A stretch of DNA of 34,903 nucleotides, taken from the NCBI GenBank assembly GCA_023423995.1, contig JAFAEL010000101.1:1-34903 (forward strand). The letters are read 5' to 3'. This stretch comes from Pseudomonadota bacterium. Its GTDB lineage: Bacteria; Pseudomonadota; Alphaproteobacteria; Rhizobiales; Beijerinckiaceae. Shown one piece after another: positions 1 to 34,903 of this stretch (within the stretch, counting starts at the first letter, position 1; each line of letters starts with the position of its first letter). The notes under the pieces are model-generated. The model did not search any database and was not told the DNA's origin. It worked only from the letters and a program-made list of their open reading frames with translations. Made by a program: the position numbers and the translations under genes.

Positions 1-284
1 GTCGTGCAATGCGCCGTATACGCCTCGCCGCCCTCTTTCCGAGCATCTGCCTTGTAGGCGATGACGATGATGCCTTCCTGCGGTCGCGACACCTGCTTCT
101 CCGAGAAGCTCACCGACGACCAGCGCGGCGTATCCGAGACCGCGTCCGCCGCCTCCCGGCCCCTGAGCACGAAGGGCGGCGCGGGAACGACCATCAGGCA
201 CTCGTCGTCGATCAGTTCGTGGTACCGGCCGGCATCGCCGGTCCACAGGCTCTCCTCGAAGGCCCAGATCCGCTCGTCGTCCAT
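1..284 (-). CDS. SnoaL/DUF4440-like protein, 3' end outside window
   Basis: A minus-strand frame opens with ATG at 282-284 and stays open for 94 codons to the window edge, so the C-terminus is missing. A GGGAGAG Shine-Dalgarno sequence lies a few bases upstream of the ATG. The N-terminus reads MDDERIWAFEESLWTGDAGR, followed by YHELIDDECLMVVP and a mid-section SSVSFSEKQVSRPQEGIIVI. This layout (helix with a conserved acidic/aromatic start, then a first strand with a small-molecule pocket) resembles the DUF4440/SnoaL/NTF2-like fold. No catalytic function can be assigned. Codon use is strongly G/C-ending in this frame, whereas the overlapping plus-strand frames have unstructured Arg-rich translations. 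The gene is divergent from the ABC importer. Confidence 0.65.
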   Translation of the reverse strand, partial: MDDERIWAFEESLWTGDAGRYHELIDDECLMVVPAPPFVLRGREAADAVSDTPRWSSVSFSEKQVSRPQEGIIVIAYKADARKEGGEAYTAHCT

Positions 285-839
285 GCCGCTCTCCCTCGGT
301 CGATGGCCGCCAACGTGAGCCCGAAGCGGCACGTTCCGCCGCTCACGCAATCGTTTGGAAGCGGCCGGACGGGCCTCCGCTGGGAGAATGTGATTGACAT
401 TTATTCCTATATCTGTCACAAGCCGTGCGCCGCTTCCGACGGGCAGGCTCGTCTGATCACCGGATCCGACTGGCGGAAGAGGGCGGCGGGTCCCGAGGTC
501 CGGTCCGGTGATCGGGCTCCCGGGCGGCTGACCGGGCGTGTGCCCAGGGGCCGAAAAGACCGCCAGAAAGGACGCCGGGTTCCGGCATACCTTTCCAAAT
601 CGAAGCTGGGACCCGGCGTCCTTCTTCCCACCCGCTCTTTGACAGCGCCGACGGACATGACCACGGGCCGGGGACGGACGGCGCGTGGGCGAATTGTCGG
701 GCGGGTGCCACCACGCTCCTTCTCCGCTTGCGGCAGAAGAAACCACGAAGCGCCCTGCAGCCTTGACCGCCCTTTGGCACGATGCATGCTGAGCCTGCGG
801 CAAACCTTTCCAAGCTAGATTTGCTTAAGGGGGCGTTTG
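285..839. other. Divergent intergenic region without a convincing gene
   Basis: This 555-base gap lies between the minus-strand SnoaL-like gene and the plus-strand ABC importer. Open frames exist on both strands, but their translations are Arg/Pro-rich, lack recognisable motifs and have no plausible ribosome binding sites. The part around 385-420 is AT-rich for this genome and is the likeliest promoter zone; TTGACA occurs at 394-399 but I see no well-spaced -10. The only strong structure is the hairpin at 568-623, listed separately. Confidence 0.5.
568..623. repeat. Long inverted repeat (16-bp stem) in the importer leader region
   Basis: AAGGACGCCGGGT at 568-580 is the exact reverse complement of ACCCGGCGTCCTT at 611-623. 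The pairing extends inward to 583/608 with one G-T pair, giving a stem of about 16 bp and a 24-base loop. The right arm is followed by CTTCTTCCC rather than a clean T-run, so a simple intrinsic terminator is uncertain. It could be a REP-like element, a leader-RNA structure for the importer mRNA, or a terminator for a short transcript. It begins about 270 bases upstream of the importer start codon. Confidence 0.7.
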
Positions 840-2450
840 ATGTCGATCACCACCCGTAGGACTTTACTGAAGGGTATAGCGGGTGCATCGGCACTTGCGA
901 CGTCAGGCGGTCTTTCCGCCCCTGCTCTTGCCCAGGGCGCAAACGCCCGCACGCTGCGCTTCGTGCCGCAGGCCAATCTCGCCAATTTCGACCCGATCTG
1001 GGGGACCCAATACGTCGTCCGCAACGCGGCGGCCTATGTCTGGGACACGCTGTACGGCGTCGACGACAAGCTCCAGCCGCAGCGCCAGATGGTCGAGGGC
1101 GAGGAAGTCTCTTCCGATGGCCTGACCTGGACCTTCAAGCTGCGTCCCGGCCTCAAATTCCATGACGGCACGCCGGTCCTGGCCAAGGACGTCGTCGCCT
1201 CGCTCGTGCGCTGGTCGGCCCGCGACCCGATGGGCCTGATGATCCGGGACATCCAGAACGAGCTGACGGCGGTGGACGACCGCACCTGGAAATGGGTGCT
1301 GAAGAAGCCCTATCCGAAGATGCTGCTGGCGCTGGCCAAGAACAACGCGCCCTGCTCCTTCGTCATGCCGGAGCGGATCGCCCAGACCGACCCTTTCAAG
1401 CAGATCACCGAATATGTCGGCTCGGGCCCGATGCGGTTCGTGAAGGACGAGTGGGTGCCCGGCGCCCGCGCGGTCTTCGCCAAGTTCGACGACTACGTGC
1501 CGCGCCAGGAGCCCGCCTCCTGGCTCGCCGGCGGCAAGCGGATCCTCGTCGACCGTATCGAATGGGTGATCATGCCGGACCCGGCGACCGCGGCGGCGGC
1601 GTTGCAGAACGGCGAGGTCGATTGGTGGGAGAATCCGATCTCCGACCTCGTCCCGCTGCTCAAGAAGAACCGCAACATCAATGTCGATATCGCCGATCCG
1701 CTCGGGAATATCGGCTCGTTCCGGATGAACACGCTGTTCCCGCCCTTCGACAACGTGAAGGCGCGCCGGGCCGTGCTGACGGCCATGGACCAAGAAGATT
1801 ACATGCGCGCCCTCGTCGGCGACGACGAGAACCTCTGGAAGCCGCTGCCGGGCTTCTTCACGCCAGGGACCCCGCTCTACAACGAGGAGGGCGGCGAGGT
1901 CCTGAAGATGAAGAACCTCGAGGCGGCGAAGAAGCTTCTGGCCGAGTCCGGCTACAAGGGCGAGCCGGTGGTCTGCGTGGTGGCGCAGGACCAGGCGATC
2001 ACCAAGGCGTTCGGCGAGGTCACGGCCGACCTGCTGAAGAAGATCGGCTTCAACGTCGATTTCGTCGCGACCGACTGGGGTACGACGGGCCAGCGTCGGG
2101 CCATGAAGAACCCGCCCTCCCAGGGCGGCTGGAATATGTTCCACACCTGGCATGCGGGCGCCGACTGCATCAATCCGGCCGCCTACACGGCCATCCGGGC
2201 CAATGGCGACAAGGCCTGGTTCGGCTGGCCGGATTCCCCGGCCGTCGAGAAGGACATCGTCGAGTGGTTCGACGCCAAGACCCTCGACGAGGAGAAGGCG
2301 GCGATGAAGAAGCTCAACAAGGACGCGCTCGACTTCGTGGTCTACGCGCCGACCGGCTTCTTCCTGAGCTACCAGGCCTGGCGAAAGAACGTCTCCGGGG
2401 TGGTGAAAGGCCCCCTCCCCTTCGCCTGGGGCGTGAGCAAGACGGCATAG
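840..2450 (+). CDS. ABC importer solute-binding protein, peptide/nickel family 5
   Basis: This is a periplasmic substrate receptor of the SBP_bac_5 (DppA/OppA/NikA) family, 536 residues. The N-terminus carries a Tat-type signal: twin arginine in TRRTLLKG (R6-R7), a small hydrophobic stretch and an APALAQ cleavage region near residue 32. Family features include the early FDPIWGTQYVVRNAA segment, DGLTWTFKLRPGLKFHDGTP and the late domain-closing part. The ATG at 840 is preferred over the in-frame TTG at 837 because AAGGGGG (827-833) lies six bases before it. Four transporter genes follow on the same strand. Peptides are the family default; opines, glutathione or other oligomeric ligands are also possible. 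Ligand identity cannot be read from the sequence. Confidence 0.93.
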   Translation: MSITTRRTLLKGIAGASALATSGGLSAPALAQGANARTLRFVPQANLANFDPIWGTQYVVRNAAAYVWDTLYGVDDKLQPQRQMVEGEEVSSDGLTWTFKLRPGLKFHDGTPVLAKDVVASLVRWSARDPMGLMIRDIQNELTAVDDRTWKWVLKKPYPKMLLALAKNNAPCSFVMPERIAQTDPFKQITEYVGSGPMRFVKDEWVPGARAVFAKFDDYVPRQEPASWLAGGKRILVDRIEWVIMPDPATAAAALQNGEVDWWENPISDLVPLLKKNRNINVDIADPLGNIGSFRMNTLFPPFDNVKARRAVLTAMDQEDYMRALVGDDENLWKPLPGFFTPGTPLYNEEGGEVLKMKNLEAAKKLLAESGYKGEPVVCVVAQDQAITKAFGEVTADLLKKIGFNVDFVATDWGTTGQRRAMKNPPSQGGWNMFHTWHAGADCINPAAYTAIRANGDKAWFGWPDSPAVEKDIVEWFDAKTLDEEKAAMKKLNKDALDFVVYAPTGFFLSYQAWRKNVSGVVKGPLPFAWGVSKTA

Positions 2451-2485
2451 CCGGAATGCACCGGTCCCAGGTGGGTCTCGGGTCC

Positions 2486-2623
2486 CCTCTCCCCGTGCAA
2501 CGGGGAGAGGTCGAGCAGGCGCGTAGCGCCGTCCGGGTGAGGGGCTACCTCCGCGGACGCCCCTTGTCCGGTTGCGCTGCCGCGCAACTCGACGTCTCCC
2601 CGTCGGAGACGGGGAGAAGAGGG
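2486..2623. repeat. RIME-type mosaic palindromic repeat, copy 1
   Basis: Two palindromic modules bound this intergenic repeat. The left module is a perfect 10-bp stem, CCTCTCCCCG (2486-2495) with CGGGGAGAGG (2501-2510), followed by GTCGAGCA and a GGGTGAGGGGC block. The right module is TCTCCCCGTC (2595-2604) with GACGGGGAGA (2608-2617), ending GAAGAGGG at 2623. The same arrangement recurs at 5504-5661. The modules match Rhizobium-specific intergenic mosaic elements as I remember them (CTCTCCCCG...CGGGGAGAAG and CCCTCATCCGG blocks). The element separates the receptor gene from the first permease gene and may stabilise the upstream mRNA. Confidence 0.85.
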
Positions 2624-2631
2624 ATCCGCTG

Positions 2632-3573
2632 ATGCTCGCCTATGTCGGCCGGCGGGTCCTGGCCACCATTCCCGTCATGGCGATCGTCGCCCTGTTCGTG
2701 TTCAGCCTGCTCTATATCGCGCCGGGCGACCCCGCTTCGATCATCGCGGGCGACCAGGCGACCCCGGAGCAGATCGCCCAGATCCGCGTCAATCTCGGGC
2801 TCGAGCGACCGTTCGTGGTGCGGTTCGGCGAGTGGGTCTGGCAGATCCTGCACGGCGATCTCGGCACCTCGATCTTCACCGCCCTCCCCGTCCGCCAGAT
2901 GATCGCCCAGCGCATCGAGCCGACACTGTCCCTGATGATCGTCACCCTGATCTTCTCGGTCTGCGTCGCGGTGCCGCTCGGCGTCGTCGCGGCCTGGAAG
3001 GCCGGCTCCCTGATCGACCGCCTGGTGATGGCGCTCGCGGTGGTCGGCTTCTCGGTCCCGGTCTTCGTCGTCGGCTACGTGCTCGCCTACGTCTTCGCGC
3101 TCGAATTCGACTGGCTGCCCGTCCAGGGCTACACGCCGATCGCGAACGGGTTCTGGCCCTGGCTGCAGAACCTGATCCTGCCCGCGATTTCGCTCGGCCT
3201 CATCTACATCGCGCTGATCGGCCGCATTACGCGGGCCACGATGCTGGAGGTCCTCAGCCAGGACTACATAAAGACCGCCCGGGCCAAGGGGTTGGGGCAG
3301 CGGGCGATCCTCTTCGTCCACGCCCTCAAGAACGCGGCCGTGCCGATCGTGACGGTGATCGGCCTCGGCATCGCGCTTCTCATCGGCGGCGCCGTGGTGA
3401 CGGAGAGCGTCTTCGTCATCCCGGGCCTCGGCCGCCTCACGGTCGATGCGATCCTGCGGCGCGACTACCCGGTCATCCAGGGCATCGTGCTCCTGTTCTC
3501 CTTCACCTACGTGCTGGTCAATCTCGGCGTGGACCTGATCTACACGCTCGTCGATCCGAGGATCCGCTATTGA
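2632..3573 (+). CDS. ABC importer permease, DppB/OppB type
   Basis: First inner-membrane permease of the peptide-type importer, 313 residues, BPD_transp_1 family. The N-terminus (MLAYVGRRVLATIPVMAIVA) is the usual OppB first membrane segment, followed by GDPASIIAGDQATPEQ and GDLGTSIFT. The EAA loop that contacts the ATPases is visible as QDYIKTARAKGLGQRAILFVHALKN (split here as QDYIKTARAKGLG then QRAILFVHALKN), followed by GGAVVTESVFVIPGLGRL and C-terminal [10 protein letters not shown]. About six membrane helices are expected. The ATG at 2632 is preceded by AGAAGAGGG eight bases upstream, and that sequence is the terminal arm of the RIME repeat. The stop codon overlaps the start of the next permease gene. 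Confidence 0.94.
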   Translation: MLAYVGRRVLATIPVMAIVALFVFSLLYIAPGDPASIIAGDQATPEQIAQIRVNLGLERPFVVRFGEWVWQILHGDLGTSIFTALPVRQMIAQRIEPTLSLMIVTLIFSVCVAVPLGVVAAWKAGSLIDRLVMALAVVGFSVPVFVVGYVLAYVFALEFDWLPVQGYTPIANGFWPWLQNLILPAISLGLIYIALIGRITRATMLEVLSQDYIKTARAKGLGQRAILFVHALKNAAVPIVTVIGLGIALLIGGAVVTESVFVIPGLGRLTVDAILRRDYPVIQGIVLLFSFTYVLVNLGVDLIYTLVDPRIRY

Positions 3574-4497
3574 GCGCGCTCCTCGCCGACCGGGAGATCA
3601 CGCTCGAGCCGGAGAGCGTCGTTGCGGCCCCCGCAATGCCCGAGATCCTGCCCCCGGTGCGGCGCCGCCGCGGGCTGCTCGGCTTCGCTCTCCGCCACCC
3701 GACGATCGCGATCGGAGGCGGGCTGCTCCTCGTCATGCTGTTCATCGCGGTCTTCGCGCCCTTCCTCGGGACGGTCGACCCCACCGCTCTCTCGCCGGCG
3801 CGGCGAACCCGCAACCCGTCCGCGGTCTACTGGTTCGGCACCGACATGCTGGGCCGGGACATCTATTCCCGCGTGCTCTACGGCGCGCGGGTGTCGCTGG
3901 TGGTGGGTTTCTCGGTCGCGGCGCTCGCCTCCGTGATCGGCCTCGCGATCGGGCTCGTTTCCGGCTTCGTGCGCTGGACCGACACGATCATCATGCGGGT
4001 GATGGACGGGCTGATGTCGATTCCGCCCATCCTCCTCGCGGTGGCGCTCATGGCGCTCACCCGCGGCTCCGTCGGCAACGTCATCCTGGCGATCACGATC
4101 GCGGAGATTCCGCGCGTGTCGCGGCTCGTGCGCGGGGTCGTCCTGTCGCTGCGCGAGCAGCCCTATGTCGACGGCGCGATCGCGGCGGGCACCCGGACGC
4201 CCATGATCATCTGGCGCCACATCCTGCCCAACACGCTCGCGCCGCTCACCGTGCAGGCGACCTATATCTGCGCCTCGGCGATGATCACGGAGGCTATCCT
4301 GTCCTTCATCGGCGCCGGCACGCCGCCGATCACTCCCTCCTGGGGGAACATCATGGCCGACGGCCGGGCGCTCTGGCAGGTGAAGCCCTACATCGTCTTC
4401 TTCCCGGCCTTCTTCCTGTCGGTCACGGTGCTCGCCGTGAACCTCCTGGGCGACGGCTGCGCGACGCGCTCGACCCGCGCATGGCGAAGCGGCTGTG

Positions 4498-4498
<1 letters not shown>
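3570..4498 (+). CDS. ABC importer permease, DppC/OppC type, with a one-base deletion near the 3' end
   Basis: Second permease of the importer. Translation probably starts at TTG 3570, which overlaps the upstream stop (TTGA) and has GAGGA at 3558-3562. The protein shows the OppC N-terminal domain ([16 protein letters not shown]), [20 protein letters not shown], an EAA loop [20 protein letters not shown] and [20 protein letters not shown]. The C-terminus should read [19 protein letters not shown] and stop at 4496-4498. At 4457 a C is missing (GGCTGC instead of GGCCTGC), so the frame shifts and the literal reading becomes [12 protein letters not shown], continuing open to 5033. Restoring one base gives 309 residues and a stop overlapping the next ATG (TGATG). 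No slippery heptamer is evident. A sequencing error or recent mutation is most likely. Confidence 0.88.
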
Positions 4499-5487
<989 letters not shown>

Positions 5488-5503
5488 GGCTCGTTGCGCG
5501 TCT

Positions 5504-5661
5504 CCTCTCCCCGCCTGCGGGGAGAGGTCGAGCAAGCCGCGGCAGCGGCTGCCCGGGTGAGGGGCAGCGTCGCACAGCAGACGGCTCGTCGTTCTTTGCC
5601 CCTCATCCGGTCGACGCTTCGCGTCGCTCGACTCCTCCCCGTCCGGGACGGGGAGAAGAGG
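5504..5661. repeat. RIME-type mosaic palindromic repeat, copy 2
   Basis: This second copy of the element lies between the two ATPase genes. Its left module is CCTCTCCCCGC (5504-5514) paired with GCGGGGAGAGG (5517-5527), followed by GTCGAGCAAGCC and GGGTGAGGGGC. An internal module contains CCCCTCATCCGG and a GACGCTTCGCGTC palindrome near 5612-5624. The right module is TCCCCGTCC/GGACGGGGA, ending GAGAAGAGG at 5661. Compared with copy 1 the outer arms are conserved and the middle differs, as expected for mosaic elements. The last arm forms the Shine-Dalgarno sequence of the next gene. Confidence 0.85.
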
Positions 5662-5668
5662 TCGTCGC

Positions 5669-6667
5669 ATGAGCGCCTCCGCCCCACTCCTCGAGGTCAA
5701 CGACCTCAAGAAGCACTTTCCGCTGAAGGGGAAGGCTGTCGTCCGGGCGGTCGACGGCGTCTCCTTCGAGGTCCGCCGCGGCGAGACGCTGTCGCTCGTC
5801 GGCGAATCGGGCTGCGGCAAGTCCACCGTCGGCCGCGCCATCCTGCGTCTGATCGAGCCGAGCGCCGGCCAGGTCGTGCTCGACGGCCAGCGCATCGACC
5901 AGCTCTCGGCCGGCACTCTCCGGCCCATGCGACGACGCATGCAGGTCGTCTTCCAGGACCCGTTCTCCAGCCTCAACCCGCGCATGCGGGTGCGCAACAT
6001 CCTGGCCGAACCGATCCGCAATTTCGGCCTTGCCCGCTCATCGAGGGAGATCGAGGAGCGCGTCGCGAAGCTGCTCGACACGGTGCGGCTGCCACGCGAC
6101 TCGGGTTCGCGCTTCCCCCACGAATTCTCGGGCGGGCAGCGCCAGCGCATCGGCATCGCCCGCGCGCTCGCGGCCGAGCCGGACATCATCATCTGCGACG
6201 AGGCGGTCTCGGCCCTGGACGTGTCCGTGAAGGCCCAGGTCGTGAACCTCCTGCAGGATCTCCAGGCGGAACTCGGCCTCGCCCTCCTGTTCATCAGCCA
6301 CGACCTCGCGATCGTCGAGCACATGACGCATCGCGTCGCGGTCATGTACCTCGGCAAGATCGTCGAAATCGCCTCGCGCGAACGGATCTTCGGCGCGCCG
6401 CGCCACCCCTACACCTACGCGCTTCTCTCGGCCGTGCCGGTGCCCGAGCCAGGGAAGGCGCGCAGCCGCGTCGTGCTCTCCGGGGATGTGCCGAGCCCGA
6501 TCAACCCGCCGACGGGTTGCCGCTTCCACACCCGTTGCCCGTTCGCCTTCGATCGTTGCCGGACGGACGAGCCGGCGCTCAGGCCGCTCGAGAGCGGGCA
6601 ATCCGCCGCTTGCCACCTCAACGACCTTCCGAGAGCCGAGAACCCGCTGCTCTCGGCTCGAAACTAG
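5669..6667 (+). CDS. ABC importer ATP-binding protein, DppF/OppF type
   Basis: Second ATPase of the importer, 332 residues. Walker A is GESGCGKS (45-52), the Q-loop is in [13 protein letters not shown], the signature is FSGGQRQR (near 153-160), Walker B is [12 protein letters not shown] (173 onward, with Ala in place of the usual Pro after DE) and the H-loop is [10 protein letters not shown]. The oligopeptide C-terminal domain ends with [15 protein letters not shown]. The ATG at 5669 has GAGAAGAGG seven bases upstream, contributed by the RIME repeat. The gene is convergent with the MFS gene, and the two stop codons interlock in CTAG at 6664-6667, so there is no terminator space between them. 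Confidence 0.95.
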
Positions 6668-7845
6668 GCTGCAGGCGCAGCGACCGTTGCGCCGGGCCGG
6701 CGAAGCCGGTCGAGGACAAGCACCGCCCCCCAGGCGAGCATGATCGTGCCACCCGCGAACAGGATCGGGGCATTCACCCTGTCGGCAGCCTCTCGAACGA
6801 TGCCCGCGACCCCCGGCAGGGCCGCCATGGCGAGGTAGAAGATCGTGAAGTAGAGGCCCATCCCGACCGGGCGCTGCGCCGGCGGAAGGATCTGGGCCGG
6901 GAGCGCCATGATGGCCCCCGCCGGAAGCCCGATGGCGACGACAAGGATGCTCATCGCGGTGACGGTCCAGTCCGTCACGGCAAGCAGGATCGAGCCGGCC
7001 GCGATCAGAAGGAAGCAGGCGCTCAACATCAACGTGGCGCTGCCGATCCGCTGGGCGACATAGCCCCCGACCGGAAGAAAGACGAGGAGAGCCCAGCCGA
7101 GAATGCTCGAGATCGCCGCGGCCTGGGCCATCGCATAGCCGCGCTGCGCGAAGAACTCGGGCAGGGACGCGACGAGAACGACATAGGTGACGTTGTAGAG
7201 GCCCCAGATCACGCCGGCGACCGTCGCAAGCTGGAAGTCCTGCCGCGACAGCCGCGGGCGTCTGTCGACGGGAGAGACGAGCTTTCCCTCCGGCCCGTCC
7301 TTGTAAAACAGCCCGAGCAGGACCAGGCATATGAGTGTCGGCGCAAGTGCCGCCAGGCTAAGGGCGGTCCATCCCGAACTCACCATCACCGCCGGAAGCG
7401 TGACGAGGGCGAGTGCCACCCCGAGCGGCCAGCTCGCGACAAAGGCACCCATGACGCCGGCAAGCTCGCCAGGCGCGAACCAGCTTCCGACCGCCCGCGC
7501 CAGGACCACGTTCAGGATCGCTGCTCCGCTACCACTCAGGATGCGACCGAAGAACAGGAAATCGGCCCCGCCGACCGCCATCAGACCTCCCCCAGCAGCC
7601 ATGAGGGAGAGGCCGAACATCAATATCTTCCTTCCCCCGAAGCGCTGATCCAGCATCCCCCCCGGAAAGGCGAGTGCCACCCCGGGAAGCATGTAGCATC
7701 CAATCAGCGCCCCGAGCGTGGCGAAGTCCGATATGACACTTCCGACGAGGAGCGGCCCGACCGCTGCGACGGACTGAAACTGGTACGCGATCGTCGTACG
7801 CGCCGCGAACAGCAGCGCGAGAACCACCCACCGCTCAGAGCGCAT
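6664..7845 (-). CDS. MFS transporter
   Basis: Integral membrane protein of the major facilitator superfamily, 393 residues, with about 12 hydrophobic segments. The loop between helices 2 and 3 reads [17 protein letters not shown], a clear MFS A-like motif (G-x-x-x-D-x-x-G-x-R/K). The general look ([13 protein letters not shown] in the second half, [20 protein letters not shown]) resembles the CynX/NimT-type group, but the substrate is unknown. I place the start at ATG 7845 ([12 protein letters not shown]), because upstream sequence in this frame is Arg-rich and overlaps the preceding gene. That gene, the FeeM-like synthase, ends only 20 bases upstream on the same strand, so the two are probably co-transcribed. 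A role in exporting the synthase product is plausible but is inferred from position only. Confidence 0.9.
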
Positions 7846-7865
7846 ACGGACGCGACTGCCTGCGG

Positions 7866-8615
7866 TTAGGCGTTGATGTGAACCGGCCCACGATGAACCG
7901 GCCGATGACCGGCAGTGACGTGGCCGTCGAAGCGCGAGGCATCGGCCTGGCCGAAGATCCGTGCCCGCTCGGCGGCCCCGGATCGCATGAACGGGTACCG
8001 TGCGTGGACCTGGTCGCGCGCTTCCGCGTAATCGGCCATCGTCAGCGTGATCGGCTTGGTCAGCATGGGGTAATCGCGCGCGGGCGCCACGATTCTTGTG
8101 CACCAGAACCGTCGATAGAACGCCGCATGCTCGGGCCGCACCGCAGCCAGCAAGATGTCGGCCTCGAAGTGTTCCATGGCGATCCAGGCAAGACGCAGCG
8201 TGATATACGGCAGTTCAGGGTGCCGTCTCGACCACGCATGATCTACCACGAACCGCGTGGGATCAACGATGATCTTGCCCGCAGCAGCCTCCGGCCTGAG
8301 GATCTCAGGGAAGACGTGGGCGGTCGGAATTTCGGAAGTGTCGACACCGCCGACCGAGAGCCGGATCGAGCTCATCAGAATCCCGTCGATCTGAACCCCG
8401 AAGAGGTAGGTGTTATCTGCCTCGTCGACCTCGTCGGTAAAGATCCCGTCCGGTCGCCGGTCGATCGCGCCTTCCCTCGCATAAGCATCGTGCCGGAGGC
8501 GGAAGATCTGCTCCCTGTACTCCGGTGTGATCGCCAACTTGTAGTTGAGACGCGGAAAAAGCTTCTCGATACGGCCAGTCAGCCCGCTGCTGGCCGCCTG
8601 TTCTGCACCCGACAT
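7866..8615 (-). CDS. FeeM-like N-acyl amino acid synthase / autoinducer-synthase-fold acyltransferase
   Basis: A 249-residue soluble protein resembling the FeeM N-acyl-amino-acid synthase core, which belongs to the GNAT/acyl-homoserine-lactone-synthase fold and uses acyl-ACP as donor. Recognisable segments are EQIFRLRHDAYAREGAI early on, GILMSSIRLSVGG in the central sheet, KIIVDPTRFVVD, and LPYITLRLAWIAMEHFEAD followed by RPEHAAFYRRFW, where the acyl-carrier contact region is expected. I chose ATG 8615 over the in-frame GTG 8630 because GAGGAG lies five bases before it. Two CtrA-type boxes lie immediately upstream (8644-8691). A GGDEF-EAL gene is upstream on the same strand and an MFS gene directly downstream. 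Family assignment is by motif memory; another GNAT-type acyltransferase is possible. Confidence 0.75.
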   Translation of the reverse strand: MSGAEQAASSGLTGRIEKLFPRLNYKLAITPEYREQIFRLRHDAYAREGAIDRRPDGIFTDEVDEADNTYLFGVQIDGILMSSIRLSVGGVDTSEIPTAHVFPEILRPEAAAGKIIVDPTRFVVDHAWSRRHPELPYITLRLAWIAMEHFEADILLAAVRPEHAAFYRRFWCTRIVAPARDYPMLTKPITLTMADYAEARDQVHARYPFMRSGAAERARIFGQADASRFDGHVTAGHRPVHRGPVHINA

Positions 8616-8643
8616 TGGCACTCCTCGCACATCTGTCGGGACG

Positions 8644-8691
8644 TTAACTAGTTCTTAACGGGTGTAAATAAAGTCCTTAAAGATTGGTTAA
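8644..8691 (-). promoter_or_regulatory. Two tandem CtrA-type boxes (TTAA-N7-TTAA) upstream of the FeeM-like gene
   Basis: TTAA occurs at 8644-8647 and 8655-8658, and again at 8677-8680 and 8688-8691. Both pairs are separated by exactly seven bases, the spacing of the alphaproteobacterial CtrA full site. The two boxes are 33 bp apart, about three helical turns. Read on the minus strand, the distal box begins TTTAACCAA, close to the TTAACCAT form. The proximal box is itself palindromic (CGTTAA-N7-TTAACG, 8642-8660). The proximal box ends 29 bases upstream of the FeeM-like start codon, so it probably overlaps the core promoter. TTAA is rare in the rest of this GC-rich window. Confidence 0.72.
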
Positions 8692-8751
8692 ATGTGGATA
8701 CTTCACCAGCCCCGCGTCGCCTGCAGTGCAGCCGCGTGGATCCGGCAGGGG

Positions 8752-11097
8752 TCAACGCGCCGAGCGGCGCGACGGAGTTGGGCCGTATGCTGCAGAGGCC
8801 GACGTGACAGAGTTGAAGCCGAACCCAAGCAGTCGGCGCGTGTGGGCCGCGGAGGCAGGCTTGGCGAAGAGGAAGCCTTGAGCCTCCTCGATCTCCGGAT
8901 TTGCGGAGATGATATCGAGCTGCGCACTCGTCTCGACGCCTTCGATCACGACCCGCACGCCAAGTTCACCGCACAGCCGGGCGATGCCTCGGAGAAGGAC
9001 CCGCTGCTTGTCGTTCGCTTCGATCCCGAGGAGGAAGGAGCGATCGATCTTCACGGTCTGCAACGGGAATTTCCGCAGATAGCTCAGGCTCGAATAGCCG
9101 GTGCCGAAATCGTCGAGCGAGATACTCACCCCGAGAGCGCGGATCTGCTCTAGGGTCTGCAAGACGCCGTCGGTGTCGCGCAGCAGTGTCGATTCGGTGA
9201 TCTCGAGGTCAAGGCGCGCAGGATCGAGACCAGACCGGTCGAGCGCCTCGCCCACCGTTTCTACGAGGCCGGGCTGCCGGAACTGGGATGGCGAGAGGTT
9301 GACCGAGACCCGGGTGTCGGCCGGCCAGTGGGTGGCCTCGCAGCAGGCGGAGAACAGAACCCAGCGACCGATTTCGACGATCAGGCCCATCTCTTCGGCC
9401 AGAGGAATGAACTCCCCGGGAGAGACAAGCCCGCGCTCGGGGTGGTGCCAACGGAGTAGCGCCTCGCAGGCTGCGATCCTGCCCGTCTGCAGGTTCACAA
9501 GCGGCTGATAGTGCAGTTCGAGGGCCGCGCCTGCGACCGCTTCCCGCAAGTCGATCTCGAGCGCGCGGCGTTCCCGCATGCGGGTATCCATCTCCGGCTC
9601 GAAGAACCGGTAACGGCCGCGGCCCTCGGCCTTTGCTCTGTAGAGCGCCATGTCGGCGTTCTTCAGGAGGGTGTCCGCGTCCGTCCCGTCTGTCGGCGCG
9701 ATCGCGATCCCGACGCTCGCCCCGATGATGATTGCGTGCCCGTCAACCCGGAAAGGTCTGCTGAGCTCGTCGACAACGCGCTGCGCGACCGCTCCCGCCT
9801 GCTCTGGACGCGCTGTTGGAGCGATGACGATGACGAACTCGTCGCCGCCGAGCCGGGCGATGAGTTGGCTCTCCGCGGCAAGTGTCCGCAATCGCGTGGC
9901 CACGAGTTGGAGGAGCACATCGCCCGCCGGGTGTCCGAGCGTGTCGTTCACCTGTTTGAACTCGTCTAGATCTACGAATAGCACCGCGCAGCCGCTTTCT
10001 GGTGTCACCTCCTCCAGCAGGCGGCCGACGCTTTCCCGGAACTTCACGCGGTTAGGCAGGTCGGTCAGGTAGTCGTAATGAGCGAGGTGCCGGATCTGAG
10101 CCTCGGCCTTCTTCTGTTCGGTCACGTCTTCGGCCAGCATCACCGAGCTGCCATCAGGCATGCTCCGGGACGTAATCATCAGGGTTCGCCGCCCCCTGAT
10201 GGGCAGGATGAGCGACGCAGCGCCCTCCCCGAGGCGCGAGCGGATCTCGGCCAGAATGCGACGGAGGTCAGCAGGCGCGACTACTCCGGCCCGGACGCAG
10301 CTCAGGAACGCTTCGATCGCTGGCCGGCCGGGACGGAACACATCCGGCTGGACTCCAAGCAGATGCGGCAAACGATTGTTCGAGATCGCGATCGTTCCCT
10401 TTCGGTCGACCATGCAGAGCCCGTGGCTCATGTTGTTGAGCGCCGCATCGAGCCGGTTGGCTAATAGCCGCACGTCGCGCTCGGCAACCACGGCACCCAT
10501 CAGGGTCTGTCTGAGCCTGTCCGCTATGGTGCTGAACGCGAAGAAGAAGGGAGTGAGGACGCCCGCGGCGAGGAGATAAAATAGGTCGCCAGTCCACAGG
10601 AGCGCTGCGAGGAGGGGCAACCCGGAGCAGAGAAGCTGGGCCGTCACCAGCAGCTTGCTCCCGAAATTTCGCCCCATGACCCCGATCACGTTCACGAGGA
10701 CCAGGGAGACGCACAACAACTGCACCATCGGATCGGCCGTCCTCGCGAAAGCGAGGAAGCACCAGACCCCCATCGCGAAGACATAAACGGACGAGCCTAG
10801 GACATACCGGACCTCCCAGCGCCGGGCGTCCGCGAGGTCGAGCGGCTTCGAATCTTCCCGTCGCTTGAACGCGCGCATGTCGAGAGCTCGACCGAGCGCG
10901 ATAGCAGTTAGAGCAAGCGCACAGAGATAGAACAGAATATCCCCAGCCTTGATCCCGGTAATGACCGCCGCACCAATTGTTGAAAGCGACCCAAGTATCA
11001 GGTTTTTCGGATCTCGGAACAGCGACTCGACGAGGGAGATATATATCTCGTCTGGAAGTTCTTCCGTGTCTCGTACGTGAGACGGAGCGATTGGCAT
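8752..11097 (-). CDS. Membrane-anchored PAS-GGDEF-EAL c-di-GMP enzyme
   Basis: A 781-residue protein predicted to make and break cyclic di-GMP at the inner membrane. Residues about 35-195 hold several hydrophobic helices forming a membrane sensor region. A PAS-like segment follows at about 213-325 (LDAALNNMSHGLCMVDRKG), then a GGDEF domain (YDYLTDLPNR, intact RLGGDEF at 415-421) and an EAL domain. EAL residues needed for phosphodiesterase activity are present: E545 in EALLRW, N600 in VSVNLSP, E632 in EITES, D662-D663 in DDFGTGYSSL, K683, E719 in EGVET. The RxxD inhibitory site before GGDEF is absent (AESQ). Both catalytic motifs look intact, so the net activity is open. The next gene on the same strand is the FeeM-like synthase, 136 bases downstream. 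Confidence 0.95.
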   Translation of the reverse strand: MPIAPSHVRDTEELPDEIYISLVESLFRDPKNLILGSLSTIGAAVITGIKAGDILFYLCALALTAIALGRALDMRAFKRREDSKPLDLADARRWEVRYVLGSSVYVFAMGVWCFLAFARTADPMVQLLCVSLVLVNVIGVMGRNFGSKLLVTAQLLCSGLPLLAALLWTGDLFYLLAAGVLTPFFFAFSTIADRLRQTLMGAVVAERDVRLLANRLDAALNNMSHGLCMVDRKGTIAISNNRLPHLLGVQPDVFRPGRPAIEAFLSCVRAGVVAPADLRRILAEIRSRLGEGAASLILPIRGRRTLMITSRSMPDGSSVMLAEDVTEQKKAEAQIRHLAHYDYLTDLPNRVKFRESVGRLLEEVTPESGCAVLFVDLDEFKQVNDTLGHPAGDVLLQLVATRLRTLAAESQLIARLGGDEFVIVIAPTARPEQAGAVAQRVVDELSRPFRVDGHAIIIGASVGIAIAPTDGTDADTLLKNADMALYRAKAEGRGRYRFFEPEMDTRMRERRALEIDLREAVAGAALELHYQPLVNLQTGRIAACEALLRWHHPERGLVSPGEFIPLAEEMGLIVEIGRWVLFSACCEATHWPADTRVSVNLSPSQFRQPGLVETVGEALDRSGLDPARLDLEITESTLLRDTDGVLQTLEQIRALGVSISLDDFGTGYSSLSYLRKFPLQTVKIDRSFLLGIEANDKQRVLLRGIARLCGELGVRVVIEGVETSAQLDIISANPEIEEAQGFLFAKPASAAHTRRLLGFGFNSVTSASAAYGPTPSRRSAR

Positions 11098-11662
11098 GTG
11101 GCGACCTTGCGGGCGGGCTCAGCGTACCGAATTTACCCTGCCAGGCTGAACGAAGTGTTTCATGCGCCGCGCCAGAGGTGAAATCTTCAGCCTGCCGCGA
11201 TTTGTCGGAGATCGCGGAAGGATTCTCGAAGGAAGTGCACGCTATGGCTGTGCGAGCACTCGCCAGGGCGCGCCATGGATCTTCAACTCAGCCTGACTCA
11301 GGTTCCTCATCCGCTGTGCACCCAGTGCCTTTTCGACAGCGGCCACCAATGCGGCATGATTGGCGCTGCGCGGTGCCCGCTGATCGAGGCTTGGCAGGAG
11401 GGAGAAGGAGAGCCGACGGAATGGTCTCCTCGCACGTGCGGCAGCTGGAGATGCTCGCAGTTCGAGGCGGCCCTCTCCCCGCTCGAACACTGAACGGCCT
11501 GGCGGCAAGCTCGCCGAGGTCCTGCATCGAGCGCGTTGAACCATTGAGACCGATACGCTGCCTCGCACACCTGGTTTCGCCGTAGCGGCTCGGCGCGCGC
11601 CTGCGCACGCAAAGGCTACAGCCCAGATTGCCGCCGGAAACGTGTTTACACCGGCTGACCTA
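11098..11662. other. Intergenic region between the divergent GGDEF-EAL gene and the catabolic island
   Basis: The stretch contains one plausible small gene (11275-11493, listed separately) and otherwise no convincing coding sequence. CAGGCTGAA at 11142-11150 is the exact reverse complement of TTCAGCCTG at 11186-11194. These 9-bp arms with a 35-base loop sit 45-97 bases upstream of the GGDEF-EAL start codon, where an operator or leader hairpin could lie. From 11494 to 11644 I see no gene, repeat or terminator. Confidence 0.4.
11275..11493 (+). CDS. Small cysteine-rich hypothetical protein
   Basis: A 72-residue frame with ATG 11275 and a weak CAGGG Shine-Dalgarno eight bases before it. The translation contains a spaced set of cysteines and histidines: CTQC, then HQC, RCPLIEAW, RTCGSW and RCSQF. 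Pairs of Cys with an intervening His-x-Cys look like a compact zinc-binding or disulfide-stabilised module. Third positions are moderately G/C-rich, in line with real genes here but less strict than in the large ones. I do not recognise the family. It stands alone between two divergent transcription units. It could also be a chance open frame in spacer DNA. Confidence 0.4.
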   Translation: MDLQLSLTQVPHPLCTQCLFDSGHQCGMIGAARCPLIEAWQEGEGEPTEWSPRTCGSWRCSQFEAALSPLEH

Positions 11663-11682
11663 ATGTCATACCAATAAGCCCA
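11645..11682 (+). promoter_or_regulatory. Candidate promoter and GntR operator of the catabolic island
   Basis: TTTACA at 11645-11650 is a possible -35 element, with a weak -10 in the ATACCAA stretch about 17 bases further on. Overlapping this is ATGTCATACCAATAAGCCCA (11663-11682), which matches the element upstream of gntR (26790-26809) at 14 of 20 positions, including ATGTC, TAC, AA and AAG. A partly overlapping TGAC-N5-GTCA palindrome (11656-11668) is also present. The location, 44 bases upstream of the first island gene, suits a repressor site. Confidence 0.5.
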
Positions 11683-11725
11683 GCGCCGCGGCGTATGGAT
11701 TGCCGCGCGAGCCGTTGGGCGGAGT

Positions 11726-12409
11726 GTGGCTTTGGAGCAGTCGAGCAAGACCGCGCGTGAACTCTTCGAGGAGATCAAGGCGAAGCCGACGAGGCGCCGC
11801 TTCGGTTTCGGCAAGAAGCCGATGCTCATCAATATCGACCTGCAGAAGGCCTACACGGCGGTTGGCGAGTTCGCGACCGCCTACGAGACCGACCCGAAGC
11901 AGGTCGACTATGTGAACGAACTCGCCGAGCTGTTCCGGGCAAAGCGCCTGCCAGTGGCCTGGACCTATGTCGCCTATATGGAGTCGGGCGAAGATTGCGG
12001 CGTCTGGGGAACCCGGACGAACACCCCGGACTCGCTTCAGAATATCAAGGTTGGGTCGGAGAGATCGAAGTTCGATCCGCGCCTCAAGATCGACGAGGTC
12101 AACGACATCGTCGTCAATAAGCGTATGGCATCGGCCTTCTTCGAGACCAACATCCCGTCCCTGATGGTCTGGCATCAGTGCGACAGCGTAATCCTGACGG
12201 GGGGCTCCACTTCGGGCTGCGTTCGCGCCACCTGCGTGGAGGCGCTTTCGCGTGGCTACAAGGTAGCTGTCCCTGAGGAGTGCGTGGCCGACAAGCATGA
12301 GAGCCCGCACTACGCGAACCTCTATGACATGGCGATAAAGTATGCGGATGTCGTCCCCGTTGCGGACGTTGTCGCGTACCTGAAATCCTATCCGGGGACG
12401 AACGCGTGA
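11726..12409 (+). CDS. Isochorismatase-fold amidohydrolase (N-carbamoylsarcosine amidase / maleamate amidase type)
   Basis: A cytosolic cysteine hydrolase of 227 residues that would cleave a terminal amide or carbamoyl group and release ammonia. The expected triad is visible: D38 in LINIDLQ, K132 in VVNKRMASAFF and the nucleophile C165 in GGSTSGCVRAT. The closest functional memory is the N-carbamoylsarcosine amidase/NicF group. The start is uncertain: GTG 11726 is used here, but TTG 11732 is better spaced from GGAG (11721-11724). The next gene overlaps by four bases (GTGA), so the two are translationally coupled. Coupling to a PuuE-type ring-opening hydrolase suggests it acts on the half-amide or carbamoyl product of that enzyme. 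That substrate is an inference. Confidence 0.88.
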   Translation: MALEQSSKTARELFEEIKAKPTRRRFGFGKKPMLINIDLQKAYTAVGEFATAYETDPKQVDYVNELAELFRAKRLPVAWTYVAYMESGEDCGVWGTRTNTPDSLQNIKVGSERSKFDPRLKIDEVNDIVVNKRMASAFFETNIPSLMVWHQCDSVILTGGSTSGCVRATCVEALSRGYKVAVPEECVADKHESPHYANLYDMAIKYADVVPVADVVAYLKSYPGTNA

Positions 12410-13326
12410 GTGACGGCGTGGCCGGCGATCCCGGTCTTTACGATTACCTGCCCTACAAGGGACGGCCAAAGATCACATGGCCGGGCGGCGCCCAGATCGC
12501 GGTCTGGATCGCGCCGAACATCGAGTTCTACGAGTACGAGCCGCCGAAGAACCCGGTGCGGACGCCTTGGGCGCGGCCGCTGCCGGACGTACTCGCCTAT
12601 TCTCATCGGGACTACGGTAACCGCGTCGGTTTCCGGCGGATGCTGGACGCGATGGATGAGGCGGGGTTCCGCGGCTCGGTGTCGCTGAACGTCGCGATGT
12701 GCGACCATCACCCCGAGATCATTGAGGTATGCGCGGACCGAGGCTGGGAGTTCTTCTCCCACGGCGTGTACAACACCCGCTATGCCTACGGCATGAGCGC
12801 CGAGCAGGAGCGAGAGATCATCCGCGACTCGGCCGACACGATTAGGAAGTGGACCGGCCAGAAGCTCGACGGCTGGCTCGCCCCGGCATTGTCGAACAAC
12901 ACGTGGACGATGGACCTCCTCGCCGAAGAGGGCCTCCTCTACACCTGCGACCTGTTCCACGATGATCAGCCGACGCCCATCAAGGTGAAGTCGGGCCGCT
13001 TCGTCAGCGTGCCCTACTCGCTCGAGATGAACGATACGATCGTCTACAACACGAACAGCTACGATCCCCGCCATTACGGGACGATCATCAAGCGCCAGTT
13101 CGACCAGCTCTATAAGGAGGGTGCCACCTCCGGCACGGTCATGTGCATTCCGCTGCACCCCTACCTCGTAGGGCAGCCGCACCGGATCGAGCCCTTCGCC
13201 GAGGCGCTCCGCTACATCGCGGACCACGATAAGGTCTGGAAGGCAACCGGGCGCGAGATCGCGCAGCACTTCCTGGCCAACTCGTACGACGACTTCGCCG
13301 CTGCCGGCGCGGCTCAGGCCCGCTGA
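12406..13326 (+). CDS. PuuE-type (polysaccharide-deacetylase-like) hydrolase, paralogue 1
   Basis: A 306-residue member of the polysaccharide-deacetylase superfamily, of the cytosolic PuuE allantoinase / cyclic imide hydrolase type rather than the secreted chitin/peptidoglycan type. There is no signal peptide. Family marks are RDYGNRVGFRRMLD, SVSLNVAMCDHHPEI, the SHG motif at 118-120 (SHGVYNTRYAYG) and the C-terminal IPLHPYLVGQPHRIEPF. The GTG start at 12406 overlaps the upstream stop. It is followed 13 bases later by a second member of the family, and the two differ at residues after the HG motif. The likely reaction is hydrolytic opening of a cyclic amide, imide or ureide. The real substrate is not determined by the sequence. 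Confidence 0.88.
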   Translation: MSDGVAGDPGLYDYLPYKGRPKITWPGGAQIAVWIAPNIEFYEYEPPKNPVRTPWARPLPDVLAYSHRDYGNRVGFRRMLDAMDEAGFRGSVSLNVAMCDHHPEIIEVCADRGWEFFSHGVYNTRYAYGMSAEQEREIIRDSADTIRKWTGQKLDGWLAPALSNNTWTMDLLAEEGLLYTCDLFHDDQPTPIKVKSGRFVSVPYSLEMNDTIVYNTNSYDPRHYGTIIKRQFDQLYKEGATSGTVMCIPLHPYLVGQPHRIEPFAEALRYIADHDKVWKATGREIAQHFLANSYDDFAAAGAAQAR

Positions 13327-13339
13327 CGGGAGGACGACG

Positions 13340-14275
13340 ATGCCGCTTCCCGACGATCACCTGCAATACCCGCGCCGCGGGCATCACATGGACCACGACC
13401 TTTATAAGTGGTCCGACCTCTTTGACCGGCCGAAGATCGCCTGGCCGAATGGGGCACGCGTCGCGCTCTGGGCGACCCCGCTGGCGCAGTGGTTCCCGAT
13501 CGATTCCACCGGCAAGCCGTTCCGGGCTCCTGGCGCGCTGACGATGCCGTACCCGGATTACCGCCACTACACGAACCGCGACTACGGCAATCGCGTGGGC
13601 ATCTTTCGCCTTCTCGACGTCATGTCGGACCTGGGCATCGCCGGCTCGGTGGCAATGAATGCCGCGGTCGCCGAGCGCTACCCGAATATGGTCGAGGAAG
13701 TCGTCGGCCGCGGCCACGAGATCGTCGCCCACGGCCTCGACATGGACCACCTCCATTACGGTGGCATCCCTGAGGAAGAAGAGGCCGCGCTCGTCCGCCG
13801 CTCCCTCGATATTCTGCGCTCCGTCTCAGGCCAGCCGGTCACTGGCTGGCTCTCGCCGGGACGTTCCCAATCCCATGCGACGCTTGGCCTCTTGGCTCAG
13901 AATGGCATGGCCTACTCTTGCGATTGGGCGAACGACGACATGCCATTCGAGATGGCCACCCCGAATGGCCCGATCTGGGCGATGCCTTTCGCCCAGGAAA
14001 CGGATGACCGCACGGTGATGCTCGACTTCAAGCACACCGAGGACAGCTGGCTGGCGCAGGTGAAGGACCGCTTCGACGTTCTCTACCGCGAGGCAGAGAC
14101 CTATGGCGGCCGCATCGTGTCGGTCCCACTCCACGCGTGGGTTGCCGGCGTGCCCTATCGGATCGGTGCGGTCCGGGAGGCGTTGTCCTATATGATGGGT
14201 CATGACGGCGTCTGGGCAGCAACCGGCGCCGAGATTCTGAAGGCCTTCGAGGCATCCGAGGCAGGCCATGGCTGA
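13340..14275 (+). CDS. PuuE-type (polysaccharide-deacetylase-like) hydrolase, paralogue 2
   Basis: A 311-residue relative of the preceding gene with the same framework: RDYGNRVGIFRLLDVM, GSVAMNAAVAERYPNM, GHEIVAHGLDMDHLHYGG, TGWLSPGRSQS and VPLHAWVAGVPYRI. In the active-site region it has HGLDMDHLHY (H131, H137, H139) where paralogue 1 has HGVYNTRY. So the pair has probably specialised, either as subunits of one enzyme or for successive or different rings. ATG 13340 has GGGAGG about ten bases upstream; an internal ATG at 13388 (MDHDLYKW) is a possible alternative. The gene overlaps the LeuC-like gene by eight bases. Confidence 0.88.
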   Translation: MPLPDDHLQYPRRGHHMDHDLYKWSDLFDRPKIAWPNGARVALWATPLAQWFPIDSTGKPFRAPGALTMPYPDYRHYTNRDYGNRVGIFRLLDVMSDLGIAGSVAMNAAVAERYPNMVEEVVGRGHEIVAHGLDMDHLHYGGIPEEEEAALVRRSLDILRSVSGQPVTGWLSPGRSQSHATLGLLAQNGMAYSCDWANDDMPFEMATPNGPIWAMPFAQETDDRTVMLDFKHTEDSWLAQVKDRFDVLYREAETYGGRIVSVPLHAWVAGVPYRIGAVREALSYMMGHDGVWAATGAEILKAFEASEAGHG

Positions 14276-15683
14276 CCGGGTCGGGCCGCGCACCCTTTAC
14301 GACAAGATCTGGGACCGGCACGTCATCGTTGCACGCGAGGACGGCCCGTCGCTTCTCGCAATCGACCGGCACATAATCCACGAAGGCTCGTTCCATGCCT
14401 TCAACGACCTCCGCCGGCGAGGCATTCGGCCACGTCATCCGGAGCAGATCTTCGGCGTAGCGGATCACTACGTTCCGACCCATGGCCGGCGGCCGGAGGA
14501 CGCGCCGACGGAAGAGATCGCGCGGATGATCCGGGTCTTCGACGAGAACATGGAATGGGGCAGTATCCCCCATTTCTCGCTCGCCGATCGGCGTCAGGGC
14601 ATCGTCCATATCATCGGGCCGGAACAGGGACTTACGCTTCCCGGCCTGACTATCACCTGCAGCGACAGCCATACCTCCACGCAGGGTGCGCTCGGGACCA
14701 TCGCCTTCGGCATCGGTCAGTCCGAGAGCGCGCATGTGATGGCGACCCAGACGATCTGGCAGGCGAAGCCCAAGACCTTCCGTATCACCGTTACCGGGCG
14801 CCGGGCTCCTGGTGTCGAAGCCAAGGACGTCATCCTAACAATCATCCGGACCATCGGGGCGGGAGGCGCGACCGGCTACGCCGTCGAGTATGCCGGGCCC
14901 GTCATCCAGGCCCTCTCCGTCGAGGAGCGGCTCACCGTATGCAACATGTCCATCGAGGCCGGCGCCCGCTCCGGGATGATCGCGCCCGATGACACGACCT
15001 TCTCGTACCTGCAGGGCCGGCCGTATGCGCCGAAGGACGCAGCCTGGGACGCTGCCGTCCGGTTCTGGCGCACCCTCCCCTCCGACGAAGGTGCCCATTT
15101 CGACCGGGAGATCACGATCGACGGAGCCGCCATTGCGCCGACCGTGACCTGGGGCACGAGCCCGGAAGACGCGCTGCCGATTTCCGACCGAGTGCCGGAC
15201 CCCGCCGATATCCCGGACGCGCAGAGGCGCGGTACGGCCGAGCGGGCGCTCGCCTATATGGGCCTGACGCCGGGAACGCCGCTCACGGAGATCCCGATCG
15301 ATCGAGTCTTCATCGGTTCCTGCACCAACAGCCGCATCCAGGATCTGCGCGCGGCGGCTGCGATCCTGAAGGGTCGCAAGTCCGCCGTGCCTGGTATCGT
15401 CGTTCCGGGTTCGGGCTTGGTGAAAGAGGCCGCGGAGGCAGAAGGGCTCGACAGGATCTTCAAGGAGGCCGGGCTCGAATGGCGCGATGCCGGGTGCTCC
15501 ATGTGCTCGGCCATGAACGGCGACATGGTCGGCCCGCAAGAGCGCTGCGCCTCGACTTCCAACCGCAACTTCGTCGGGCGTCAGGGCCCGGGTGCGCGCA
15601 CACACCTCATGAGCCCCGCAATGGCTGCCGCGGCTGCCGTGACGGGCAAGCTGACGGACGTGCGCCGTCTCGTCGGGAACTGA
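14268..15683 (+). CDS. Aconitase-family hydratase, LeuC-like large subunit
   Basis: A 471-residue [4Fe-4S] hydro-lyase subunit. Cluster ligands are visible as C352 (GSCTNSR), C410 and C413 (GCSMC). It follows LeuC closely from RTLYDKIWDRHVI through GPEQGLTLPG and CNMSIEAGARSGMIAPDD. It departs at TCSDSHTSTQGALG, where biosynthetic LeuC normally has STHGA (His to Gln, at residue 139). The context contains no leucine-biosynthesis genes but an importer, amidase and lyase. A catabolic hydratase for maleate, citraconate or 2,3-dimethylmaleate (DmdA-like) therefore fits better than isopropylmalate isomerase. ATG 14268 overlaps the preceding stop by eight bases. Family certainty is high; substrate certainty is low. 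Confidence 0.93.
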   Translation: MADRVGPRTLYDKIWDRHVIVAREDGPSLLAIDRHIIHEGSFHAFNDLRRRGIRPRHPEQIFGVADHYVPTHGRRPEDAPTEEIARMIRVFDENMEWGSIPHFSLADRRQGIVHIIGPEQGLTLPGLTITCSDSHTSTQGALGTIAFGIGQSESAHVMATQTIWQAKPKTFRITVTGRRAPGVEAKDVILTIIRTIGAGGATGYAVEYAGPVIQALSVEERLTVCNMSIEAGARSGMIAPDDTTFSYLQGRPYAPKDAAWDAAVRFWRTLPSDEGAHFDREITIDGAAIAPTVTWGTSPEDALPISDRVPDPADIPDAQRRGTAERALAYMGLTPGTPLTEIPIDRVFIGSCTNSRIQDLRAAAAILKGRKSAVPGIVVPGSGLVKEAAEAEGLDRIFKEAGLEWRDAGCSMCSAMNGDMVGPQERCASTSNRNFVGRQGPGARTHLMSPAMAAAAAVTGKLTDVRRLVGN

Positions 15684-15690
15684 GGCGGAC

Positions 15691-16320
15691 ATGGAACCCT
15701 TCATCCGCCTGACTGGCGTCGCAGCCCCGATCGAGGGCCGCAACATCGATACCGACCAGATCCTGCCGGCGCGCTTTCTCAAGGCCGACAGGGCGCAGGG
15801 CTACGGCCGCTACTTCTTCCACGATGCTCGCTTCGACGGCGAAGGCCGCGAGAAGCCGGACTTCGTCCTGAACCGCGAGCCGTTCCGGCGCGCCACCATC
15901 GTGGTGACGGATGACAATTTCGGCTGCGGCTCTTCTCGCGAAGGCGCCGTCTACGCGCTGCACGATTTCGGCGTGCGGTCGGTGATTGCCCCGTCCTTCG
16001 GGGACATCTTCTACAACAACTGCCTCAAGAACGGCGTCGTGCCGGTTCGGCTCGATCGCCAGGGCGTGACGGCTCTCCTCGACCGCCTCCAAGGCGAGGC
16101 GAACCCTGAGATCACGGTCGATCTAGAGGCACTCGAAGTCACGCTACCCGATGGCGCGCGTCATGCTTTCCCGCTTGATCCGTTCTGGCGCGAATGCCTG
16201 ATGAAGGGCGTCGACGAGATTCAACTTACGCTTGGCTATCTCGACCAGATCGAGGCGTTCGAGCGCGATTACCGGCGCGACATGAGCTGGCTCGGCGCAC
16301 AGCCGCAGTCCACCCATTAG
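15691..16320 (+). CDS. Aconitase-family hydratase, LeuD-like small subunit
   Basis: The 209-residue swivel-domain partner of the LeuC-like gene, seven bases downstream. Typical LeuD marks are the N-terminal GRNIDTDQILPARFLK and the loop DNFGCGSSREGAVYAL that lines the substrate pocket, followed by VIAPSFGDIFYNNCLKNGVVPV. Biosynthetic LeuD usually reads GCGSSREHAPWAL at that loop, so His-Ala-Pro-Trp has become Gly-Ala-Val-Tyr. This supports a changed substrate, consistent with a catabolic hydratase acting on a maleate-type acid. A GAGG sequence precedes ATG 15691. The C-terminal tail after YLDQIEAFERDYRRD is unremarkable. Confidence 0.92.
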   Translation: MEPFIRLTGVAAPIEGRNIDTDQILPARFLKADRAQGYGRYFFHDARFDGEGREKPDFVLNREPFRRATIVVTDDNFGCGSSREGAVYALHDFGVRSVIAPSFGDIFYNNCLKNGVVPVRLDRQGVTALLDRLQGEANPEITVDLEALEVTLPDGARHAFPLDPFWRECLMKGVDEIQLTLGYLDQIEAFERDYRRDMSWLGAQPQSTH

Positions 16321-16378
16321 TCCCAAGACCAAGACGGCGGAACGCCGCTTCCAACCGCTGACACCAGGGGAACAAAAG

Positions 16379-17638
16379 ATGGCAGACGAGAAGAGCGGGT
16401 TCGATGCGACGGCCGGCCGGAGCCGGCGCGACATTCTGAAGGCGGGCGGCTCGACCCTGGCGCTTGCGGCGCTGGGCACGGTCGCGGCCCCGGCAGTACT
16501 TCGCGCGCAGGCACCGGTGATCAAGATCGGCGGCATCGGCCCGCTGACCGGCGCGATCGCCTACAATGGCAATCAGGCGAAGGCCGCGATGCAGTTCGCC
16601 ATTGACGATGCGAATGCCGCCGGCGGCATCAAGAGCATGGGCGGCGCCAAGCTCGAACTCCTGTTCGGCGATGCCGAGTCCCGCCCGGATGTCGGCGCCG
16701 CGCAGGTCGACAAACTCGCAGAGGCAGGTGTCTCGGTCCTCGTCGGCTCCCAGTCGAGCGCGATCAGCCTTGCCACTACGCAAGCTGCGGCGCGCTTCAA
16801 CCTGCCCCAGATCGTGGATGTCGGCACGGCCGATCAGATCGTGCAGCGCGGCCTGCCGAACGTCTTCCGCTTCTCGCCAGGTACGGCGCGCTCGGTGGCT
16901 GAGGGCATCGCGAACCTCAACACGCTGAACGAACAGGCCGGCAAGCCGGTGAAGACGGTCGCCATCGTACACGAGGACGGCCCATTCGGCTCCTCCATGG
17001 CAAAGCTGTTGCAAGAGAAGCTGCCGTCCATCGGCATGAACGTCGTCGAGACGATCAGCCACCCGACGCCGCAGCGCGACTTCACGAACATCGTGCTCCG
17101 CCTGAAGAACGCGAAGCCCGACCTCGTGATGCCCTCGCACTACATCAACGAGTTCATCCTCTTCGCCCGCACGATCCGGCAGCAGCGGTTTGCGCCGAAG
17201 GGCATCTACTCGATCTTCGGCGGCGGGGCCTCCAACATTAAGTTCGTGCGCGAGAACCAGGACGCGGCCCAGTTCGTGATCGACACGAACCACTGGTACG
17301 ATCCGAGAAAGGCCGCCTCGCAGGCGCTCGCCAAGAAGGTCGCGGACGCAAAGCTCGACCTGACCTACGACATCATGGTCGCCTACGGCGCGACGCAGGT
17401 GGCCATCGATGCCATCGAGAAGGCCGGTTCGGCCGACCGGGCCAAGCTGATCGAGACCCTCTCGACCCAGACCTTCGCGGATACCGTGATGCCGTATGGG
17501 CCAATCAAGTTCGTGGGGGGCGACAACACCGGCTCGCATCTCGTCAACCTGCAGGTCCGGGGCGACAAGATCGAGGTCATCTTCCCGAAGGAATACGCCA
17601 CGATCGCGCCGGTATTCCCGATCCCTGAGCGGTCCTGA
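16379..17638 (+). CDS. ABC importer solute-binding protein, branched-chain amino acid type
   Basis: Periplasmic receptor of 419 residues, Peripla_BP_6 (LivK/AmiC-like) fold. It has a Tat signal with SRRDILKAGG (R16-R17), a hydrophobic stretch and a cleavage region near LRAQAP. Mature-domain marks are IKIGGIGPLTGAIAYNG, AQVDKLAEAGVSVLVGSQSS and the second-lobe VKTVAIVHEDGPFGSSMAKLL. ATG 16379 is preceded by AGGGGAAC. In this family ligands include amino acids, amides, urea and aromatic acids. The island context points to a nitrogen-containing cyclic or amide compound, or its acid. A short hairpin separates it from the permease genes, a common way to keep the receptor more abundant. Confidence 0.94.
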   Translation: MADEKSGFDATAGRSRRDILKAGGSTLALAALGTVAAPAVLRAQAPVIKIGGIGPLTGAIAYNGNQAKAAMQFAIDDANAAGGIKSMGGAKLELLFGDAESRPDVGAAQVDKLAEAGVSVLVGSQSSAISLATTQAAARFNLPQIVDVGTADQIVQRGLPNVFRFSPGTARSVAEGIANLNTLNEQAGKPVKTVAIVHEDGPFGSSMAKLLQEKLPSIGMNVVETISHPTPQRDFTNIVLRLKNAKPDLVMPSHYINEFILFARTIRQQRFAPKGIYSIFGGGASNIKFVRENQDAAQFVIDTNHWYDPRKAASQALAKKVADAKLDLTYDIMVAYGATQVAIDAIEKAGSADRAKLIETLSTQTFADTVMPYGPIKFVGGDNTGSHLVNLQVRGDKIEVIFPKEYATIAPVFPIPERS

Positions 17639-17656
17639 CCGGACCTTTTGATTTGT

Positions 17657-17677
17657 GGGCGGGACGATGTCCCGCCC
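17657..17677 (+). terminator. GC-rich hairpin between receptor and permease genes
   Basis: GGGCGGGAC (17657-17665) and GTCCCGCCC (17669-17677) form a perfect 9-bp stem with a 3-base loop, 19 bases after the receptor stop codon. No T-run follows, and the permease genes continue on the same strand. It therefore reads better as a partial terminator or 3'-end stabiliser for the receptor message than as an operon end. Confidence 0.65.
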
Positions 17678-17711
17678 TAGCAACCTCTAGAATTCTGAGG
17701 ATGACCGGCGG

Positions 17712-18581
17712 ATGCTGGGTCTCGTCATACCCGCGATTTTGAGCGGGCTCACCACGGGCGCGGTCTACGCGCTCGTGGCTCTGGGCCTGACCCTGATCTA
17801 CGGCGTTCTTCACATCATCAATTTCGCGCACGGAAGCCTGCTCATGGCAGCGCTCTATGCAGCGCTGTTCATGAACCTGCGGCTGGGCATCGACCCCTAC
17901 GTGGCACTGCCGATCGTGGTCGTCCTGTTCTTCGGGGTGGGCTATGTGCTGCAGCGCTACGTGATCGACACATTCAGCCACGGCCGGGACGCGAACATCC
18001 TCCTCGCCACGCTTGCGCTCTCGATCATCATCGACAACGCCGCGCTGTATTTCTTCACGTCGAACACGCGCACGATCGACGTGCCCTACGCTTTCGAGAT
18101 GATCGAAATCGGGCCGGCCTTCATCCCGCTTCCGAAGGTCGTGGCCTTCGTGGCCGCGCTCGTCTTCGCGGGTCTGTTGTGGCTCCTGATGCGCCACACC
18201 CGGCTGGGTGCCGCGATCCGCGCCGTCGCAATCGAGAAGCGCGGCGCCGAACTCATGGGCATCGACGTCAAGCACACCTACGCGATGTGCTTCGGCATCG
18301 GCACGGCCTGCGTTGCCGCTGCAGCCTGCCTCCTTCTCCCGACCTTCTATGTGACGCCGCAGGTCGGCTATGCGTTCGTGCTGGTCGCCTTCACGACAGT
18401 CGTCCTGGGCGGGATGGGCTCGCTCGGCGGTGCGCTTGTCGCAGGCCTCCTGCTCGGTGTGATCGAAGCTCTCTGCGGACTCTTCCTTGGCGAGACTCTC
18501 GGCCAGATCGGGATCTTCGCCGCCTTCATCCTCACACTGCTTTTCCGGCCCGCGGGCCTCTTTGCTCCGAGAGCTGCCTGA
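17712..18581 (+). CDS. ABC importer permease, LivH type
   Basis: Inner-membrane subunit of 289 residues, BPD_transp_2 family. It shows the LivH N-terminus (SGLTTGAVYALVALGLTLIYG), the HIINFAHGSLLMAALYAA segment, an ATPase-contact loop MRHTRLGAAIRAVAIEKRGAEL and GGMGSLGGALVAGLLLGVIE near the end. About eight membrane helices are expected. ATG 17712 has GAGGATG upstream. Its stop overlaps the LivM-type start by one base (TGATG). Confidence 0.95.
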   Translation: MLGLVIPAILSGLTTGAVYALVALGLTLIYGVLHIINFAHGSLLMAALYAALFMNLRLGIDPYVALPIVVVLFFGVGYVLQRYVIDTFSHGRDANILLATLALSIIIDNAALYFFTSNTRTIDVPYAFEMIEIGPAFIPLPKVVAFVAALVFAGLLWLLMRHTRLGAAIRAVAIEKRGAELMGIDVKHTYAMCFGIGTACVAAAACLLLPTFYVTPQVGYAFVLVAFTTVVLGGMGSLGGALVAGLLLGVIEALCGLFLGETLGQIGIFAAFILTLLFRPAGLFAPRAA

Positions 18582-19573
18582 TGAAACGTCTCGGCCCGGG
18601 CGAAGGTATCGTCGGCATCCTGCTGGTGCTCGCCGCGATTTCTCCTTTCGTCCTTCCGTCGCAGGCCTGGATCGGCTTCGCGGTGAATGCCCTCCTGATC
18701 AGCGTGCTCTCGATCGCCTGGAACGTGACGGGCGGCTTCTGCGGGCAGATGTCGTTCGGCCACGCGGCGCTTTACGGCACCGGCGCCTATGCAGCCGCGC
18801 TCCTGCAACTCCGGCTGGGATTGAACCCCTACCTCGCGGGTGTTTTCGGGATCGCAGCCGGCGCTGCGATGGGCGGCCTGATCGGGACTCTGGCTTTCCG
18901 CTACGGCCTGCGCGGCTCATATTTCGCGCTCGTCACTCTGGCCTTCGCCGAGGTGCTTCGGATTCTGGCGAGTTCGTTCGAGTTCACGGGCGCCGGAAGC
19001 GGCTTGACGCTTCCATTCAAACCTGGCCTGGCGAACTTCCAGTTCGCCGACCGGTACGCCGCCTACGTCTTCGTGCTCATCCTCTGCCTTGCAGCGCTCG
19101 CGGTAGCGGCGGCAGTCAAGGGCTCACGCCTCGGCTCGAACATGATCGCGGTCCGCGAGAACGAAGAAGCCGCGTCCGCGATCGGCATCGACGCTTTCCG
19201 GGTGAAGGTTATCGCGATGATCATCTCGGGCGCGATCGCGGGCGCGGCTGGCGTCGCGTACTTGCAGATCCAGCTCTTCATCGACGCCCCCATCGCCTAC
19301 GGCTCGCTCATCTCAGTCGAGGCGCTCCTCGGACCGATCATCGGCGGGGCCGGCACTCTACTCGGCCCAGTCGTCGGCACCATCGTCCTCCACATCGTCG
19401 GCGAGGTCGTGAAAAACGGTGTCGGCGGCGCCCCAGGCCTCAATCTCGTCTTTTACGGGATCGTCCTCCTGCTCATCCTGCGTTTCCTGCCCAACGGCTT
19501 GATGGGGCTCGCGAGCCATTTGCGCTGGCCAGTTCGTGAGACGGCGATTGCCCGCTCCGCGGAGGCCCGCTGA
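18581..19573 (+). CDS. ABC importer permease, LivM type
   Basis: Second permease of the branched-chain-type importer, 330 residues. Characteristic stretches are AWNVTGGFCGQMSFGHAALYG, RYGLRGSYFALVTLAFAEVLR, the coupling loop SRLGSNMIAVRENEEAASAIG and GGAGTLLGPVVGTIVLH. The start is placed at ATG 18581, overlapping the preceding stop. The frame itself is open further upstream inside livH-type sequence, but that part is a shadow. The stop overlaps the next ATG as TGATG, so translation of the three genes is coupled. Confidence 0.95.
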   Translation: MKRLGPGEGIVGILLVLAAISPFVLPSQAWIGFAVNALLISVLSIAWNVTGGFCGQMSFGHAALYGTGAYAAALLQLRLGLNPYLAGVFGIAAGAAMGGLIGTLAFRYGLRGSYFALVTLAFAEVLRILASSFEFTGAGSGLTLPFKPGLANFQFADRYAAYVFVLILCLAALAVAAAVKGSRLGSNMIAVRENEEAASAIGIDAFRVKVIAMIISGAIAGAAGVAYLQIQLFIDAPIAYGSLISVEALLGPIIGGAGTLLGPVVGTIVLHIVGEVVKNGVGGAPGLNLVFYGIVLLLILRFLPNGLMGLASHLRWPVRETAIARSAEAR

Positions 19574-20328
19574 TGCTTTCCGCACGTGGCATCACCAAGC
19601 GCTTCGGCGGGCTCCTTGCCATCAGCGACGCCTCGCTGGAGGTCGCGGAGGGCAAGATCGTCGCCCTCATCGGCCCGAACGGCGCCGGCAAGACTACCTT
19701 CTTCGCCGCCATGGCGGGCTTCCTGAAGCCTGATGCGGGCGCCGTGACCTTCCGGGGAACGCGGATCGACGGCATGGCGCCGCACCAGATCTGCAAGCTC
19801 GGCCTGACCCGCACCTTCCAGATCGTCCAGCCCTTCGCCGGCCTCACCGTCCGCGAGAACATCGCCTGCGGGGCCCATCTCCATCACCCGAAGAGAAGCG
19901 ACGCACTCGCCCGAGCGGCCGAGATCGCCGCCCAGGTCGGCATGGAACACATGCTCGACCAGCCGGCGCAGGACCTCACGGTAGCGGGCCGGAAGCGGCT
20001 GGAACTCGCCCGCGCGCTTGCGACCGAGCCTAAGCTGCTCCTTCTCGACGAGGTGATGGCCGGACTGATCCCGAGCGAGGTGGCCGAGATCATCCCCACC
20101 ATCCGCAAGATCCGAGATGCCGGCGTGACGATCCTTCTCATCGAGCACGTCATGCAGGCCGTGATGAGCCTCTCCGAAGAGGCCTACGTTCTCAATCAGG
20201 GCCGAATGATCGCCCATGGCACCCCGCAGGAACTCGTCCGCGATCCCCAAGTGATCGAGGCCTATCTCGGGCATGGAGCGGCCGAACGCCTCCACGCGAA
20301 CCAGGCGGGAGCCCAGGCACATGCTTGA
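19573..20328 (+). CDS. ABC importer ATP-binding protein, LivG type
   Basis: ATPase subunit, 251 residues. Walker A is GPNGAGKTT (34-42), Walker B is LLLLDEVMAGL, and the H-loop is in LLIEHVMQAVMSL. The ABC signature is degenerate: LTVAGRKRLELARAL in place of LSxGQ. This form is familiar in rhizobial LivG-like proteins and need not mean loss of activity. The C-terminal DPQVIEAYLGHG is typical of LivG. ATG 19573 overlaps the LivM-type stop, and the gene overlaps the LivF-type start by eight bases. Confidence 0.95.
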   Translation: MLSARGITKRFGGLLAISDASLEVAEGKIVALIGPNGAGKTTFFAAMAGFLKPDAGAVTFRGTRIDGMAPHQICKLGLTRTFQIVQPFAGLTVRENIACGAHLHHPKRSDALARAAEIAAQVGMEHMLDQPAQDLTVAGRKRLELARALATEPKLLLLDEVMAGLIPSEVAEIIPTIRKIRDAGVTILLIEHVMQAVMSLSEEAYVLNQGRMIAHGTPQELVRDPQVIEAYLGHGAAERLHANQAGAQAHA

Positions 20329-21022
20329 GATCTCGGGCCTTAAGGCCGGCTATGGGCCGGTCACCATCCTCCACGATATCGAGATGTCGATCGCCGCTGG
20401 CGAGATCGTCGCGGTGCTCGGCTCGAACGGCGTCGGCAAGACGACGCTGAACAACGTCATCAGCGGGATCGTGAAGCCGCGCGCCGGCACTCTTCGGTTC
20501 GACGGCCATGACATCACCGGAAAGCGTCCGAAAGACATCGTCGCGATGGGCCTCGCCCAGGTACCGGAAGGCCGGAAGATCTTCCCCAACTTGACCGTAC
20601 GAGAGAACCTGGAACTTGGCGCCTTCCGCCGGGCAAACGCGAACCGTGCCCGCAATTTCGAGCGGATGTGCACGATCTTCCCGCGGCTGCGGGAACGCCT
20701 GAACCAACGCGCCGGCACGCTCTCCGGCGGCGAGCAGCAGATGCTCGCGATCGGCCGAGGGCTGATGTCGGAGCCCAAGCTCGTGATCCTCGACGAACCC
20801 TCCCTCGGGCTTTCGCCGCTCCTCGTGGAGGAGATGTTCTCGCTCATCCAGACGATCAACAAGGACGGCCTTGCCGTGCTGCTGGTCGAGCAGAACGTCG
20901 TTCAGTCGCTTGCCATCTCGTCGCGAACCTACGTGCTCGAGCAAGGCCGGTTCGCGATCGTCGGGAGGTCCTCCGACGTCCTGAACGACCCGAAGCTGCG
21001 CCAGACATATCTCGGGCTCTGA
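20321..21022 (+). CDS. ABC importer ATP-binding protein, LivF type
   Basis: Second ATPase, 233 residues from ATG 20321 (MLEISGLKAGYG). The frame is open 16 codons further upstream, but that part only overlaps the LivG-type gene. Walker A is GSNGVGKTT (34-42), signature LSGGEQQML, Walker B LVILDEPSLGLSP, H-loop LLVEQNVVQSL. The C-terminus DPKLRQTYLGL is the usual LivF ending. GGGAG lies upstream of the ATG. It completes the five-subunit importer of the island. Confidence 0.95.
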   Translation: MLEISGLKAGYGPVTILHDIEMSIAAGEIVAVLGSNGVGKTTLNNVISGIVKPRAGTLRFDGHDITGKRPKDIVAMGLAQVPEGRKIFPNLTVRENLELGAFRRANANRARNFERMCTIFPRLRERLNQRAGTLSGGEQQMLAIGRGLMSEPKLVILDEPSLGLSPLLVEEMFSLIQTINKDGLAVLLVEQNVVQSLAISSRTYVLEQGRFAIVGRSSDVLNDPKLRQTYLGL

Positions 21023-21061
21023 AACCCGGACCCACAAACGAACCAAGAAAAGGTGCGCCCC

Positions 21062-21952
21062 TTGTCCACTCGCCCAACCACTCGCCTTCGCGAGCTTCTC
21101 GCCCGTCCCGGCGCCGTGATGGCTCCCGGGGTCGTGGACCCGCTCTACGCCCGCCTCGTCGCGAAGCACGGCTTCGATGCCATGTACATGACCGGGGCCG
21201 GCACCTCGGCGACGCGGCTCGGCATGCCGGATATCGGGCTCCTGACCCTGACCGAGATGGTCGATAATGCGGCCCGGATCGCGGCCGTGTCCGACATCCC
21301 GCTGATCGCGGATGCCGACAACGGCTTCGGCGGCCCGTTCAACGTCCGCCGCGCGATCCAGGATTACGAACGCGCCGGCGTTGCGGCTATCCACATGGAG
21401 GACCAGGTGCTGCCGAAGCGCTGTGGCCACCTTGCCGGCAAGCAGCTCGTCTCGGCGGAGGAGATGGTCGCGAAGATCAAGGCCGCGACCGATGCCCGCC
21501 GCGATCAGGATTTCGTCATCATCGCCCGCACTGATGCGATCGCGGTGGACGGCTACGAGGCCGCGCTCGAGCGGGCCGAGATGTACCGGGAGGCGGGCGC
21601 AGACGTGCTCTTCGTCGAGGCGCCGAGCTACGAGCAGCTCGAAGGCATCAACAAGCGCCTCAACTATCCCACGCTCTACAACATGGCCACGAGCGGGAAG
21701 ACGCCGTTCCTGAAGCGCGAGGAGATCGAGGCCTTCGGGTTCAAGATCATCCTCTTCCCGAACTGGCTTCTTCTCTCCGCCATCAAGGCCGCCGACGGCG
21801 CGCTGGAGATCCTCAAGCGCGAGGGGACGATTGCGAGCCTCGCGCCACAGGTGCCTTCCTTCCAGGAGTTCTTCGACCTTGTCGGGATGCAGGAGGTGCG
21901 GGCACTCGAAGCGCGCTACGGCGTGCCGGAGAAGGCTCGGACCGACTACTGA
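21062..21952 (+). CDS. Isocitrate lyase / PEP mutase superfamily lyase (dimethylmalate lyase / methylisocitrate lyase type)
   Basis: A cytosolic Mg-dependent lyase of 296 residues. Visible active-site parts are the metal-binding ADADNGFGG (D84, D86), the EDQ segment and the lyase-type KRCGH loop with catalytic Cys at residue 121, followed by LAGKQLVS. A KRCGH loop marks C-C bond-cleaving members such as methylisocitrate lyase and 2,3-dimethylmalate lyase, as opposed to phosphonate-forming PEP mutase. I chose TTG 21062, which has AAAGGTG six bases upstream; GTG 21053 is the alternative. Downstream of an aconitase-family hydratase in pathway terms, cleavage of a 2-hydroxy-diacid to pyruvate plus a short acid is the natural prediction. 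The precise substrate is not known. Confidence 0.9.
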   Translation: MSTRPTTRLRELLARPGAVMAPGVVDPLYARLVAKHGFDAMYMTGAGTSATRLGMPDIGLLTLTEMVDNAARIAAVSDIPLIADADNGFGGPFNVRRAIQDYERAGVAAIHMEDQVLPKRCGHLAGKQLVSAEEMVAKIKAATDARRDQDFVIIARTDAIAVDGYEAALERAEMYREAGADVLFVEAPSYEQLEGINKRLNYPTLYNMATSGKTPFLKREEIEAFGFKIILFPNWLLLSAIKAADGALEILKREGTIASLAPQVPSFQEFFDLVGMQEVRALEARYGVPEKARTDY

Positions 21953-21964
21953 GCGCAGACGCGA

Positions 21965-23368
21965 ATGGCCATCCGCCCTGCCTCCAAGGCCCCATTCGAG
22001 TACAGCGTCCCGCTCGTCGTGATTGGGGCGGGGGCCTGCGGGCTCACAGCAGCCCTTTCGGCACATGAGCAGGGCATAGGCGTTCTCGTGCTAGAGCGCG
22101 ATTCCCGCCCATCGGGCTCAACGTCGCTTTCGGCCGGTCTCATCCCGGCCGCCGGCACTCGGTTCCAGCGCGAGAAGGGGATCGAGGACAGCCCGGAGCT
22201 TTTCGCGGCCGATCTCGCGGCCAAGGCACATGGCGAGAACGATCCGGCCGTCGTGCGAGCGGTCGCCGAGGCATCCGGTCCGACGATCGACTGGCTGGCT
22301 GAATCGCAGGGGCTCGAGCTCCACCTCGTCGAAGGCTTCACCTACCCGGGCCATTCTCGGCTCCGGATGCATGGACCGAAGTCGCAGACCGGTGCCGATC
22401 TCGAGGCGATGCTCCTCGGTGCCGCTGAGCGTGCCGGGATCGACATCCTGACGAATGCTTCGGTCGAGGATCTCTTCGCGGATGAGACCGGCCGCATCGT
22501 AGCCGTTGCCGCGAAGCGGCCCGACGGTACGGAGGAGATCGTAGGCTGCGAGGCCGTGATCCTCGCCTGCAATGGCTTTGGCGGGAATCCGGATCTCGTG
22601 CGCCGCCACATCCCCGAGATGGCAGAGGCCGAGTATTGCGGTCATACCTCCAACACCGGCGACGCTCTCGCATGGGGTCAAGCGCTAGGGGCTGCGACGG
22701 GCGATCTCGCCTCCTATCAGGGGCACGGCTCGGTGCCGCGGCCGCATTCAGCGCCGCTGACCTGGGCGGTGATCACGCTCGGTGGCTTCCAGGTGAACCG
22801 GGATGGCAGGCGCTTCGCCAACGAGATGCGTGGCTACTCCGAGCACGCGGAGGAGGTTCTCAAGCAGCCCGGCCGCTTCGCCTGGGACATCTACGACGGG
22901 CGCTGCGAGGCCCCTGCCCTCGCCTTCCACGACTACAAGGAATTCAAGCGGCTCGGCGCGATTAAAGAGGCCGGCAGCATCTCCGAACTCGCCGCAGTCA
23001 CCGCCATCCCGGAGGAAGCGCTCGCCAAGACGCTTGCCGAGGTCCAGGGCTACGCGCACGGGGGAGGCACGGACCCGTTCGGGCGGGACTTCACCGCCAA
23101 TCCGCCCCTCTCCCCACCTTACCGTGCCGCGAAGATCACCGGTGCACTCTTTCACACGCAGGGGGGGCTTGCGATCGACGCTGAGGCCCAGGTGCTGCGG
23201 CCCGACGGAACGAGGCTGCCCAACCTTTTTGCAGGTGGCGGCGCCGCGCGCGGTCTCTCCGGCCCCTCATCCTGGGGTTATCTCTCGGGCAACGGGCTTC
23301 TCTCGGCGACAGTGCTCGGCCGCATCGCTGGCCTCGCAGCGGCGCGGCTGGTGAGCCCCGGTGCCTGA
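21965..23368 (+). CDS. FAD-dependent oxidoreductase, fumarate reductase / 3-ketosteroid dehydrogenase-like
   Basis: A 467-residue flavoprotein of the FAD_binding_2 family. The dinucleotide fold is PLVVIGAGACGLTAALSA (GAGACG at 21-26). Other family parts are SGSTSLSAGLIPAAGT, the FAD loop VILACNGFGGNPDLV, GGFQVNRDGRRFANE, FHTQGGLAIDAEAQVL and the C-terminal FAGGGAARGLSG...SGNGLLSATVLG. There is no signal peptide, heme motif or membrane segment, so it acts in the cytosol. Members reduce activated C=C bonds or dehydrogenate adjacent to a carbonyl. In this island it could saturate or desaturate a maleate- or succinate-type intermediate. The start ATG 21965 has only a weak ribosome site; 12 bases separate it from the lyase gene. 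Confidence 0.9.
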   Translation: MAIRPASKAPFEYSVPLVVIGAGACGLTAALSAHEQGIGVLVLERDSRPSGSTSLSAGLIPAAGTRFQREKGIEDSPELFAADLAAKAHGENDPAVVRAVAEASGPTIDWLAESQGLELHLVEGFTYPGHSRLRMHGPKSQTGADLEAMLLGAAERAGIDILTNASVEDLFADETGRIVAVAAKRPDGTEEIVGCEAVILACNGFGGNPDLVRRHIPEMAEAEYCGHTSNTGDALAWGQALGAATGDLASYQGHGSVPRPHSAPLTWAVITLGGFQVNRDGRRFANEMRGYSEHAEEVLKQPGRFAWDIYDGRCEAPALAFHDYKEFKRLGAIKEAGSISELAAVTAIPEEALAKTLAEVQGYAHGGGTDPFGRDFTANPPLSPPYRAAKITGALFHTQGGLAIDAEAQVLRPDGTRLPNLFAGGGAARGLSGPSSWGYLSGNGLLSATVLGRIAGLAAARLVSPGA

Positions 23369-23410
23369 TCCGAGCCCCTCAGCTTACGGCAGGCCGTCCG
23401 TTGGAGAACA

Positions 23411-24184
23411 ATGATGCCTAGAGTTCTGGTGATCGTTCCGTTCCCGATGGACGAGGCCGATCTCGCCAACCGCCGCGAGCAGCTCGGCACGCTCAATCTC
23501 GGGGATGGGATGACTTTCGACTACCGTCCGGTCCGTTTCGCCCCCGCGAACTATACCAGCCACCACGACTTCTCGCTCGCCGACCTCTCGATTCTGGAGG
23601 CCGGGATCGATGCCGAGCGCGAGGGCTATGACGCCGTCTGCATCGACACGATGAGCGACAGCGGCCTGTCGGCCCTGCGCTCGGTCCTGAACATTCCCGT
23701 GATCGGGCCCGGCCGTCACGCCATGCTGGCGGCGCTAATGCTCGGCGAGCGCTTCTCGATCCTCGTCATGTGGGACCGCTGGAAGCCGCTCTACGCCAAG
23801 ACGCTCGGCGAGCTTGGCCTCGAAAAGAAGTGCGCCTCGATCCGCTCCATTGGGGTCGAGCCGAACAACCGTTCGCTCCTCGCCGGTAAGGAGGACGACG
23901 TATTCCCGAAGCTCGAAGCTGCCGCCACGCGCTGCATCGAGGAGGATGGGGCGGACGCCATCATCCTCGGCTCGACGACGATGCACCAGGCCCACGCCTA
24001 TCTGGCGGAGCGCCTGCCGGTGCCGGTGATCAATCCCGGCCCCCTCACCTACCGGCTCGCTGACGCCGCCCTAAAGCTCGGGCTGACCCATAGCCGGAAG
24101 ACCTATCCGACCCCGCTGGCGCCGAAGCGCGACATGATCAAGGCGATCGGCGACGCGGCCGTCGCCGCGGCCCAGGCGAGGTGA
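23411..24184 (+). CDS. Asp/Glu/hydantoin racemase-family protein without catalytic cysteines, paralogue 1
   Basis: A 257-residue protein with the Asp/Glu racemase fold, nearest to hydantoin/allantoin racemases. Two conserved cysteines normally perform the chemistry. The first lies in a CFxDPGL motif; here the matching segment is DTMSDSGL, with Thr80 at the Cys position. The second lies in LGCxGM; here it is ILGSTTM, with Ser188. A nearby Cys77 precedes the first site but is out of register. The fold is otherwise well kept (IPVIGPGRHAM, VPVINPGPLTYRL). It is unlikely to be a standard cysteine racemase. GGAGAA precedes ATG 23411; ATG 23414 is equally possible. A second copy follows after four bases. 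Confidence 0.88.
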   Translation: MMPRVLVIVPFPMDEADLANRREQLGTLNLGDGMTFDYRPVRFAPANYTSHHDFSLADLSILEAGIDAEREGYDAVCIDTMSDSGLSALRSVLNIPVIGPGRHAMLAALMLGERFSILVMWDRWKPLYAKTLGELGLEKKCASIRSIGVEPNNRSLLAGKEDDVFPKLEAAATRCIEEDGADAIILGSTTMHQAHAYLAERLPVPVINPGPLTYRLADAALKLGLTHSRKTYPTPLAPKRDMIKAIGDAAVAAAQAR

Positions 24185-24188
24185 CGCC

Positions 24189-24989
24189 ATGACGACCAGA
24201 CGCATCCTCGTCATCGTCCCATTCGCGCTCGACGCGGAGGGCGTAAAGCGGCGCGAGACCCAGGGCGGCTATGTCCAGCTCGATGCCGGCACCGAGCTGA
24301 CTTATCGGCCCGTGGCCTGCGGGCCGACCTCCTTCATGAGCCCGCACGATTGGACGCTGATGGACATGGCCATCTTCGAGGCCGGAATGAGCGCCGAAGA
24401 GGACGGGTTCGACGCGGTCTGCATCGACACCATGAGCGACAGCGGCATGCAGGCGCTGCGTTCCGTGCTGTCGATCCCGGTCATCTCGCCCGGCCGCGCT
24501 TCCATGCTGTATGCGCTCACGCTCGGCTCGAAGTTCTCGATCCTGGCGCAGTGGGAGCCGGCGATCGTCCGCTATAAGAAGGCAGTCGTCGAGTACGGCC
24601 TTAAAGACCAGTGCGCCTCCATCCGGTCCTTCGACACGCCGCCGGACTTCGCGGCCCTGCTCGACGGCAAGGAGGAGGCGGTGTTCCCCCGCATGCTGGA
24701 CGCTGCCAAACGCTGCATTGAGGAGGACGGCGCCGAGGTGATCTGCCTCGGCTCGACGACCATGCACCAGGCTGCGGCCTACCTAGCCGAGATGCTGCCC
24801 GTGCCCGTGATCAATCCCGGCCCGCTGACCTACAAGCTCGCCGAGACACTCCTGGCTCTCGGCCTGAAGCAAGGCCGGCGGGCCTACCCGTCGCCCGTGG
24901 TACGAAAGGACGATCTGATCCACGCGATGATGAAGGGCGGGGCCGCGCAGGAGAGGGCGAGCCGCCAGGCGGCCGGGCAACCCGGCTGA
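24189..24989 (+). CDS. Asp/Glu/hydantoin racemase-family protein without catalytic cysteines, paralogue 2
   Basis: A 266-residue tandem paralogue of the preceding gene, sharing long stretches such as VCIDTMSDSG, EDGAEVICLGSTTMHQA and VPVINPGPLTYKL. The two catalytic positions carry the same replacements, Thr81 and Ser189, so the change predates the duplication and has been kept in both copies. Conservation of these motifs in both suggests a shared, altered active site, perhaps in a heteromeric enzyme. The C-terminal tail (ERASRQAAGQPG) is extended and polar. ATG 24189 lies four bases after the previous stop with GAGG upstream. It could be an isomerase, a decarboxylase relative or a binding protein; the sequence does not decide. 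Confidence 0.88.
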   Translation: MTTRRILVIVPFALDAEGVKRRETQGGYVQLDAGTELTYRPVACGPTSFMSPHDWTLMDMAIFEAGMSAEEDGFDAVCIDTMSDSGMQALRSVLSIPVISPGRASMLYALTLGSKFSILAQWEPAIVRYKKAVVEYGLKDQCASIRSFDTPPDFAALLDGKEEAVFPRMLDAAKRCIEEDGAEVICLGSTTMHQAAAYLAEMLPVPVINPGPLTYKLAETLLALGLKQGRRAYPSPVVRKDDLIHAMMKGGAAQERASRQAAGQPG

Positions 24990-25006
24990 CGAGGCTGTTG
25001 GAACGG

Positions 25007-25783
25007 ATGTCTGAAACAGGGCCAGCTTTCTCGCTAGAGAACCGGGTGGCCGTGATCACCGGCGCCGCGGGCGACATCGGGCTCGCCATTGCGCTGCGAT
25101 ATGCCAGGGCGGGGGCGCGCCTTGCATTGCTCGACCTCGACCCCGCAGTCCTCGCCGAGCGGATCGAGGCGACGGGGATGACCAGCAGCAACTTCCTCCT
25201 TCTCAGCTGCGATGTCTCGTCGGAAGACGAGGTCAAGACGGCGGTTGCTGCGACCTCGCAACGCTTCGGCCGGGTAGACATCCTGGTCAACAACGCGGCC
25301 GCCCTGACGCCTCTTGCCCCGACGGCGCATGTCGAGATTGCTGCCTGGCGGCGGGTCATCGAGGTGAACCTCACCGGCGCCTTCCTCATGGCCCGGGAAT
25401 GCCTCCGCCCGATGATCGCGGCGCAGCGGGGCGTCATCATCAACGTAGCGTCACAACTCGCCCACGTGACCACGCCCGGGCGCGCCGCCTACAGCGCGTC
25501 GAAGGCGGCTCTCCTATCTCTGACGCGGAGCATCGCGCTCGATCATGCGGGCGACGGCATCCGCGCCGTGAGCCTCTCGCCCGGCGCCATCATGACGAGC
25601 CGCCTCACGCGCCTCATCGGCTCGCCCGACGAGGTCTCGGCGGCACTCGTGGGCGATTATCCTTCCGGTCGCATCGGCACCGCAGACGAGGTCGCCGCGG
25701 CGGCGCTGTTCCTGGCGAGCGACGATGCGGCCTTTGTCACCGGTTCCGATTTCCTGATCGACGGCGGCTACACCGCCCGCTGA
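25007..25783 (+). CDS. Short-chain dehydrogenase/reductase
   Basis: A 258-residue classical SDR. The cofactor motif is TGAAGDIG (18-25). The catalytic residues N121, S149 (NVASQ), Y162 and K166 (YSASK) are all present, with NNAA at 95-98. The acidic residue after the second strand (LLDLD) suggests preference for NAD(H) over NADP(H). The C-terminus ends with SDFLIDGGYTAR, as in FabG-like members. I prefer ATG 25007; TTG 24998 in frame has GAGG upstream and is an alternative. It is the last gene of the island and would oxidise or reduce a hydroxy/keto intermediate. Confidence 0.9.
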   Translation: MSETGPAFSLENRVAVITGAAGDIGLAIALRYARAGARLALLDLDPAVLAERIEATGMTSSNFLLLSCDVSSEDEVKTAVAATSQRFGRVDILVNNAAALTPLAPTAHVEIAAWRRVIEVNLTGAFLMARECLRPMIAAQRGVIINVASQLAHVTTPGRAAYSASKAALLSLTRSIALDHAGDGIRAVSLSPGAIMTSRLTRLIGSPDEVSAALVGDYPSGRIGTADEVAAAALFLASDDAAFVTGSDFLIDGGYTAR

Positions 25784-25911
25784 GACCGCATGATTGCGTC
25801 CGGCACTGGCCGGGCAACAGCTTCGTAGCTGCCATCCTGCAGCCGCTCCCGTTCGAGCGCATCTAAGCGCGTTCTACGACAGGCTCGTCCGAGCAACGCA
25901 AAAGCAGTCGC

Positions 25912-25928
25912 GCGCGAGCCTCTCGCGC
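25912..25928. terminator. Short hairpin between convergent SDR and gntR genes
   Basis: GCGCGAG (25912-25918) and CTCGCGC (25922-25928) form a perfect 7-bp stem with a 3-base loop in the 206-base convergent gap between the SDR and gntR. No T-run is present on either side. It is the only terminator-like structure I see there and may serve both transcripts weakly. Confidence 0.4.
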
Positions 25929-25989
25929 TACCCCGCACTGTCAGGCGACGACAGCTACCTGAGAACGCCGGGTCGGCAGCCGGCCGGGA

Positions 25990-26775
25990 TCAGACCTGAG
26001 CTTTGTGCTCGTAGCGCCAGAGGTTCGGGCTGCCGGTCCCGTCCCGCGACATCGAGAGCCGTACCTCATACTGGTCCGGCCGATACAGCGCGCTGAGATA
26101 TTCGATCGGCCGGCGACGCTCGTCGCGAACGGTACGCGTCAAGGCGATCAGCGGCTGTCCGACCTGGATTCCGAGCAGAGGCGCGGAGAACGCGTCCGCC
26201 AACTTCGCGGTGATCGTGCTGTCGGCCGAATCGACCCGAGCCCCGCCCCGTTCGAGAAGCCGGATCAGTGATCCCGACGCGAGTTCGTCGCGAGAATAAG
26301 TTCGCCCGAGTCCGGCAGGAACATGTGTCGTGAGAAGCGAGACCGGCACCCCTTCCCGACTGCGGGTGCGGACCGCCTTCTGAACGGACTCGCCCTCCCC
26401 GATCTCGAGCGTCGCGGCGACCATCGGGGAGGCCGGGATGTACTCGAACGAATGCAGCGTAACGGCGGTGAATTCCGCATAGGATGACAGGTTGTCCGCC
26501 AGCCCCGAAAGCTGCCCCGTGATCGGTGTCCCGAGAGCACCGGTGCGGGCGAAGGTGCCTCGGCCACGCCGGCGTTCGATGAGGCCATCTGCAGTCAGCA
26601 TCTCCATGGTCCGGCGCACCGTGATCCGGGATACGCCGTGCTGCTTGGAGATCTCCAATTCACCGGGAAGCGGCATCTCCGCCGGGAAACGCCCCTCCTC
26701 GATCTGCTGTCGCAGAACGAGGTAGAGGCGGTGATAAAGCGGAACCGGCCCGGCGCCCTGATCGTCGCGATCCAT
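25990..26775 (-). CDS. GntR-family (HutC/UTRA) transcriptional regulator
   Basis: A 261-residue regulator. An N-terminal winged helix (about residues 12-78) shows PLYHRLYLVLRQQIEEGRF, LPGELEISKQHGVSRITVRR and the wing IERRRGRGTFA. A C-terminal UTRA ligand domain (about 95-245) includes RTRSREGVPVSLLTTHVPAG and IEYLSALYRPDQYEVRL. UTRA members typically repress catabolic operons and are released by a pathway metabolite. It is convergent with the 14-gene island. The palindrome in its own promoter (26790-26809) resembles a sequence upstream of the first island gene, so it is the best candidate for the island's regulator. Confidence 0.93.
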   Translation of the reverse strand: MDRDDQGAGPVPLYHRLYLVLRQQIEEGRFPAEMPLPGELEISKQHGVSRITVRRTMEMLTADGLIERRRGRGTFARTGALGTPITGQLSGLADNLSSYAEFTAVTLHSFEYIPASPMVAATLEIGEGESVQKAVRTRSREGVPVSLLTTHVPAGLGRTYSRDELASGSLIRLLERGGARVDSADSTITAKLADAFSAPLLGIQVGQPLIALTRTVRDERRRPIEYLSALYRPDQYEVRLSMSRDGTGSPNLWRYEHKAQV

Positions 26776-26789
26776 GCTGCGGCCTTAGC

Positions 26790-26809
26790 ATGTCCTACGA
26801 ACAAGACAT
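26790..26809 (-). promoter_or_regulatory. Candidate GntR operator upstream of gntR
   Basis: ATGTCCTACGAACAAGACAT has 5-bp inverted arms, ATGTC and GACAT, and ends 15 bases upstream of the gntR start codon on the minus strand. It overlaps the TATATG stretch, a possible -10. A related sequence, ATGTCATACCAATAAG, lies upstream of the island at 11663. Autoregulation is the simplest reading. Confidence 0.55.
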
Positions 26810-26935
26810 ATAGCAGTCGGGCAGGGAACAAGCCGCTACGGCGATGACCATTCTTGGAAGCGGATGCTCCCAGGCCAGCCAAAGAGGCGATAAGAATTTA
26901 TTGAAATCTGCGCGTCGCCGGCAGAACTATGGAGC

Positions 26936-27169
26936 ATGGAACAGGTACTGCGGGATGTGGCCCAGGACCACTTCGGCGATGCGGCCCTCCAGGAAGGCAA
27001 TCTGGAGAGGATCACACCTCCGGATCGCCGCACCTGGGTCGCCGTCGTTGCCTTCTGGATCATCGTTATCGTGCTGGTTGCCGCCCGCGTCGGAGCGCAG
27101 CCGCCTGGCGAGACCGCGGGCCCGACCGTGCGCGGCATGTCGGCCGCAACAAAACTCGTTCCCGCCTGA
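26936..27169 (+). CDS. Small single-pass membrane protein, hypothetical
   Basis: A 77-residue frame with genome-typical G/C-ending codons. Residues 1-32 are polar (MEQVLRDVAQDHFGDAALQE). They are followed by one clear transmembrane helix at about 34-53 (VAVVAFWIIVIVLVAARVGA) and a polar tail ending KLVPA. ATG 26936 has only a poor GGAG placed directly before it, so the start is uncertain. I do not recognise a family. It sits between gntR (divergent) and the Crp/Fnr regulator gene, with no operon partner. Confidence 0.5.
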   Translation: MEQVLRDVAQDHFGDAALQEGNLERITPPDRRTWVAVVAFWIIVIVLVAARVGAQPPGETAGPTVRGMSAATKLVPA

Positions 27170-27276
27170 ACTCGGCTCGACGCGTCCGTACTTCTCTGCC
27201 CGCGCACCACGGTGCCGCTTGCGCTGGATCAATTGCCGGCTGGGCGGTTGCGGGTATGAGGATCGGTAGGCTGCGG

Positions 27277-27309
27277 TTACGTGATCGTACGTAAGGGCCG
27301 GTCCTTACG
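27277..27309 (+). promoter_or_regulatory. Overlapping palindromes upstream of the Crp/Fnr gene
   Basis: TTACGT (27277-27282) and ACGTAA (27289-27294) form a perfect inverted repeat with a 6-base spacer. The second arm extends as CGTAAGG (27290-27296), which pairs with CCTTACG (27303-27309). Three TTACG-type half-sites thus alternate in orientation within 33 bases, 71-103 bases before the ATG at 27380. The 6-base spacing equals that of Crp/Fnr-type sites, but the arm sequence is not the standard TTGAT or TGTGA. Confidence 0.5.
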
Positions 27310-27379
27310 CAGTGGCCCCGAATATCGGGCCAGATCGGCGCTCGGTACCTCTCTCATCAGGCTTGAGATGAGGACGCCG

Positions 27380-28072
27380 ATGAGACCCCAAGTAACATCT
27401 CAGAACCCCGTTGCGCCGACTGGTGCGTCCCGCCTGCCGACCGCGAGCGTCGCCGAAATCGGGCTATTCGCCGGCTGTCCGGAGCTCATCGGCTCGCCCT
27501 TCGCGTATGCGCGGGAAGAGGAGATCTACGGCGACGGCGAAGATACCGAATACGTCTACAAGATCGTCTCGGGCGCGGTGCGGACCTGCAAGATCCTTGG
27601 CGACGGTCGGCGCCAGATACATGGCTTCCATCTGCCGGGTGACCTCTTCGGCTTCGAGCCCGGCTCGGCTCACCGGCTCACGGCGGAAGCCGTCGCCGAT
27701 ACCAAGGTCCTGATGTTCAAGCGCCGGCAACTCGAGCGGCTCGCCAAGCAGAATGTCGAGGTCGCGTGCCAGCTCTGGACCATGACGGCGAAGAACCTTC
27801 AGCATGCCGAGGAGCACATGATCCTTCTAGGCCGTCGCACGGCGCTGGAACGCGTGGCCGCCTTCATCCTGGAGATGGATGCTCGCCTCGGCGGATCGGG
27901 AGCAATCGAATTGCCGATGTCGCGCCGCGACATTGCCGATTACCTAGGCCTGACGCTCGAGACGGTGTCCCGCTCCATGTCCCAGCTCCAGACCGATCGC
28001 TCGCTCTCCCTCTCGGGCGCCCGGCGTATCGTGCTGAACAAGCGTGCGATAGGCGGGCTCGTCGATAACTGA
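27380..28072 (+). CDS. Crp/Fnr-family transcriptional regulator (FixK-like)
   Basis: A 230-residue regulator with an N-terminal cyclic-nucleotide-binding-type beta roll (DTEYVYKIVSGAVRTCKILG, QIHGFHLPGDLFGFE). A dimerisation helix (EHMILLGRRTALERVAAFIL) leads to a C-terminal helix-turn-helix (MSRRDIADYLGLTLETVSRSMSQLQ). The recognition helix ETVSRSMS is that of the FixK/Fnr branch. There is no four-cysteine Fnr iron-sulfur motif at the N-terminus, so direct oxygen sensing of the Fnr kind is unlikely. ATG 27380 is preferred because AGGA lies just upstream. ATG 27368 and other upstream starts are possible, but they would read through the palindromic promoter. The gene stands alone. Confidence 0.92.
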   Translation: MRPQVTSQNPVAPTGASRLPTASVAEIGLFAGCPELIGSPFAYAREEEIYGDGEDTEYVYKIVSGAVRTCKILGDGRRQIHGFHLPGDLFGFEPGSAHRLTAEAVADTKVLMFKRRQLERLAKQNVEVACQLWTMTAKNLQHAEEHMILLGRRTALERVAAFILEMDARLGGSGAIELPMSRRDIADYLGLTLETVSRSMSQLQTDRSLSLSGARRIVLNKRAIGGLVDN

Positions 28073-28156
28073 GGCCAGCGCCCGCGTGCCGCCGCGCACT
28101 GAAGCTGTAGCCCGGCGGCGGATGGTCTACCTCAGGTCTCGAACTCATAACGGGGT

Positions 28157-28813
28157 AGCGGCGGGTCGGAGGGGGCCGGCGACGACCTGCGCCAAGCGGC
28201 TCCGGCGCTGGGCGAAGATCGGCGTGTGGGACCGCATCTTCGAGGCTGTGTCGCGGGCCTATGACGGCGACCTGCAGATGCTCGTTTCCTCCTCGATCCG
28301 GGTCCACCAGCACGGTGGCAACGTCAAAAAGGGGGCCCGCACGCCACGCCTGCCGCCGCTCGGGACGGCGCTCGATCCGAGTGCATGGGGCGTTCGCGCG
28401 GCGGGCTGACGACTAAGATCCACGCGCTCGTCGACGCGAACGGCCTGCCAGTCGGGCTGAAGCTGACGGAAGGTCAGGCACATGACGGCCGGAGCGCAGC
28501 CGGCATGCTCGCCGACCTCGGTCCCGGCCAGATCCTCATGGCCGACCGCGCCTACGACTCCGAGGCGCTCCGCCAGACGATGACCGCCCAGGGTGCCTGG
28601 GCCAACCGCAGGCCAATGTCCCGGCGCGTGAACATGCCCGCCTTCAGCCCCTACCTGGACCGCTACAGGAACCTTGTCGAACGCTTCTTCAACAAGCTCA
28701 AGCCCTTCAGAGCCATCGCGACCCGATACGAAAAGCACGCCACGAACGATCTCGCGTTGGTCAAACTCGCCTCAACACGCATTTGGTTGTGGGCTTATGA
28801 GTCGGTGGCCTAA
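28157..28813 (+). pseudogene. 5'-truncated IS5-family (IS427-like) transposase remnant
   Basis: Two overlapping frames correspond to OrfA and OrfB of an IS5-type element. The first resembles RLRRWAKIGVWDRIFEAVSR, but the usual N-terminal part of about 50 residues (TDxEWxxIxPLLP...GAPWRDLP) is absent. The first catalytic Asp is lost: MLVSSSIRVHQH where MIDSTIVRAHQH is expected. The second frame (28385-28813) starts GRSRGGLTTKIHALVD and keeps the later Asp (MADRAYDS) and Glu (NLVERFFNKLK). Terminal inverted repeats and a target duplication cannot be identified. The element is a non-autonomous relic; the missing 5' part was deleted or diverged beyond recognition near 28157. Confidence 0.85.
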
Positions 28814-28875
28814 GGCACCGGCAACAGATCATCCACCCGCATATCGTTCCGAAAGTGTCGCCTTGTGGACAGGAT

Positions 28876-28891
28876 TGGCACAAGTCTGGCA
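28876..28891 (+). promoter_or_regulatory. Candidate sigma-54 promoter
   Basis: TGGCACAAGTCTGGCA has the GG and GC dinucleotides at the -24/-12 spacing of RpoN promoters (consensus TGGCACG-N4-TTGCA), with mismatches at position 7 and at the first T-run. It ends 35 bases upstream of the GTG at 28927. No enhancer-binding regulator is encoded in the window. Confidence 0.35.
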
Positions 28892-28926
28892 CGGGTCCGT
28901 TGTCTGGGATTGCGAGGACCCCTTCT

Positions 28927-29133
28927 GTGCTGATTTTGCTGTCCGTATGCCTTTTGAGCGATCCGACGACGTGCCGCGAAGAGCGCCTGAACTTCTCCTT
29001 CGAACAGGTCAGCGCGATGACCTGCATGGTCGGCTCTCAGGCCGTGATAGCGGAATGGCAGCAGGGGCATCCCGACTGGAGTGTGAGGCGCTGGCGCTGT
29101 GCATCTCCGCGCTCGATCTCGACCCCGATCTGA
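28927..29133 (+). CDS. Small exported protein, hypothetical
   Basis: A 68-residue frame beginning at GTG 28927 with GAGGA eight bases upstream. The N-terminus (MLILLSVCLLSD) is a short hydrophobic signal. The remaining part contains TTCREERLNFSFEQV, MTCMVGSQAVIAEWQQGHPD and RRWRCA. The pattern Cys-Arg, then TCM, then a tryptophan-rich W-x(n)-RRWRC end is one I associate with small periplasmic proteins of unknown function common in Rhizobiales. Three mature-part cysteines suggest disulfide or thiol chemistry. It lies between the transposase relic and the histidine kinase gene, with no partner evident. Confidence 0.6.
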   Translation: MLILLSVCLLSDPTTCREERLNFSFEQVSAMTCMVGSQAVIAEWQQGHPDWSVRRWRCASPRSISTPI

Positions 29134-29216
29134 CCTGAAGTACCGGGCGGCTTCCACGTAGCTGGACGAAGTGGCACTCTCACCGGGTCTTCGCAGGCGC
29201 GGAGTTCCGGAAGGGC

Positions 29217-30797
29217 ATGCGATCACTCCGGGTCAAGTTCGCACTCCTGGCAGGAAGTGTCGGCCTGTTCGCGATCGCCATCGCTGCCGGCCTTTTCTGG
29301 GCGCTGGCGGCTACCGACCAGGCGGTGGAGCGGACGCTATCCGCCCAGGCGCGTCTTGACCGCGTCGCGGAGCTTTCCGGACGGCTGACGCAATATGGCT
29401 TGGCCGCCGTGGATGCGGCCGGGACCGGGGCTCCGCAACTCGACCGGCTCCAGCGCGCCCGTGCCGATGTCGAGCAGGCGCTCGGCGGCGTCTCGGAACA
29501 TCTCGGCGAAGCCGTAGCGGAGAGAACCGACATCCTCGGAAAAACCGAGGCCGCCGGGCGCTCCCGCATGCTGGCGCGGCTTCGCGCATCCGTCGGCCTG
29601 CTGGATCAGCAGATCCAAAGCCTTTTGAAGGAGCCTGAGCCGTCCCGGCGGGTCGACGAGGTCCGCGGGGCCCTCAATGGCTTCGGGGCGGTCACGGGGC
29701 CGGCCCTGTCCGCTCTCGTGGACGCGGAGCGGCGAGCAGTGGAAGCGGCTTCGGTCCAGGCAAAGGCGCTCTCTGCCTCCCTCCGCACGCTCGTGCTCAT
29801 CGTCGCGCTCACGGCGCTGGTCGGGACCGCAATCGTCAACCGAGCAATCACCAGGCCGCTGCTCGCGAGGATCGACGCGATCCGGAGGGCTGCGAGCGCG
29901 ATCGGGCACGGGGAGAGCTGGACCAGGATCCCGGTCCGGGAGCGCGACGAACTCGGCCTCCTCATCGCGAGTTTCAATCGGATGGCGGCCCGCCTTGGTC
30001 GGAGGGAGCGGCGTCTCGCCGCAGACCGGGCTCAACTCGAGGAGACGGTGGCGGAACGGACCGCCGATCTGCGGGCGGCCAACGATAGGCTCGCAGCGAT
30101 CGACCGCTCCCGCCGCCGGTTCTTCGCCGATGTCAGCCACGAGCTGCGTACGCCCCTGACCGTGATCCTGGGCGAATGCGACCTCGCTGCGCGCAACCCG
30201 CCTTCTGCACCTTCCGAGGTCAGAAGCCTGGTCGGCACGATCCGCGTGCGGGCTCTGAGGCTGCAACGTAGGGTGCAGGATCTTCTCCGCGTCGCCCGGT
30301 CCGAATCCGGACAGATCGAGCTCGATCCCAAACCGGTGAGCGCGGTGGCAGTCTTGAGCGAGGCAGTCGAGTCCTGCGCAGGTGAGGCCGAGCGCCGGCG
30401 GATCGTCCTGGTTTTCGACCCCGGAATGCAGGACGTCGAGATCTTGGCGGATGCCGAATGGCTGCGGCAAGTGGTCGAAGGCTTGATCGACAACGCCCTG
30501 CGGCATGCGAGTGGCGCGACCCGGATCGTGGTGCGTCTCGCGGCAGGCAGGCTCGGCGCTTCGATCTCGGTCAGCGACGATGGCCCGGGCTTCCCCGAGC
30601 CGCAGGACCAGCTCCTGACCCGCTTCGCCCGGTCTGGACAGCGGTCCGGCGCAGCCGGCTTCGGAATCGGGCTGGCGCTCGCCGCCTGGATCGTCGAACA
30701 TCACGGGGGAACGATCCGGCTCGAGAAGGCCGGACGGGAAGGCGGCGCCGAGGTTACGCTCGATCTACCCGCCTTGATCCGGGAGGACGCCGCATGA
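29217..30797 (+). CDS. Sensor histidine kinase
   Basis: A 526-residue membrane sensor. A first transmembrane helix (about 8-30) and a second (about 190-209) enclose a periplasmic, Ala/Arg-rich helical domain of about 155 residues. Then follow HAMP (210-262), a short coiled region, and HisKA with the phospho-acceptor H308 in DVSHELRTPL. The ATP-binding domain has an N-box (N426 in LIDNALRH), a G1 box SDDGPGF (D455) and a G2 box GFGIGLALA. ATG 29217 has GGAAGGG just upstream. The stop overlaps the response regulator start by four bases (ATGA), so this is a cognate pair. Immediately downstream is pqqA, which suggests a role in controlling PQQ synthesis. Confidence 0.94.
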   Translation: MRSLRVKFALLAGSVGLFAIAIAAGLFWALAATDQAVERTLSAQARLDRVAELSGRLTQYGLAAVDAAGTGAPQLDRLQRARADVEQALGGVSEHLGEAVAERTDILGKTEAAGRSRMLARLRASVGLLDQQIQSLLKEPEPSRRVDEVRGALNGFGAVTGPALSALVDAERRAVEAASVQAKALSASLRTLVLIVALTALVGTAIVNRAITRPLLARIDAIRRAASAIGHGESWTRIPVRERDELGLLIASFNRMAARLGRRERRLAADRAQLEETVAERTADLRAANDRLAAIDRSRRRFFADVSHELRTPLTVILGECDLAARNPPSAPSEVRSLVGTIRVRALRLQRRVQDLLRVARSESGQIELDPKPVSAVAVLSEAVESCAGEAERRRIVLVFDPGMQDVEILADAEWLRQVVEGLIDNALRHASGATRIVVRLAAGRLGASISVSDDGPGFPEPQDQLLTRFARSGQRSGAAGFGIGLALAAWIVEHHGGTIRLEKAGREGGAEVTLDLPALIREDAA

Positions 30798-31498
30798 CGC
30801 GTTTGCTCGTGGCGGAGGACGACAGCGATATTGCTGCGATGCTGGCCCGAGGGCTCGGGGCGGAGGGCTTTACCGTCCGGCTCGTGGCGGGCGCGGCCGA
30901 AGCGCTCACCGCCGCAAAAGAAGACCTGCCGGAGGCCGTGCTCCTCGACATCCTGCTGCCGGACGGCTCGGGCTTCGACATATGCCGCCGCCTTCGGGAG
31001 GGCGGCTTCGCCGGACCGATCCTGTTTCTCAGCGCGAAGGACGAAATCCAGGACCGGGTGGAGGGACTGGGGCAGGGAGCGGACGACTACATCGTCAAGC
31101 CGTTCTCCTTCGACGAGTTGGTCGCGCGGCTGCGGACGCACCTCCTTCGCCGGCAGGGAGCGGCGACCCCGCAGGCGGTCCTCAGCGCAGGCCGCATGAA
31201 GCTCGACACGACGACCCGCCAGGTCACCTTCGCGGATGCCCGCGTGCGGCTTACGCAGCGGGAAGCCGAACTCCTGGCGCTGCTGATGTCGCGGGCAAAT
31301 CAACCGATCAGCCGGGGCGAGATCTTCGATCGCCTCTGGGCCGCGCATGGCGGCCTCTCGCTGAACGTCGTCGACGTTTATCTCGGTTACTTGCGGACCA
31401 AACTCGGCGATATCACGCGCATCGGCGGCCCGATCATCTCGACGGTGCGAGGCCGAGGCTTCCTGCTGGACCTGCGCGAGCCCGTTTACCGCGCCTGA
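30794..31498 (+). CDS. OmpR-family response regulator
   Basis: A 234-residue DNA-binding regulator. The receiver domain has the acidic pocket (E8, D9, D10 in VAEDDSD), phospho-acceptor D52 in LLDILLPDG, S80 in LFLSAKD and K102 in VKPFSF. The C-terminal winged helix (about 135-230) shows VRLTQREAELLALLM, ISRGEIFDRLW and VDVYLGYLRTKLG. ATG 30794 overlaps the kinase stop. The 125 bases between its stop and pqqA contain 11-bp-spaced direct repeats (31579-31595) suited to binding of tandem OmpR-type monomers. Confidence 0.95.
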   Translation: MTRLLVAEDDSDIAAMLARGLGAEGFTVRLVAGAAEALTAAKEDLPEAVLLDILLPDGSGFDICRRLREGGFAGPILFLSAKDEIQDRVEGLGQGADDYIVKPFSFDELVARLRTHLLRRQGAATPQAVLSAGRMKLDTTTRQVTFADARVRLTQREAELLALLMSRANQPISRGEIFDRLWAAHGGLSLNVVDVYLGYLRTKLGDITRIGGPIISTVRGRGFLLDLREPVYRA

Positions 31499-31569
31499 GG
31501 CCCCACGGCGCGCACTTGCACTCCGGCGAGCGAATAGCTAGCTTCTCCATTGAGATACGACAATCTCCG

Positions 31570-31595
31570 GATAAGAAATCTTATGATTTTCTTAT
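31570..31595 (+). promoter_or_regulatory. Repeat-rich pqqA upstream element, candidate response-regulator site
   Basis: This AT-rich island contains GATAAGAAA (31570-31578) inverted relative to TTTCTTATC (31588-31596), and an ATAAGA-AA-TCTTAT palindrome (31571-31584). It also holds a direct repeat, TCTTAT-N5-TCTTAT (31579-31584 and 31590-31595), with an 11-bp period. An 11-bp direct repeat is the usual geometry for OmpR/PhoB-type regulators. It lies about 30-55 bases upstream of the pqqA ATG. Confidence 0.55.
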
Positions 31596-31623
31596 CTCGA
31601 TTTGCGCAGCGAGGGAGAGAAGC

Positions 31624-31713
31624 ATGAAGTGGTCGAAGCCCGTTGTCCGTGAATACTGCGTCGGCATGGAAGTAACGAGCTACGAGTCGGCCGAGATCGA
31701 CCCGCTCTTCTAG
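31624..31713 (+). CDS. pqqA: PQQ precursor peptide PqqA
   Basis: A 29-residue ribosomally made peptide, the substrate from which pyrroloquinoline quinone is built. The conserved Glu16 and Tyr20, which are cross-linked by PqqE and end up in the cofactor, are present in GMEVTSYESAE. The N-terminal MKWSKP matches the PqqD-recognised leader. GGGAGAG lies just upstream of the ATG. pqqB follows 32 bases after the stop. The gene is too short for most gene callers but is certain from motif and position. Confidence 0.97.
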   Translation: MKWSKPVVREYCVGMEVTSYESAEIDPLF

Positions 31714-31745
31714 CCGTCCGAACACCGAGGGAGGTTTGCAGGGTC

Positions 31746-32648
31746 GTGTCCGTGCAGGCCATCGTCCTCGGTTCAGCAGCGGGCGGCGGCGTACCGCAAT
31801 GGAATTGCCGCTGCCCGATCTGCGAACTGGCCTGGGCCGGTGACACGCGGGTCGCCCCGCGAACCCAATCCAGCCTCGCAATCTCCCCGGATGGGGAACG
31901 ATGGCTGGTCGTGAACGCCTCCCCCGACATCCGCCAGCAGATCGCCTCGACGCCCCGGCTTCAGCCGAAATCGCTCCGGGATTCGCCGATCGCTGCGATC
32001 CTCCTGACCAACGGCGACGTGGACCACGTGGCCGGGCTTCTCTCGCTGCGCGAGGGCCAGCCCTTCACCCTCCTCGCCACGGCCGAGATCCAGCGTTCGC
32101 TAAGACAAAACCGCATCTTCGACGTCCTCGCGCCGGACCGCGTGCGCCGCGTGGACGTTCGGCTTGATCAACCTTTCGAGCTGCTTCCCGGACTTGTGGC
32201 GACCTTGTTCGCGGTGCCGGGCAAGGTGCCGCTCTGGCTCGAGGAGGACGAGGTCGCAATCGGCGGCGAGGGCGAGACGACGGTCGGCGTGATCTTCGAG
32301 TCGGCGGGCAGACGCATCGCCTATATCCCTGGCTGCGCTCAGGTGTCCCAGCCGCTGCGCCGGCGGATCGAGGGTGTCGATCTGCTCCTCTTCGACGGGA
32401 CCGTGCTGGAGGATGACGACATGATCCGGGCCGGCGTGGGCAGCAAGACGGGCTGGCGCATGGGGCACGTCCCGATGCGGGGCGAAAACGGATCGCTCAA
32501 GCGCCTGTCGGACCTGCGGATCGGCCGCCGAGTTTATATCCACATCAACAACACCAATCCCGTGCTCGTGGAGGGCTCCGACGAGCGGCGGGAGATCGAG
32601 GCGGCGGGTTGGACCGTCGCGCATGACGGGTTGAGCATATCGCTATGA
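31746..32648 (+). CDS. pqqB: PQQ biosynthesis protein PqqB
   Basis: A 300-residue metallo-beta-lactamase-fold protein. PqqB is a non-heme iron hydroxylase that acts on the tyrosine-glutamate intermediate. It begins VQAIVLGSAAGGGVPQWNC and keeps the CRCPIC cysteine cluster (C21, C23, C26), the metal motif in NGDVDHVAGLLSL and the C-terminal HINNTNPVL. The start is GTG 31746, with AGGG close by and GGGAGG further upstream. Its stop overlaps the pqqC ATG (ATGA). Confidence 0.97.
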   Translation: MSVQAIVLGSAAGGGVPQWNCRCPICELAWAGDTRVAPRTQSSLAISPDGERWLVVNASPDIRQQIASTPRLQPKSLRDSPIAAILLTNGDVDHVAGLLSLREGQPFTLLATAEIQRSLRQNRIFDVLAPDRVRRVDVRLDQPFELLPGLVATLFAVPGKVPLWLEEDEVAIGGEGETTVGVIFESAGRRIAYIPGCAQVSQPLRRRIEGVDLLLFDGTVLEDDDMIRAGVGSKTGWRMGHVPMRGENGSLKRLSDLRIGRRVYIHINNTNPVLVEGSDERREIEAAGWTVAHDGLSISL

Positions 32649-33430
32649 CGGACGGCATCGTCGACCGACCCTATGCCCCGGCACCCCGCTCGGAACTCCT
32701 TTCGCCCGAGGCCTTGGAGGCCGAGCTTCGCCAGATCGGGGCGCGGCGCTATCACAACCTGCATCCCTTCCACCGCCTCCTGCACGGCGGAAAGCTGACG
32801 CGCGATCAGGTCCGTGCCTGGGCGCTCAATCGCTACTACTACCAGGCTATGATCCCGGTGAAGGACGCCACGATCCTCTCCCGGATGAACGATCCGCAAC
32901 TGCGCCGCATCTGGCGACAGCGCATCCTCGACCATGACGGCGAGAGCGAGCAGGATGGCGGCATCGAGCGCTGGCTGAAGCTGACGAGCAGCCTCGACCT
33001 GCCACGGGACTATGTCACCTCGACCCGCGGCATACTCCCCGGCACGCGTTTCGCGGTCGAGGCCTATGTTCATTTCTGCCGCGAGCGATCCCTGCTCGAA
33101 GCCATCGCGTCCTCCCTAACAGAGATGTTCTCGCCGAACATCATTTCGGAACGCGTCGCTGGAATGCTGGCGAACTACGACTTTGTCTCGCGCGACACCC
33201 TTGCCTATTTCGACAAGCGTCTCACTCAGGCGCCGCGGGATGCGGATTTCGCGCTCGACTACGTGAAGGAGCACGCGACGACGCCCGCCCTTCAGGCGCA
33301 GGCCCTCGGCGCCCTGACATTCAAGACGGACGTGCTCTGGGCTCAGCTCGACGCCCTGCACTTCGCCTATGTCGAGCCGCGCCTGCCTTCGCCGGGAGCC
33401 TGGGTCCCGGGTGCGGAGAGCGAGGCATGA
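32645..33430 (+). CDS. pqqC: PQQ synthase PqqC
   Basis: A 261-residue cofactorless oxidase that completes PQQ by ring closure and oxidation of AHQQ. Family marks are YHNLHPFHRLLHGGKL, RAWALNRYYYQAMIPVKDA, RQRILDHDGE, EAYVHFCRERSLLEAIASSLTE (shown in parts), MLANYDFV and YVKEHATT. It ends shortly after the catalytic domain and is not fused to PqqD, which follows as a separate gene with a four-base ATGA overlap. Confidence 0.97.
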   Translation: MTDGIVDRPYAPAPRSELLSPEALEAELRQIGARRYHNLHPFHRLLHGGKLTRDQVRAWALNRYYYQAMIPVKDATILSRMNDPQLRRIWRQRILDHDGESEQDGGIERWLKLTSSLDLPRDYVTSTRGILPGTRFAVEAYVHFCRERSLLEAIASSLTEMFSPNIISERVAGMLANYDFVSRDTLAYFDKRLTQAPRDADFALDYVKEHATTPALQAQALGALTFKTDVLWAQLDALHFAYVEPRLPSPGAWVPGAESEA

Positions 33431-33705
33431 GCGCCCTCACACCCTCGGCGGTGCCCCGCCTTCCGCGTGGCGTCAGGATGCGGTTCGATTCCGTGCGAAA
33501 CAGTCAGGTCCTGCTCGCGCCGGAGCGGACCTTCGACCTCGACGAGACCGCCACCGCAGTGCTGGCCCTCGTCGACGGGCAGCGCACGATTGCGCAGATC
33601 GCGACCGAGCTCGCCACGCGATATGACGCAGACCGGGCCGCGATCGAAGCCGATATCCTGCCCATGCTGAGCGAGCTCGCCAGCAAACGGGTTCTTGAGA
33701 CGTGA
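33427..33705 (+). CDS. pqqD: PqqA-binding chaperone PqqD
   Basis: A 92-residue RiPP recognition element that presents PqqA to PqqE. The typical core is [20 protein letters not shown], followed by [23 protein letters not shown] and a helical end [20 protein letters not shown]. The length is normal for free-standing PqqD. ATG 33427 overlaps the pqqC stop, and its own stop overlaps the pqqE GTG. Confidence 0.97.
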
Positions 33706-34835
33706 ACGCGATCTCGCCCATTATCCCGGCTCCAATCGGCCTCCTTGCCGAGCTCACCCACCGTTGCCCGCTCCGCTGCCCCTATTGCTCGAACCCCCTG
33801 GAGCTGGACCGCCGCTCGGCCGAGCTGGACACGGCCACCTGGCAGCGCGTCCTCAGTGAGGCTGCAGATCTCGGCGTGCTGCATATCCACCTTTCCGGCG
33901 GCGAGCCGACCGCACGGGCTGACATCCTGGAGATCACGGCCCATTGCGCCGGGCTCGGGCTCTATTCGAACCTGATCACCTCCGGCGTCGCCGTCGCCAT
34001 GCAGAAGCTCGAGCAGCTCGCCGCCGCGGGGCTCGATCACGTCCAGCTCTCCATCCAGTCGGCGGATGCCGCCAATGCCGAGCGGATCGGCGGCCTGCGA
34101 GGCGCGCAGGAGCAGAAGCTCACCTTCGGACGAAAAGTGGTGGAACTCGGCCTTCCCCTGACGCTGAACGCCGTCATCCACCGCGGCAATATCAACGAGG
34201 TCGAGGCGATCATCGGGATCGCCGTCGAGATCGGGGCGCGCCGGCTCGAGATCGCCCACACCCAGTATTACGGCTGGGCCTACCTCAACCGGGCAGCGCT
34301 GATGCCGGCCCGCGCCGACGTAAGCCGCTCGATCGCCATCGTGGAAGCGGCACGGGAGCGCCTCGCGGGCCGTCTCGTGATCGACCTCGTGGTGCCCGAC
34401 TACTATGCGAAGTACCCGAAGGCGTGTGCCGGAGGGTGGGGCCGCCGTCTGATCAACGTCACGCCGGCCGGCAAGGTCCTGCCCTGCCATGCGGCCGAGA
34501 CGATCCCGGGCCTGGAATTCTGGCACGTCACTGACCGCGCCCTCGGCGACATCTGGTACCACTCGCCTGCCTTCAACGCCTATCGCGGCACGGACTGGAT
34601 GCGTGAGCCCTGCCGGAGTTGCGCACGGCGCGAGTTGGACTGGGGTGGCTGCCGCTGCCAGGCGCTCGCTCTGGCGGGCGATGCCGCAGCCACCGATCCG
34701 GCCTGCTCGCTCTCTCCGCTACACGCACGGATCGAGGCGCTGGCGCGTGCAGAATCGGCCGCCGAGGTGGCCCCGGACTACCGCTACCGCGTGATCGGGG
34801 CGGCATCGCTCCGGGGTGAGGAGCTGCCGGCGTGA
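33702..34835 (+). CDS. pqqE: Radical SAM enzyme PqqE
   Basis: A 377-residue radical SAM enzyme that forms the Glu-Tyr carbon-carbon bond in PqqA. The SAM-cluster motif is C22-x3-C26-x2-C29 in [11 protein letters not shown], with HLSGGEP following. The C-terminal SPASM region carries the auxiliary-cluster cysteines, seen in [33 protein letters not shown] and DPACSLS. The GTG start at 33702 overlaps the pqqD stop (GTGA). The stop overlaps the start of a further gene, so the operon continues beyond pqqE. Confidence 0.97.
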
Positions 34836-34903
34836 AACGCTGGGCGGGAGCCGGGTTGGCGCTCCTGCTCGCGGCAGGGACGGCGCCCGCCCAAGCGCCT
34901 GCC
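34832..34903 (+). CDS. Exported protein downstream of pqqE, 5' fragment
   Basis: GTG 34832 overlaps the pqqE stop (GTGA), as do the other junctions of the operon, and the frame stays open for 24 codons to the window end. The translation [20 protein letters not shown] followed by QAPA is a typical Sec signal peptide with a cleavage site near APAQA. The mature protein lies outside the window. Its position in the pqq operon suggests a periplasmic protein linked to PQQ enzymes, but the family cannot be read. Confidence 0.7.

What the first reader, a model, noticed from the sequence alone, without database searches (positions are those of the whole stretch)
11726..25783. 14-gene catabolic island that reads as a cyclic-imide (substituted maleimide) degradation pathway with its own importer
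Seen: PuuE-type hydrolases (two), an isochorismatase-fold amidase, a LeuC/LeuD-type hydratase, an ICL/PEPM lyase with a KRCGH loop, a fumarate-reductase-type flavoprotein, two racemase-fold proteins, an SDR, a full Liv-type importer and a GntR/UTRA regulator. Known: cyclic imide hydrolases belong to the PuuE-like group, maleamate amidase NicF is isochorismatase-fold, and dimethylmaleate hydratase (DmdAB) and dimethylmalate lyase are aconitase- and ICL-family. Inference: ring opening, deamidation, hydration and lyase cleavage would convert a maleimide-type ring to pyruvate plus acetate or propionate. Alkylated maleimides from tetrapyrrole breakdown are one speculative natural source. I know of no described pathway with this exact gene set.
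Basis: partly seen in the sequence, partly recalled or inferred. Interest (0 to 1): 0.8.

Follow-up and report, generated by a model that had tools for sequence, protein, structure and literature searches.

The report
Possible pigment-fragment breakdown gene island
A conserved set of bacterial genes looks like an uptake-and-breakdown pathway for small nitrogen ring compounds (cyclic imides), and its neighbours in some other bacteria suggest that the ring may be a fragment of chlorophyll or haem.

Summary
The island is real. Its 14 core genes (window 11726-24989) keep their order in the seven rhizobial, Microvirga and Paracoccus genomes followed to the end. The SDR at 24998-25783 is not conserved; the GntR gene lies outside the stated span. 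A three-gene cassette (isochorismatase-fold amidase, PuuE-like PE1, PuuE-like PE2) is the constant part: contiguous in order in 97 of 102 loci holding all three. PE1 keeps a Glu/His/His set; PE2 often loses part of it, so it is probably a partner. Next come an exchangeable hydratase and an ICL-type lyase.

New: glutaryl-CoA dehydrogenase lies beside the cassette in 11 of 112 distinct loci, in five arrangements and 6 of 61 PE1 clusters (about 0.3 expected), in six of the 11 with a glutarate-type CoA-transferase. Hydratase plus lyase would yield glutarate from a carboxyethyl-substituted ring; the natural one I know is hematinic acid, from haem and chlorophyll. I therefore favour hematinic or dihydrohematinic imide giving ammonia, pyruvate and glutarate. 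No activity was tested; the window has no such dehydrogenase, and other branches suggest other substrates.

The parts
11726..12409 (+). ISO: isochorismatase-fold cysteine amidase, proposed half-amide (maleamate-type) amidase
   Evidence: PF00857 E 9.1e-28; closest solved relatives N-carbamoylsarcosine amidohydrolase 26st and isochorismatase-family 4l07, each 110 bits; putative isochorismatase 3ot4/3uao 66 bits; D38, K132, C165 in at least 97% of 109 sequences
12406..13326 (+). PE1: PuuE-like cyclic amide/imide hydrolase, proposed catalytic ring opener
   Evidence: PuuE model 132.9 bits, below cut-off 424.6; profile best in PDB 1z7a and 3cl6; E40, H119, H251 in 108 of 108
13340..14275 (+). PE2: second PuuE-like protein, proposed partner subunit with partly degenerate active site
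   Evidence: PuuE model 117.6 bits; position of E40 is Gln in 40 of 106 (the window one of them), position of H119 is Asn in 38 of 106 (His in the window)
14268..15683 (+). LeuC-type hydratase large subunit
   Evidence: TIGR00170 660.5 bits; paralogue of another LeuC in 8 of 8 genomes with the window-type LeuC
15691..16320 (+). LeuD-type hydratase small subunit
   Evidence: TIGR00171 217.4 bits
16379..17638 (+). Substrate-binding protein of the Liv-type importer
   Evidence: PF13458 E 1.5e-52
17712..18581 (+). LivH-type permease
   Evidence: PF02653
18581..19573 (+). LivM-type permease (likely start ATG at 18581)
   Evidence: PF02653 in the longer ORF 18179-19573; start read
19573..20328 (+). 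LivG-type ATPase
   Evidence: PF00005, PF12399
20273..21022 (+). LivF-type ATPase (true start probably near 20321)
   Evidence: PF00005; LivF model 227 bits over residues 16-248
21053..21952 (+). LYA: ICL/PEP-mutase superfamily lyase with PKRCGH loop
   Evidence: closest solved relative 2,3-dimethylmalate lyase 3fa3 at 217.5 bits, petal death protein at 215.1; PrpB model 294.2, below cut-off 354.4
21965..23368 (+). FRD: flavoprotein of the fumarate reductase/flavocytochrome c group, proposed C-C dehydrogenase or reductase
   Evidence: TIGR01813 260.9 bits, below cut-off 285.45; TcuA model 167.5 bits, cut-off 369
23411..24184 (+). RAC1: Asp/Glu-racemase-fold protein
24189..24989 (+). RAC2: paralogue of RAC1 (54% identical)
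   Evidence: PF01177; alignment A2
24998..25783 (+). SDR: next to the block, not conserved with it
   Evidence: 0 of 117 loci at 50% identity or more
25990..26775 (-). GntR/UTRA regulator, convergent
   Evidence: PF07702, PF00392; a GntR gene (34-36% identical) faces the block from its far end in 5 of 7 extended loci, in 3 of them after an extra MmgE/PrpD-like gene

Best explanation
The island imports and breaks down a five-membered cyclic imide, most likely one carrying a carboxyethyl side chain: hematinic acid imide (3-methyl-4-carboxyethyl-maleimide) or its dihydro form, fragments of haem and chlorophyll. Proposed steps: Liv-type import; ring opening by PE1 (with PE2 as partner) to the half-amide; deamidation by ISO to the dicarboxylate (here a tricarboxylate, a methyl-homoaconitate); hydration by LeuCD; cleavage by LYA to pyruvate plus glutarate. 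Glutarate would then be activated by a CoA-transferase and oxidised by glutaryl-CoA dehydrogenase (next door in several relatives; not in this window, presumably elsewhere in its genome, which is not held). FRD would oxidise the saturated succinate form (from the reduced ring of chlorophyll) to the maleate form, and RAC1/RAC2 would epimerise it. Shown: gene content, order, conservation, residue patterns and the glutaryl-CoA dehydrogenase association. Inferred: every reaction and the substrate; the FRD and RAC roles are the weakest.
For: Cassette contiguous in 97 of 102 loci. The hydratase is exchanged while the lyase stays: window LeuC type in 33 loci (27 with lyase), homoaconitase-family type in 14 (11 with lyase); the L002 member of the latter passes TIGR01343. 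Glutaryl-CoA dehydrogenase in 11 of 112 distinct loci against about 0.5 expected; 6 of 61 PE1 clusters at 90%, Poisson P about 7e-7. Identity of the L002 dehydrogenase: 735 bits to 3gnc, 198 to butyryl-CoA dehydrogenase; the other ten are 64-93% identical to it. The CoA-transferases beside it in L002, L022, L064 and L161 are nearest to succinate--glutarate CoA-transferase (458-555 bits, next model 281-320). Paracoccus L189 carries the window's own island type with both genes upstream. In L136-L138 the dehydrogenase ORF ends 34-48 bases before ISO on the same strand. Hematinic acid was found in leaves, and earlier work cited there found it and maleimides in senescent leaves and lake sediments (PMC7318184, section 8); E. 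coli ChuS releases it from haem (PMC11442138, passage). Opening of a cyclic imide by an enzyme related to the PuuE group, then amide hydrolysis, is known in fungal nicotinate breakdown (PMC9304392, passages).
Against: No enzyme was assayed. The window encodes neither glutaryl-CoA dehydrogenase nor the CoA-transferase, and 101 of 112 loci have no such dehydrogenase in the stretch read. Five of the 11 loci with it show no lyase (L064, L067, L136-L138). Of three further genomes, one had it, one (G1139) had ETF but no dehydrogenase in about 7 kb beyond, one was a short contig. The CoA-transferases stay below the strict cut-off of 750 bits. LYA of the window type differs in the presumed pocket segment from the other type and from PrpB. 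RAC1/RAC2 lack both 3qvj cysteines. Other branches carry a true PrpB (L074), HMG-CoA lyase with a CoA-transferase (sphingomonads), or glutamine synthetase with aminotransferase (L144), so the cassette probably serves several substrates. PE1 is far below the PuuE cut-off and nearer PuuE than 3qbu, the structure to which HxnM was compared. PMC7318184 found hematinic acid but no maleimides in its own leaf samples.
Confidence: 0.38

Rival explanations
1. Same route, but for dialkyl maleimides (dimethyl- or methylethyl-maleimide) or simple maleimide/citraconimide, giving pyruvate plus acetate, propionate or butyrate.
For: LYA is nearest to 2,3-dimethylmalate lyase; the window-type LYA has no Arg in the segment where PrpB and the other LYA type have one (that this is the pocket is recalled); a true PrpB (518 bits, cut-off 353) lies near the cassette in Stenotrophomonas L074, which hints at propionate.
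Against: Does not explain glutaryl-CoA dehydrogenase and the glutarate-type CoA-transferase beside the cassette in five arrangements.
Confidence: 0.25
2. The cassette acts on six-ring glutarimide-type imides, giving glutarate directly by ring opening and deamidation; hydratase and lyase belong to separate steps.
For: Explains glutaryl-CoA dehydrogenase beside the cassette where no lyase was seen (L064, L067, L136-L138). A six-ring imide is opened by HxnM (PMC9304392).
Against: Leaves hydratase plus lyase unexplained, though 39 of 49 loci with the lyase carry both; natural glutarimides are scarce (recalled).
Confidence: 0.12
3. Ureide or hydantoin pathway: PE1/PE2 open a hydantoin-like ring, ISO removes a carbamoyl group, RAC1/RAC2 are hydantoin racemases.
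For: PE1 nearest to PuuE allantoinase, ISO nearest to N-carbamoylsarcosine amidohydrolase, RAC1 fold nearest to allantoin racemase.
Against: Does not use the hydratase and lyase; both 3qvj cysteines are absent (but 5lfd itself lines up with Gly at the first); PuuE cut-off missed by far.
Confidence: 0.15
4. Glutaryl-CoA dehydrogenase neighbours are coincidental clustering of catabolic genes.
For: Other acyl-CoA dehydrogenases also occur near the cassette: 18 genes in 12 loci. The control set is small and not clean: 0 of 20 with the dehydrogenase where only about 0.1 is expected, and one control locus (L167) itself carries RAC1-, MmgE/PrpD- and LivG-like genes.
Against: About one glutaryl-CoA dehydrogenase per genome makes 11 in 2.0 Mb about twenty times the expectation; five different arrangements, two of them co-directional and directly upstream of ISO.
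Confidence: 0.1

Closest known systems
Dimethylmaleate hydratase (DmdAB) and 2,3-dimethylmalate lyase of the anaerobic nicotinate pathway (recalled)
   Same: hydration of a disubstituted maleate by an aconitase-family heterodimer, then cleavage by an ICL/PEP-mutase lyase; the window lyase is nearest to a solved 2,3-dimethylmalate lyase
   Different: no imide ring there; the cassette genes are not part of it (recalled); glutarate-handling genes beside some relatives here
Methylcitrate cycle, 2-methylisocitrate lyase PrpB
   Same: hematinic acid after hydration would be the one-carbon-longer homologue of 2-methylisocitrate; same lyase superfamily and KRCGH loop
   Different: PrpB model cut-off not met by the window lyase (294 against 354)
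Bacterial cyclic imide metabolism (imidase plus half-amidase; recalled) and fungal HxnM/HxnN (PMC9304392, passages)
   Same: imide ring opening by an enzyme related to the PuuE group, then amide hydrolysis
   Different: isochorismatase-fold amidase here; two PuuE-like proteins; downstream hydratase and lyase
Maleamate route of aerobic nicotinate breakdown (NicF; recalled)
   Same: isochorismatase-fold amidase making a maleate
   Different: ISO is closer to N-carbamoylsarcosine amidohydrolase (110 bits) than to 3ot4/3uao (66 bits), which I recall as the NicF structure
Glutarate catabolism: glutaryl-CoA dehydrogenase plus CaiB/BaiF glutarate CoA-transferase
   Same: both genes found beside the cassette in several lineages
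   Different: a standard module, here joined to an imide-type cassette

Membership tests
PuuE allantoinase | score above TIGR03212 cut-off 424.6 | tested here: not met
   PE1 132.9, PE2 117.6 bits
PuuE-like cyclic amidohydrolases | sequence relationship and conserved Glu/His/His | tested here: met
   profile match to 1z7a and 3cl6; PE1 E40, H119, H251 in 108 of 108; PE2 only partly; that these are catalytic is inferred
Cyclic imide hydrolase (P. putida CIH/HxnM) | membership of that branch | tested here: inconclusive
   reference sequence not held; 3qbu, named as HxnM's nearest structure, scores 66 bits against 132 for 1z7a
Isochorismatase superfamily cysteine amidases | Asp-Lys-Cys triad (recalled) | tested here: met
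   D38, K132, C165 in at least 97% of 109
Isopropylmalate dehydratase LeuC | score above TIGR00170 cut-off 560 | tested here: met
   660.5 bits, but another LeuC exists in 8 of 8 genomes with the window type, so leucine function is not implied
LeuD/DmdB small subunit subfamily | score above TIGR02087 cut-off 109 | tested here: not met
   window LeuD 80.8 bits; L002 LeuD meets it with 143.5
Methylisocitrate lyase PrpB | score above TIGR02317 cut-off 354 | tested here: not met
   window 294.2 bits; L141 294.0, L144 252.1; L074 411.2 meets it
2,3-dimethylmalate lyase | nearest to a solved member, and activity | tested here: inconclusive
   217.5 bits to 3fa3 but 215.1 to petal death protein; activity not testable here
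Hydantoin/allantoin racemase | catalytic cysteine pair as in 3qvj | tested here: not met
   positions are Thr80 and Ser188 in 122 of 122; 5lfd has only the second cysteine in the alignment; fold agrees
Tricarballylate dehydrogenase TcuA | score above NF006130 cut-off 369 | tested here: not met
   167.5 bits
Liv-type ABC importer | binding protein, two permeases, two ATPases in one block | tested here: met

The most novel reading that the evidence does not exclude
This is a bacterial pathway that mineralises the monopyrrole imides left by oxidative breakdown of chlorophyll and haem (hematinic acid, dihydrohematinic acid and perhaps methylethylmaleimide) to ammonia, pyruvate and glutarate, with epimerase-like and flavin enzymes added to use the saturated ring form peculiar to chlorophyll.
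Probability: 0.3. Interest if true: 0.88.

Novelty: new variant of a known kind. Interest (0 to 1): 0.68.

Why it matters
Chlorophyll is made and degraded on a scale of about 10^12 kg a year (PMC7318184, passage). Hematinic acid is a known oxidation product in leaves and of haem, but searches of an open-access library listed no paper that I recognised from title or abstract as describing a bacterial pathway that consumes it. If the reading holds, the fate of the pyrrole carbon and nitrogen becomes testable with a named gene set, and genes named 'polysaccharide deacetylase' and 'allantoin racemase' in databases gain a role.

Tried and rejected

Rows dropped before counts: five duplicate loci (L016, L050, L133, L162, L163) in going from 117 to 112; the 61 PE1 clusters were made on all 117. 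L086-L131 (short stretches) were never counted as loci. L184-L195 came later and are outside the 112. L161 is the extension of L050, so 28 of the 29 second-sample loci are new and 4 of them have the dehydrogenase (three of these are one PE1 cluster). The first 80 genome loci were the best-scoring of at least 582, so the sample leans to close relatives. The 49 lyase loci include two Stenotrophomonas loci (L074, L076) whose lyase has the PrpB pattern (L074 confirmed). Hydratase-type counts overlap where a locus has two.
Full report
What is there. Window 11726-25783 encodes 15 plus-strand genes, close-packed in one direction, and a convergent GntR/UTRA gene at 25990-26775. No whole genome is held for the window, so it was judged through relatives.

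Relatives. PE1 (12406-13326) was the anchor, because LeuC and ABC genes are too common. A scan of genome contigs with an alignment of 27 PE1 sequences returned the best 80 of at least 582 related stretches. Five plasmid loci were added from 554 plasmid records matching PE2. Evenly drawn genomes gave PE1 matches at E up to 1e-80 (more distant paralogues included) in 14 of 300 of one order and 33 of 385 of one class; at E up to 1e-100 in 3 of 274 of another class; at E up to 1e-110 in 3 of 5 of a small order and 3 of 299 of one family. The gene is uncommon and patchily spread.

The constant part. In 112 distinct loci (117 less five duplicates) ISO is found in 104, PE2 in 107 and all three cassette genes in 102. 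In 97 of these 102 they are contiguous in the order ISO-PE1-PE2 on one strand; 37 of the 112 loci are shorter than 15 kb, many of them cut by contig ends. The 20 control loci around more distant PE1 paralogues (44-50% identical) have no ISO or PE2 at the same thresholds. The full order ISO-PE1-PE2-LeuC-LeuD-SBP-LivH-LivM-LivG-LivF-LYA-FRD-RAC1-RAC2 is seen whole in L001 and L187, and in the other six extended loci when searches are read together. Genes missing from the listing appear in place for the same genomes: some lie outside the stretch (ISO in L184, L185, L186 and L188, PE1 also in L186), and others were lost to the ORF picking (LeuD in L184 and L190, LivH in L188-L190, FRD in L189). 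After RAC2 there is an MmgE/PrpD-like gene (27-32%) in L188-L190 and a facing GntR gene in five of seven, not the window's SDR.

PE1 and PE2. Both belong with PuuE allantoinase by profile but far below its cut-off. PE1 keeps a Glu (40) and two His (119, 251) in 108 of 108 sequences; these line up with residues of PuuE. In PE2 the Glu is Gln in 40 of 106 (the window among them), the first His is Asn in 38 of 106, and the second His is kept in 90 of 106; the window's PE2 keeps both His. I infer that PE1 is the catalyst and PE2 a partner subunit. That these residues are catalytic is inferred, not tested.

Hydratase and lyase. The hydratase is exchangeable: window-type LeuC in 33 loci, a homoaconitase-family LeuC in 14, another LeuC in 3 and an MmgE/PrpD protein in 17, with some overlap (families). 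The lyase is in 49 loci, 39 of which also have a hydratase; two of the 49 (L074, L076) have a PrpB-type lyase. FRD is in 32 and a RAC in 21 of 112, undercounted because many stretches end before them. Eight of eight genomes with the window-type LeuC have one or two more LeuC genes, 55-59% identical, elsewhere. The lyase splits into types: one with YNMATSGKTP and YPNWLLLSA (window, rhizobia, Paracoccus) and one with ANMVEGGxTP and FPGGxxRA. Its nearest solved relatives are 2,3-dimethylmalate lyase and petal death protein.

Glutarate. The B. plantarii plasmid locus has an unspecified acyl-CoA dehydrogenase, ETF and CoA-transferase beside the module. Seeing this, I noted that hematinic acid would give pyruvate plus glutarate and set as a test whether the dehydrogenase is glutaryl-CoA dehydrogenase, ahead of reading its sequence in the same batch. 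It is: 735 bits to 3gnc against 198 to butyryl-CoA dehydrogenase. The gene (at least 55% identical over 70%) is in 11 of 117 loci and 0 of 20 controls. Places: ending 34-48 bases before ISO in L136-L138; GCDH, CoA-transferase, ISO on one strand in L064 and L067; divergent in L022, L027, L083 and L141; downstream of the lyase in L002 and L161. Six of the 11 have the CoA-transferase too. Of 19 chromosomal genomes searched, 16 hold one copy at 50% identity or more, two hold two and one none. Taking 1.2 copies per 4.3 Mb, 0.56 would be expected in 2.00 Mb; at the level of 61 PE1 clusters, 6 against 0.29 (P about 7e-7, treating clusters as independent, an approximation; at 19 clusters, 4 against 0.09, P about 3e-6). 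Other acyl-CoA dehydrogenases number 18 in 12 loci; the first-look candidates per genome were 12-44, so such genes are far commoner. Of three later loci, G1260 had the dehydrogenase and CoA-transferase, G1139 had ETF but no dehydrogenase in about 7 kb beyond, and G977 was a 4.9 kb contig. The CoA-transferases of L002, L022, L064 and L161 are nearest to succinate--glutarate CoA-transferase, below its strict cut-off (458-555 against 750). In the PDB the L002 one matches a CaiB/BaiF protein (406 bits) and then 9br7, succinate--hydroxymethylglutarate CoA-transferase (363 bits), which I recall as SUGCT. The window itself has neither gene.

Why hematinic acid. An ICL-type lyase acting on a hydrated maleate yields an alpha-keto acid plus R-CH2-COOH. 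For glutarate R must be CH2CH2COOH. A maleimide with methyl and carboxyethyl groups is hematinic acid. Mass balance (my arithmetic): C8H9NO4 + 3 H2O gives NH3 + pyruvate C3H4O3 + glutarate C5H8O4. Hydrated hematinic acid is the one-carbon homologue of 2-methylisocitrate, and the triacid is a methyl-homoaconitate, which suits the homoaconitase-family hydratase of the second type (inference). Hydration the other way round would give 2-oxoglutarate plus propionate, which needs no glutaryl-CoA dehydrogenase. PMC7318184 (passages and section 8) found hematinic acid in leaves, though not maleimides, and cites both from senescent leaves and lake sediments. ChuS of E. coli releases hematinic acid from haem (PMC11442138, passage; title in the reference list of PMC6018153). 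PMC8669743 (passages) mentions maleimides as degradation products of bacteriochlorophylls. PMC9304392 (passages) describes a cyclic imide hydrolase followed by an amide hydrolase in a fungus and links it to the PuuE group.

Against. Most loci, the window included, have no glutarate gene nearby. Several Burkholderiales MAGs carry extra genes: a second isochorismatase, a PhyH-like oxygenase and a SnoaL-like protein. Two sphingomonads and L008 carry HMG-CoA lyase with a CoA-transferase. L144 has glutamine synthetase and aminotransferase genes next to a third lyase type. L074 has a true PrpB. The cassette is therefore probably a general tool for imide-like rings joined to different downstream routes, and the window's exact substrate could be another alkyl imide.

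Noticed in passing
L144, L145, L148 (near ISO-PE1-PE2): A different branch: a third lyase type beside other acyl-CoA dehydrogenase genes, and in L144 also glutamine synthetase and an aminotransferase, suggesting another substrate for the same cassette.
   Followed up: partly
L033, L038, L041, L046, L051, L060, L062, L067, L070: Burkholderiales MAG clusters (mostly Comamonadaceae by title) with a second isochorismatase, a second PE1-like gene, PhyH-like and SnoaL-like genes, and mostly an MmgE/PrpD gene and a gene without Pfam match.
   Followed up: partly
L074, L076: In Stenotrophomonas a PrpB-type 2-methylisocitrate lyase lies near the cassette (L074 meets the PrpB cut-off).
   Followed up: partly
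L167: A locus taken as control (PE1 paralogue) also carries RAC1-, MmgE/PrpD- and LivG-like genes, so paralogues of the cassette may form related clusters.
   Followed up: no
L006: Contig filed as a Thermomicrobiales MAG encodes PE1 90% identical to the window; possibly a misbinned alphaproteobacterial contig.
   Followed up: no
L002: The module lies on a plasmid of Burkholderia plantarii typed as conjugative, with transposase genes on both sides, so it may move between hosts.
   Followed up: no
window 31746-33430: A Lactamase_B_2 gene and a TENA/THI-4/PqqC-family gene in tandem look like pqqB-pqqC (name recalled).
   Followed up: no
window 27281-28072: A FixK/FNR-type regulator (FixK model 226 bits, cut-off 300) close to the island's right end.
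   Followed up: no
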